Positions 1-64,000 of a DNA stretch of 64,000 nucleotides are shown here, piece after piece. Source of the DNA: Sphaerolaimus hirsutus (lineage: Eukaryota > Nematoda > Chromadorea > Monhysterida > Sphaerolaimidae). The translations under genes were made by a program, and so were the position numbers. The stretch's first letter is position 1. Each line of letters begins with the position of its first letter. Below the pieces are notes generated by a model. The model searched no databases. It was not told where the DNA came from and saw only the letters and a program-made list of their open reading frames with translations. Location: contig OZ038451.1 in NCBI GenBank assembly GCA_964036195.1, forward strand, positions 13,582,529 through 13,646,528, in the 5' to 3' direction.

Positions 1-169
1 GACCAGAGATTACTTATAAAAAAAATCTTTTTATAATATACGAGAGATGAAATTGTATTAGGTTGACCATTGCTTTTGAATTGTGCGCCGGCCAAACAAA
101 TGTTTTATCCGCCAACATGAATTCTGGAAAAATACGAACGACCCAAAAATCAAACGAAACCACTCGACT

Positions 170-915
170 GTGGCCGCGAACGGCGAGGACTCCGTGCGCA
201 TGTAAACTCGGTACCCATGTAGACCCGGTGCCCATGTAGACTCGGTGCGCATGAAGAGCCCCCTAGATGGGCACCATGTAGCATGCGCACCGGGTTTACA
301 CACGCACCGTGTTGTAGCGCTACGTGGGCACCAGTGGATGACATTGTACCAGTGTTGCAAAAACGTATTTATATTTAGCCATAATACCAGGGTATTTATA
401 CTTCTGTTTACATATACGTTCTACGAAAATACCATTGTGTTTGTTATGTTTTCCCGGCACAATTACCCGGGTACCAGAGAAAACAAAAAAAATTATGTAA
501 AAAAAAATCTACCTCACCTTAAAACAAAAAAAAAAAGTTACCAAATATCAGAGCACTTTTCGAATTTTTTACGTTTACGTTTTATTTTACGTTTTCCTAG
601 GTATTTTAGAAATATAAATACGTTTTATATTTATACTTGAAATTTGTAAAAGGTGTTTACTTTATGTTTTCCAAAAATACCAGTATTTTAACGACACTGC
701 ATTGTACTCATACATGGGTATGGTGCGCATGTAGACCCCATGCATGGTTTTTACCCGGTGCCCATGTACAGTCGAACAACATGCGCACCGGGTCTACATG
801 GGCACCGGGTCTAAATACATGGGCATTGTTATTTTCGAAAATATAAAAATGGGCACCGAGCCTAGATGCGCACAGAGTTTACATGCGCACCGGCACAGAC
901 TCGCCGCGAACACCA
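170..915. repeat. Word-type inverted-repeat element (GTGCGCATGTAGACCCGG)
   Basis: The left part (170-345) and right part (715-915) repeat variants of the word GTGCGCATGTAGACCCGG in opposite orientations. The two ends share a CGCG...CGGCGAG-like motif in inverted orientation. A second, unrelated element (350-699) is inserted in the middle. The short open frames in this stretch are by-products of the repeat. Confidence 0.6.
350..699. mobile_element. hAT-type MITE, CAGNGTTG family, copy 1
   Basis: The ends are CAGTGTTGCAAAAACG and the complementary ...TTTTAACGACACTG. An exact 8-bp target duplication CATTGTAC flanks it (342-349 and 700-707), which is the hAT signature. The interior is built from ACGTTTAC/ATACCAGGGTATTT-like words in both orientations. 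There is no transposase frame. It sits inside the 170-915 repeat. Confidence 0.85.
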
Positions 916-1109
916 TCGAGATTTGACAACGCAAAGATGTTTTTGACGCATTCGAGTTTACTACAATGAATAATTTGTGAACACAAAGCAGTTCACAAAC
1001 TCATTGCAGAAAACCCAAAATGTGTCAATTGATTTTCCAAACGCCGATGATGCACCTGCGCGCGCAACACCATCAAACAACAACCAATCTCCAAAACCCC
1101 CAAACCCAC

Positions 1110-1273
1110 CTAGCCAATCTCTCCTCTGTAACGGCAGCACCAGGCACTTGATTTTGAGTCGGCTGCGCTGCACCGCCGCCCGCCGTCGACGCGGCAGCAG
1201 AGGACGCAGCCGCCCCGACAGGGGGGAATTTAAATTGGAGAGGTGGGTTTGCCGGGCAGCCCGACACATTGCA
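1110..1273 (-). CDS. Candidate internal coding exon, Pro/Ala/Ser-rich
   Basis: A minus-strand open stretch lies between a pyrimidine-containing acceptor (CCCCCAG before 1273) and a donor (AG|GTGGGT at 1110/1109). It encodes 54 residues rich in Ala, Pro and Ser and leaves phase 2. GC content is well above the surroundings. It could be a downstream exon of the WIPF-like gene, because phase 0 entry matches a possible donor after the GCA codon in that gene's last placed exon. It could equally belong to a gene running off the left edge. No domain is recognised. Confidence 0.3.
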
Positions 1274-2399
1274 CTGGGGGTCTTTTTTACGCAGCCACAT
1301 GTCCAATTAGCATCACAATTTTTTTAGAGAGAGTTGTTATAGAAAATATGAAAATTTAAAAAAAATTTTTATGTGTTCTCCAGGTTTTTCCAGTAATTTA
1401 CCTGATTGTATTTTATTTATGAGAATAATATCACATTTATGGTTTATATTTTATCTGCATTTTCTCCCGGGATTTGAGCGTATTTTACTTTTTGAGAGTT
1501 TCCTCCAAATAATTACTTTTCCAATGCGCTTCGAATCAGTGCAATTCCGGGATGCACGAAAAAACGCGTGTCGCCAATTTAATTTCTTCACAGGTGCGGG
1601 TTGCGGATCCATCCGGACCTAACGTAACGTGTGGTTGAAAAATGAACCTCGGATGCTGCGTTTTTGGAGGAATGCCAAATTTGTCAATGGGTGCTTTTGT
1701 GGTACATCACACGTGAGAGGTATAAAGGTTCGAATTATATCGAGCACTATTTATGTGGGATATCTAAATCAAACTTTGAAAAATATTGAATGTCGACATC
1801 GAAGTCATATCGTTCAAACGTTGCCAGAGTCGGACAAAAAGTTGCATATATTTTTAGCTGTTTATGATAATTGTTCAAAAGACTGGGGATTTTCTCCCAC
1901 GGACGAGCGAAAAATGAGCCAGAGAGCATGTGGAATAAATATTTTCATACAATTAATTCAAAATTATAATTCAGTAATGAGATGGACATTTACATTTGAT
2001 TTAACAGCAAATTTTCCACCAATAAATTAAAATAGTCCAAGGCACGTCGAAACAGAGATTACAAAAAATAGTTACCGAAACTCAACATGATTGAAAATGT
2101 GCATAATTGTAAAAAAATGTGAAGCTCAACCCAACCTCGGTACATTAGGTAAATAGTTATAAAAATTGTGCAGGAGAGGAGGGACTATTTGATTCAATTT
2201 TCAAAGGACGGACACAAATATTTAGAATTAATTTAGATATTTTAAATGTGTCAAAGAGCACGAAACTTTAAAAAATTGAGAAATACTTTCAAAACAATGA
2301 TGTTGGCACCATAGCTAAGAAACACGTGCATAATGCTCTTAAAAAGCAATCACAATTGAACCGCGATGGAACCGCTCCAGAGAAAATAACGCAAAGCTC

Positions 2400-2860
2400 A
2401 AAGAGCGCCACTAGTCATCTAAACCCACTAGTCATGTAAACCCACCAGTCATGTATTTATTTACACCAGTTACTCATCTATACACACTAGTCATCTAAGC
2501 TCTGACATGGGATTAGCACAACATGACACAGAGGATTAGCAACAGTGGGTTTAGTGGTGGGCACAGTAAATGAGTGCAACATAGAAAACTCAAATGCATA
2601 ACATATTATCGTAGTTTTGTTATTTTTTAGCAGTGTCATCACAAACAATGACAAAAACAGTGGGTGCACACACACAGCAGCAGCAAACACTATATACTCT
2701 ATCAAACACGCTGTGCTTATCCCCCTAGTCATCTACCTATGCCTCTAATGGAGGAGGCGTGTAGAGACTAGTGGGTAAAGATAAGTAACATGTAGAAATA
2801 CATGAATGGCAGGTGTACACGACTAGCGGGTTTAGATGACTACAGGCATAGGGTCACCGT
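2400..2860. repeat. Word-type inverted element (ACTAGTCATCTAAACCC)
   Basis: Forward copies of ACTAGTCATSTAAACCC cluster at 2405-2500, and the complement (GGGTTTAGATGACTA) recurs near 2780-2850. The middle (2500-2700) is unrelated. No gene is seen between 1300 and 3036; a plus-strand open frame at 1629-2030 matches nothing recognisable. Confidence 0.5.
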
Positions 2861-3036
2861 TTTGCCGTGTCCAGCTAATCCAATGCAGCTCTCCCAAAAA
2901 GCGCCAACAGCTAGGCGGCCCCAAAATGGCTGTTCCATCGCTCATTTGAACAAATAAATATTTACAATCAAAACAAAGAAAAGAAGGTTCAACCTTACCG
3001 GGATTTTACATACAGGTTAAAACAAAAAAAATATTT

Positions 3037-6000
3037 TCACCAGCCACACGGATCAATCCCCAAAATAATCGGCAGGTAATAGAGATGGTGAATTCCCAAA
3101 CTTAATGCAAAGATGACTGCAAAAAATGTGCCAGGCTCAGGCAAATAAATAATCACATCCATGCATTCTGGGAATTGAACGTGCATTTTCCGTCCATTGC
3201 AAGCTTCAAAAAGTGAAATCACAACCGAAATGACCTAAGTTAGACTAAACACACTATGTAGTTGTTTATAATGTAACGCCTTTATATTAACAAACATTTA
3301 TTATATTTGAACCATTTCATCTTTAATTGGCGCTAAGCACTCTGGTTGACAGTAAACCAGCGGTCAACTGAAAAATTCGTTTGGTTAATGGCTTTACCCA
3401 CACTAGCTGACAACCGCCATTTTCAAAGCTGATAAAGATATATTTTTAAAACGCATTTCAGTTTACGGGAAGGAGAGATTTCAACTGCTGTCGACGGATT
3501 GAAAACTATAAATTTATAATGGATTCAAATGCGTGCAAATAATAAAATCAATTTATCCGCTTTGGACATTCGGTTATTTGCGTGGGCACAATGAAATTCA
3601 TCATTCATGGCATCCGCAGGTAAGATAACACAGAACTAATGTTGAACGGATTTTTCAATTGAAAGCCGGCCAAAATGTTGAGTGCATAGCCACAAACTCA
3701 CTTGCCTGATCAAATTGACAATAATCGAAGGACTGCGGCAGCAAGCACACCAAGAATCATATCACACGCGCAAAATGAACACAATTGAAAGTCAGTCAGG
3801 AAGTGCACGCAAATCACTGCTGCGTCAAAAAATCGAAAACTTCCGCACTCAAACTGTGTTACTCAAACGAACAAAACACACGAATCCCACCGCACATTGA
3901 ATTCAAATTTACAAAACCAAAAACACAGAAAAAAACACATTGTCACATCACCTGCCGCCGGCGGCAGTCGTATAAACCTTCCGCATTCTAGAAAAGGCAT
4001 CCGGAGCGGGCAATTGTTCCACGGCGCAAAAAACGAAACGTTGCGACAAAGACGGCCGGCTCACAGCCGGGGGAGGCGGCTGCGATACCGGGGCCTGCGC
4101 TGATTGGTTGACGCCTGTCGCCGGCTCCCCATTGGCTGCGGGGGGATGTTTTGGGAGAGCTGAGCCAGGTATATTGTGTATCCAGCGACATTACACCTTA
4201 CAATAAAATCTACCATATCCTATCCGAATAAAAGAACAAATATAAAAATTTTATAAATATTTATCTTATTGCTACTACTTTGGGTGCACAAATTTGGTGC
4301 AGTTTTTCACGTGACATTATTCATCAAAATATGGTATCATTCATTGTAACGCGCTCTGTCTGTCCAGTTTATATATTGTACCACCAGCCACCCCAGAAAA
4401 TTTTACAGCTGTCCATCACTCAAAAGGAGTCATTTAATATCTATTTGGTTCCCAAAGGGGCCCCTTGTGTCTCAGCAATAGCATAGATAATCATGTAGTT
4501 AGATAGGTAAATCAATAGCCTTAGCTTTTAGTTGGGGTGTTCCCACAACCAACCATGCCCAGGGACGTACGCAGGATTTTTGAGCGGGGGGGGGGGCGGA
4601 TTGTATACGGAGCCCGGCGAACGGGGGGGGAGGGGCGGCGCCCCCCCTAAATTTTGGCCCTATAGTATAGAAATGGAGCCATAGCGCTGGCGCCATTTGT
4701 AGGCGCCAAAACCATGACAGTATTGGCGCCAACGTCCACCATATAGGTATCTTTATATACCTATATTTCGTACTAGAATCATGATGGGACCCTTTCAACG
4801 CTGTTAGATTCCGGAAAAATACATAGTAATCATTGAGTGGGTATTTGCGCAAAATTTTTTTAGAAGTGCGTACAAAATCGCTTTAGAAAAGTGCCATTTC
4901 TGGGAAATTTTTATGCCCGGCCCGGGAACGGGGGGGACGGCCGCCCCCCCGCCCCCCCCCTGCGTACGTCCCTGACCATGCCTAATAAAAATAACAAGCA
5001 AAATACCAATTCCGCGAGAAAAAAAACTGTCAGCGCTTTTTTTTAAAAAGTGCTGGGGGCTTTCCATATTAAAAAGCGACTTTTTAAATAAAAAGCGTTT
5101 GAAAATAGCGCTGACCACCCCTAATCCCAACCCTACGGAGGACGAAAAATAGTTCAATGACCTCGATGCCAACACTCACGTGTGAAGCTGGGCTTGGCGC
5201 TCTGTCGCGGCGGCTGCGGCGGCCTGTGCTGCTGCTGTTGCATCTGCGCCGCCAGCGGCGGTCTGCCCGGTGCACCGGTCGGCGCTGATGAAGTTGCGCT
5301 AGTCGGCGGAAGGGCTGGGCAGGGTGAAATTTGTGATAGCGGCTACTGACGTATACTTCAGCCCTTCAGAGATTTCGGAGACGGTGCCAAAGGCGATCAG
5401 AGGGGGGGGGGGGGTAATTGCTGGCATCCTGAGCATTCCGTTGTATTGATTTTCAAAATCGGTCTTGTGATCAGAGGAGCTAGCTACTACCTAAACATAC
5501 CTCATCATGACTGGGGATGGTAAATTTTTTGTTTTTTCAACGGCCCCGATTAAAAAAACGTTAAACAGCTTTTGAAAAACACTCGGCCACCCCCAATGAT
5601 GACAATTCACCGGTACGGCTGGCAGGAGTTTTTTTTACAACCGTACATTCGAAGTCAGTAAAAAAGGCAGCAAAAATTTATAGTGTTTATCAACGATATA
5701 TTTTCCAAATATTTTCCCCATCCCATCAATCACAAATCACCCCTCATTCCCCCACCTGGCTTGTGCCCCTGCGGCGGGGGCGGCGGCGGGGGCGGCGGCG
5801 GCGCGTGCGTGGGCTTGGCGCTGTGCGGCGGCGGCGGCGGCGGGGGTGCCATCGGGGGTCGACTGGGGGGTGCCGCTTGCGGCCGCACAGAGTGCACCCG
5901 CGCGGGGGGTGGGGGAGGCGGTTGTGAAGTGGGAGGCTGCGGAGATGGCGCGAGGTCCTGCGAGTGCGGTGCGGATTGAACTTTGATTGGGATTGTAAAC

Positions 6001-8906
6001 CAACAATGGCGAGGATTCTTTTGAACATGGATTTGACGCAAGGTTTTCCAGGATTAAAAATAGCCAAAAACAACAATATAACTACATACGTCGCCCAAAA
6101 CAGCGATTTTTAAGGTAAAATCGACAAAAGGTTCAAAATTTATCGAAATTGGGGAAGATCGCTCAAAATTTGCAACAGATGAGCCGAGCGATTAGGGGAG
6201 GGGGTTTCAAGGGATAGTAGCAAACATATTTAGAGAGCTGGGCGGATTTCGGGAGAAACCATGCATTGTAACCATTCCTAAAAATTCCTGACCTCTTGAC
6301 TAGCGGACCGCTGTCTACTGGACTCGAGACTATGTTGATTTAGTCTAAAGGCGGCGCGAATTTCATCCGCTTGCTGTGGCACCATCGTCTGCGAGCGTGC
6401 CGTACAAATGAATACATGAATAAAACAACAACGATGCTATACTCCAGTGACATGACACCATGCATGCGCGGTTATTTATGTCTCACGTTGGAAACGCGCC
6501 AATGAAAAATGATTGTGAATACGTGTGAAACATAAAATGCTATAACAACGATCAGGGACGTATCCAGGATTTTAGAGCGGGGGGGGCTGTTTGTTTACGG
6601 AGCCCGGCAACGGGGGGGGGGGGGCTCAGCCCCCCTAAAATTTCGCCTACACAGTGACGGAATAACGCCATTCGTAGGAGCCACGCCATGGCGCCATTGG
6701 CGCTCGCGCCAGAAACCACTGTGTATGTACGTAAAACACGTACATTTTCTGAAACGGTCACACAATTGAGGGCAATTTCAGGGATCTGTGTCTGCGGGGA
6801 CCGATCCGCTGATAATGAAGTGTGTGTGGTAGGGATTGCGATAAATTGATCAATTTTTACAGATGCCATGAAAATTGTATAGGAAAACTTGCCTTTCTTC
6901 AGATTTTGTTAGTTCTCACCCCGGGAACGGGGGGGGGGGGGGCTGCAGCCCCTCCCCCCGCCTGGATACGGCCTTGACAACGATCAATTTTTCCATTTTT
7001 AATTTAAATCCCATGCGTTAAATCTGGTTGGCACGCGTCCAACGTGAACCACGCGTGCAAGGTGTAAAGTCACCTAAGTATACACAAAAACCGCAGGCAC
7101 CTGAAACTTGGCCGGCCGCCCAAAACCCCCACTTCCACTTCCATTAGTTATACTCGGTTTCTTCTCGGGCAGATTCGGTTTCGGTCTGCCTTGCGCCGGG
7201 TCCAAACGAGTCGGGTTTTGTTGCAAAAATGACCGGCTAGGTCCATTCTGCTGCTGCTGTCGGGTCGATGACGTGTTTGAGCCGGGAAGGGGTGGGGGAG
7301 GGGCGTTGCATTTTGCCGATTGCGTGGGTAAAGAGCCCGTGCTGGCAGATTCCTGTGGGTGTGTGGGGGGCTGGATTCAGATTGGATTTTTTTCCTGTAG
7401 ATTTAGGGCCATTTGACCGGGTCCCTGGGCCGCAATTCGAATTGGAATTTGCGTTTTATTTCTCGAAACAGGGACATGTGCCGAAGTCGCCAGCATTTGA
7501 ACGTATATCGAAACCAACATTCTTTATATACGGTGGCGAACGGTACACCTTTGCGGTAAACGGTACGATAAATTCTGCCACACTAGACCCCAGACAGAAA
7601 ATGACCAAAATAGAGTAACACGATAGACGCACATGAATATTGGCAGTGCCGGCTTTCTGTGGGTTAATTCTAGCCGCCATGGCAGCAATATTCCTCTGCA
7701 TATTGTCGTCGCTGCCGCTCGGCACACCTGTCACAAAATTGGTGGTTTAGTATTATGAACATTTCACACCGGAGTGGCTAGGATAAAGTTGCGTAGTTCA
7801 GTAGATGTACATATTTACCCGCAGAGGATGACATCCTTTGAGGGATAGCTACTAGGTTTTTAGGTGACAAGATTGGTCTAAAACGTATTTGTGGGGCTGA
7901 AAACCAGTTTTAGGCAGTTGTGAATATAATTGTTGTTTGACATAAGACAGGAAAAAAACTTATTTAAAAAATATAGATTTGGAGGTGTATTCTGCCATGT
8001 TTCCGAGTTGAGCTGAAAACTGGTAGGGGCTACCGGAATAGACAAAAAATGAACACATCGAATTTGTGGGATCGATACAAAAAATCCCCCCAAAAAGTCA
8101 CACTTATAGCTGCAAAGTGGGGGACGTCTCCCAGCCTCCACTGAGCCGACGGAAAGAATCCATTCATGTGATTCAAACAACAGATTCACAGTATAAAAAC
8201 AGACCATTCATCACTCTCGTACCACCGCCACTGCCTTGACTCTGTTCCCCCTGTTTCTTGCCGGGCAATCTTGGCACTCCGCCAGGAAACAGTGCGCCGC
8301 CGCCACCTGCCCCCGTTGGAGGCTGCCTAGAAGCTCCACCACCAGAAGATGCATCTGCGTGGGGAAAAGTGTGCATTTTAGTCTTCGATTTCTTCGTATT
8401 TTTTCAGCAATCTCGCAGTCCCAAAAATCCCATAGGTGTCAGGCACCTACTTAAGATGTCGCTTGTGGCTGGCGTGAGCTCTAATTGGATCAAAGTTATC
8501 AGAGAGTATGACTCAGTGTTATTCTGATAGGCAGTCCGACTACCGATGTCAGACAATTCGAAAATGTTCCAAGTGTTGGATGGCATCCAAACGAGATGCA
8601 AAAACAAACAATATTTGTCACCCACAGTTGGCAAGGTTTCAAAAACGAATACAAGCTAAACCAAAACAAAACAACCATTCAACCCCCCCCCCCCCCACAA
8701 AAACCTCGCTCACCTTTGCTAACCGCAGGGGCGCTCCTATCATTGGTAACAGCCTTCTTCAGGCGAACATTCGGCCTCCGAATTTCGTCCAAAAGTTTGG
8801 CCCGATCTTTTCCAGTGGGCATCCCCCCTCCCACATTTCCACCTCCCCCTAATAAGTTTGTAGGGGGAGGGGGAGGGGGTGGGGGTGGCGGAGGGGGTGG
8901 CGGCAT
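3037..8906 (-). CDS. WIPF: WAS/WASL-interacting protein (WIP/verprolin) homologue
   Basis: Verprolins bind monomeric actin and WASP/N-WASP to direct actin assembly at the cortex. Coding exons on the minus strand are 8906-8714, 8354-8205, 7727-7633, 7352-7101, 5957-5756, 5314-5180 and, tentatively, 3203-3037; all junction phases agree and give 397 codons plus stop. The protein starts Met-Pro with a run of 14 prolines (residues 2-15). A WH2 domain follows at about 36-52, ending LKK, then the family signature TNDRSAP (54-60). A Gly-rich stretch and long Pro-rich segments come next, as in human WIP. The start is fixed by the MPPP family start at 8906. The last exon holds GRKMHVQFP...LPEPGTF, resembling the C-terminal WASP-binding motif. 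Its hydrophobic tail to the stop at 3037 is doubtful, so this 3' end is uncertain. Introns hold two hAT MITEs and GC-rich tracts. Confidence 0.85.
4095..4140. promoter_or_regulatory. GC-rich tract with two inverted CCAAT boxes
   Basis: Two ATTGG motifs (about 4103 and 4131) lie in a GC-rich island (3950-4160) inside the large last intron of the WIPF-like gene. The arrangement resembles a CCAAT-type promoter, but no transcript start or coding frame could be tied to it. Confidence 0.2.
4560..4974. mobile_element. hAT-type MITE, CAGGGACGTA family, copy 1
   Basis: The ends are CAGGGACGTACGCAGGATTT and its complement ...CTGCGTACGTCCCTG. A perfect 8-bp duplication ACCATGCC flanks it (4552-4559, 4975-4982). 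Subterminal poly-G/poly-C blocks and an internal GGCGCCA palindrome fill about 415 bp. There is no coding capacity. It lies in a WIPF intron. Confidence 0.92.
6553..6976. mobile_element. hAT-type MITE, CAGGGACGTA family, copy 2
   Basis: It begins CAGGGACGTATCCAGGATTT and ends CTGGATACGGCCTTG. A perfect 8-bp duplication ACAACGAT flanks it (6545-6552, 6977-6984). It has the same G-run, C-run and GGCGCC interior as the copy at 4560. It lies in a WIPF intron. Confidence 0.9.
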
Positions 8907-9845
8907 TTTGGGGCAAGTTGTTGACACTTGATTGGCGACTGAGCGGCCGGCCGGTTGATTCAACTGACTTCTCTTTTCTGGGTTTTCGTACTTTGCATAG
9001 GAGCGATCGAATTTTGCGTAAGAAAGAGAAAGGTCGAAATGAAGCAATTTTCTAAAATATTTATAGAACGTTTCTAGCGTGAGCGTTTCTCATGTGATGC
9101 GCCATGTAATTGATTCCTCGATTTGATAATACTGGTATCTCTTATGAAAAATAATCTGTCTTAATCGACATTTTTGTCGGCCGCTGGATACAACGCGGCA
9201 AATTTTTGTTAAGGTGTTTTACACAGGACAATGATTATGATAGAATGATGAGGGCTTTACGAAAAACAAACCTTACTATAAAAATTTCTCATTCTCTCGC
9301 GTCTGTTCCTTTCAGTGTCGGCATAGTTGGGCGTACTGTCCGTCACATCCGGGGATATGCATAACATTTTTGCACAAAAAAGAAAAATTTGAAAGAAGAG
9401 GATACGAGGCGGCGGTTAACCGACGACAAACTTTGCGTACAAACGCGCTTGCAAAATCACTTCGCCGTCTTGACACGGTTCGTTATCGCTTTTTCAACTC
9501 AGTAGCGCAGTATCGTTTCTCTCTGTTTTTATTGTTGTTGTTTTAATGGTGTCGCGTAAAACATGCTAGCACGGCTGCACGATACACTCTATGTATAGAA
9601 AAGGCGACATTTCAGGCAATTCGACACAACTCAATTTTTTTCTTAAAAGACTCCTGAATAAATTAACAATGAACAATAATTAAGTTTTTTTCCAACCTGT
9701 CGAGTGTTTCGTTCTAGTTGAGAAATGTTGAGTTTCTCGAAATGTTTCATTTGTCTCATATTGTTTTTGTTGCACATGGCAGCGTGCACGACGCAAAATA
9801 TGAACTAATGTATGTACACTATCAAAAAGACATCAACTTTTTCTG

Positions 9846-12800
9846 TCACTTGTAACAGCGATAGATCATATTCATCACAAACATATCTACAGTCGTCAGC
9901 ATGATCAAAACACAAATATTTACAGTCTGAATTGTCCTCGGAGTTGCATTTTCCTGTAGGATTAACTGACTAGTAATAAACTGATTACAGCGCAATATAT
10001 CTAGTATCTTCAATATTTAGGTAGACAAAATGTTAAGGCTGCATCCAGGGTTCTAGTCACTAGTAGTCGTTCCATAATTAATTGATTTTGTTTTATAATT
10101 TGAATGGCGTTTTTATAGGTTTTCGAATTAACCGATCACTTTGTAATTCTCTCACCGAAAGTGTGTACCCAATAGAATAGATTCCGGGGGACTTATTCAA
10201 GCGCATAACAAGAGCTCACCTCAAGCCTAATGGCCGCTTGTTCGAGTAGAGCCTGCGCCTGCGACTGTGCATCTCCGTTGCGTTTCTTTGCGCGAATCGT
10301 TCGTTTGATTGTCAACTGCGGCGGCTGCTGTCGCAGCTCGACTAGCGATCTGCATTTTTATAGGTAATTTGTTGCGCTTTTGTAGCCGTTTTTGTTTACG
10401 GTAATAATTTACCTAGGTAGATATTCTTTTGCTTGATAAAATTACTTCATTTTTCCCATATCCGTTTGTTAAGCTGGAATTAGGGTTGGCCGATGTTTTT
10501 TAAACGTTTTATTTTAAAAAAACAACGTTTTTTATAAAAAAACACGAGGTCCGAAACGTTTTTTTGTTTAAAAAAAACCTTTTGGATTAAAAAAACGTTA
10601 AAAAATACAAAAACATGGCGTTAAAAAAACGTTATTTTTCCAACCCTAGCTGGAATTACAGCTCGACGGAAAATTATGACACAACGGAGAATTATTTTTC
10701 ACCGCAAAATTATTGACAGAAGAATGGAGAAAGATACAACAGTGTTATAACTTTAGAGTTAAGTAGTCCTATAAATTGTCCTTTATGTGTGTAAATTTCA
10801 TTGCTTCATTCATATTATTATTGTAGTAATTAATTTTGCGGTAAACTTTTTGTAATTTTCCGTTGAAATTTTCCGTGATGACAAAATTTACCGCAAAATT
10901 AATTACTACATAAGTAATATGAATTATGAGATGGAATTTACACACATAAAAGATAATTTATAGGACTACTTAACTCTAAAGTTATAACACTGTATCTTTC
11001 TCCATGCTTCTGTAAATAATTTTGCGGTGAAAAATAATTCTCCGTTGTGTCATAATTTTCCGTCGAGCTGTAATTCCAGCTTTATACCTGTATTTTATAA
11101 TGACGTGTAAGTGAAGAACACATGTAAAAACACAACATCTCGCTAAAATTATTTAAAGTGCAACAGAGCAATACAAAATTTGTAAAGGAACCGGAAAAAT
11201 TGACATTTTTGCAGACGCAAACGAAATCTGTGCAAACTTTGTTACTGTCCTTAAATGAAAACGCCGAAAAGACCAACTGTGTTATAATACCTGAGCTTTT
11301 AAAATCAACAAAAGACTCATTAGATCTTTTCTCTGCATGATAAAAATTTTAGAACTCAAAACACACAGAAAGTTCTCACAAACATTGTGGCAGCATTACC
11401 TCATGTAAAATACATTTATTTGATTCCCCAGGACTCACCCAATAAATACTGTACACTTGTGTATTGTTGCTTCAATACTCGCCATAGTGTTGTCTCTCTT
11501 GTATTTTGATTGTTCATCGGTGTCCATTTTCTCATTTTTCCATACTGTCAATGAACAGATTAATTCTCTGTAATTAAATGTATTTTTAATTTGGAATCAC
11601 ACCATTTCTGTCAAAAAAGCATGAATTCGAGTCACCCATCCATCGCTATACATCTGGGGCAGGGACGTAGCCACTAGTCAGGATTTTTGAGCGGGGGGGG
11701 GGGGTGGGCGGATTGTATACCAAGCCCGGCGAACGGGGGGGGCGGGCCGCCCCCCCCTAAACTTTTACCCCTGTAGTGAGGGAATGGCGCCATGGCGCCA
11801 GCGCCATTCGTAGGCGCTACGCCATGGCGCCACTAGCGTTGGCATTGGCGGCAAAACGACAGGCATATACAGCGACGTGGACAGGAATTGAGTCCATTTT
11901 CACTGGCTTTGAGGCCGCGGAGACTGGTCAGCTGAAAATATATGTTGTGAATGGAAAGTGCGCGCTTTACAAACTGTCGACAAAATGGTCTTCTGAAAGT
12001 GCCATTCTGGCAGATTTTTTTGTCCGGCCCGGGAAGGGGGGGGGTGGCGGCCGCCCCCCGCCCCCCTGGCTACGTCCTTGATCTGAGGCGTCGACTTAAA
12101 AAGTTGATAAGTCCAAAAAGTGCATTTTATAGCCACATTAAACTTCTAAACATCAAATGAATCAGGATAACTTGATTACCTTCCTCCAATCAAAGGTTGG
12201 CAATCGGCAGACATATTCTTCTTGCATGCCGCTTCCCTGGCTAAAACATCCATGTGATACAAAGCGTTGCCGAGATCGAGTTGGGCCATGTTCCGTGCAT
12301 TGTTATTTTCCCGTTGAACTTTGAGGATTTTCGCAGCCACGAGTGGCCTGTGATTTTGGAGAGGGACATTGATTTTGTGTTGAAGGAAAATTATGTATCT
12401 GTATGTATACCTAGGGTTGGCCGATGTTTTTTTTTAAACGTTTTTTTTAATAAAAAAAACGTTTTTTCTTTAAAAAAAACATGACGTCCGAAATGTTTTT
12501 TTTTTAAAAAAAAACATCGGCCGAAATTTTTAGTACTAAGCACTGGGTATTTTGCAAAATTTTTGCGCGCAAGCGCGCAATTTCACACACAAATTGACAT
12601 TGGTGGTTGTTTTCATTGGTTTTGTTGCATTTTTAGTATCAAAACATCCATTTCTATGTGCTACCATGGGTGAATAAGCCGACATATGTTGCTGTAATAT
12701 ATAATATTGAGGTAATGTGCTTCCATGTACCTCCACAGTGTGTAACTTCACTCCCAAAGTAACAACCTCCTTTTATAACCTTGTTTGATCACCATTTCGT

Positions 12801-13907
12801 GCCAAACCTTACCTGAAGTCTCGAACATTCGACTATAAGGCGATATACAAACGATATGTCGACGAAAAATGGATATTTTTGACACAAATCACCACTTATA
12901 ATGCTATCCCATGGCTCCACAGCCATTATATGGTCATATTTAACATCACAGAGTATTGCCAGTGTCTGATATACCTATACATGTTGACACTAGGTCATAT
13001 CTGGGAGCTTTTAAAAAAAAACGTTTTTTTAAAAAAAACAACGTTTTTTTTATAAAAAAAACATCGAGTTAAAAAAAACGTTTTTTTTCCAACCCTATGT
13101 ATACCTATATTAGGTACTCGGATAGGTTGCGTGCTGAACTAAGCTAGTTATCCAGGTGAGACTTTTCAAACTGCTAAAATTTAATGCGAATTTAAGCATT
13201 CAAACGGCAGTGAACAGTTGTTCGAGTCAATGTTCATAAAGCTCCGTGAAAAATTTGGTTAAGGGTTATGAATGCTCAACTTTGAGCACAACTTTTCAGA
13301 AAAAAATCATGACAAAACGTGCTGTTATCACTCTAGAAGATAGCACCTGTTTCCATGTGCTTGTCTCTCCATCTGCAGCACAGGTTGTTCCAGCGCCATA
13401 GAAGCCAGTTTCTGAAATTCACGAAATGTGTGATCCTCTGTACATTTGCATCAATCAAAGATCGTTTTAGTGCACTTGTATGCAATGTAATTAGCATTGA
13501 CAAAATCTATGGGAGATTTATATTAAAAAATCTCAGAAAACTTCAGAAAATATAAGATTTTCTGAGATTTATATTTTTCATGATTTTCTAGAGAGATTTA
13601 ATTACATTTTCTTTTTGAGAGATTTTCTGAGATTTGTAAAAATATCAGAAAATCTCTCAAATTCTGATATTTATATTTATTTATATTTTTCAAGGTTTTT
13701 GAGTGATATTTAATTAGGTATATTTTTTGAGAGATTTTCTGAGATTATATTTAATTATATTTTCTAAAAATTGATGATTTTTTCAATGCTATTTAAATGC
13801 AATGCAACCGCACTCACCATAAGCTCTGGAGTTACAATGACAGATTTTCCGTGTTGTCTTCCATTCACCATTGAGGCCGATGTGAACAAAATAAGCAGGG
13901 CAATCAT
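9846..13907 (-). CDS. Unrecognised secreted protein, five exons
   Basis: Exons on the minus strand are 13907-13818, 13435-13347, 12347-12180, 10349-10220 and a probable last exon 9953-9846. Junction phases are consistent and give about 194 residues. Residues 1-16 (MIALLILFTSASMVNG) form a clear signal peptide, so the product should enter the secretory pathway. The mature part is hydrophilic, Gln/Arg/Ala-rich and likely helical (for example QAQALLEQAAIRLE at the end of exon 4), with only two cysteines in exon 3. No family is recognised and no function is claimed. The last exon is odd. The spliced frame ends at TGA (9848-9846), while another frame of the same exon is longer and Cys/Asp-rich with spacing C-x7-C-x3-C-x6-C-x3-C. 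Introns contain a hAT MITE and two TAGGGTTGG elements. Confidence 0.65.
10471..11082. repeat. Long foldback (near-palindromic) element
   Basis: The left arm (AAGCTGGAAT at 10471, continued from 10657 as TACAGCTCGACGGAAAATTA) is matched in inverted orientation by the right arm ending at 11082. The arms are about 200 bases each and remain highly similar through the CACCGCAAAATTATT and AGTTAAGTAGTCC blocks. The centre is near 10860. A TAGGGTTGG MITE (10481-10648) is inserted near its left tip. Confidence 0.8.
10481..10648. mobile_element. hAT-type MITE, TAGGGTTGG family, short copy
   Basis: The ends are TAGGGTTGGCCGATG and ...CCAACCCTA. An exact 8-bp duplication GCTGGAAT flanks it (10473-10480, 10649-10656). 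The interior is only AAACGTTTTTTT-type words in both orientations. It interrupts the foldback element at 10471-11082, so it is the younger insertion. Confidence 0.88.
11660..12080. mobile_element. hAT-type MITE, CAGGGACGTA family, copy 3
   Basis: The ends are CAGGGACGTAG and ...CTGGCTACGTCCTTG. The flanking 8-mers are ATCTGGGG and ATCTGAGG (7 of 8 identical). It has the same G-run, C-run and GGCGCC architecture as the other copies. It lies in an intron of the secreted-protein gene. Confidence 0.88.
12412..13097. mobile_element. hAT-type MITE, TAGGGTTGG family, long copy
   Basis: The ends are TAGGGTTGGCCGATG and ...CCAACCCTA, with an exact 8-bp duplication TGTATACC. Subterminal blocks are runs of AAACGTTTTT. 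The unique core (about 12530-12990) is almost identical to the copy at 39795-40458, including an identical 73-codon minus-strand frame. The two copies must be recent relatives. The core is not a recognisable transposase. Confidence 0.88.
13530..13770. repeat. AT-rich word repeat (GAGAGATTTTCTGAGATT)
   Basis: Degenerate copies of GAGATTT and TCTGAGATTTATATTTTT are repeated in both orientations just downstream of the first exon of the secreted-protein gene. A related block lies at 15535-15800. No ends or duplication could be fixed. Confidence 0.5.
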
Positions 13908-14274
13908 GTTGACTTTTTTGATTGAAAATCTCCGTTCAGAGATTCAAAACGTTTGCGAGCATTTTTCAGTTTGCATCGCAAACATTTCCGAATGTGTGCG
14001 CCAATATACTTTTTGAGAATGTAACCGGATCTGCAAAGATGACATCCATTTGAAAGGAGATATAATAAGCATTGTGTGTGTGCTAAGACATTCCCGACAG
14101 TCACTTAATTCTAGTGTTGGAAAGGTGTTGTGATTGCAGACAATTTTATGAACACTAACGATCCTTATTAGTTCAGAGTGTGCTGCACTTTATAGTCGCT
14201 ATTTACTAGAGCATAACTGTGGTATATTTAACACTAAACTTCACAGCTATTCTAGAACAATTTTTTTATTGAAC

Positions 14275-15345
14275 GCCTGAGGGAACTGTATGGCTAGGGA
14301 TGGAAAGAGACACCGTTTTTAACAACACGGTCTTTTTAAAAAGGCACCGTAAATTTGAAATCTTTTGAAAAAGCACTTCAAAAACATGTATTTTTCAAAA
14401 TGTCCAAAAGTTTGGGTAAAGAGTGAGAATAAATATCACTTAAGTGTCACATATGCATTATCATGTCTACTATGGACACACAATGCCTGTGAAACCATAC
14501 CATAGCTAGTGATGGAAAAGGCACCGGGAAAAATGGCACCGCACTGCACCGGCACCGGTGTCACTCCTCAGGAATGGCACCTGGCACCTTAGGGCACCGG
14601 CAAATAATGGCACCGCACCGCACCGGCACCGGTTCCATTCTGAAAAAATTAGCACCGGCACCCTGGGGCACCGGGCTGAAAGTTCCGAAGGATTTATCGG
14701 GTATTTTCTTAGAGGCCGCAACTTCAAACGTGCATTTTTCCAGGAATTCTCTATCGATTTTGATGTTTGAGCGTTCAAAATGATCAGAATGATGTGGCGA
14801 TCACTTTATGAAGCAATTATAATAATTATAAATGATAGCTCAAATATTTAGTCCACTCCAATACACACACCGATAGTCACTATTGTCTTCTGTCTGGGGT
14901 GGATATTGTACAGGAAATGTTTTATATTTTGTCATGTACTGACAACGAATTATGAACAAAATGGCAGAACAAATGAAATATTTATGATTGAAGAAAACAC
15001 AATCATTTATTCTATCTTCAGAAGGTTATGGCGCATTTCAAAGTAAATTTGACGAGACTTTTTTTCTAAAAACAGTTGAATCTAGAATATTTATATGTAT
15101 AAATATGAATAAGCACATGACATAAGCTGTTGACATAATTTCCCCCCTATTACGACTTGGCCGGTGCCTTTCCCAGTGTTTTTTACTTTGGCCCTGGTGC
15201 TAGCACCTTTGGCACCAGCTGAAAAATGGCACCGCACCGGCACCGGTGCTATTCTGGAAAAAATGGCACCGGCACCGGCAGGGCACCCCCGAAAAATGGC
15301 ACCGCACCGCACCAGTGCCCTTCGGTGCCCAAAGGCCCAATTCAT
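14275..15345. repeat. GGCACC word repeats, two clusters
   Basis: Clusters at 14510-14690 and 15150-15345 repeat the words GGCACCGCACCGG and AAAAATGGCACC. The first opens with TAGTGATGGAAAAGGCACC, the same start used by the GGCGCC elements. A degenerate relative (GGCACCG near 14290-14350) precedes it. The sequence between the clusters is AT-rich with no gene seen, and the frames across them are repeat artefacts. Confidence 0.6.
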
Positions 15346-15842
15346 TAGATTATCACATTTCACCAATAATTCATGACTTCAGCAAATTGAAGTTGTAACT
15401 AGAATTAAAGTTAGCTATGACGATAAAGTGAATGCATTGAGAGTGGTTTTTCATGCTTTCAAAGTAAGTGGAAGCACACCAGTTGGATCTTATATACTAC
15501 ACTAACATATCACAGCTAGCATTGGAATTTTTTTAAGGAGATGAATATTTTTTAAATATCAGAAAAATATCAAAAATCTTCTGTTTACTTATATTTTCTC
15601 CTGTTTTTTTTTCTCTCCAGAGATTATGATAATTTTGGGTAAGATTATGAGATATTTATTTTATGTATGAGAAGAAAATAAAAAGTATTACATTTATATT
15701 TTTTACATTTTCTCTGCATTTTTCAGAGAGATTTAATTATACGTTCTCTTTGAGATAATTTGTGACATTATATAATATTTAATTATATTTTCTCAAAATC
15801 ACCCATTTTTTGTTCTAATCATAGCTTATTATCATGCAGTAG

Positions 15843-16555
15843 CAGCGTTGCGAAAGCGTATTTCCGCGTACCCGAAATACCCGGGTAAATGGGTATTTAT
15901 ACTTACGCTTACGCTTTCATAAAATACGGTAATACCCATACGCTTTATTACGCTTTCCTGCCCGAATTACCCGGGTGCTAAAAGCGTAAAAAAGCTTTTC
16001 CCACGGTTCGGTTTTACGCTTTTGAAAAAGTGTAAAACCACAAAAAGAAAGTGAACGATACTGCGTACCAAAACAAGTGACTGCGTGTGTGCAATAATGT
16101 ACTGGAAATAGCGGCACATGTATTTACAAATTGTGTCGCAATGTGAATGTTTGGTTAACACTGTGTCATCGAGCAAAATCGTGGCTTTAGATTAGAAATT
16201 TTGGGGCCGAAAATAGATTCCCACGACGATGTTGTCATCTTCAACAGCACGAAGTCAGAGTTAGAAAATGAATATGACCTTAGTGTTGCTGCCGATGAAT
16301 TGCCAATGAATTGAATGAATCTAAGGGCAGACTACCAAGTGGGCGTCAAAAAATGTCGCTGGGAGCTTTATTGTGTAAGAATTCACTGAACAAAAACTGT
16401 TTAAAAAAATTTTATGCTTACGCTTTTTTTACGCTTTCCTAGGTATTTTAAAAATACCTTATGCTTTGACTTTGAGTATCCATACTCAAAATTTGGAAAG
16501 TGTATTTACGCTTACGATTACGCTTTCCAAAAATACCGGTATTTTAACAACTCTG
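15843..16555. mobile_element. hAT-type MITE, CAGNGTTG family, copy 2
   Basis: The ends are CAGCGTTGCGAAAGCG and ...TTTTAACAACTCTG. An exact 8-bp duplication TGCAGTAG flanks it (15835-15842, 16556-16563). Subterminal sequence is made of TACGCTTTTACGC and ACCCGGGTA words. The core is unique and non-coding. Confidence 0.88.
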
Positions 16556-18014
16556 TGCAGTAGCAGGCAGAAATGGAAAATTTCAAGTAAAATAATGACA
16601 AAACTAATGAAAACGACCACTGTCTACTTGTATGTGAAATTGCATGCTTGCATGCAAAAAATTGCAAATTATCCGGTGAGCTACGTTTTGTGTTTTTAAT
16701 GATCGTTCTGGCATGACTACCTAATTCACAAAGCGCAAGGGTTAACGATCACAGCAAGTGCCAGCATTCTTTTTCCATCAACATATTTTGAAAAGAGCTA
16801 AATAAAGTTTTAATTAGGTAGTTTTAAATAGTTTTAATTTGTTCCACAACGTATTAATTATAATTAGTTTTAAATATGTTCCACAATGTTCACTTGAATG
16901 TTGAATCACTGGCAAAAACATCCAGGCAACTTCATTTTTCCTTTTTCTTGCTGTAAAGATAGTAAGAATATGACACCTCAACACGCATCCCTTGCATGTA
17001 CTTACTTTGGAACATGCAGGAAACAAAAATTGAGTTAGTTATGTTACATATGAAGGCACATGAATTGCGTGTAAGCTTCGCAACCTGCCTGCTTAGCTGC
17101 AAATGTCTCTTTTGTTTGTTACAGTTCAACATGTGTGCTAAGAGTCCATAACAGTGTAGTGCTTATTTAGGAACCATTCACATCGCTAAAGCAATGTTGT
17201 GCAACGGGGGTCTCAAGAATTTTTACCCTCGGGGGGGGGTTGCATAGATAGCAATAGCTAGAAAAAATGTGTGGGTCGGGTGGTTGGGGCGTGCTCGCGG
17301 GGGTTCAATATGTAAGCTTTATCAGTGTAGAAGGAAGAAAATGGGTAAAAATCAATAAAAGTATGTAAAATTAGTCAAAAATATATACATAAACAAGCAC
17401 ATGGACTAGTGATTTTGAAGGTGACTAGTGACTTTGACAATAATTGTAGTAAAATTTCTCAAAAATCACTCGAGATAGATAGATAGCTGGCTGTTTGTAG
17501 GGGGGTACCCCCCAATTGGAGACCCAGGTGGAACATCTTACATTTTGTTTAGATGTGCCATGTTTCATATAAAATATTTTAACAAGCACGAGTGAGTACA
17601 AGGAAGCCATGACAAAGTGTGGGTTATAATCATTTGTTATTTCAATGAAAGACCATGGGATAAATTTCCAATAAATGAATAAATGAATTTTCACCCTGAA
17701 ATTAATCCAATGACAGAAAACATGGGACCTTCCTAATCTCAGTACTAAAACCAATGGGCAGAAGTACAAAACAAAATCACAATGAATGTGTCAGTTTATA
17801 TGTTATATCATGCTTGTATCTTTTGCTGGGCAGAGCCAGCGTATTAGGAAAATGTGCCTGGAAAAGAATGGAAAGTTGTGGAGTTTGATGAGTCGATAAT
17901 TCTCAAGTTTACACAAGCTGGAAAAAATTATCAAATAATGGAAATGATCAGAAGTCTTTTTTATTTAATCCTGCAATAGAGTTGTAGCAGCTTCAGCCAC
18001 TCAACCCAACTAAC

Positions 18015-21000
18015 CAAATTTACAGCATTTGGAAAATTTTGTGATTCCAGACAAAATGCACTGTTAGGACCATAAGCCACACCATCTTTCCCAAGTTTTG
18101 ATTTAACATCCAGATACTTTGATGTGTACAAATGAATGCCTGGTTGGTTTGAATATACATCCAGCATGATGTCATTCTTGGAGCTTTTCACCCTTTGAGC
18201 ATATGGATAACAGTTGATATTTGTTACGAGGAACAATAGGCCCTCTCTAGGGCAAAGGCAATGGTGAATTAAAGCAACACTCCCACACTAAACGGGGTTG
18301 ACACCCATTGTGGCCGCGACATTGTGGCCGCGGACGCGGCCACAATGTCCGCGGCCACAATGTCGCGGCCACAATGGGCTCATACCACTAAACGGTGTTC
18401 TAATCAAACCATAGAAATCCATAGAAACTGAAAAACTTTTAAAATCAAATATCTTGCAAACCTAGCAGCATGCTTCATTTCACTTTCTGCTGTTTTCGCA
18501 CTCCATCCATTAAGACAAAAGGTTCTATCTATATTCGGAGCCATATCTCCAAAAATATCAGCACATGTCTTTGGTTTTTCGAAATTGACCTGCATTGCAG
18601 TGAGAGCGATACGATTTTGGTGCACCAGACACTGAAATTTTGAGTTATGCACCCGAGCGTTTTTTGATGCGGTACGGGAACTGATATCCTCAACAATTCT
18701 AAGTTTTGCATTTGGACAGTGACATGTCCACAACGTGCATTTGGACAGGAACAAAAAGAAGCATCTACGAAGAAGTCCATGGACAAAATTTTTCTTCCTG
18801 TTTATGTGCTATTTATGGAGTTATTAAAACTTTTAAAATCAGTGCCGTGGACTTTTTTTGCTTTCTTACATTTTTCGGCAAAAAGAGTGTACACTGTACG
18901 TGTACGGTGTACTTACTGACTATTTCCTTGACAGCATGAATTATCGACTTTTTGCTGGATAGCGTGTGGAGCTATCAACTTCTTGCCAGAGATTTTTTAG
19001 AAAATTGTTCCTCACTGTTCCAAAAGTGTTAAGATGTGATGCTTGAAAAATAGGGCAAGTTTAAAATTAAAACGTGGAAACTGGTTAATGTTCTGCAGGA
19101 TCAATTCTAACTGCCATTACTGTTTTAACCCAATTTTCTAAATTTTGGAGTTATTTAGATGTGGATGCCTCATTTGTGGTTCAACATTCAAAAAAACATT
19201 CAAAAGCATAATTCAAAATTTCAGTATGTGTAATATGTGCAGTGTTCTCCAATGTGGGGCAGCTGGGGCAACACCCTCCAGATCGGCTAGCACCCGCAAA
19301 TTGGCCAGCTATCTAGCCAGGGGTCTCGAATGAGGGGGGGGGTTGGGAGGGGGCTTACCCCCCCCAAACCGCCCAGCTATCTATCTATCCCGGAGGCCGC
19401 TCAGCTGTCTATCTATCCCGGAGGCAAAATTTTGGGCTACTACTAGGGTTCAAACGGGATTGACTTTTCGGGATCGGGATCGGGATTCACTTTTTGAGAT
19501 TTCGGGATCGGGATCGGGATTGGGGTTTCGGGATCGGGATCGGGATTGGTATTTTGAGATTTCGGGATCGGGATCGGGATTGGCCGGGATTACGGGCCCC
19601 GGGATCGGGATCGGGATTGGCATTTTTTCGGGATCGGGATTGGGGTCTAGGGATAGAGATTTTCGTCACTGTTCTGGCATTCACAGTTGTTCATAAAGGT
19701 CTCAGAACACTGTTGGATGCCAGAAAAGTGACATAAAATGGACGCTGGGGGTTTGCGTTCACATTTTTGCATGCAAAAATGTCATTTTTTCACTTTTTAT
19801 AATTTCCACTATTTTTTCTGGGATCGGGATCGGGATTTGAAAGTTTTCGGGATCGGGATCGGGATTGGTATTTTTGGATTTCAGGATCGGGATCGGGATT
19901 GGTATTTTTGGATTTCGGGATCGGGATCGGGATTGGTATTTTTGGATTTCGGGATCGGGATCGGGATTGGTATTTTTGGATTTCGGGATCGGGATCGGGA
20001 TCGGGATTGGGGTTTCGGGATCGGGATCGGGACTGCTAAATCCCGGAATTTCACGGGATCCGGGATTGGGATCGGGATCCCGTTTGAACCCTAGCTACTA
20101 CCCCCTAAACCCCCCCCCAATTTTTGCTCAAAATCACTATTTTTCATACCTTTTTATAAGTTTTCACCTCCAAAATACTAGTTTTTGTTCCTATTTACCT
20201 ATTTTCAGTACTATATGCTCTTGTATACCCATTTTGAGCCATTTTACACCTACTTTTAGTGATTTTTCTCCCTTTGCTTCCTTCTATGCCCGAAAAAGCC
20301 TATATCCCGAACCACCACAACCCCCCCCAAAACCCCCCCAACCCCCCAGAAAATTTTTCAGCTATCTATCTCTCCAGAGGAGCGATTTGCTATCTATCCA
20401 ACCACTCAGAGGGTCAAAATTCAAGATACCCCTGTATCTATCTATCACAGAGACCCACTTAGCTATCTATCTATCCCAAAGCAAGACTTCTGGCCACTAT
20501 CAGCAGAGCCCCTCCCCCTAAAATCCCTCAGCTACCTATCTATGTGGCAAATTTTGAAGTATTTGTCCTTAATTTTCAGTAAAAATCGCAAATTTTTGCT
20601 TTATTTTGCCAATTTTCACCTTCAAAATTGATATTTTTGGCTAGTGATGTGAAAAGCGCCAGAACTTTTTCGAGAGCACCATGGCGCTTTTCCGACCCCC
20701 AGCGCCAAGCGCCAATGGCGCCAGAGAAAAATGGCGCCAAGCGCCAGAAGCGCCATGGCGCTTTTTGCTTTGGTGCTAGCTAGGGTTCAAACGGGATCCC
20801 GATCCCGATCCCGGATCCCGTGAAATTCCGGGATTTACCAGTCCCGATCCCGATCCCGATCCCGAAACCCCAATCCCGATCCCGATCCCAAAATCCAAAA
20901 ATACCAATCCCGATCCCGATCCCGAAAATTTTCAAATCCCGATCCCGGTCCCGAGAAACTCCCAAGTCCGGGATCCCGATCCCGGAAAAATTGGTGGAAA

Positions 21001-22919
21001 TTATAAAAAGTGAAATAATGACGTTTTTGCATGCAAAAAGTGGATGCAAACCCCCAGTGTCAATTTTATGCCACTTTTCTGGCATTCAACAGTGTTTTGA
21101 GACCTTTATGAACAACTGTGAATGCCAGAAAAATGGCCAAAATCTCTATCCCGAGAACCGAATCCCGATCCCGGAAAAATGCCAATCCCAATCCCGATCC
21201 CGTGACCCCAATCCCGGCCTATCCCGATCCCGATCCCGAAACCCCAATCCCGATCCCGATCCCGAAATCTCTAAAAGTGAATCCCGATCCCGAAAAGTCA
21301 ATCCCGTTTGAACCCTAGCTAGCGCCAACAGCCAGCGCTAGGCATTTTGTTCCTGGCACCGGTCAAAAGTAGCGCCAAGCGCCAAAAGCGCCATGCGGCT
21401 TTACATGGGCACAGTGCCAAGCGCCAGTGACGCCACAGCAAAATAGCGCCAAGCGCCAAAAGCGCCATGGCGTTTTTGCCATGGCGCTTTTACATCACTA
21501 TTTTTGGCTGTATTGGTTGCATAGCTATTGTGAGCTTTTTAATTTTTTTTGGTTATTTTGAATATTTTTTTCCCTTTCTGCCTTCTGTATCTTGAAAAAT
21601 GCCTATTGATTGAGCCCCCGCGAGCCGCCCCCAGCCCCCCAGAAAAAATTCAACTATATCTATCCATCCGGAGGAGCAATTTGCTGTCTATTTCAGCCCC
21701 CCCCCCCCCTGAGGTTTTAAATGCTGGAGACCCCTGAATATCTGTGCGATGCCTTTGTACAATATCCAGAAGCTAAATTTTTAAATGATAACAAGCAAAA
21801 TTTTGGATAACATTTGTCATATTCACTGGCACAATCTCTCCTGTTACAAGGTCACTTTCATCTGTGGGAAGGTAGTGAGAAGCATTGATTTGTATTTCCT
21901 GTTCTGAAATGCTGCCATGCCCCTGAAACGGGAGTCAATTTACGATATCCTGCACATAATACGGGATACAGCACGTTATTCCAACGATTTCACTTACATG
22001 CCCATCCAAATTGAAGTAAATATGGCTTGTCATATTCACTGGTGAAATCTCATCACATTCAGCAATAATTTCAATCTTCAACTCATCATTCACCGTATAT
22101 GAATAAGTCGCACAAACATTGCATCTCCCAGGAAAGTCAAGATCGTCTTCTGGGTTGTCAACCAATTTCAGTTGGAGTTTTTCATCGGATGTGTCCATGT
22201 CTTTTATGATGGAGGCATCCCAAAGTCTCTGTGAGCATAATTGATGAAATGGACGGCTTTTATTGGTTGTTGCCATGTGATAGAAAACGTGCAAGTGCTA
22301 TTCAGATTCCTAATCATTTACAAAACTTACATAGCCATAGTTTCTCTGAGCACTGTGGTTGCAATTTGGCCCGTTATTGCAAGTCAACTGGTAGTCTCTG
22401 CCATTTACAGAAAACTGACCATTTGCAATTCGGTTAGCAACTCGCCCAACTATTTGGCCCATGAAAAACTCATCTTGCTCATAGCCTAGAATACTGTTGC
22501 TAATATACAAGTGCTATACAAGTACATAGGCTAAGTTGCTTTTTCAAAAGCGTTTCAATGCATAGAAAAAAGTAATTGTCAATTCTTCAAAATTCTAAGA
22601 AATCACACTTGTGATTTATCATTGTTTGATGTCAGTTACTGAAAAATTATGATGAATGTTCTACAGGCCTCCTTTCATATTGGCAGAATAGTGGAAAAAC
22701 ATCCTCCCCACCTTGAAGACTGGCAAAACCACAGACAACGTCAATAGATTTTGCATGTGCATCATGTACAATCCATGATGTTACACAACCACCTAAATTC
22801 ATTACACACACTTTGTTGTTTTTTGAATTGGTCAAGGAAAAGAATTTGGCTTTTTGGCCAAAATATTTGTGGGAATGGCTGAAGGGTTCCTCCCTCGTCA
22901 GTTCCACCTTTGTAGGCAT
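18015..22919 (-). CDS. GALM: Aldose 1-epimerase (galactose mutarotase)
   Basis: GALM interconverts alpha and beta anomers of galactose and glucose in the cytosol and feeds the Leloir pathway. Exons are 22919-22712, 22485-22331, 22228-21998, 21922-21827, 18589-18462 and 18192-18015. All junction phases fit, giving 332 residues, close to the human length of about 340 once the missing short last exon is added. Family landmarks are GRVANRIANG, GPNCNH (first catalytic His), MTSHIYFNLDGH (second catalytic His), LPTDESDLVTGEI, QPGIHLYTS and FCLESQNFPNAVN (catalytic Glu). The usual HGG after the first catalytic His is HSA here. The start ATG at 22919 precedes the conserved N-terminal strand; another ATG lies at 22967. 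A possible final exon near 17010-16932 encodes GMRVEVSYSYYLY, but its phase is not settled. Intron 4 (about 3.2 kb) is full of nested MITEs. Confidence 0.9.
18296..18385. mobile_element. 90-bp palindromic word element in GALM intron
   Basis: The 14-base word CATTGTGGCCGCGA occurs twice forward and three times as its complement, forming a very GC-rich hairpin. The flanks carry an exact direct repeat CACTAAACGG (18286-18295 and 18386-18395). This is the smallest element of the word-array type in the window. Confidence 0.75.
19318..20434. mobile_element. hAT-type element, CAGGGGTCTCGAA family, copy 1
   Basis: The ends are CAGGGGTCTCGAA and ...CAAGATACCCCTG. The flanking 8-mers TATCTAGC and TATCTATC match at 7 of 8. 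The interior words are CAGCTATCTATCTATCC and poly-C runs. The GGGATC element at 19444-20093 is inserted inside. More remnants of the same CTATCTATC type continue to about 21735. Confidence 0.75.
19444..20093. mobile_element. hAT-type element filled with GGGATC repeats, copy 1
   Basis: The ends are TAGGGTTCAAACGGGAT and ...CCCGTTTGAACCCTA, with an exact 8-bp duplication GCTACTAC. The interior is mostly GGGATCGGGATCGGGATT units. A short unique core (about 19660-19820) mentions no known gene. The long open frames of Arg-Asp and Ile-Gly repeats are artefacts of the satellite. Confidence 0.9.
20642..21500. mobile_element. hAT-type element, TAGTGATG/GGCGCC family, copy 1
   Basis: The ends are TAGTGATGTGAAAAGCGCC and ...GGCGCTTTTACATCACTA, with an exact 8-bp duplication TTTTTGGC. 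The interior repeats AAAAGCGCCATGGCGC words. A GGGATC element (20781-21317) is inserted in it. Confidence 0.88.
20781..21317. mobile_element. hAT-type element filled with GGGATC repeats, copy 2
   Basis: It has the same TAGGGTTCAAACGGGAT ends as the copy at 19444. Its core (about 21000-21140) is the inverted counterpart of the core in that copy. The flanks share GCTAGC immediately on both sides, so the duplication is less clean than in copy 1. It is nested in the GGCGCC element at 20642. Confidence 0.85.
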
Positions 22920-23283
22920 TGTGATGCTGTAAATTGTTTCAAATTTTGAGATTTGTTGCCAAAACATCAATCAGGGCATGTATTCTGTTCTAGTGGAGAA
23001 CTGATGCAGAAATAATACAATGTACAGAATTGAATTGAGTAGAATTGAACTTCATGTGAAGTCTGCCCTGCCAAATCATCGATAGACATTATTGATAGAA
23101 AATGGATACTAAATTTTATTTTTAGGCTCATTTGGCAAAATAAAATCCATACCACCACAAAACATCAAGAACAACACAAAAGATGAAAAACATAGGAATG
23201 AATAGTTAGCATATGATTATTTGCATATTTATTATGATTATATGATGTAAATCTATATATTATTTTCAAACTGATTTATAAAA

Positions 23284-26200
23284 TCACATTTGTGACGTAG
23301 TGAAGTTTGTCTTTTTAGTTGCGTTCCCCATACCAATCAGTTTCTCCAAATCATCCTGCGAGTTTCAGGGGATGTGCAAAGGTAAGAACTTTTACAATAA
23401 GCATTGAATAGACACCAGTTTAATTAAAATGTCCATTATATGTGTGATATACACTACCGTGCAGAATACTATTCTGCACGCTAGTGTATTTTGATCTATT
23501 TTTAAGAGATTCCAGCACATTTTTTGTCTAACCTGCCAGCCGAGTAATTCTGCCAATTGTTTGCAGCCATCATCACAATTCCCCTGCCAAAAAACATCAC
23601 GTTTGTTGTCTTCCTCCTCAAAAAGCAGGCCGCCAGTTTCAAATGAAGATAACCATGGTGAGGACACAGATCTCTGAAGGCGTTCAAACAATTAGGTATG
23701 TTTCATATGGAATTATACTTAAATAATGCTTAATAATGCTTAAGCTTTAATTTGAACAAAATTTTGTCATAATCTCTGTAATGAAGTGTGCATGTCATCC
23801 TTAACACCTGGCACATTATCATTTCATTTTTCTTAAAAACAATAAAGAATTCAATTAACCGTGAAACAAACAGTATCTGTTTAAATGAAATTTTTCGTTG
23901 AATCTTCAAATATCAGACAGTCAAGTATTAGTAACCAGATGGATCAAAACTGCATGAAGTTGCTCTAGTTTATAATGAACTGGCTGTAAATACACATAGC
24001 ATGCAATAGCGTTTGTAAAAACGTAAAACTGGATCCTCAATCATATATTTGATTGAGGTATTTCAGTTCTCCAGCTAATTTCCAACACCCTGGTCACAAT
24101 GAAATGTTGAGTTTAGAATTCAAATTCAGAACCCCAAAAGCAAGCTGTTATGGGTTACTGAAAGAAATCAACCTCACACTGATCCAATGAGGAATATTGA
24201 AACTACCTACAAATCAAAATTGCACCCACCTGGCCCACAGCATCTCTATTTATCAATAGTCTAGGAACACTTCCTCCAATCCAGTCAATCAAACTTGCAA
24301 ATGGATGCACAACAAGTGAGGTGCCCATTATTAGAAGCAAGTCACACTGGGGAAGATCCTGTGTTTTTATTTTCAATTTTGAATTGATTGAATTTTCAAA
24401 TACCCATTCCGCACAAATACCCGTTTCGCACAATGCCCATTACGCACAAATGATCAGTCGTGTGTGTAATGGGAAATTGTGCGTGATGGGTTCGATTTTG
24501 TGCGTAACCGGCAAATGTGCGGAATGGGTATTTGTGCGTACTAGTACACCGTCGATTTTATATCATGCTGATGTAAAGGTTGTGAAGTTCCATATCATTT
24601 TGTCCTATGCAGATAAGTAAAGGTTACCTCACTCGACTGCAGTCCATGCTAATTTACACTGACATATACAAACAATGCACAAAAATAACCTTAGTAGCAC
24701 ACTGGAAGAATCTGTTGGGCAATGCTTCTCCAAAAAAGACAATATCTGAAAATGTAATTGAAATGACAATAATTAACAACAATAATTAAGAATGTTCAAT
24801 TAACATTATCTACCTGGTTTTACAACACCTTCACACCTCTCACATCTCGGAACAGAGTCCTCTGCCTTGTGAGACATGTCTGAATTTGGAAATAATGAAT
24901 AAATTGAAGCGACAGGAATAGTGATGGAAAAGCAGCGTGGCGCTTGGCGCTACATTGCTGTGGCGCCCTTGGCGCTTGGAGCTACACCCGTGAAAAGTGC
25001 CATGGCGCTTGGCACTTGGCGTTATTTTGCTCTGGTGCGATTGACGCTGGGGTCCCGAAAAGCGCCAAAAGCGCCATGGCGCTTTTTGCTTTGGTGCTAG
25101 CGCCAGGCGCCAGCGCCATGGCGCTTTTACATCACTAATAATAACTTTCCCATTGTAAATTATTATAGGGTGCTGAGCATTTCATAAGTAGTTATGCATC
25201 TATTTACATGATGTATCATAATTAAGATCAACATTAACATCCTTTTATTCCATAATCTCTTGAAATATTTGTGCCTTAGTAAATAAATGCAGAGGACCGA
25301 AAAACTGACCAAGAATCCAACGTTTTGCATATTTCTTCTTGCACATAGTGCATGTGCCAGACTTCATGCTGCCATGAGCTTCAACAATTTTGTCTGCTGG
25401 AATGCCAGTATCATGCTCCAAGGCATCGATATTCTACATTTTTCGTCGAATATTTATATCTAATCAGGACCGCTTCTATATAAAAAGAGATAAAAGTTGA
25501 TAACTGGACACTCAAGCTGTCTTTACCTGAGTGTAGTTTCTCAATAACAGTCCTTTATCATAAATCAGTTTGATGATCTAGTGAGCAGTAGTTGGCTGAA
25601 TGAAAAGACATAAAGTTTTAATGGATCTTACTCATAAAATGCAAAATCATATACCTGCAAATTATTTGGCATTATTTCCTTTGAAACCAAGAAGAATGGT
25701 GCTGGGTTCATCATGAAATGATTAATAGTGAATATTTCCTGAAAATTTACATTTAGGATCAATGTAGCTCAAGAATAAATACAGAGTGAATTTAGGTTAA
25801 CAATTTACTTGTGGATCTCTCAAACCATATTTCTCAAGGTCAAGTGTCTCATAAACACCTGAATTTGGGCTGCGAAAATCAGGCACACCGGCAGCTGGAG
25901 TGGAGTGTGTGAGGAGAATGTGTTGATCAGGGGTCTCGAATGGGGGGGGGGGTAACCCCCCAAACCACCCAACTATCTATCTATCTCGGAGGCCGCTAAG
26001 CTACCTATCTATGCTGGAGGCAAAATGTTCAGCTACTATCGCCGAACCCCCAGCAAATTTTTCAGCTATATATCCCCCAGAGGAGCGATTTGCTATCTAT
26101 CCAACCCCTAGAGGGTCAAAATTCAAGTTACCCCTGTTGTTGATATCGGAAGTTATATCATCGAATAAAATGCATACCAGTTGATATGCCAGCTCCTGTC

Positions 26201-26793
26201 ATTACTACAATATTCTGCACTTTTCCAGACTTTATGTACTCTGCAACAGCTTTCAGTGAGAAGTCCGGCAGAACTGGTTCATCTGAAGTGGGAGATATTG
26301 CAATGAAGAGAACTGCGACCAAATTTTATCAGCAGTGCAGACATTCTATTCAATTTTAAATGTATTTATGTAATCGGTCAAAGTGTGTTGAATTGATGAA
26401 AATGTCCTTCAGAAACACTTGAACAGTTCATTTTTGCCGCTTTGCGTGGAAAAGGAACATTGTTACTTGTACACATTTTGGTGTTTAAGTGAGAATTGAG
26501 TGAGAAACCCCCACCCAGAAAAAAGACAATGTTCTGATTAGGGATGGCCAGAATTTTTATTAGAAAAATGCAAGCATCGAAACATTTTTGAATTGAACCC
26601 CTGAAATATCACCTGGCGTCGCTGTAACCTTTTTCAGAATATTTTCCAAAGCACCAAGATCAAATGTATTTCCTCCATCGGGATTAGATTGTGGCTCTTT
26701 CTGTTCATTTTCTTCTTGGGAACCGCTATTTTTCTCAGTCGAGCTTTCTGCGCCCTTTTCATATGCATCGAGGAAATCATTCCTGGGCAGCAT
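23284..26793 (-). CDS. SIRT2: SIRT2-type NAD-dependent deacylase with one in-frame TAG
   Basis: Class I sirtuins remove acyl groups from lysines using NAD+; SIRT2 acts mainly in the cytoplasm on tubulin and other proteins. Eleven exons are 26793-26613, 26282-26178, 25894-25809, 25738-25655, 25595-25527, 25433-25310, 24879-24814, 24745-24690, 24358-24230, 23673-23533 and 23355-23284. Every junction phase fits and the total is 371 codons including stop, close to human SIRT2 (389 aa). Motifs are TGAGIST (89-95), PDFRS (100-104), YTQNID (173-178), catalytic His in EAHG (195), zinc cysteines CTMC (203/206) and CERC (229/232), and MGTSL. The C-terminal block [20 protein letters not shown] identifies the SIRT2 branch. 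Codon 158 is TAG where relatives have Tyr in the PTxxHYF motif. The start is the first ATG in a short Ser/Glu-rich leader. Confidence 0.9.
24400..24548. repeat. Word element (GCACAAATACCCATTCCGCA) in SIRT2 intron
   Basis: Variants of GCACAAATACCC and CATTCCGCACAA occur forward at 24405-24450, and their complements occur at 24460-24545. The result is a short hairpin-capable element immediately upstream of the exon ending at 24358. No duplication was found. Confidence 0.5.
24919..25137. mobile_element. TAGTGATG/GGCGCC element, copy 2
   Basis: The ends are TAGTGATGGAAAAGCAGCG and ...GCGCTTTTACATCACTA. The interior is almost wholly GGCGCTTGGCGC and AAAGCGCCATGGCGC words. The flanking 8-mers do not match, so the insertion site has diverged. 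It lies in a SIRT2 intron. Confidence 0.8.
25578..25580 (-). other. In-frame TAG in SIRT2 exon 5
   Basis: Reading exon 5 from its acceptor at 25595 gives Pro-Thr-Thr-Ala-His-TAG-Ile-Ile-Lys-Leu. The same AG could act as a splice acceptor (CACTAG|ATC, exon start 25577). That would drop 18 bases and keep the downstream frame. Both readings are open. Confidence 0.9.
25928..26136. mobile_element. hAT-type element, CAGGGGTCTCGAA family, copy 2
   Basis: The ends are CAGGGGTCTCGAA and ...TTCAAGTTACCCCTG. The flanking 8-mers GTGTTGAT and TTGTTGAT match at 7 of 8. CTATCTATCTATC words fill the interior. It lies in SIRT2 intron 2, between the exons ending at 26178 and starting at 25894. Confidence 0.85.
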
Positions 26794-26954
26794 TATTCAG
26801 AATTTTATTGTGGTCTGATTTTTATTCGTGCTTAGCAATTGTGATTTTATGTGTTGAAATCACACTGTGCTTTTTTTCTTTTCGCCAAACAGTATTTATT
26901 TGGATACACCAATGGAAGTTTTGCAAAAGTATCTTGATGAAAGTTTAACGTGAC

Positions 26955-27155
26955 TGGTTGGCGCTGCGCACGCTAGTTTACTGTCGGAAAACTACCAATC
27001 TAGTAAACTCGTTTATCAGCTTTGAGTGACACTTGAGTTTATCGGAATGAGCTGTTCGTCAACTACAGTTGACGGAGAAAATTAACACATTTTGGTAAAC
27101 TCAGCTGATATGAGTTTACTATATTGTTAGTTTACTGGTAGTAAAATAGTGTGTG
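26955..27155. repeat. Palindromic element centred on CAACTACAGTTG
   Basis: TAGTTTACTG-type ends flank an inverted structure centred on CAACTACAGTTG near 27065. Relatives lie at about 3330-3480, 33966-34185 (centre CAACTGCAGTTG) and 48070-48270. This copy is immediately upstream of the SIRT2 first exon, so it may overlap its promoter. Confidence 0.6.
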
Positions 27156-27243
27156 CCGTCTCATTTTATCACGTAGGTAAGTCGACACAAACAAAATCGA
27201 CGGACAAAATATTACGTAAGAAAAGGAAAGATCAAAGTATGAC

Positions 27244-27993
27244 GTATACTCGGCGCACATGGGACATGATACTCTGCCCACGCACTCATTTATGTTTCAC
27301 GTTGGAAGCGTGCCAATGATGATAAAGCATGCGATGTTGTCTAAAAGGTGAAAGAAATAATTGTTGTGAATGATTTAACGTATAGCGTGACGGTATGTTC
27401 CCAACTCGTCATAATCCATGTTGTCATGTTCTGAGTGGCCAAGCGCCGAATCGTTATGGAAATGTTTTTGACACATAAATAAGCTTGGCAGACAACACAC
27501 TTTGTATGAAACCAACCATAGTCCATCCGAATAATGAACAAAATATTATATGGTTTTGTCCATCATAATATTTCGTTTTTACTATGGAAAAATTAATTAC
27601 AAAATTTACCACAAGATTTTATTCATTTAGGTGTGGTAGGATTCTGCGAAAAAGTATGCTATCCACTCTATTCATTTCATTTCACTATACTCTGTATGGC
27701 ATGCGCCATGTGTTTAATGACGAGCTATAACCAGTATGACAATGAAAGTCTATGACAAGTCGGCACTCTGACGCTTTGGGCGTAAACCAGCGTGACAACA
27801 GCGATGACTTTCTCAACCCCTAATGAAAATCGCATGCGTGAAAGATTGTGTATCTGTCAAAAACATTTCCATAACGATTCGGCGCTTGGCTACTCAGAAC
27901 ATGACAACATGGATTATGACGAGTTGGGAACATACCGTTGGCACGCTTCCAGCGGGAACCACGCATGCAGGGTGTAAAGAGACTGGAGTATAA
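27244..27993. repeat. Foldback element with TATACTC ends
   Basis: The block 27386-27477 is repeated in inverted orientation at 27865-27955 with strong identity. The outer ends (TATACTCGGCGCACAT and ...GGAGTATA) are also inverted. A core (27478-27700) resembles the elements at 31535-31720 and 63225-63417. Short open frames here are shadows of the repeat. Confidence 0.65.
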
Positions 27994-28131
27994 TAGGTTT
28001 ACGCAATAGGACGAGGTTTTTGCTCGGCGCGGCAGCCAGAACAGAGTTTGAAAACACATCACATAAATGTCACGTTTTACATTCCATAGGCGGTCTCGCA
28101 ACAACAAGATTGAAAATCTCAAGGTCGTGAA

Positions 28132-28325
28132 CAGGGTTGGATTTGATAAAATTCTTTTTACTAAAATTGTAGTAAAAAAGTATTTATTTATTTATTTTAT
28201 TGATGTTTTCTTTTATTTTTTTATTTCTTCAATTTTCTTTCTCTTATATTTTATTCATTTTTCATTTTATTTTATTTTTTTCTTCAATTTTCTTTTTATT
28301 TTTTTCTGAGATTTTGCCAACCCTG
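28132..28325. mobile_element. CAGGGTTGG element with T-rich filler
   Basis: The ends are CAGGGTTGGATTTG and ...TTTTGCCAACCCTG. The flanking 8-mers GTCGTGAA and ATCGTGAG match at 6 of 8. The interior is repeats of TTTATTTTTTC. It has the same end rule as the TAGGGTTGG family. Confidence 0.65.
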
Positions 28326-28391
28326 ATCGTGAGATTAAAAACTGCAGCACTTCGTGTTTAGGTAATGCATTGCAAAAACACATGTAAGCTT

Positions 28392-30168
28392 TCAAATAAC
28401 ATCACTGAACAGAAAATCGAACTCAGCCTTATAGCCGTCAAAGATATTCTCAGCCATTTTGTATAATCTGACGTCAGCCCATTGCAGTTTGAAGATTTTC
28501 TCTTTTATTCCATCTTCGAGTTTATCTGCCAGCACTTTGCTCTTGCTGAGAATCAAAATCGAAACTTAGAATAGTGATGTTGGGTAACTACTGCCCTAAA
28601 TTGGCTATGATGCATTCCAGGACAGTTACTAATTCCCCCCTTGAATAATTCCTCCCTCGAATAGTCCCCCTCAAAAAGTCTGACGAAAAAATAATTCCCG
28701 GGGGATTATTCGTGTAAAGTGATGGAAAAGCGCCATGGCACTGGCGCCTGGCGTTAGCGCCAAAGCAAAAAGCACCCTGGCGGTTTTGGCACTACCGTAT
28801 TTCCTCGAATTACCCCCCCCCCCCTTGAATTAACCCCCCTCGAAATACCCCCAGGTGTTTTAGAGCTGGTGAAAAAATACACCCCCCCCCTCGAAATACC
28901 CCGTCTGGAAAACGGTACATCATGTATATAAGGTACACAGGGACGTATCCATGATTTTTGAGCGGGGGGGGGCTGCTTGTTTACGGAGGCCGGCGAGCGG
29001 GGGGGGGGGGGGCTCAGCCCCCCCTCCTAAAATTTTACCTACAGAATGGCGGAATGTGGTCATGGCGCTGGCGCCATTAGTAGGCGCCACGCCATGGCGC
29101 AATTGGCGTTGGCGCCAGCGCCATGGAACGCTGTATATGTATGTAAATATACATACAAATAAATACTGCAAAAAGCTCACCATTCAGTGTATTTATAACG
29201 ATTTTGAGCCACATGAGGCAAACCTGATGAAAATACCCTGTGTGGTGAAAAATGCGCGTTTGCGCGCAAATTTTTTTACCATGACCTTGAAAAAGTCGCA
29301 TTTTCTGGTCACTTTCTGTTCTCGCCCCGGGAAGGGGGGGGGCTTCAGCCCCCCCCCTGGATACGGCCCTGAAGGTACATGATGTATTTATTGATGTAAA
29401 TTTGCATCGCAGCGACACATAGACTAGTGTATGTGTATTTACCTACCTATCTACGTTGATATGTATGGAAATATCTTGTGAAGTCACCTTTATCACTGTT
29501 TTGGCTACGTCAAAGCCCATTCTTTACTACCACCCTCTACGAAAATTTCTGGCGAAATAATACCCCCCCCCCTCGAATAAGCCCCCCCCCTCAAAATTTC
29601 CACTCTGAAAAAACCCCCTGGGGGTATTTCGTGGAAATACGGTATATTGCTCTGGCGCCATTGGCGCTGGCGCTGGTGTTCGGAAAAGCGCCATGGCGCT
29701 TTTGGCACTGGGCGCTATATTGCTCTGGCGACATTGGCGCTGGGGTTCGTAAAAACGTTATGGCGCTTTTGGCGCTTGGCGCCGAAGTCCTGTCGCTTTT
29801 TGCATCACTGTTCGTGTAAATACGGTACCTAAACGCTTAATTACCTCTTTGTATAATTACCACATTTACGTTTCATCCTAAAAATAGTCCGAATTTATGT
29901 ATGTAGGTATTCACGGGCAAAAAAAGTTAAAGACAATCGATCTTGTCCCCTACCTGTTTGATGAATCCATCTGTCCAACTTTTAATCTTCGTTTAGCTCC
30001 TTTATCTACCTCGGGTACGTTCTTTTTAAAATACTTTTCCGGCCAGTGAAGCTTGTAGTGCAGCAACTTCCACGTGTTGAGCATTTCGTCGCCTGCAATA
30101 TTTATTAGTATTTTTATTCACGGTTTGTAAAATATAGAAAGTACGGTGCAGGAGCAGTAAGTGGATAA

Positions 30169-30226
<58 letters not shown>

Positions 30227-33200
30227 GTAGTGGATAAATATATGTAAGTAAATATGACATGTAGACAGCTGTAATCACTACTACCGTATTTCCTCGAAAT
30301 ACCCACCTCGAAATGGCCACTAAGAATTAATCACCCCCCCCCTTCGAAATACCACCCTCAAAATGACCACTATGAATTAATAACCTCCCTCGAAATACCG
30401 CCCCCCAAATTGAGTGTAAAGGGGACCTAAATACAAAAGCTGCAGTTTGTGATCCGGGAAATGCAGAACACACGTTAAAACAATGACTGTGTTACTTTAG
30501 AACAGGGTTTATCTACAACTCTTTCTCATTACATTAAATTACTTTCTCTGTCGGTGAATTTGGTGCATGATGTTTTTGTGACTTCATTCATCAAAATACA
30601 GTAACATTCAGTCACATCAGTTACAAATATTCACTGAAAATAGGACAACTAATAGCTAGTCTAAAATCACCTAGCTACTGTATTTCCTCGAAATACCCCC
30701 CCCCCCTCGAAATACCCCCGTCTCGAAATACCCCCACCCCCCTCAAAATGGGCACTATGAACTTATAAACCCCCCCTCAAAATACCCCCCCCCAATTTAC
30801 TGTATAGAGAACGTAATGCAGTTTGTGATCCGGGAAACGCAGAACACATTAAAAACAATGACTGTGTTGTGTTAGAACCGGTTATATACTGTCTACGTAC
30901 ATATATAAGTCCATAGAGTGTTATAAATGGCGAATTTTGTTGCATTTTTGTACGTTTGTGTATGTTTCAAACAACAGTTTAGTACTGGGATTTCGAAAAA
31001 TTTCTGACGAAGCGATAAACCCCTCCCCTCGTTTATCCGCCCTCAAAATTTCCATACTGAAAATCTAAATCCCCCGGGGGGTAATTCGAGGAAATACGGT
31101 AGTTACTTTATTCTTCAAATAGAAAGGTGGGAAAAACGTGATGAAACGTCTTGAAATTGTGAACACCATATTGTTTTACAATGGTTTGATGGTATGACAC
31201 TTCAACAAATTTAAATTTGTTTTATTTTATGTCTTCCCTCCCGTGATTAAGAGTATTTTACATTTTAGTATAAATAGTAACAGTCAAAATAATGCACACA
31301 TTTACAAAAAGTATTTACATTTAGATTTTCCAGTATTTAACACCTTTAACAGCAGACCAGTGTTTAACACCTCTGGCTCAAACACGGCTGATTCACAAGA
31401 CTTACCTGCTAATCCAACAAAGTCCAGCTGCCGCAGATATTGTACTGTCTCTGTGTGATTTGTCATGGCGTGCGTGTCAACATATGCATGATCTTCTACA
31501 CCGATTGTTGTCCTAAATGAAGAAATGCATTTTTATATACTCTGCGGACATCACACTTAGTATGCAAACCTACCATAACCAATCTGATTAATGAACCAAA
31601 AATTAAACAGTTTTTTTATCATAATATTGCGTTTTACTATGGAATAATTAATTACGGAATTTATCACAAGATTTTATTCATTAAATTATAGTAGGTTTCA
31701 GCTCATACTTTGCGGCCCGCCGTCTAAACATCATTTTCAATGCTACACCTCCCTCGTTTAAAACCTTCCTCTAATGTTTTTCTCAGTACCAGAGCGACAG
31801 ATAAATGCATTCTTATGAATGTTGCTGTTATTTCTTGACAAATGAATATGAATTGTCGTCATCCAAGTTTTTGTATACCAGTCAGCAACAAACTTACTTC
31901 TCCACCATATATTCTGGCAACCAGCCAAGCTCTTTTGACTGGCTGTTCACTAGCACGTCCCAAATGATCTGCTCAATAAAGAAAATGCAGTGGAAAATGA
32001 AACCATTAATTTTCCTCTGATAAAATTATCAAAGACTATTACTTGCATGTCTGCACTCAGTCTATGTGTGGAATTATGCATATGTTCGAAGAAATCATTC
32101 ACAGTCTGCTCCAATGTCCATAAGAATTTCACTTGGTACCTGATGGAAAATGATTGAAATCAAACAAAATTGAATGAAACAACAGAAAAGTGCCGATGCA
32201 CTTTCCACGCTTGGTGCTATATGTATATACCGTATATCCTCGAATAAGACCCCCCTTGAATAACTCCCCACCCTTGAATAACTCCCCCTTCAAAAACACT
32301 GACGAAAAAATAATCCCCCCCTTGAATAACTCCCCACCCTTGAATAACTCCCCTCTATGATAAATGGAGAAGATACTGCAACAAGTGAAAATACGAATTA
32401 CAAATGCAGTGCTGTGTATGAGACAAAAAATACGAAAGGATGTTAGCCTACGCAGCGAAAGCAGGATGCATACTGTGTATTTTTCGCAGTGTATACACAC
32501 CTACCTACCTGCAAGTTTTCCTGAAAGTTATGATGAAAAAATAACTCCCCCCCTCCTTGAATCACTCCCCACCCTTGAATAACTCCCCCCACAAAAACTC
32601 TGACGAAAAAATAACTCCCTGGGGGACTTATTCGAGGATATACGGTATCATAGATTATTTGCTATTTTTTCTTTTTGCATGGCAATTTGTATTTCAAAAT
32701 CTTAGTAATTTTATCCGTGCCATGCCTCGAGTATCTATCGGAACGATAATCTGTAAGCCTGCGACCTGTCGTAATCTGCATAGTGTTAAAACGTATTCAC
32801 GTTTACTCGATAAATACGTATCCCTACTCGCGTACTGCGTCAATACCTTTACGTTTCCTCCCGAAAAAATACGGGTACTCGCATACTCGCGTAGATTTTG
32901 AAAGTACGCGAGTACAGAAAATGTATTTTAAGGGGACAGAAAATGACAAACATAGGACATTTTCCTAAGAAATATTATCAGGAGCGAAAAACACATATTT
33001 GATGTATTTCTGAGTAAAAATAGGAAAAACACAAATGTTTGGGTTATTGTTTGGGTTTGGGTGAGAAAAAACTTACTTTTACGTTTTCTGTGAGAAAAAA
33101 ATGCTCATTTTTACGTTTTCTCTGGTAAAATGTATTTTACTCACCTTTTACGCAGTGTAAAAGTAAAAACAAAACACTTTACGTTTTTTTGTACTCAGGT

Positions 33201-34896
33201 GTGAGTAAAATAAAAATACTTTACACTTACGTTTACTTTAAAAAAGTACAGTACTTTGAACAACTCTGATAATCTGATTGGCAGTTCGGCATGCACACAC
33301 GCCTTTAAAACATCGAAATGCCATGCTTGACTTGACGGACTCACTTATGAATTTTCAACATGTTGAAATAACTAATAAACTGTTCCACAGGCTCTCTGAC
33401 GACTGTAAATCTGAACATTTTGTCTTTACCACCATTATCATCCATCCAATGTTGAAGTAACTGCCGATTACCGACATCAAACAATGGCATGTGCTCAACA
33501 ACCGCGTCAAGATTTGCATAGAGTTTGTTATAGCTATTGCAACACCCATTCTGCATCCTAAATTTGGTCAAATGGCCAAATTCAATGTTCCACTGTTTGC
33601 CTGTGGGGGTAGTTTTTTCTGTAGGTGTTGATATAATACGCAGAAATTTGATGATATGAATACCGTATTGCTTTTAATAGAACGGCATACATCGAATAGA
33701 ACAGCACCTCCACTCCAACATGGAAAATAGGACGGTGCTGTTCCATTGGCCCTACACACGCTAGTTTTCACCGTGACTTCTGTGAAAACTGAAATGGCCA
33801 CATGGCGACAATCAGCTTACTCTTTTAGTTTTCAAATTTTCAAATTTAAACTTTCTTTAATTTGAATTCACATTAAAATCAAATTAAATCGTTCAACCGT
33901 GTTGATACACTTGCGTTTGAAAAAAATTCAGTTTTCCCACAAAGTCATGGTGAAAACTAGTGTGTGTAGGCACACTGGTGCTGCGCTCACTGGTTTACCG
34001 CTAGATTTTGGTCAACTCATAAATAGGGTTTGAACGCATTTCAGTTTACCAGAATGAGGTGTCTGTCAACTGCAGTTGATGGGGATTAAGAATAACCCAT
34101 TCCAGTAAACTCAAATGCGTTCAAAGCCGATTTATGAGTTTACCAAAATCTGGCAGTAAACTAATGTGCGCACACGCATTAGCAACATCGAGAAATTTTA
34201 CAAATTACTTCCATCAACCAAAAATCAACGCTCATAGATTCAACAGCAGATATAGTGTTAAGTGGACTGAACTCACCGGTTCTCTTAGCTAATTTCTTGT
34301 GACACAAGACCGGATCATTGCCGCTAACGCACAATCCACAATCGCAGTATGTGAGACACGGTGGCGAAATCGGTAAAAAGTCATATTTCAAGGATAACTG
34401 TGGTTTATGGAATTAGTGTTTGATTGTACCGTATTCCATCGATGAACTCCCCCTCTCATTATTTTTTTTTGGCATTAAGAACGGTCGTTGTTCAATTCCG
34501 TCGTTGTTCACAGTTTATAATTTTTGTTGCAAAATCTTTGAAAATAAACTGAAGTACTCTAATATAAAGTACCCTCTAATATTTATAAGGTATAAGGATT
34601 GTAAGTAAAATCTAACATAATCAAAATAGGTACCGTATTTCCTGGAAATACCCTCCTCCTCGAAATACCCCTCAAAATCTCTACGATGAAAAATAAACCC
34701 CGGGGGGTATTTCGAGGAAACGTATACGCCTGTGATTTTTTGTTATTTTAAAAGATTATTTTTGAAGACAATCTTTCACGTCACTAAAACGTTTGCATCA
34801 CCGCTGGAACAGTTGAGCTTGTATTCATCGCAGAAAACACGTAGTTGATTGCGGATGTTGTTGGAGCCAGTTTTGTGCAGAGCGTGGTAGACAAAG
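28392..34896 (-). CDS. PAPS-dependent carbohydrate sulfotransferase, GAL3ST-like (5' exon missing)
   Basis: These type II Golgi enzymes transfer sulfate from PAPS to a sugar hydroxyl. Exons are 34896-34791, 34397-34277, 33600-33345, 32139-32043, 31968-31898, 31512-31406, 30092-29954 and 28545-28392. All junction phases fit, giving 349 codons before the TGA ending at 28392. The first exon shown holds the 5'-phosphosulfate loop (LHKTGSNNI). The third holds the 3'-phosphate site (VVREPVEQFISYF) after EHMPLFDVG. The tail ADVRLYKMAENIF fits the conserved C-terminal helix. The galactose-3-O-sulfotransferase family is the best match, but uronyl or heparan 2-O-type enzymes are not excluded. The N-terminal anchor is not placed; a frame starting with ATG at 39234 has a basic tail and short hydrophobic run and is one weak candidate. 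The last intron carries a four-deep transposon nest. Confidence 0.75.
28627..29827. mobile_element. Four-level nest of MITEs
   Basis: The outer element has TACCGTA-type ends (about 28627 to 29827). Inside it is a GGCGCC element (28717-29810, exact duplication TTCGTGTA). Inside that is a second TACCGTATTTCC element (28793-29644). Inside that is a CAGGGACGTA hAT MITE (28938-29371, exact duplication AAGGTACA). The order of insertion is therefore readable. All of it lies in the last intron of the sulfotransferase gene. Confidence 0.85.
28938..29371. mobile_element. hAT-type MITE, CAGGGACGTA family, copy 4
   Basis: It begins CAGGGACGTATCCATGATTT and ends CTGGATACGGCCCTG, with an exact 8-bp duplication AAGGTACA. 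It has the same G-run, GGCGCC-palindrome and C-run plan. It is the innermost and youngest member of the nest. Confidence 0.92.
30169..30226. repeat. (TA)n microsatellite
   Basis: This is an almost pure TA dinucleotide tract of about 55 bases. The open frames alternating Tyr and Ile here are artefacts. Confidence 0.95.
30282..31101. mobile_element. TACCGTATTTCC element, probably two nested copies
   Basis: It opens TACCGTATTTCCTCGAAATA and closes ...TCGAGGAAATACGGTA. A second opening lies at about 30678. The filler is CTCGAAATACCCCC words, with two near-duplicate segments (about 30420-30480 and 30790-30860). The TA at each end suggests a Tc1/mariner-type TA duplication. Confidence 0.7.
31535..31722. 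repeat. TATACTC-ended element
   Basis: It starts TATACTCTGCGGACATCACA and ends near GCGGCCCGCCG. It is closely similar to 63225-63417 over its whole length. It is non-coding and sits just upstream of a sulfotransferase exon. Confidence 0.6.
32228..32647. mobile_element. TACCGTATATCC element with CTTGAATAACTCCCC filler
   Basis: The ends are TACCGTATATCCTCGAATAA and ...TTATTCGAGGATATACGGTA. The filler repeats CTTGAATAACTCCCC. It has the same ends as the TACCGTATTTCC group but a different filler word. It lies in a sulfotransferase intron. Confidence 0.78.
32779..33268. mobile_element. hAT-type MITE, CAGNGTTG family, copy 3
   Basis: It starts CATAGTGTTAAAACG and ends ...TTTGAACAACTCTG. The flanking 8-mers GTAATCTG and ATAATCTG match at 7 of 8. 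ACGTTTACTC and GAGAAAACGTAAAA words fill the interior. It lies in a sulfotransferase intron. Confidence 0.85.
33750..33970. repeat. CCTACACAC/TAGTTTTCAC inverted element, copy 1
   Basis: The ends are CCTACACACGCTAGTTTTCA and ...GGTGAAAACTAGTGTGTAGG. A second copy lies at 47092-47330. The interior is AT-rich and non-coding. Confidence 0.7.
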
Positions 34897-35734
34897 CTGA
34901 GTCAATGTTGCATTTGAAGGGTGTGCTTCTAAAAGTACCTTGGTGTATCTACAAAAAATCGATTTTGAGATAATCGCAATTCAAAGTTTGGAGTATGCAA
35001 TTCCCACACATGAGTATTGGGTATGGGTATTTTGAGTATGGGTATTTGGGGTAAAAAAATATATATATTGTTGTTATATATAATTTATATTGTTGGTTAT
35101 TGATATGCATGGTAAAATCTTTTGGTGACACATGTGTAACTAGATATATAAAATTTGTGAATTGGCTCCATTGTAGATCAGTACTTTAAATGGTATAATT
35201 TGGGAAGCACATGAAGATCGGTACCTTTAAAAGCACAAAATCAGGTAGATGTAGATCTGTCCTTTTACCCATAATGAAAAAGCACAAAATGAGTTTTTGA
35301 TCTGAAAAGTACCGATCTGACATCAGTACTTTTAGAAGCACAAAATTAATGTGCAGGTTGGTACCTTTAAAAGTACAATTTTGAAAAACTGTGTAGATCG
35401 GTACTTTTAAAGATACAAAAGCTGAAAAAGCTTGTAGATTGGTACTTTTTAAATTACATTAACTGTAGTTTGCTAATTTTTGCATATTTTGACCCCACAT
35501 ATCTCAAAATTGAATTTGAATTATATTTATTTTTTGAAGTGCGTTTTTATGGAGACCCCAAAAATGGTCTAACTCAAATTTGGAAAATTTTAGATCGGTA
35601 CTTTTGGAAGCACACCCTTCATTTGTTGATGGGAAATGTCAAATAAAAGTGCATTGGATACCAAACCGAGCTAACAGGTATTTGTTAAAACATGTTTACT
35701 TTTACTAGAAGAATACACATACTCGAGTACTGAG

Positions 35735-36536
35735 TAGGGTTCAAACGATATATTGTATCAAATATCGGATATCGACCATTTTTTCATATCGAATATTGAA
35801 TATCGATATTGAAAATTTTGAAAAAATATGGAATATCGAATACCGATATCGAAAATTTTGAAAAAATATTGAATATCGATATCGAATATCGACCATTTTT
35901 TCGATATATTTACCTTACCTGTATTGTGTCCCTAAATTAAGTTTTCATTTTCATTTTGAGATATTTATGATTGATCTGATTTGCTTATAGTATTGTATTT
36001 GATGAGTAAAAGTACAGTATTTATGATGTCATTTTTGTTGAAGTACTAAAATTGAAGCTAGAAAATGATGATAAGCTATTTTTTGCAACATGCCCTTAAG
36101 CAATTAGGTTATAAGTATGAACTGTAATATCTACCAATTTTTTATTTGTCTGATACACTTTGATTCATCGTTTCTCTGCCATGTTCTTCTTTTGAGTGAT
36201 GTAAACCTTGGTCAAATCACTTGTACCATTCACATTTCAGTAAAGAGATGATTTACCATGTGTGCAACCACATGAAAATACAATATTCCACTTGAAATAT
36301 GCCTTGCTATACCAAAAGCAAATCGCAATATCGAATATCAAAAATATCGAAATATCGAATATCGAATATCGACCATTTTTCAATATCGAATATCAAATAT
36401 CGTTATTGAGGTTCCATATCGTATCGATATCGAATATCCAGTTTCAGAAAAAAATATCGAATATCGATATCGAATATCGAGTTTCAGAAAAAAATATCGA
36501 ATATCGATATCGAAAAGTCATATCGTTCGAACCCTA
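35735..36536. mobile_element. hAT-type element filled with ATATCG repeats
   Basis: The ends are TAGGGTTCAAACGATAT and ...ATATCGTTCGAACCCTA, with an exact 8-bp duplication GTACTGAG (35727-35734, 36537-36544). The subterminal regions are ATATCGAATATCGATATCG arrays. A unique non-coding core lies at about 35920-36300. It shares the first 12 bases with the GGGATC elements but uses another filler word. Confidence 0.9.
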
Positions 36537-36703
36537 GTACTGAGTAAATGTTTGTTTATGTTTGTGAATTACAGTTTGTGTATGTTAGGAAATATGTTTA
36601 CGTTTCCTCTGAAAAAGTTCCAGTACATGCTTTTATGTATACTTTTTGAAAGTACTCGAGTAAAGAAAACATATTTTAGAGTTAGCGTGGTGCAAAATGT
36701 GAC

Positions 36704-36777
36704 CTCCTTGTAGCTCAGTCGGTTAGAGCATTCACACGCTTAGTGAAAGGTCCCGGGTTCGAGTCCCGGCGAGGGCG
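36704..36777 (+). tRNA. tRNA-like sequence, degenerate tRNA or tRNA-derived SINE head
   Basis: The A box (TAGCTCAGTCGG) and B box (GGTTCGAGTCC) are canonical. The D arm (GCTC/GAGC), anticodon stem (TTCAC/GTGAA) and T stem (CCGGG/CCCGG) pair perfectly. The anticodon loop reads ACGCTTA, so position 33 is C rather than U; a GCT triplet sits in the anticodon position. The acceptor stem has a C-C first pair. These defects argue for a pseudogene or SINE rather than a working tRNA. Confidence 0.55.
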
Positions 36778-37023
36778 ACAACATTTTGTACCTATTCTTT
36801 AGATAGGCTTTTATACAGGCTTATTCAAGGCATTGAAGGGGAAAATGGAGAAGATCAGCTAAAAATGAAGGGAAAATCATCAAAATGTGTTTATAAACAC
36901 ATATATAACCAAAAAATAGCTGAAAATATGCAAACAATTACAAAAATTTGTGATTTTGAGTGAAAATTGTGGTGAAATTTATCAAAAATACACATTTTTA
37001 CGTTTTCTTGAGAAAAAAGTATT

Positions 37024-37431
37024 TTACTCATGTGTACTCATGCTAGAGCAATTCTCTTTGCAACGCTTACATAAACAGGAGCAATTATAGAGGGGAACCA
37101 CCAACCGTTTAACTATTTTATCAGTGCTATTCTCAGCATCAAACACTGAACTTGCCATAATCTTCTGAACGGTTTCAGGCGACACTCTTTTCAATTGATG
37201 AAGATCCAATGCAGCTAACGTGACTGGCATTTTTGTCACTTGAGCACCATCCATGTTCATTTTATCATCATTCAAAGTATCATTGTTCACATGTTGTAAA
37301 ATTTCTTGTACATTCTTTTGGAATGATGCCAAATTCATGGCTAGAATTTTTCTTTGGTGATAGCTGATTGCAGACATGCAGAAAATAACCTTTTGTGACA
37401 CTGCTTGGGGGAACTCAAGGCGGAAGTGCAA
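37024..37431 (-). CDS. Unassigned open frame, 135 codons
   Basis: A minus-strand frame with moderate complexity ends in a Cys-rich tail (YNCSCLCKRCKENCSS). An internal ATG starts MSAISYHQ. It shows no membrane segment and no recognised domain. It lies between the sulfotransferase gene and a foldback element, and could be a 5' exon, a relic of an element, or chance. Confidence 0.25.
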   Translation of the reverse strand: MHFRLEFPQAVSQKVIFCMSAISYHQRKILAMNLASFQKNVQEILQHVNNDTLNDDKMNMDGAQVTKMPVTLAALDLHQLKRVSPETVQKIMASSVFDAENSTDKIVKRLVVPLYNCSCLCKRCKENCSSMSTHE

Positions 37432-37464
37432 TTGTGACTCAATTGGGGTGAACCCCGCACGTAT

Positions 37465-38740
37465 TTATGTAAACTGGTGGACAATATAAATGGAAAATTC
37501 ACAAAATAACATTTTAAAAATCACACAAGCAAGCCATCAGGCTGTCACTTAGTGTGAGGGTGCCCCAAAGTATATACTATATATAACCAAAGTGGCACCC
37601 CCTCAGGCCACCCTTGTTGCTGAAAATATTTTTTTTCCACTTTTTTTCTGGTCAATATAAATGGAAAATCCATACAAATTTTTGTTCAGGCCGGAATTTG
37701 ATTTATTTATAAAATGTGTTTGGGATGGTTTAGGCCACTGATTTTTTGGGACATATGGGATGGTAACTTCCTGCAACTATTCCACCCCCTCACAACCGAC
37801 ACAATCCCTACACCAAAATTTTGCTGAAGATCAAACCTGAAATATTTTTTTGAACAAAACATATATTGGAACTAATGTGTCTTACACAGCCCCAGGCTTA
37901 TGATACAGCACATGGTGGCCAGGACTGGCTTCCTAAGTGTCATGAGCAACATGTGGCTGGTCCTGCACCACATTGTTGCACGAAGATTGCATTTATGGCG
38001 ATCAGTGGAAATACCACTGTTCAAAGACAGCATTTCCGTAAAAGCGTGACTGGCCTCTGCAGCATCTGCATGCAAATCATTAAATGCTAGTGCCCATTGA
38101 ATTCAGGCAACAATTATCTGTTAAACATATACCAGGGGACAACTGGAAATGTGTCCTGTATTTTGTGTAAATGGGCCAGACAGATGAAGAGGTCATTCCC
38201 AGAAAGTGTAAATTTGTGGTTTTTGCAATCACAATCAAAATGTTTGCACTTATAAAGTTCTTAATATGTTTGAATGTCATGAAGTGGCTGATATCTGCAA
38301 ATTAGGATGGATTTTTGTGAGGCAGCAGCAGTGTGGGGACAGCAGCGGGTAAAAATCACCCTGCAACCTATGTGCCGCCCTGAGCGAGCCATTAGTGATT
38401 TTGTTTTCCATCAAAAAACTGCCAGCACAAGCGTATCCAATGCTTGTGTTGGCAGCATGCCAAAAATGGCAGCGCGCTTTCCCGCAGCAATATTCTGTGT
38501 GGGATTCCAAAATTTTCCATTTATATTGGCCAGAAAAAAAATAGGAAAAAATATATAGAAGGCTGTCACGGCTAACCAGGGGGGTGCTGGGGGGTGCCAT
38601 TTGGGGACAATGTAAAGAAATGTTGGCCCCACATTCACACAAAATTTTAGCTAGATTGGGCTGATCATTTGTACATGAGAATATTTCGAAAATTTATGTA
38701 GTCAATTTTCCATTTAAATTGTTCACCAGTTTACATGGTA
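37465..38740. mobile_element. 1.3-kb foldback element
   Basis: The outer arm GTAAACTGGTGGACAATATA near 37470 is matched inverted near 38730. A second inner pair (GGTCAATATAAATGGAAAAT near 37650 and its complement near 38520) and GGCACCCCC blocks also face each other. The middle contains no recognised gene, and the several short open frames there are not supported. Confidence 0.7.
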
Positions 38741-39794
38741 TACTAGCGAACCGCAAGCGCAAAGTATGCACGACAAAATTACTTAAGTATTAGTCAATAA
38801 CGCGTGATCAGGATACTGTTGTAGGAACCTTCACAAAAAATTGAAAAAGAAAAAGGCGGAGTCCTGTACGCGCGACAAATGTTTTTTTCTGAAACATTTT
38901 CCTTTTTTTCTTCAACAATTTTGATATTATTTATGATGAGATGACATCATGATGGAGTGTTTCCTTCAGAAAAATGCATAGCATCTGGTCCGCCGACGCC
39001 GAGTATACGAACAGATAGAACCGAGGTGATCGTTCTACATAAAAATTTAATCAATTTTAATTTTAATTTTGAGTTTTCAGTTTCAGTTTGAGTGGATAAA
39101 CATTTCGTCATTATATAAAAGACAATCTTCATATCATACTTTGTCACTTTTAACACCGTCAATGCCACGAATGCGAATGAAACACATTGTCGCCTGCTTG
39201 TGTGGCTGCGCACCGATCTGAATTTGAAGCTCATTGTGTCAGAAGTCTTCCATGTGGATTAAACTGGGGATTGATATTAGGATTCCAAAATTCAACCACG
39301 CTGTTGAGATTATGGTTAGGTAGTGCTATTAGCTATTCTACTTGCATATACCCATTGTTTTAGTTTGTCAAAGTTGTAAGCTCCATCACTGTGACTTTCG
39401 CTTGATATGGTCGTGCAATGTTACAAGGTGGTCCATACATTTGTTTTGTTGTTTTTGAACAAATCCTGTTTTCCTGGTTTAATTTTGCAATTCACACGAA
39501 CTGCTCGCGGGTGGTTACTGAGTATATAATTTTTTTCTACATTGTGTACACAAATACGGGTGAATCCACTCTGACATATTGTCTACCCCCTAACATATTG
39601 TGGAAACTGACATACCGCAGTGGGAATCTGACATAATGTGGAATCTGACATGCCCAGTGAAGCACAGCACACACATAAATGTTAGTAAATGAGTACACAT
39701 AAAGCAACAACTAATATTCAATGATAAAATCCAAAGCAAATGCAAAAAAAGATATCTTTAACAAAAAAGTGATCTGTTCAAATATTACCATGAC

Positions 39795-40458
39795 TAGGGT
39801 TGGCCGATGTTTTTTTTAAACGTTTTTTTTTTTTTAAAAACGTTTTTTTTATTAAAAAAACATGACGTCCGAAATGTTTTTTTTAAAAAAAAAAACATCA
39901 GCCGAAATTTTTAGTACTAAGCACTAGGTATTTTGCAAAATTTTTGCGCGCAAGCGCGCAATTTCACACACAAATTGACATTGGTGGTTGTTTTCATTGG
40001 TTTTGTTGCATTTTTAGTATCAAAACATCCATTTCTATGTGCTACCATGGGTGAATAAGCCGACATATGTTGCTGTAATATATAATATTGAGGTAATGTG
40101 CTTCCATGTACCTCCACAGTGTGTAACTTCACTCCCAAAGTAACAACCTCCTTTTATAACCTTGTTTGATCACCATTCCGTGCCAAACTTTACCTGAAGT
40201 CACGAACATTCGACTATAAGGCGATATACGAACGATATGTCGACGAAAAATGGATATTTTTGACACAAATCACCACTTATAATGCTATCCCATGGCTCCA
40301 CAGCCATTATATGGTCATATTTAACATCACAGAGTATTGCCAGTGTCTGATATACCTATATATGTTGACACTAGGTCATATCTGGGCGCTTTTAAAAAAA
40401 AACGTTTTTTTTTTAAAAAAAACATCGAGTTAAAAAAAACGTTTTTTTTTCAACCCTA
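39795..40458. mobile_element. hAT-type MITE, TAGGGTTGG family, long copy 2
   Basis: It is nearly identical to the element at 12412-13097. The ends are TAGGGTTGGCCGATG and ...TCAACCCTA. The flanking 8-mers ACCATGAC and ACCATCAC match at 7 of 8. The 73-codon minus-strand frame in the core is identical in both copies. No gene is seen in the surrounding 38.75-41.16 kb. Confidence 0.88.
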
Positions 40459-41165
40459 ACCATCACAACAAAAAATCGAATTCATTCAACATTTAAAATA
40501 TTTTTCATAACAAATAGGTAGGATTTAATATTAATTACATAATAATCAATTCTGTAGATGATTTTGCAAAATTTTTGTATTTACTTTTGCACACGCTGCC
40601 CATGTTAGGCCCACTTTCACCTTTAAACATGTCAGATGCCACATTATATCAGATTCCCACCACGGTTTATATGTTAGTTTCCACATTATGTTAGGGTATG
40701 GTAGACAATATGTTAGTATGACCACACTCCACAAATACTGGTGCAGTGATTATTTGCTCAGAAATTAGCAGACCTCAGCTGAACTATAGCTCTGATTGAA
40801 TTTGATAGTAAAAGGTCGAACTCAAAGGTTGATACGTGTCAAGTTTCTTCAATCATGGTCGAATAACGGCTGTTGGAGCCTTTTTAAAGAAGCGGCCAAT
40901 TTTCGCGACTTTCCGATGCGGCGAAGTTTCAAAATGCTGTTCAGATGAATTTTCGTGGAACGCCGTGTTTGATCTGAGCTGATATACATGATGCATTTGA
41001 GATCGATTACTGTCAAACTGGTAGGGTATCAGGGTTTTGTTGCTAGGGACCAAATGAATGAAAAATATTATACATGTACATTGTGCACTTTCTATTCGCA
41101 GGACAGTTGGATTATTATAAATATGTGTATTTTATGGCACACTACCATTCTGCAAACTTTCTTAG

Positions 41166-41225
41166 TGTAGTAGTTGATTGAACTTACTACAAGTTAACTT
41201 GTAGTAAGTTCAATCAACTACTACA
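41166..41225. repeat. Perfect 60-base palindrome
   Basis: Two uninterrupted 30-base arms meet at GTTAAC (41193-41198). The arm word GTAGTAGTTGATTGAACTTA recurs singly at about 56601 and 56863. It would form a perfect hairpin. Confidence 0.9.
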
Positions 41226-41784
41226 TAAGTAATCTACTGAAGGGAAACGTGCGACAGGTACTAATGAGAACTAAATACCGCTAATTGCAATTTTTAGCGA
41301 TTGATTGCAGGTGAAAAAGCTGTTAAAAAATTCAGTGGACGGATGCAAATAAATATGATACACACGTAAAAAGTATAAAAATTGTACGTGCGTTGCACTG
41401 CACAAACATAGGTACTGTTAGAGTCGAACCCCTGAAACCCCTGAAACGTGTTTCATGCGATCATCCTAGCTTTTTATTTTCTTGTAGGATCGGTCCCGCC
41501 AGAGGTAATTACGTAGCCTCGACTAGCCGGAATGCTCAAATGTAATAATTGGACTAAAGATGAAATGAATAAAGAATCGATTGTTGACAAGAAACCGTGC
41601 TCATTAAGTAGCCGCTAAGAAACTCTGCCCTTTATCAAAGCACGATGAGTCATCAATGTTACAGTGCACACCATAGAGTTGTCAAACATAAATGGGTAAT
41701 ATCACAATTTTAATTAAGATTGATTTCCTGTTCACTGTATCATTCACTTCAACGCAAATTCATAATTAAGGCAGCGGGAACCAC

Positions 41785-42615
41785 CAACGATGGGTAAGTT
41801 CTCCAAAAAAAACACTTTCTGTGTTTTGAGTTTTTCAAAAATGAATACCTGTGTTTTGAGTTTTTTTTATCAAAAAAACTTGAGTAACTCTGTTTTTATT
41901 TCTGTGTTTTTTGTTAATACTCAAGTTTTTTGAGTTTTTTTCTAAAAAACTTGAGTTTTTGTCCAAAAAACTTGAGTTTTCCCCCCAAAAATTCTGATTT
42001 ACAGCATTTTTATGTGGAAACAGCGGTTTTCTTATAAAATATTGGTTTTTCACATGTTTTAACCCCACATAACATATGTGTATACATTCAAGTGTCGAAA
42101 AACTCCATAAAAATATTCTAAATGAGGACATCCACCCACATCACAACACCAGCATCAACAAAATGCTCACAAACGACAATTTACGCAGTACTCCAAAATT
42201 GTTCAATGGATGTGCACTGTATGGAAGACTACAGAATTGATTTGAACTACAACTATATTTTAACATGTCCACCAGGAGATGTGCATGCCATCTTTAATTT
42301 ATTTTTTGTTCCATCATAAAATATGAATACATTATGTACATATTTACATGCTAGCCATGCTTATCTTATCTTGTTGAGTTTAACTGAATTCATGTGCATT
42401 CTGAAATTGTGTTCAACCACTTCTCTGAAAAAAAACTCAAAAACTCAAAAAACTTTTCTGTGTTTCCGTGTTTCTGTGTTTCTGTGTTCTCCAAAAAAAA
42501 CTCATTTGAGTTTTGAGTTTTTCAAAATTTGTGAGTTTCCGTGTTTCTGTGTAAAACAAAAACACAGAAACTCAATGAGTTTCTGTGTTCAATTTCTGTG
42601 TTTTTTCCATCGTTG
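41785..42615. mobile_element. hAT-type element, CAACGATGG family, copy 1
   Basis: The ends are CAACGATGGGTAAGTTCTCC and ...TTTTTTCCATCGTTG, with an exact 8-bp duplication GGAACCAC. The subterminal filler is TCTGTGTTTTGAGTTTTT words in both orientations. A unique core of about 430 bp is shared with the copy at 48537. Confidence 0.9.
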
Positions 42616-42910
42616 GGAACCACACAATCAAGTCACCAAGTGAAAGTTTGTACAGAATATCAGAATTTTAAAAATTATTTCACGCGGAAAAATAAACATT
42701 TTATCTGAAATTTATACTTTCTGGTAATCACATCAACTTTGACCTTACCATTTTTCAAGATGCATGTTTTAACCCCTTATCAGTTGCATTGTTTAGTAGG
42801 TTGTTTACACACTTTGTCTTAAATACGTCGACCAAAGTTATTCTTTCGCATTTATTTTGCGCATTTGCTCAGAAAGCGAACACTTGCTTTTTTAGTGAAA
42901 ATTTATTGAA

Positions 42911-45900
42911 ATGCCTATGTACCCAACATTGGGAGATGTGGATGGAAATCAGAGCCCAGCCGACCGGCACCCTACTGTTCGTAAACTATTTACCGTTTTT
43001 CCTCGAAATACCCGCCTCGAAATACCCTCCCCCTCCGTCTAACCAGCCCCTCAAAATTTTCACTATGAAACAATTACCCCCACCCCCAGGGTGGGTATTT
43101 CGAATGAATACGGCATGTCGCCAACAATAACCCGCCTGCGAACGCGTTTAATTGGCCTGACAGTTTTGTTCATTCCTTGGCCGAATTATTGGCTGCTTAT
43201 TCATTCGGGCTTCCAGGAATTTCAGACGTGATGAATCGGACAGCCCCCTGCCCCCACAAAATCTGTCCCTTGCCAGACTAATTTAAGTTGGCACCTGCTC
43301 TAACGTTGGTATATAAACACAAAAACTAACTTTTCAGAGCCCGAAACCCAGTGCCCCTCCGCTGCCAGCTGTGTATGCGGAAAATGCTGCGCATTCGAGA
43401 CAAGTTGGCACTGCGCCAACAATCTACTCTTACCCAGATTTGACGTCTTTGCACAGTGAAATAAGTGGTGAGATGGTGGTGCACCCGAATTCAGGTCAGC
43501 GTTTAATGCTGAAATTTTTAAGGTGTGCCAAAGTATTTACCTATCCTGTTGGGTATGGATTTCAGTAAACCTCGCAAGAACCAAAATTTGGCAGCATCAA
43601 TCTAAGACATACCCACCTAATAACAGCGCTGCTTCACAAAAACATAACTGAATTTCGACCTACTTCCACTGGATCCTGTGCTTTATGCTTGTGTAGTATT
43701 TGATTGTAGTAATTCAATCAAATACAACACTTGGCACACCGCCAGACGTGTACCATCGTCATTGTTATTTTTGTTTCCTGAAATTCAAAGTTTCATCGCA
43801 ATTATTTTAAACATATAAATTTATTTCTCGCCTAATTGTATGCTGTACCATGTGTTGCCTCAGTGTGAAAAGTTACATGTGACATGTTCTAAAAAGTTAT
43901 CAGTCTTAAATCAAAAACAGATTCTTGACACGATCAAGAGCTTAGATAGGTAGGTATCAGTATTCAATGCGTGAATGAGCTATAAAATTGAAATTCGCCC
44001 CAAACTATTGTGTGCTTTACGATTACCACGTGCGGGTCGACGTGGAAAACAACAATATTTTGGTGTCTGTCTGTCTGTCTGTCAACCGTCCCTCACGAAT
44101 TCCCATGAATACGTATTGTTTTTCTTTTGTTTATTCTGTCTGGGAATTTTAGTTACCATATTTCCTCGAAATGCCAGCCAGGGGTTCTAAGGGGGGCTTA
44201 TTCGAGGGTGGGTTATTATTTCGTCAGAAATTTTTGTGAAAGTTCATAGTAAAAATAGGCTTTTCCATACCCAAAACTGGTAATATATGCGACAAAACAG
44301 GATATTTTGTACTATTTAGGTATATTCACATCTAAATGCACAAACTAGTATACTACCGTATTACCTCGAATTATCTCCCCCTTGAATTACCCCCCCTCGA
44401 ATTAAACCCCCCCCCCTCAAAATGGGCTGGGGAAATAATAAACCCCCCCCTCGAAATACCCCCCTCCGGAATGATGTACATCATGTATGCAATGTACATG
44501 ATGTATTTATTACCACTTATTTACATCGCAGCTACTCTTATACGCCCATTTGTGTACAGATGTACATCTATATCCCCAATATAACCTATTTTCTCACGTT
44601 TATTACCGTTTTTGTGTAAGAAAAGGCATATTCTTTACTATGACTTTCACGAAAATTTCTGGCGAAATAATAAAACCCCCCCTCGAATATACCCCCCCTC
44701 GAATTGACCCCCCTCAAATTTTGTTGGCGAAATAATAAACCCCCATGGGGGTATTTCGAGGTAATACGGTAAATATCTGCGATGCACTTTGACAGCGATT
44801 AATAAATACAACACGTATACTGCATACATGATTAGGGTGTGAAAAATTTTTTTTACGGAAAACGGAAATGGAAAAAAATTCAGCGGTCGGAAAACGGAAC
44901 GGAAAACGGTAAAAAAAACTTTTAACTTGCCGGAAAACGGAAACAGAAACAAAATTTTAGCCACTGGAAAATGGGAAACAAGGCCGGAAAACCGGAAACA
45001 GAAAAATGGAATTTGCACGGAAATGGAAAAAATAGCTGAAATTTTGCTGGAAATCGAAACAAATAGCTGAAATTGGCTGGAAATGGTAAAAAAATTGCTG
45101 AAATTTTGATGGAAAATGTAAAAATTCACATAATTAAAAAGCTGCATGCATGTTTACCAGTTTGGCTAAAACAGAAAACAGACAGTTGAGCCAGAAAAAG
45201 GGAATGTGAGGTCGAAAAACAAAAAATTGAACCGGAATATGGAAAAAAGGTGGGAAAACATAAAATTGAGCCAGAAAACGGAAAAAGCCGGAAAAACTGG
45301 AAATTTAGCCGGAAAACGGAGAATGAGCCAGAAAAACGGGAAAAAAATTTCGTGGCCAGAAAACGGAACGGAAAATGGAAAAAATTTCAGCGGCCGGAAA
45401 ATGGAATGGAAAACGGAAAAAAAATTGCCTTCGGGAAATGGAAAACGGAAATTTGACACCCTATACATGATGACATCATTCAGGAATGGGGTATTTAGAG
45501 GGGTCGGGTAAATTCAGGGGGTAATTCGAGGAAATACGGTAATTCCCACATTTGAGCACTTTCCTGCAAATTACAATTGCAAATTACAATTGCAAATTAC
45601 ATGTTCCGAACTATCTCGATGCTATCTATGCGCCACTTATTGAGGCTTTTTTCAGGGTACTTTTTTAGTGTCTTTAAAGTATCACATTTCCGCGAATTTA
45701 TGGCAAAAAAATTGACCGGACTAACAGTTTGTCATGGGAACGATATTATCTATTTCCCACGCAAGCCCACGAATCCATTAGAATTGCTAAAAAGAACACC
45801 TTGCTTGTAAACAGCCGGCTGCGGTATAAAAGCGGCTGCCAATCAGAAAGTTGTTGTATCATTTCACCGCTGCCCCAGCTTTCTTTGTAACAAACAATCC

Positions 45901-48900
45901 CTCCGTAAAAAAGTTTACACAAAATGCTGTATAAAATCGTATTTTGCCTACTTTTGGCTGGCGTTTGTCTGAACTTTCCCGCTGCGGAGGCCACGTGTAT
46001 TGGAAATATCGGCAAGATAGTAAGTCTTGTGATGTGTTTCGCTTTTGTGTTTTTGACGCCATGAGGACGCCATGCCGTCAGGTATGGCTTCCTATCTCCA
46101 CCAGAGTTGTTAAAAGTACTGAACTTTTTTCAAAGTAAACGTAAACTTAAAGTATTTTTATTTTACCTGAGTAAAAACCTGAGTATTTTCAAACCTGAGT
46201 AAAGAAAACGTATTTTTTTTTTACTTTTACACAGCGTAAAAGGTGAGTAAAATACTTTTTTCCAGAGAAAACGTAAAAATTAGCATTTTTAAGGGAAACG
46301 TAAATCGGATAGTTTTCCTAACAGAAAACGTAAGAGTGGGTATTTTTCTCACAAAAATAATGTAAAAATTTGTGTGTGTTTTGAATAATTTTACTCTGAG
46401 ATACATCAAAGATGTGTTTTCCCGTCCTGATAAGTATTTCTTAGGATAATGTCCTATGTTTGTCACTTTCTGTCTGGCAAAATGACACTTTCTGTCGCCT
46501 TAAAATACGCTTTCTGTACTCGCGTACTTTCAAAAAGTACGCGAGTATGTGAGTACCGGTGTTTTTTCGGGAGAAAACGTAAACGTACAGTAGTAGAGTA
46601 TACATAGTTATCGAGTAAACGTACATACGTTTTAACAACTATGATTTCCATTTTGCTCTGGCGCTACTAAGGGTCGGCAACGCGCCATGGCGCTTTTGGC
46701 GCTTGGCGCCAAAGTTCTGGCGCTTGGCGCCAAAGTTCTGGCGCTTTTCACATCACTAGTCGTGTATCCACTTCCGACGGTGTCCATTCACCTTGCAGTA
46801 TGCGTGCTTCAGTTTTTGCGATGCCGTTTGTCCCCATCTGCGGACTGACTGCGAGTCCAGGTGTTGCGTCGAGGATTTAGGTAGGTTCTCACAGAAATGG
46901 CGCATTTCAGTAGTGGCCATGTTCTGGACCATTTTACATTGGTCTACCTAAATGGTTTATAAATTTTTGATCGAAAGCAGGAAAAAACAAATTTGAGTTT
47001 CACTTAATAAATATGAGGAATTCAATTTTTATCTAGTTTTTTTATTTTATTTTTACGTAGAATCCTATCTCGACCTCCCGCCCTACATAGTGCCTACACA
47101 CACTTGTTTTCACCGTGACTTCGTGTGAAAACTGGAATTTTTCAAATGCAAATTAATGAACATGGTTGAAAAATTTTATCTAAATTTTTTAAAATTTAAA
47201 TAAATGAAAGTTAAAATTTGAAAAATTTAAAGCTAAAACACATATAGCATACAAAAAGAGTAGGCTGGATGTCGCCATGTCGCCATTTCAGTTTTCACAT
47301 CGGTCACGGTGAAAACTAGTGTGTGTAGGGCCATTATTACCATGTATACTTTATTACCTTGAAATACCCCCAGTGGAATTATTATATCGCCAGCAAATTT
47401 TCAGGGGGGTTAATTCAAGGGAGGGGTGGGGTATATTATTCCCCATAAATTTTGTGAAATTCCACATACTCAGACGTATCAAAATCAAACAATTAGATAG
47501 GTAGATGTACCTATATGTGTTTATATACCTACGTTTGTAACTGTATACCTATATGCATAAACCCTGCCATAACGTCACTCAATCATTGGTTTCAACATGT
47601 GTTCTGCATCATACGGATCACTAACCGCGGTATTTGTCGTGTACATTCTCTTTACACACACTTTGGGTGGGGGTATTTCGAGGGGGGTTATTATTTCCTC
47701 AGCAACATTTTATGAGGGTATTTCGAGGGGGTTAATTCAAGGGGTATAAATTTGAGGTAATACGGTACCTATTTATGCTACCAGCACATGTACTTTTTTA
47801 GCATTCTGCAATACTGGAGGCACGTGCTGCGAGCCAAGGGAGGGAAATCCGAATGAATTTCTGTGATTTCTGTGGAAAGTGGAACGTGTGTTTCCGTGAT
47901 TTGTGTGCCCAAAATTACTAAAATAATTACTAGATTACTAATAATTACTAGATTTGTGTCCCTAAAATTTATTTTAGCGGAACAATTCGATGTAAACAGA
48001 CGAACAAGTATTGAGTCGAGTGAAGTTACTCAACCGATGCTTTCTTTTCATTTTTGACCCAGCCGCGCTCAAAATGGTAGGATCATCACTAGTTTGCCGC
48101 CGAAATTTCGAAAAATTTGGGAAACTTATAATCGTAAATCAGCTTTGGATGCCAGAACTTGGGGTTACCAGAATGAAGTGCGTGACATTTTTGGTATATT
48201 TGACCTCCATCAACTACAGTTGATGGAGATCAACGATATTTTAACTCATTATAATGCATTCAAATGCGTTCAAAGCTGTTTGTTCAAGTCTATTATGCAC
48301 AACTTCTTGAAAATACTCTATTTATAACTCTCCCAAGAAAAATTCTGCCATCCATTTTGAATTTTAGAAAAGATGTTAGTTCCCAGGTTACTAATTTCGC
48401 AAACAAAAGTGTGTTTTTTTATTTAAACAACATAAGCGGCAGGATTTATGCGTGGAGAAGCCTGCTCGTGTACAGCCCCCAGCCCAATGATTGCGTTTGT
48501 GTACATTGAGTTGTTTTGTAAAAATAGTCACGTGATCAACGATGGGTAAGTTCTCCAAAAAAAAACACTTTCTGTGTTTTGAGTTTTTCAAAAATGAATA
48601 CCTGTGTTTTGAGTTTTTTTCTTGAAAAAAAACTTGAGTAACTCTGTTTTTATTTCTGTGTTTTTTGTAAAAACTCGAGTTTTTTGAGTTTTTTCTAAAA
48701 AAACTCAAGTTTTTTTCCAAAAATTCAAGTTTTCCCCCCAAAAATTTTGATTTACAGCATTTCGATCTGGAAACAGTGGTTTTCTTATAAAATATTGGTT
48801 TTGCACATGTTTTCACCCCACATAACATTTGTTTATTCATTCCAGTGTCAAAAAAGTCCATAAAAATGTCCACAATGAGGACATCAACATCACAACACCA

Positions 48901-51900
48901 GTAACAAAATGCCCAGAAACGACAATTTACGCAGTACTCCAAAATTCTTCAATGGATGTGCACTGTATGGAAGACTACGGAATTGATTTGAACTACAACT
49001 ACCATATTACCTTGAAATACCCCCATGGGCATTATTATTTCATCAGAAAGTTTTGTAAGGATCATAGAAAATAGTAGGCATTTATGTACCCAAAACAGGT
49101 TATAAATGCGTACAAACAGGATATATTTGAAACAAACATGTAGATAGCTACACAACCTAGTACAGTCTATGTGTAGCTGCGATGCAAATTAGCAGTAATA
49201 AATACATCATGTACATTGGAGGGGGCTATTTCAAGGGGGGCAGGGCTTATTATTTCACCAGTCCATTTTGAGGGGAGTTAATTCAAGGGGGGGGGGTTAA
49301 TTCAAGGTAATAAGGCATACTTAAATGTTGAAACTTAAATTGTCAAATCCACCACGAGATGTGCATGCCATCTTGAATTTATTTTGTACCATTATAAAAT
49401 ATGAATACATTATGTACATAAATATTTACATACTATAGATGCTTATCTTATCTTGTTTAGTCAACTGAATTAATGTGCATTCAACCGCTTCGCTGAAAAA
49501 AACACAAAAACTCAAAAAACTTTTGTGTGTTTCCGTGTTTCTGTGTTTCTGTGTTCTCCAAAAAAAAACTCATTTGAGTTTTGAGTTTTTCAAAATTTAT
49601 GAGTTTCCGTGTTTCTGTGTAAAACAAAAACACAGAAACTCAATGAGTTTCTGTGTTCAATTTCTGTGTTTTTTCCATCGTTGCACGTGATCCGTAGTAT
49701 CTCAATTTAAATAACATTGTTATCTGTTTTGTGCCATGTCAGCAGGGAATGCGTTTGTTTTGATACCATATTTTCTCGTAATGATGCTTGTAGAATAGGA
49801 ATCATATTAATCATTAAAAAGTGAGAATATGACGTTGTTCCTCATTGTGTCACAGTCATTGATAATGAAATTCGATCGCTTATTAAATTTTACTTTCCTT
49901 TCTCGCTGGCAGGGCAGATTGTCAACGCCATTTATAGGATGGTGTTTGTGACATTTATTGGGATTGTTATCAATGTAAAATGTAACTTTTCACACTGAAC
50001 AAACATACATATTTACAAAACGATCACCAACTACACATATTTAATACTGCATTCACCCTTTTAAAAAGCCATACATACAATAACAAAACAACATAAAAAC
50101 TAGCACGGGAAAAAAATAACCCTTCTACAAATTCAAACAGGTTCACTTCCAGTACTTCTCACATACACCGAGAGTCCCAGCATTGATCACAATAGTGCAC
50201 CAGATAACAACACCCATACAGCAGTATCCACAGTGTCAGTGGGTAATACTGATGTGCCACTTGAAAATGTGAATGGCATCAAAAGTACTGTGCTGCTGCG
50301 GACAGGTGGGAAAGAGAAATTTGGCTTGGCATTGTGTGACCTGCTACAGGTTTGTTTTGCAGCCATACGTGTCAGGATTGCAGTCTTTCGCAGACTGCAA
50401 TGTTAATCTTAATGGGTATTCAATTTCAATTCAATTTTGAAGTTATTGACTTTTAGATGTTTACATGCTTCAATTGCTGCTTCTATACTCCAGTTACCAT
50501 ACACCCTGCATGTGTGGTTCCCGCTGGAAGCGTGCCAACGAGTTTTTTACACATGCGACATTTAGAAAAAGTTTAAACAGTCATCTCTGTTATAACGCTA
50601 TACATTAACTTATTCAACTTAGAAAAATCGCATGCTTTATCATCATTGGCATGCTTCCAACATGTGACATAAATGAGTGCAAGGGCGGAGTATCATGTCC
50701 GCCGAGTATACATAGGAAATTGAGTTTGCGAAAAATAACATCCACATGTGAGAAACTTATTTTTACTGCTCTCCAGGGGATTTTCATCAATTTCATCAAG
50801 CAAGATTCACCTGCTAAAGCGGCAAAACTGCACGTGGGTGATCAGATTTTGCAAATCAATGGAGTTCATGTGGGCAAAATTGGAAATGCCAAAAAGTGCA
50901 TGAAGATGTTGCAGAAAATTAGCGGTAACATTGTTGGGATCAGTTGGAGGAAAAGGTATGTTGTTTTTCATTAAATGTAGGTTTGTTTGTTTATTTTTCT
51001 GATCTTGTAAAAAAACACACTCATATCTACACCTTATTCTCAAAAACACTTATTTTTTATCATCTTGATCCAGGGTACATTTGTTTACAGGCCTCTTGAG
51101 CACAAACTCACTCTAAAAAAGTCCAATGACAAGCAGTTGCTCGGCTTCACAGTTGGTGATAATGGGCATATTTTGGGTGTGAGCAGAGATGAGGACCATG
51201 GGGCATGTGCAAATGGCCTTCTGCCTGGTTTGTCATCTGTTTTTTGTTTGATAGTTTGATTGAAGAGATCCATCCCACTTTAAGCATCGCATGGGTTGTC
51301 ATTTTTCACAGGACACAGCTTGGTTTCAGTGAATGGGATAAATGTTGTGGGGATGAAGGTGAGAATTTATTTGGGATTTCATTCTGAATTTTTCTTGTAA
51401 CCAACATCGACAAACCTTACAACAATCAATTCAGGCAAGTGATATAAAGAAGTTTATCAAAAAGCAAGGCCAGACAATTGTGCTCATGTTCATTCCAACT
51501 GTGTTCCATGAAGTTCTCACAAATAGGTGAGTGGAGTCCATTAACATTGTACATTGGTTCAATACTGCAAATCCTTGAATAAGACCCCCTTGAAGTACTC
51601 CGGCCTTTAATGACTCCGCTTCTGTTCTCCAGGTGAGAAAAAACACCCCCTTGAATACCCCCCTTGAATAACCCCCAATTGAATACCCCCCTCTTGAATA
51701 ACTCCCTCTCAAGGACGTACGCAGAGGGGGGCGGGGGGGGCGCCCCCCGTTCCCAGGCCGGACAGAAAAATTTGCCAGAAATGGCACTTTTCTTAGGCGA
51801 ACTTGTGGGCACTTTAAAAAAATTTTTGCGCGCGAGTGCGCAAATCCCTACCCCATTCTTTAATATGTATTTTCAGGTGTCAAATTGCATTAGAAAAGTG

Positions 51901-52791
51901 TCCAACAGTGCCAAAAGCGGACCTAGTACCATATATAGGTATAAATAGATACCTATAGGGTAGACGTTGGCGCCAATGCCAATGCCAATACTGCTATGGT
52001 GCTGTCGCCTACAAATGGCGCCAGCGCCATGGCTCCATTCCTTTACTATAGGCCAAATTTTAGGGGGGGGGGCGCCGCGAAATCCTGCGTACGTTACAGC
52101 TCCCTCTGCAAACTATGCCACAAAAATTGAAACAAACGATCGATGACGACAGATGGGCGAAATTAAGCTACGCCTTGGCCGATTCATCGAATGCAAATAC
52201 AATGGAAAAAATACAACTAAAAGAATATTTGTCTACGGCGGGCCGACAGCATTTATGCAATGTGTATTTGAATGATACTTTGTTTTTGTTTTTGTTGAAC
52301 TGTTAAGCACCTGCATTGCATGAGTTGCTGTAATGTATTTCTACAATGAATAAAGTCCATGTTTTCCTGAAACGTATTAGGGAATATAACACCTCCTATT
52401 GAATAGGTCCCCTATCAAAAACTCTGATTAAAAAATTACTCCCACGGGGTCTTATTTATTTGAGGATTTAGGGTATGTAACTTTCACCTAAACATTCGAG
52501 AAAGTTTTCAATCCAATTATTTTTACCTATAATAGAAATTTCAATCAACTACTCGAAATGTCAGCTGAGTGGGGATAAATAAACACTTCAGACAAAATAT
52601 CTCAGAGGAAGTGACTTTTTCTGTGTAGTTGCTCAAGACAATACGTTCTGCTTATGTTGTTTAGTAAGTATGTTCTGCCAATTTGACAAATCATTGAGTA
52701 TATAGTTGGAACATAAATGTCATTTTGATGCAGATTGGGTGATAACATGCTCAAAGAGATGGACAGAAAATGTGATGATGACATTGCATGA
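42911..52791 (+). CDS. SDCBP: Syntenin (syndecan-binding protein)
   Basis: Syntenins are adaptor proteins whose two PDZ domains bind syndecan and other membrane tails; the N-terminus recruits ALIX in exosome formation. Exons are 42911-42976, 43338-43494, 50141-50349, 50777-50955, 51091-51227, 51312-51358, 51435-51526 and 52734-52791. They total 945 bases, 314 residues, against about 298 in human. The N-terminus MPMYPTLGD keeps a YPxL-type ALIX motif. PDZ1 runs from STVLLRTGGKEKFGLAL through QDSPAKAAKLHVGDQILQING. PDZ2 runs from LTLKKSNDKQLLGFTV through HSLVSVNGINVVGMK to IVLMFIPTVF. The first donor (ACT|GTTCGT) is weak, so the exon 1 end is the least sure point. AATAAA at 52989 is a plausible poly(A) signal. 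Intron 2 (6.6 kb) hosts another gene. Confidence 0.9.
44154..45541. mobile_element. TACCGTATT element with two nested insertions
   Basis: It opens TACCATATTTCCTCGAAATG and closes ...TCGAGGAAATACGGTA at 45541. Inside are a second element (44355-44771, TACCGTATTACCTCGAATTA ends) and the ACGGAAAACGG element (44833-45463). Filler words are CTCGAAATACCCC and CTCGAATTACCCC. It lies in syntenin intron 2. Confidence 0.7.
44833..45463. mobile_element. hAT-type element filled with GGAAAACGG repeats
   Basis: The ends are TAGGGTGTGAAAAATTT and ...ATTTGACACCCTA, with an exact 8-bp duplication TACATGAT. Nearly the whole length is GGAAAACGGAAA and GCCGGAAAA words. Confidence 0.9.
45825..45832 (+). promoter_or_regulatory. 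TATA box (TATAAAAG)
   Basis: TATAAAAG lies in a short GC-rich stretch, 99 bases before the ATG at 45924 and about 30 bases before a plausible start of transcription. It marks an independent promoter inside the syntenin intron. Confidence 0.7.
45924..47866 (+). CDS. Secreted 10-cysteine peptide, nested in syntenin intron
   Basis: Three exons (45924-46019, 46799-46880, 47802-47866) with standard GT-AG sites and matching phases encode 80 residues. Residues 1-23 (MLYKIVFCLLLAGVCLNFPA...) form a signal peptide. The mature part of about 57 residues has ten cysteines in the pattern C-x8-C-x3-C-x3-C-x6-C-x3-CC-x6-C-x5-CC. That is the profile of a disulfide-stabilised extracellular peptide such as an antimicrobial, signalling or venom-type peptide. 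No family is recognised, and which of these it is cannot be told from sequence. It has its own TATA box and lies on the same strand as its host. Its introns carry a hAT MITE and other repeats. Confidence 0.78.
46102..46643. mobile_element. hAT-type MITE, CAGNGTTG family, copy 4
   Basis: The ends are CAGAGTTGTTAAAAGTACTG and ...TTTTAACAACTATG. The flanking 8-mers ATCTCCAC and ATTTCCAT match at 6 of 8. AACGTAAACGTAAA words fill it. It lies in the first intron of the cysteine-rich peptide gene. A GGCGCC word remnant (46655-46760) follows. Confidence 0.8.
47092..47330. repeat. CCTACACAC/TAGTTTTCAC inverted element, copy 2
   Basis: The ends are GCCTACACACACTTGTTTTC and ...GGTGAAAACTAGTGTGTGTA. 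It is related to 33750-33970. It lies in the second intron of the peptide gene. Confidence 0.7.
47347..47767. mobile_element. TACCGTATT-type element with GGGGGTATTTCGAGG filler
   Basis: It begins TACTTTATTACCTTGAAATA and ends ...GAGGTAATACGGTA. Filler words are GGGGTATTTCGAGG and GGGTTAATTCAAGG. Its right end is only 35 bases before the last exon of the peptide gene. Confidence 0.65.
48537..49683. mobile_element. hAT-type element, CAACGATGG family, copy 2
   Basis: It has the same ends, filler and core as 41785-42615, with an exact 8-bp duplication CACGTGAT. A TACCATATTACC element (about 49001-49318) interrupts the core and explains the extra length. It lies in syntenin intron 2. Confidence 0.9.
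51564..52476. mobile_element. CTTGAATAACTCCCC element carrying a hAT MITE
   Basis: The left part has CTTGAATAAGACCCC words and the right end reads TTATTTGAGGATTTAGGGTA, a decayed form of the TACCGTATATCC ends. The CAGGGACGTA copy at 51710-52099 is nested in it. It lies in the last syntenin intron. Confidence 0.6.
51710..52099. mobile_element. hAT-type MITE, CAGGGACGTA family, copy 5
   Basis: The ends are slightly decayed (CAAGGACGTACGC and ...GCGTACGTTACAG), but an exact 8-bp duplication CTCCCTCT remains. Relative to the other copies its interior runs in the opposite orientation. Confidence 0.88.
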
Positions 52792-52988
52792 TTTCAGTGA
52801 ACAATAATGTCTGGGTCCAGTGTCTGGTTTTTTTCAGTTGGATTGTGTTCAAATGTATCTTTCATATTCTTTTTCAGATTTTCAGCATTGTGGTGTTCAA
52901 CGCAATATTGTTTTTACTAAGCATATTTTTACCCATGTGAGACATGATGGCCCATTTTTTGTTCAATGTGTATGTAGTCAATCAAACT

Positions 52989-52994
52989 AATAAA
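52989..52994 (+). terminator. Candidate poly(A) signal AATAAA of syntenin
   Basis: AATAAA lies 198 bases after the syntenin stop codon on the coding strand, in AT-rich 3' sequence. No closer AATAAA is seen after the stop. Confidence 0.5.
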
Positions 52995-53021
52995 ATATAT
53001 TTTGTTTGAATTTCACTCAAA

Positions 53022-53473
53022 TACCGTATTACCTCCAATATCCCTCTAATATAAGGTACCCTCTAATATAAAGTATAACTTTTGGCTACATTGAACACGA
53101 CGAAATAAATATACGGTGCCCTCTAATATAAGGCATACCTCTAATATAAGGCACAGCTGGCTGCGGGCCAAAATGCACAAAATCATAAAAACGGTCGCCA
53201 AACATGACGGAAAATGATGAAAATGGTGCTGAAGGGCACTGCGATAACTGTTCGTCGACTTCTGTTATTTTGTAGTGATACTGTACCACCTATTTCGTAC
53301 ATTCCAATTTGAAAAAAAGGAATTGTATCCTTGTTCACTGTTGGTAATTTTTTTTTAAATCTGGTGAAAATAATTGAAGATACCCTCTAATGTAACTGTA
53401 AGGCATAACTTTTGGCTCGAAAAATCTGACGAAAACAATATAAGGTATACCTTATATTAGAGGTAATACGGTA
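53022..53473. mobile_element. TACCGTATTACC element with CTCTAATATAAGG filler
   Basis: The ends are TACCGTATTACCTCCAATAT and ...ATTAGAGGTAATACGGTA. The filler is CTCTAATATAAGGTACC words. It has the same terminal bases as the CTCGAAATACCCC group but an unrelated filler. Confidence 0.8.
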
Positions 53474-53479
53474 AGTACT

Positions 53480-54630
53480 ATATTTCTTCTAAAAGATGAG
53501 TTCCATTCTATACTTTTAACCAACTTTTTTACTTGCCGTTCTATTGGAGGTGTCGTTCTTTTGCACGCTGTCGTTCTTTCTCTGAATTTTGCACGCATTT
53601 ATCCCGCAGCAAAAATGGGTGTGTGGATGCGCGGTGAAGCGTCGTGAAGTGTCTTCACACAGACACTTCCCGATGCTCCACCAAGCATACCAGCGCTTCC
53701 ACACGCATCACGAAAAATCGGCGTGAAGCCACTTGCCGCACTTCACGCTTGTTCATATGGCGCTCCCATGCAGATGTATATGTAGGGGTAGCGCGTTGAA
53801 GCGCCAGCGCCATGAAGTGTCTTCCACATGTTTGGTTGCACGTGGAGTATGCGTGGTGAGTGAAGCTTATGAAGCGTGTGAAAGACACTTCACCCAGCAT
53901 CTCGTGATGTTTGTGGAAGCGTGCCGCTTCCATGCGTTTCACGTGCCCATTTTTTGCTGTGTCCCCGCTTTAATTAAGCCCCCCCCCCTCTAAATTTCTC
54001 CGGTGTCGTCCGGAGCGAAATGGGGAAAGAATAACCCCATTAAAATACCCCCGCCGGAATTGAATGTGAAGTAAAAAAATGACAACTGCAGTTGGTTATC
54101 CATGTAAGGCGCGACTTACAGCATAACAACAAATAAAAGTTGAAACGACAAAAAAAATTACCGAAACATTTATTATTTAAATGTTTTCAACCTTGTTATT
54201 CTAAAATGGTGTTCAGAACTCTATTTTTCGCAAAAAAAAATGATCATGTGCGATCACGTTAAAATACCTTCAAATTTCGATGAAAAGTTAATTAGATTGC
54301 GTGTACAGAGTATGTACATGCCAAAACTTCGGTTTGTGATCTGGCAATGTGGAATATATGTTAAAAACAATGACTGTGGCACGTCAGAACAGGGTTTAGA
54401 CCATCTACATACTAAAATAAGTGTATACCTAGACCCTTATACATGGTGCTTATTGTCACATTTTTCGACGTCTGCATACGTTACAACCAACATTTTTTTA
54501 CTGGAGCTTCAAGAAAATTCTGGCGAAATAATAACCCCCCCCTCGAAATACCCCCCTCGTTTAATCCCCCTCAAAATTCTCACTCTGAAACAATCACCCC
54601 CAGGGGGTATTTCGAGGAAATACGGTAGGT
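53480..54630. repeat. Mosaic of word repeats (GAAGTGTCTTC, TACCGTA remnants)
   Basis: GTTCTATTGGAGGTG words (about 53490-53570) are followed by GGAAGCGTG and GAAGTGTCTTCCACAC words in both orientations (53620-53960). C-rich CTCGAAATACCCC remnants then close with TCGAGGAAATACGGTA at 54627. No gene is seen. Confidence 0.5.
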
Positions 54631-57600
54631 AGCTTTGAAATCATTGTTTTAAACACATTCGAATGTTCTCAACTCACCATAAGTTCTCAACTCACCATCA
54701 GCGCTGGCGCCATTTGAGGGCGCCAAAAGGCACTGCTCCATGTCACCATTGGTGCCACACACGCTGGATGTCAACTGGATTCGTGTCAACTAAATTTTAG
54801 TGAATTATGTGATTTCAACTTACCTATCTGATAGAGCAATGTTAATTTAATATCATGACGCTTAATTTTCATTGTTTCTGTTAGGTGTGATGCCTTCAAA
54901 AATCCTTTTTGTTATTTAGTTGACATTGAGTTGACACGAATTTGCGATGTCAACGAGCGTGTCTGGGCCCATTGGCGCATCGCGCCTGTTGTTTTGGATT
55001 TTTTCCACTACTCACCATCCTTTTTTGGCATTTTTTTGTAAAGAATCAACTGCCTGGATATTTTCTATAAATTTCTGGACACTGGCGGGTTGGGCACTAC
55101 ACAGTAAAAATGAACTCTTCAAACCAGTCTTTATCAAATGCATCAGAGAGCTTCTCGAATCTACAGTACCTAATTATATTCTTCAGACACCCGAGTAGTT
55201 AAGTTAACTTTGACGGGGACGTTGTTCGACCATTAATAATAATTATTATTGATTGCGTTATTAAAAAGGAGACTGATAATTTTTCAAACATTTTTGCAAT
55301 GCTGTGCAGTAGTACTCTGCTAACATCTCATATATAATTAGCTTACATAAAGGTGCTATCTAATTACTGACGACCGTATTCAGATACAGTTTCAGTGCGA
55401 AGTTGTCCAAATAACCATTTCTTATTTCAATGTATAATATACATTATTTCCTCTAAATACCCCCCGCCTCTAAATACCCCCCCCCCGAAATACCCCCCCC
55501 CCCGCGAAATACCCTCCCTCAAAATGGCTACTATGACTTTAGAACACCCTCTCGAAATACACCCTCCCCCTAAATTGAGTGTAAATGACAAAAGCTACGG
55601 TGTGTGGTCCGGGCAATGCAGAACACACGTTAAAAACAATGATTGTGTGTTAGAACGGGGATGGTCCGGCCGTAAAGTAAACCCGGCCGTAAAGTAGAGG
55701 GTGCTACTTTCGGCCGGGCATCAGTATGGCAGAGTTGTTAAAAGTACTGAACTTGTTTCAAAGTAAACGTAAACGTAAAGTATTTTATTTTTAGTCACAC
55801 CTGAGTACAGAAAACGTAAAGTAAAATTTTTCTACTTTTACGCTGTGTAAAAGGTGAGTAAGCGTAAATATCTGTAAATACTCAGGGAAAGCGTGAAAGT
55901 AAGTAATTTTTTGATTTTGTATCTAGGAAAACGTAAAAATGAGTATAGGTGAAAGTGAGAGTCGTCGCTATCCCTACCCATCGCGAATTCTATAATTACC
56001 GCCGTTATTTTACGCTAGTTTTTTAGCCGTTTTAGGTTCGTGGGAGTGATTTTTTGCTTTTTATGCACTCAAAAAATGTTCTCAATTACGTTTTCTGTAC
56101 TCGCGTACTTTCAAAAAGTACGCGAGTAAGTGAGTACCGGTATTTTTTCGGGAGGAAACGTAAACGTATTCACGCAGCACTCGAGTATACGTATTTATCG
56201 AGTAAACGTAAATACGTTTTTATAACTATGCACTACGGCCGGATTTACTTTACGGCCGGGTTTACTTTACGGCCGAGATCTCGCCTGTTAGAACAGGGTT
56301 TAAAAAATAAACCCCCTGGGGGTATTTCGATAAAATACGCTACATAAATACATGTATGTAACGTTGAGATGAACGAGACGTTGTCCAACGTGCTTATTTA
56401 CCGTATATCCTCGAATAAGACAACCCTTGAATAACGCTCCCCGCGAACTCCCCCATTCGAATAAGTACCCCGACTTGAATGACTCCCCCCAACTTGAATA
56501 ACACCCCCTCTCTGTGATGGGTGGGAAAGATGTTGCAAAAATTTAAAAAAGTCAGACAGACCAAATAAAGCTACGCCTGGGCTGATTCATCGAATGCAAA
56601 TTGTAGTAGTTGATTGAATTTACTACATATTACAAAATGCAGTGAGGTGTCTGCATATCGAAAAAGAAGTACCAAAACGTGTTAGCCCGTGGCAAAAACT
56701 CTGACGACAAATAACTCCCCTGTGGTCTTATCCGAGGATATGCGCTATACATTTTGAAAATTGCAGTTGTAAACTAGTGAAGATATTGTGACCACATATT
56801 TATTATTGTGGCTTTAAGGGCAGGCTTTTTGGACCTCTACTGTTTAATCACTTTTTAGCCATTTGTAGTAGTTGATTGAACTTAATGTTCAATCTGAATA
56901 AGGTAACTAGGTACTACAAATTGTTGTTTTTTGTCTGTGCGAGACCACGTCAGAGTTTTTTATGGCGGATGCGCGGTTATGTTTTCCTGACGTCGCTGAA
57001 ACACGGATGATACCAAATTCTGCACCAAAACTTAACGTGGAAAGGAAAAAGAAAGTGTTTAACGTTACTGTATTTCTTCGAAAAAAAACCCGGTGCTGAT
57101 TGTTTCAGAGTGACAATTTTGAGGGGGGGTTTAACGAGGGGGGTATTTCGAGGGGGGGGGGCTTATTATTTCGCCAGAAATTTTTTGAAATTCCAGTACT
57201 AATTTTGTCGTCTGTAACGTATGCAGATTGCAGACGTAGAAAAATGCAACAATAACTGCTATATATAAGAGTCTACTGACTTACATACCTAAGTATGTAA
57301 CACTGTTCTAATGTAACAATTCATTGTTTTTCACTGTGTTTTGCATTGCCCGAATCCCAAACCGCAGATTTGTCATGTACGTTCTCTGTACACTCAATTT
57401 GGGGGGTATTTCGAGGGCGTGCTAATAAATTCATAGTGGCCATTTTGAGGACGGTATTTCGAGACGGGGGTATTTCGAGAAAATACGGTATGCGTAATTA
57501 TCAAACAAACAAATGCGAATTCCCCACTGCTTTCGGTGGTAAAAAACTGGGCAAAATAGGTGATTAAATTTTTCATATCGGGAAGAAGTTTGCACCGGGG

Positions 57601-59653
57601 ACACCTGACAAATGAACACAATGAATCTCACTTCAACACTATTGCCGAATTTGTTGCGGCTGGCATCTGTGATTAACATCCAGATTTCGCTTACCTTTCC
57701 TATCATTAGTCACTGTTAAAACAGCAGAGGGGTCACGTAAATATCTTCATATTCTAGTCAGGTCGGTTTTCATAAGAAACATATCTTTTTCAACTTTTTA
57801 CGATAGAAAGATTGACAGACAGGGAAAGAACGAAAAAAGGATAACTCAGATTTACTTACTGGAGAAGTTTTCAGTGCCGACAAACATTTATTTGCCAGAC
57901 ACGCGGCACACAATTCGTGTGCATACAAAAATACCTGTCAAAAAATATCCCCATCCTTACTTACTACTGTACCAAACACACATCTATATGGAAATACATT
58001 ATTTATTCATCGCTTTGTTTACTCGTTTTGAGTGCGGAATAATAGGTGCTGTATTCTTCTTGCTGACTCCCGTTTTTATTTCTCACGAATGGAATGTGTT
58101 AGTGCAGAGTGCAGACTACTGTGGCCAGTAAGTGACTGCGCAGAATCTGTCTGCCCCAGACATGTAAAATGCCCTGTAAAATGTAAAGTGTCATGCAAAG
58201 TATCAAAAGTCATGTAAAATGCCCTGTAAACTCGTAAACGGACATGTTTACAGGGCATTTTACGGGTCACCGTCTGGGATTGGCAACGGATTTTTTTTAG
58301 TAAAACTGAAAACAGTCGGACAGTGTTTTTGAACAAAATGACATCAGTTTTGACATTTTCATCATTTATTGTTTGGCGCACACTTTACCTTGACATTCAG
58401 AAGTCGGAAAATGAGAATAAATACACAATTATTTTAGAAACACTTCCAATATTGAGATTTTCCGGAAATAATTACCTAGTATAGGTACATTGTGAGTTTG
58501 CGCCGGCACTTAGTGCCAATGACGGAAATCGAAAGTAAAAAAGTACCATCTGAATTTGTTCTCCATAGATTTTTGATTTTTGTTCAGTATCGTAAAAGGT
58601 AATAAAACTCGGCAGACATGAAACGAATCAGGTATTCGGCCCTTGGTTACCAATGACGTATCTTTTTTAATTCGAACTTGAATGGACGGATTCCATTCGG
58701 TTCACGATACTTTTGATTCAATCCAACTTTTTATGCGAGAACGAGATGAGTTTGATAGACAAATCGTTATAGAAAGTCAGATTGTAAGGTCTTAGGTCGG
58801 ATCTTATCGTCGCAGTCTCGACGAATTCCTTCAAAAAAGAACGTATGAACTTCCCAGTGCATCCAAGTTACCTTTGCGTTGAATACGAATGAGGTAAAAG
58901 ACGCTAGATTTCCGCTCTCGTCAACGAAAATGACCGCGGTATCCAATTAAATCAACATGTGTGTCAACTCGTGTGTGCGCCGCCATTAGCGACCAATTGC
59001 GTTCGCTTAATCGCATTCCGCAGCCATTTTTGGTGACGCAGACGGAAATCCTGCATCTTTCATACTGGGTAACATTCTCTCAAACGGTAACTTGGACGAG
59101 TGCCAACTACGAATATACGAGTTGTACGAAAATCCCATAGAGCATTGACTTCCATAATGTCCGTCGAGTTTACCTAGAATGAATTCTTGTCATTCCGAGA
59201 ACAAAAGTGACGATTCAAAAATGTGTAGACAATGTGTATGAAAATTTTATTAAAGTGAATGTAAATAATCGTTTCCCCGAATGTTTCATCTGACATTTAA
59301 ATGAATATGTTTGACTGGCAATAAAATTTCTCTGCCAAAATATTTTCTTATTTTTATTCTGTCAAATAGATAATATTCTCATCCACCAAAAAATCAAACA
59401 TTCAAACCTTAGGACATTTTCCATCATTGCGTATGGCGTATTTACTGTGGTATTCCGGTTTTAATACCAAATAGCAAACAGTGTAGGAGGATTATTTCTT
59501 CCTTTGCAGGTATAATACAATACAATACAGTTGCAGTACGATCAATATCTCGTGAAATTTGTAAAAAGTTTGTTCAACAGCACCTATTTATTTACAGGAA
59601 ACTGAATATATAGAAGGAACGGTCTATCAGCTTACAACAAGTTAACGAGTGCC
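54631..59653. other. Intergenic region, repeat-rich, no confident gene
   Basis: It contains TACCGTA-type elements (about 55440-56341, 56398-56752 and 57067-57490), each with CTCGAAATACCCC or CTTGAATAACTCCCC filler. A GGCCGTAAAGTAAACCC element (about 55660-56285) surrounds a hAT MITE. An ATGTAAAATGCCCTGTAAA hairpin element sits at 58150-58275. Sequence from 58300 to 59600 is repeat-poor and may hold upstream regulatory or 5' untranslated sequence of the next gene, but no coding exon could be supported. Confidence 0.5.
55730..56230. mobile_element. hAT-type MITE, CAGNGTTG family, copy 5
   Basis: The ends are CAGAGTTGTTAAAAGTACTG and ...CGTTTTTATAACTATG. The flanking 8-mers CAGTATGG and CACTACGG match at 6 of 8. 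It is inserted in a GGCCGTAAAGTAAACCC word element, itself inside a TACCGTA-type element. Confidence 0.8.
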
Positions 59654-62600
59654 ATGCAGACAATGCTGAATTTAGCATCACTTTTATTCATTTCAATGTT
59701 TCTTTTGGCACCAAGCCAAGCGGTGAAATGTCCAAGATCGGGGCTACTTTGTCCACACCAGTGTTGTTATGATAAAGATGATAATGAGTTGTGCTGTGAT
59801 CAGAGAAGACAATACTATGGCGCCGGCGGGCCACCGTTGATTGACACAAGGTAAGCGATGAAACTTTTGTTTTCATTGAGGTGAAACCGGTTTATCACAC
59901 ACACTGTGGGCTGTGATGTAAATTATGCACATTTGAAAGACAGACACAAATTGTATAAAAAACATGAAACCGTATGAGTTCTTAAAGAGAACACAACAGC
60001 ATATAGGTATGCAAATCCTTAAATGAGTCCTTGAATGTTGAGTACCTAAATGAGTTATTTTTCATCAGATTTTTCGACTGCTGAGTTTTTCAAGGGGTAG
60101 AGAATGGCTTCTCACATTGTACCGCTGGTGCCTGGCGGCACAGTTTCTACAGGAATCGTTTTTATCACCTGAGACATGATTCAAAATGTTTTCCACATTT
60201 ATTACAAACAAAATGGCACCATTTTTTTCCAAATTTGGCATGCATTTTCACTTATGGAGAACTAAGTTTTTTTCATTGTTATTTTTTCATATTTCTGTTT
60301 TATCTTACACTGCCAGTGGCCAGTGGGATAAAACAGATTTAGAAAAAACAATATGCCTACAAAACTTAGAATGCAGTGGGACATTGTGTTTTTTAAGTAA
60401 ATGGTGTGTCCAACTGTCCAGTTCCATTTCCTCGACCAGTGGTCATTGACCACAGTAGACGGTCACGCCACATGACCAATACGAAGACACTACCTAAAAA
60501 CACAACACGTGGAAGCGAGTGGAAGTGAGCCGCTTCACGCGCATCCAGGCCGCTTCCACACGCTTCACGGACCCATTTTTTTGCTGTGTGTTGTGTTTTT
60601 GCTTTTGGCACTCTTCCAACAGGATTTCTACCTGCCATTCTATTGGAGACTGCCGATCAATTCGAGGCTGCCGTTTTATTGTTTTCATGAATGCAAAAAC
60701 TAGCCAAAACCTGCCATTCTATTGGAGGTGCCGTTCTATTAGAGGTGCCGTTCTATTCGAGGTGCCGTTCTATTCGAGGTGCCGCACTATTGTAGGTGCG
60801 GTTCTATCGGAGGTGCCGTTCTATAAGAAGAAATACGGTAGGTACCATTACACGCACCACCTATAACATCACAGTTTCTCTTGGGCGTGGCTTTTGATCG
60901 GTCTGGCCGTGAGCATCATCGTCTCAGTGGTCCTTTCCGTGCTGTGCTGCATCCTGTGCAACTGCGCCGCGTGGAGGCCGTTCACGCTGGTCAGGGGCGT
61001 CGCCGGGTCCGATTCAGAGGATGGCGGAGGACAACAGTTGTCGTTTTGGGGAGGTCAGTTGTCGCCGACTGCAAATGGTGACATTTTCAAGTTGAAGTGC
61101 TGAAATCGTATTGTCGACGTATTTCGTATTTCGCAGGAACAGGCATCCCATCAGCTACGATTTACATCCATGGATCACAGCCGCCGGCCGATCGATACTA
61201 CCATAGCCAGCCACCGCCGAAGTATCATGACAGTTACAGGTAAGGCTGTAACTTTCTTCTAAATATGAATTTGATGAATTTGAAGCTGGTAATGAATTTG
61301 AAGCACTGCGGCCGCGTGCACAATGTGCGCGCAGTAGCGCAGCCTGGGTATTCATTTCACATCACAAAGAAGGGTTTGGTGTATGTATACCGCATTTCCT
61401 CGAAATACCCCCCCCCCCCCCCGGGGGTGATTGTTTCAGAGTGAGATTTTTGAGGGGGGATTAAACGATATCTATATGTAAACAAAGTAACTCGAGTATA
61501 TGTATTTTTCAAGTAAATGTAAACACATTTTAACAACTGTGTCCAAATGTTCTGCGCATTCAACAATTACCTAAATGCTGCGATGTTGCAGAGTTGTTAG
61601 AATTACTGAACTTTTTTAAAAAGTAAATGTAAATGTAAGTATTTATTTTTTACTCATTAAAAAGTATAGAAAATGTAAAATACTTTTTTTTACTCGTACT
61701 CATGCGTGAATGTGAGTAAAATACTTTTTTCCCAGGAAAAATGTAAAAGTGAGTACTTTTCCCCGGGTAAACGTAAAAGCTACTACTTTTTACATGTTAG
61801 AGTGAATTTTACATTGGAAGTTAAAATGGATGTCGTTTTTGAGTGATTTTTTAGTCTTTTTGTAGAACAATTGTATAGTTTCTTCAAAATTTTCTTGTTT
61901 TAACAACGGAAAATTGTGATTTTAGCAACAAAAATACATTTTCTCTGTACTTTTAAAATGTACGCGTAAAAGCGAGTACATTACTTTTTAAAAGTATATG
62001 TAAATCTATTTACCTTGTACTCGCGTACGCGTATTTTTCGAGTAAATGTACGTACATTTTAACAACTGTGCGCTGTTGTACTTACATGTCGCTACACTTT
62101 ATCAGATACAGCGGTGCGCCATACAGCAGCATGGATGCGAGGGAATACCAACGGTCCAGCGCAATTTACGGCCAGAACGCAGGCAGAAGCCCTCTCCATG
62201 TCAAGTGGGTTTGGTAAATCTTACGCTCTTTACACATTTATATACTGTTGGCTAATCGCCATGAATTGTTTTTTAAAGCACAAACAGCAGTCCATCTCGA
62301 TCCCAAGTGACAACATTAAACTACCTCGATACTGGCGGCAGCAGAGGTGATGTTTCTGGCACCTGGCCAAAAGCCGATCAGCACTACAGGTGGGGTGGTA
62401 TTATACGGTATTTACGTTTTGTTTTCTTCTCATATACCTGGTAAACGTATGCTGAACGACAGTGCGGGACAAAATGTACCGTGCAAAAAACCGTCTTGCA
62501 AAAACTTTGACGAAATAATTCAATTCGATACATGATTAACCCAGTGTAAAATGTAAATACCTACCGTATTTCCTGGAAATACCCACCGGGGGTGATTGTT

Positions 62601-62999
62601 TCAGAGTGAGAATATTGAGGGGGGGGGGGGGTAAACGAGGGGGGATTTCGAGAAAATACGATAAAGTGTAAAATGTATGTACCTAAAAATCACTGAAAAT
62701 GGTCATTCTGAATGCCAGGACACGTGTTCCAGCCTCCAGGCGATTTATTTTGCGCATGTGATGTGACTGACACTGACCCTGTATACGGTACTTGATCATG
62801 TCTCCGATCTTTCAGTGGGCGTGGCCTAACTGTGGACAACGGGCGGATTTCCCCTGCGAGCAGCGTGAAAAGCGTACGATTCGCTGATGAACACAGCGAT
62901 GGTGAAGCGATCACAAAACCGTCAAGTTTGTTTGTACATCGGCGCCTGTTTTTATCATCACTATTTTCAAACATCATGGTAGAAAAGTGCTCTCAGTAA
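59654..62999 (+). CDS. Shisa/CYYR1-like single-pass membrane protein
   Basis: Exons are 59654-59850, 60875-61053, 61137-61239, 62106-62204, 62279-62389 and 62816-62999. Phases are consistent over 290 residues. Residues 1-23 form a signal peptide. The short ectodomain has six cysteines (26, 33, 37, 38, 47, 48) spaced C-x6-C-x3-CC-x8-CC, as in the Shisa/CYYR1/WBP1 group of six-cysteine transmembrane adaptors. A Trp-Ala-Trp and hydrophobic segment (about 69-95) crosses the membrane. The cytoplasmic tail is Pro/Tyr-rich with a WW-binding PPxY motif (PPPKY) and a KSVRFA sequence that fits a PP1-docking RVxF motif. Such proteins recruit WW-domain ubiquitin ligases or traffic receptors. The last exon could instead splice at 62901, so the C-terminus is provisional. 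An AG at 59596 suggests a 5' untranslated intron. Confidence 0.75.
60480..60845. repeat. Word repeats in the Shisa-like gene intron
   Basis: GGAAGCGTG and CACACGCTTC words (60505-60575) are followed by GTTCTATTGGAGGTGCC repeats, ending AAGAAATACGGTA at about 60841. The end matches the TACCGTA group. A partner start resembling it (TACCGTATTGCTTTTAATAG) is seen at 33662. Confidence 0.6.
61589..62070. mobile_element. hAT-type MITE, CAGNGTTG family, copy 6
   Basis: The ends are CAGAGTTGTTAGAATTACTG and ...TTTTAACAACTGTG. The flanking 8-mers CGATGTTG and CGCTGTTG match at 7 of 8. AAATGTAAATGTAAG words fill it. It ends 36 bases before exon 4 of the Shisa-like gene, with the pyrimidine tract just outside. 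Confidence 0.87.
62563..62662. mobile_element. Short T-A-CCGTATTTCC element
   Basis: This 100-base copy runs from TACCGTATTTCCTGGAAATA to ...TTTCGAGAAAATACGATA. Between its ends are only AAATACCC and GGGGATTTCGAG words. It lies in the last intron of the Shisa-like gene. Confidence 0.7.
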
Positions 63000-64000
63000 C
63001 CAAAGTCAATTTTACAAGATCGTTGGCATTTTTATCACCCGTGATGAGCTGTAGAATATACCAATGAAAGCTCGCATCAAACTATTTTTTTACGAGGATA
63101 GTGAGCAATAAGCTTCAGCCAGAGTTGTCAAAAGTTCTCACCGTTTTATTCGAAATACTGTTTTACTCCTGATACTGCATTTCCGTATTTATAAACCCAT
63201 CGAAAAAACCGGTGGCGATCTATTTATACTCGGCGGACATCACACTTAGTAAAAAACCCTACCATAACCCATCTGAATATTGAGCCAAAAATTATATAGT
63301 TTTTCACCATAATATTTCGTTCTTACTATGCAATAATCAATTACGAAATTTATCACACATTTTTATTCATTAAATTACGGTAGTTTTCCATACTAAGTTT
63401 GCTGTCCGCCGAGTATACCTATTTTGTTGTATCGCTTACACGCGGGAGCTATTCAGGTAGAGAGTCATTCGAAAAGGCCTGATTTTTAGGTATACATACT
63501 CGGCAGACATGAAACTCTACAATGTTGTTGGACTTAATTCCTAATACTTATGTCTCACGTTCAAGTTTGGACGGATGATTTTCGCTCAGTTCATTGTCGA
63601 TATTACTTTTGTGCGACCATGTGATGTGAGAATACTACGTTTTTGCATTTTCGGCTCAACGACAAAGTTTCAAATCGAACTGCGATGTTAGATACATACG
63701 CGGAAAAGTGCCGAAAAAACACGTATGCCTAACCCACAAGCAGATAGAGATGTAGAGTTAGAGTTGTGTAAATGAAAAACTAATTATTGCGAAATGAGCG
63801 AAATCACTCTCGTTTTAACGAAACATGGTGCCAGTTCCGCAAAATGAGAAGTGAGAAGTCAAATGGCAAAGGCGAAGTAAAAGCGCAAAGGCGAAGTGAA
63901 ATGGCAAGTGAATTGGCACGTGAAATGGCGAAAGCGAAGGGAAATTACTTTTTATATTTATTTTTTTACGTGCCAATTCAGTTGCCGTTTCACTTCGCCT
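63000..64000. other. Right-edge region: three repeat types, no gene seen
   Basis: A decayed CAGAGTTGTCAAAAG start lies at about 63120. A TATACTC-ended element (63225-63417) is closely similar to 31535-31722. At the right edge (63840-64000) the words GCGAAGTGAAATGGCAA repeat in both orientations and run off the window. No open frame with support is present. Confidence 0.5.

Follow-up and report, generated by a model that had tools for sequence, protein, structure and literature searches.

Word arrays in hAT-type miniature elements and the exchange of words under common ends in a 64-kb nematode window

The 64-kb stretch of Sphaerolaimus hirsutus DNA analysed here (the window) contains short elements whose interiors repeat a short word. 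An earlier note on this DNA had described them as a hAT-type class of MITEs, had proposed that the words are amplified transposase-binding sites, and had suggested that the same first bases can be combined with different words. The locus raises the question of what bounds these elements, how the words are arranged within them, and whether words are really exchanged beneath a common end.

Element boundaries and superfamily features

The 17 word-bearing elements are listed below by their coordinates in the window. TSD denotes agreement of the 8-bp flanks, and density the number of window background segments, out of 500 per element, that reach the density of the element's top 6-mer.

19444..20093: TAGGGTTCAAACG element, word CGGGAT (43 exact); TSD GCTACTAC 8/8; density 0/500
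20781..21317: second TAGGGTTCAAACG element, CGGGAT (34), inverted relative to 19444 and nested in 20642-21500; TSD unclean (3/8); density 0/500
35735..36536: TAGGGTTCAAACG element, exchanged word CGATAT/ATATCG (34), CGGGAT absent; TSD GTACTGAG 8/8; density 0/500
20642..21500: TAGTGATG element, GCGCCA/GGCGCC, host of the nested 20781-21317; TSD TTTTTGGC 8/8; outer-part density 0/500
24919..25137: TAGTGATG element, GCGCCA (12); ends paired 11/12, TSD absent; density 0/500
28717..29810: AGTGATG element, GCGCCA, host of a nested TA-flanked element that contains a CAGGGACG element; TSD TTCGTGTA 8/8; outer-part density 0/500
10481..10648: TAGGGTTGG element, AAACGT; TSD GCTGGAAT 8/8; density weak, 11/500
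12412..13097: TAGGGTTGG element, AAACGT on either side of a long word-free centre; TSD TGTATACC 8/8; density 54/500
39795..40458: copy of 12412, 94% identical; TSD 7/8; density 80/500
41785..42615: CAACGATGG element, GAGTTTT and CTGTGTTT; TSD GGAACCAC 8/8; density 3/500
48537..49683: CAACGATGG element with an insertion, otherwise a copy of 41785 (two pieces, 90 and 89%); TSD CACGTGAT 8/8; density 5/500
44833..45463: TAGGGTGT element, decayed word GGAAAACGG/AAACGG; TSD TACATGAT 8/8; density 0/500
15843..16555: CAGAGTTGTT-type element (left end CAGCGTTG), AGCGTA (11), AACGTA absent; TSD TGCAGTAG 8/8; density 13/500 (start off by one base)
32779..33268: CAGAGTTGTT element, AAGTA (7) and AACGTA (6); TSD 7/8; density 15/500
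46102..46643: CAGAGTTGTTAAAAGTACT element, AAGTA (8) and AACGTA (9), Tgf2-like end; TSD 6/8; density 17/500
55730..56230: CAGAGTTGTTAAAAGTACT element, AAGTA (9) and AACGTA (9); TSD 6/8; density 13/500
61589..62070: CAGAGTTGTT element, AAGTA (10) and one AACGTA; TSD 7/8; density 6/500

All eight starts named earlier (10481, 19444, 20642, 28717, 35735, 41785, 44833 and 48537) are flanked by an exact 8/8 duplication, and each bounds an element. A blind scan that required an exact 8-bp duplication and pairing of 10 or more of the 12 terminal bases returned 22 rows in the window, several of which are AT-rich or overlapping and are not elements, as compared to 5 rows in total over ten Markov-3 sequences (0-2 each). 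Among 21 hand-bounded elements, the flanks agree at 8/8 in 13, at 7/8 in four and at 6/8 in two, while 20781 and 24919 have no duplication; for the 17 word-bearing elements, the corresponding numbers are 10, three, two and two. The latter mostly begin with TAG or CA, and 7 to 12 of their first 12 bases are paired in short terminal inverted repeats. As a group, the 17 elements show three features of the hAT superfamily, namely 8-bp duplications, short terminal inverted repeats and subterminal repeats.

The term "hAT-type class" proved too broad in one direction and too narrow in another, as revealed by the following elements.

4560..4974: CAGGGACG element without a word array (negative control); TSD ACCATGCC 8/8; density 494/500
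6553, 11660 and 28938: further CAGGGACG elements
30284..31099: TA-flanked CCGTATT element, word class a (GAAATACCC); density 13/500
32230..32645: TA-flanked CCGTATA element, word class b (GAATAA); density 21/500
53024..53471: TA-flanked CCGTATT element, word class c (TAATATAA); density just 76/500

The four CAGGGACG elements have 8-bp duplications (three exact, one 7/8) and no word array, their densities being reached by 77-494 of 500 segments. The TA-flanked CCGTATT family is probably non-hAT; its ends were gathered by demanding a flanking TA, so that the TA target site proves little. For comparison, the target site given for ISL2EU is A|AT|T (PMC4482050). The ends of this family, with word classes picked after inspection of those ends, obey a similar end-plus-word rule, indicating that the rule is not confined to hAT elements.

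No transposase domain was detected in the 28.5 kb of the window searched in six frames at E 0.01, and no transposase remnant was found among 10 ORFs or in the centre of 12412. hAT C-terminal motifs gave no convincing match to the window, the best having E 0.026 near 8128. The window also contains matches to PDZ, aldose epimerase and Sir2, which point to an animal genome; a protein search gave no match. As candidate copies outside the window, 13 stretches of viral contigs matched TAGGGTTCAAACGGGAT; since CGGGATCGGGAT is missing from all 13, and 12 of them share one common sequence, these matches were taken as chance. Three more patterns had no match in viral contigs, and two patterns had none in genome contigs.

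Density, placement and conservation of the words

Since Markov-1 shuffles of the AT-rich elements reach the observed 6-mer counts, we relied on the window background for densities. No background segment reaches the density of 19444, 20781, 20642, 24919, 28717, 35735 or 44833, which are seven of the 17 word-bearing elements. In the others, the enrichment ranges from clear to weak, with 3 and 5 of 500 in the GAGTTTT pair and 6-17 of 500 in the five CAGAGTTGTT group elements, and it is weakest for AAACGT (11, 54 and 80 of 500). Most window copies of several words lie inside their own family: 52/56 for GGGATC, 34/53 for ATATCG, 9/10 for GAAAACGG, 19/21 for AACGTTTTT and 21/34 for GAGTTTT. The proportions are low for AAACGT (24/91) and for GGCGCC (7/28), a palindrome for which sites rather than both strands were counted, GCGCCA and GCACCG serving as non-palindromic alternatives. 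GCGCCA is not exclusive to its family either, with 24 copies in the four CAGGGACG elements.

The words begin near the termini: the first word lies 12-36 bp from the ends of the 17 elements, with distances partly measured by the 5-bp core of the word, and the sole exception is 75 bp at the right end of 61589. Outer halves contain 53/77 copies of CGGGAT, 33/34 of ATATCG, 20/24 of AAACGT (9/9 in 12412), 20/21 of GAGTTTT and 9/10 of AAACGG. This bias is absent for GCGCCA (25/45) and in the short element 10481 (3/7). Words that vary freely with no subterminal bias, the pattern that would speak against the proposal, were not seen in the main families. The description of an interior made almost only of one word was overstated, as word-free centres of 99-554 bp are present in the four elements measured. 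Likewise, the orientations are mixed for other words, but one-sided for CGGGAT (41:2 and 31:3) and AAACGG (10:0).

In the best families, the words are exact. CGGGAT occurs in 43 exact as against five one-mismatch copies in 19444, and in 34 against four in 20781; the word of 35735 occurs in 34 against 10. The spacers of 19444 (n = 16, 4-22 bp) have an identity of 0.48, as compared to 0.44 when shuffled, while the words stay exact. Many one-mismatch relatives of the words are present in 44833, 46102, 15843, 14507 and 20642; within the 631 bp of 44833, AAACGG has 10 exact and 20 one-mismatch copies. The maize Ac transposase binds AAACGG hexamers. Tandem repetition within the arrays involves units of 34 bp, at 94% matches, and of 40 bp, at 98%. 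Between copies, words appeared well conserved when they were defined on one copy, which is a biased measure; with a union mask over five pairs, they were better kept significantly in one, not significantly in three, and worse in one (12412 and 39795), and we draw no support from this comparison.

Exchange of words under common ends

The main new result is the exchange of words within a common scaffold in the TAGGGTTCAAACG elements. The two elements 19444 and 20781, which are about 82% identical, contain 77 CGGGAT and no CGATAT, whereas 35735 contains 34 CGATAT and no CGGGAT. At its right end, 35735 is in register with 19444 and 20781 through the common spacer GACTTTTC, and the 13-bp end is also common. 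The in-register score is matched by none of 1274 internal windows, either raw or word-translated; when the words are translated in an alternative order, the score for 20781 is attained by 22 of the 1274. At the opposite ends the register is unclear, with 36-88 of 1274 windows translated, and 226 and 427 raw, reaching the score. Beyond the ends, no match reaching 70 bp and 90 bits was found between 19444 or 20781 and 35735. The claim that the same first bases can precede different words thus holds in these elements, with one end in register.

A similar, looser exchange is observed at the TAGTGATG and CAGAGTTGTT ends. The former concerns one further feature.

14507..15330 (end approximate, right end not found), plus strand: TAGTGATGGAAAAG end with the exchanged word GCACCG/GGCACC, identified by word counts

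Here GGCACC occurs 19 times and GGCGCC not at all, while GCACCG occurs 21 times and GCGCCA once; alignments to the GGCGCC elements are loose past the end. CpG decay was considered as the source of the change from GGCGCC to GGCACC, but since a CpG is retained in the GCACCG words of 14507, this idea was not adopted. In the CAGAGTTGTT group, 46102 and 55730 begin with CAGAGTTGTTAAAAGTACT, close to the probe end CAGAGGTGTAAAAGTACT of goldfish Tgf2 as given in PMC4890040, and AAGTA is repeated in them; relative to elements of the Tol2/Tgf2 type, AACGTA or AGCGTA words are added in this group. Against the 50-bp Tgf2 probe, 46102 and 55730 score 49 and 44, but other CAG-starting sites of the window score up to 50, so that this alignment does not discriminate.

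The words as candidate transposase sites

That transposase sites are repeated near hAT ends is already known. Subterminal repeats have been described as general to hAT elements or even as defining them, and as the target of the N-terminal zinc finger (PMC10368747, PMC4890040; also PMC3143072). The Hermes BED domain binds AAG(T/C), with 17 and 14 motifs in the two ends (PMC10368747), Tgf2 has 17 and 18 repeats and its zinc-finger-truncated forms bind the end poorly (PMC4890040), and the Herves motif is sufficient for binding (PMC3143072). The window elements resemble Hermes, Tgf2/Tol2, Herves and Ac in having short repeated words by both ends and an 8-bp target duplication. In contrast to these systems, they are apparently coding-free, an element can consist in large part of exact words, of which there are up to 43, and elements with the same end bear different words.

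An analogous case is Galileo, of the P superfamily, in which, according to PMC3688188, about 40 bp of the ends are common to the subfamilies, while the THAP binding site lies outside this common part and recurs in tandem repeats; binding by the G domain is weak at the K end and absent at the N end. Galileo differs from the window elements in its superfamily and binding domain, in having three sites rather than dozens, and in its long inverted repeats. The Emigrant MITE, again of another superfamily (pogo), reportedly has subterminal repeated motifs that are bound by the Lemi1 transposase, as Loot et al. are said to have found in 2006. Our literature search, which covered few subscription journals and no Repbase, listed no paper recognisable as dealing with word exchange within hAT ends.

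By their anatomy, the words are probably best read as expanded subterminal repeats, that is, as predicted sites of hAT zinc fingers. The elements would be non-autonomous hAT-type MITEs, whose subterminal parts, or nearly whole interiors if small, would be subterminal-repeat arrays. A transposase encoded elsewhere would recognize the extreme 10-13 bp through its catalytic part and the word through an N-terminal BED-type zinc finger. Many words may allow more cooperative binding, so that a coding-free element competes better for the enzyme. The arrays may lengthen as units of word and spacer are duplicated locally in tandem, with selection for binding preserving the words and not the spacers. 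When the finger specificity of a transposase lineage shifts, the ends would be kept and the word replaced, giving families with common ends and exchanged words. The duplications, termini and arrays are observed directly, as are the outer-half bias of most families, the exact words between variable spacers in the best ones and the exchange at a common end. Binding of the words by a transposase, a gain in mobility from the arrays and a changed zinc finger as the origin of the exchange are inferred. As a whole, we hold this account of MITEs with expanded, exchangeable transposase sites to be fairly likely. The outer-half bias, near-terminal words, exact words with variable spacers, and the exchange mostly fit the earlier idea of amplified binding sites, but the unbiased GCGCCA and the mixed conservation between copies do not. 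Further points against the account are the unclear register of the opposite ends, the many one-mismatch relatives of some words, the weak AAACGT family, the array-free CAGGGACG elements and the lack of a transposase domain in the 28.5 kb searched.

Alternatively, the arrays might have grown neutrally, slippage and unequal exchange amplifying whatever adjoined the terminus and MITE copying spreading it, so that the words would be functionless and differ by their seed. The near-identical tandem units (94-98% matches), the mixed conservation of word and non-word positions and the repetition of certain spacers (TGGTATTTTTGGATTT) favor such growth. However, the best families keep words exact over spacers that differ in length and sequence, arrays lie on both sides of word-free centres, one common spacer is retained though the words differ, and such repeats are known to be bound by hAT transposases; we therefore consider neutral growth unlikely. 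If the words were instead sites of host proteins, such as silencing or replication factors, or DNA-structure elements, their palindromic or AT-rich character (GGCGCC, AAACGTTT), which could suit many DNA binders, and the arrays in the TA-flanked, probably non-hAT family would be accommodated. Their specificity to each end group, their start 12-36 bp from nearly all ends and the parallel with hAT subterminal repeats render this explanation very improbable.

It could also be argued that no exchange took place, and that unrelated families acquired similar short ends by convergence under catalytic constraint. The lack of long matches between 19444 or 20781 and 35735 outside the ends, the unclear register of one of the two end pairs and the loose alignment of 14507 with the GGCGCC elements past the end are in line with this view. 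Given the shared 13-bp end and spacer GACTTTTC, which no internal window aligns with equally well, we find convergence hard to credit.

Returning to expanded transposase sites, a broader model can be put forward tentatively. Transposon ends might be modular, combining a fixed catalytic end with a swappable word; MITEs would amplify the word, autonomous lineages would escape through a new finger and word, and the MITEs would follow. Word switches might then record an arms race, in hAT and in the TA-flanked superfamily, and a genome-wide word census could read past transposase specificities. With dozens of exact words in a MITE and words exchanged while the ends persist, past transposase specificities would be preserved in MITEs as in a fossil record. 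Zinc-finger codes would then be accessible from sequence alone, and MITE parasitism as a driver of specificity change would become testable.

Duplication-flanked elements and their word arrays

Element boundaries were set from end motifs and flanks for 21 elements, which are named here by their start positions. The 8-bp target duplication is exact in 13 of them, matches at 7/8 positions in four and at 6/8 in two, and is absent from two (20781 and 24919). All eight starts at which the earlier note had reported elements belong to the exact set. Further elements bearing a word, that is, a short motif repeated inside one element family, include:

12412 and 39795, AAACGT family (with 10481)
20781, TAGGGTTCAAACG end group (with 19444 and 35735)
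24919
14507, whose right end was looked for and not found
15843, 32779, 46102, 55730 and 61589, CAGAGTTGTT end group

A blind scan returned 22 rows in the window, several of which are not elements, as against five in total across ten Markov-3 sequences. No transposase was found in the 28.5 kb of the window examined in six frames.

Word density was measured as the top 6-mer of each element against 500 background segments, for 17 word-bearing elements and four CAGGGACG elements; 14507 was left out, since no right end could be located for it. No background segment reached the density of seven of the 17. The density of the GAGTTTT pair (41785 and 48537) was reached by 3 and 5 of the 500 segments, that of the five CAGAGTTGTT elements by 6–17, and that of the AAACGT family by 11, 54 and 80. 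For the CAGGGACG elements, the corresponding numbers were 77, 81, 147 and 494. Given these ranks, from 0 to 494 of 500, the word arrays are real but graded in strength, and their absence from some elements with 8-bp duplications means that they are no universal property of such elements. The CAGGGACG elements, three with exact duplications and one with 7/8, are:

4560–4974
6553–6976
11660–12080
28938–29371

Together, these four hold 24 GCGCCA words, which lie in the interior, 78–267 bp from the ends. GCGCCA is common to the CAGGGACG elements and the TAGTGATG end family.

Preservation and position of the words

Exact words were compared with one-mismatch words, and spacers with shuffled spacers.

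Exact and one-mismatch words in individual elements
Element; exact; one-mismatch (expected); spacer identity (shuffled)
19444; 43; 5 (1.9); 0.48 (0.44)
20781; 34; 4 (1.8); 0.42 (0.40)
35735; 34; 10 (7.2); 0.42 (0.42)
14507, less clean; 21; 9 (2.5)
20642, less clean; 20; 10 (1.0)
44833, less clean; 10; 20 (6.3)
15843, less clean; 11; 9 (5.2)
46102, less clean; 9; 12 (6.0)

For 19444, where the word is CGGGAT, the expected count comes from shuffling the remainder, and the identity is the mean over 16 spacers of 4–22 bp. The exact and one-mismatch counts, together with the spacer identities, indicate that in the two CGGGAT elements (19444 and 20781) and in 35735 the preserved unit is the word more than a tandem unit, with some spacers also repeated. 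Copy-to-copy comparison of five pairs gave a mixed result: one pair was significant for words, three were non-significant in the same direction, and one was opposed.

Most words lie toward the ends. The outer half of the element holds 53 of 77 CGGGAT copies, 33 of 34 ATATCG, 20 of 21 GAGTTTT, 9 of 10 AAACGG and all 13 copies of CTGTGTTT. AAACGT has 20 of 24 copies there overall and 3 of 7 in the short element 10481, while GCGCCA, with 25 of 45, shows no bias. The distance from either end to the first word is 12–36 bp in the 17 word-bearing elements, with the single exception of one end at 75 bp, and centres without words span 99–554 bp in the four elements measured.

Different words beneath shared ends

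The claim that the same ends can carry different words is borne out by the TAGGGTTCAAACG group, with CGGGAT in two elements (77 copies, and no CGATAT) as against CGATAT in 35735 (34 copies, and no CGGGAT). The right end of 35735 aligns via GACTTTTC with the corresponding end in both 19444 and 20781, the words differing. This alignment score was matched by none of 1274 internal windows, raw or word-translated; under a second order of translating the words, 22 of 1274 reached the right-end score for 20781. The opposite ends of the TAGGGTTCAAACG elements showed no clear register, since 36–88 of 1274 windows reached the score when translated, and 226 and 427 when raw.

In the TAGTGATG group, four elements or fragments carry 55 GCGCCA and one GCACCG, and 14507 carries 21 GCACCG and one GCGCCA; beyond the end, the alignments are loose. 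The AACGTA/AGCGTA counts of the CAGAGTTGTT group are 9/2 in 46102, 9/3 in 55730, 6/0 in 32779, 1/0 in 61589 and 0/11 in 15843. The evidence for exchange comprises one to five elements per word in one 64-kb window.

A separate family, flanked by TA and ending in CCGTATT, has G/C-run words that fall into four classes. Similar elements occur in fish and ticks. Class a occurs on 12 of the 24 ends, class b on 3, class c on 2, class d on 2 and none on 5, and two classes never share one end, the classes having been picked after the ends were viewed. This family and the remaining features are as follows:

28795–62652, CCGTATT family (e.g. 28795, 30284, 32230, 44356, 53024 and 60838), 24 ends in the window
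28717–29810, three-layer nest: an AGTGATG element containing a TA-flanked element (28795–29642), which contains a CAGGGACG element (28938–29371)
36703–36779, tRNA (tRNA-Ser by ARAGORN, tRNA by Rfam), the sole RNA gene found
21500–26400 (minus) and 50609–50971 (plus), exons assigned to aldose 1-epimerase, Sir2 and a PDZ protein, which are taken to be host genes

At about 10470–11085 there is a long inverted repeat, and element 10481 is inserted into one of its arms. Degenerate 41-bp repeats with GGTACTTTTAAAA occupy 35360–35458; they are perhaps a further AAGTA-word element, whose ends were not found.

Relation to known transposase-binding motifs

According to published accounts, the BED domain of Hermes, whose two ends contain 17 and 14 motifs, binds AAG(T/C) (PMC10368747), and Tgf2 has 17 and 18 repeats, its finger-less truncated forms binding poorly (PMC4890040). 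For Herves, the motif is described as sufficient for binding (PMC3143072). The motifs of Ac and Tol2 are stated there to differ between the left and right ends (PMC3143072), whereas the window elements share a common word at both ends. The nearest experimentally tested parallel to word exchange is Galileo, in which about 40 bp of the ends are common to subfamilies and the THAP site lies outside them; the N end is not bound by the G domain (PMC3688188).

The words of the window are probably binding sites of hAT-type transposases, multiplied in MITEs, as the earlier note had proposed. The exchange of words would then mark altered zinc-finger specificity.
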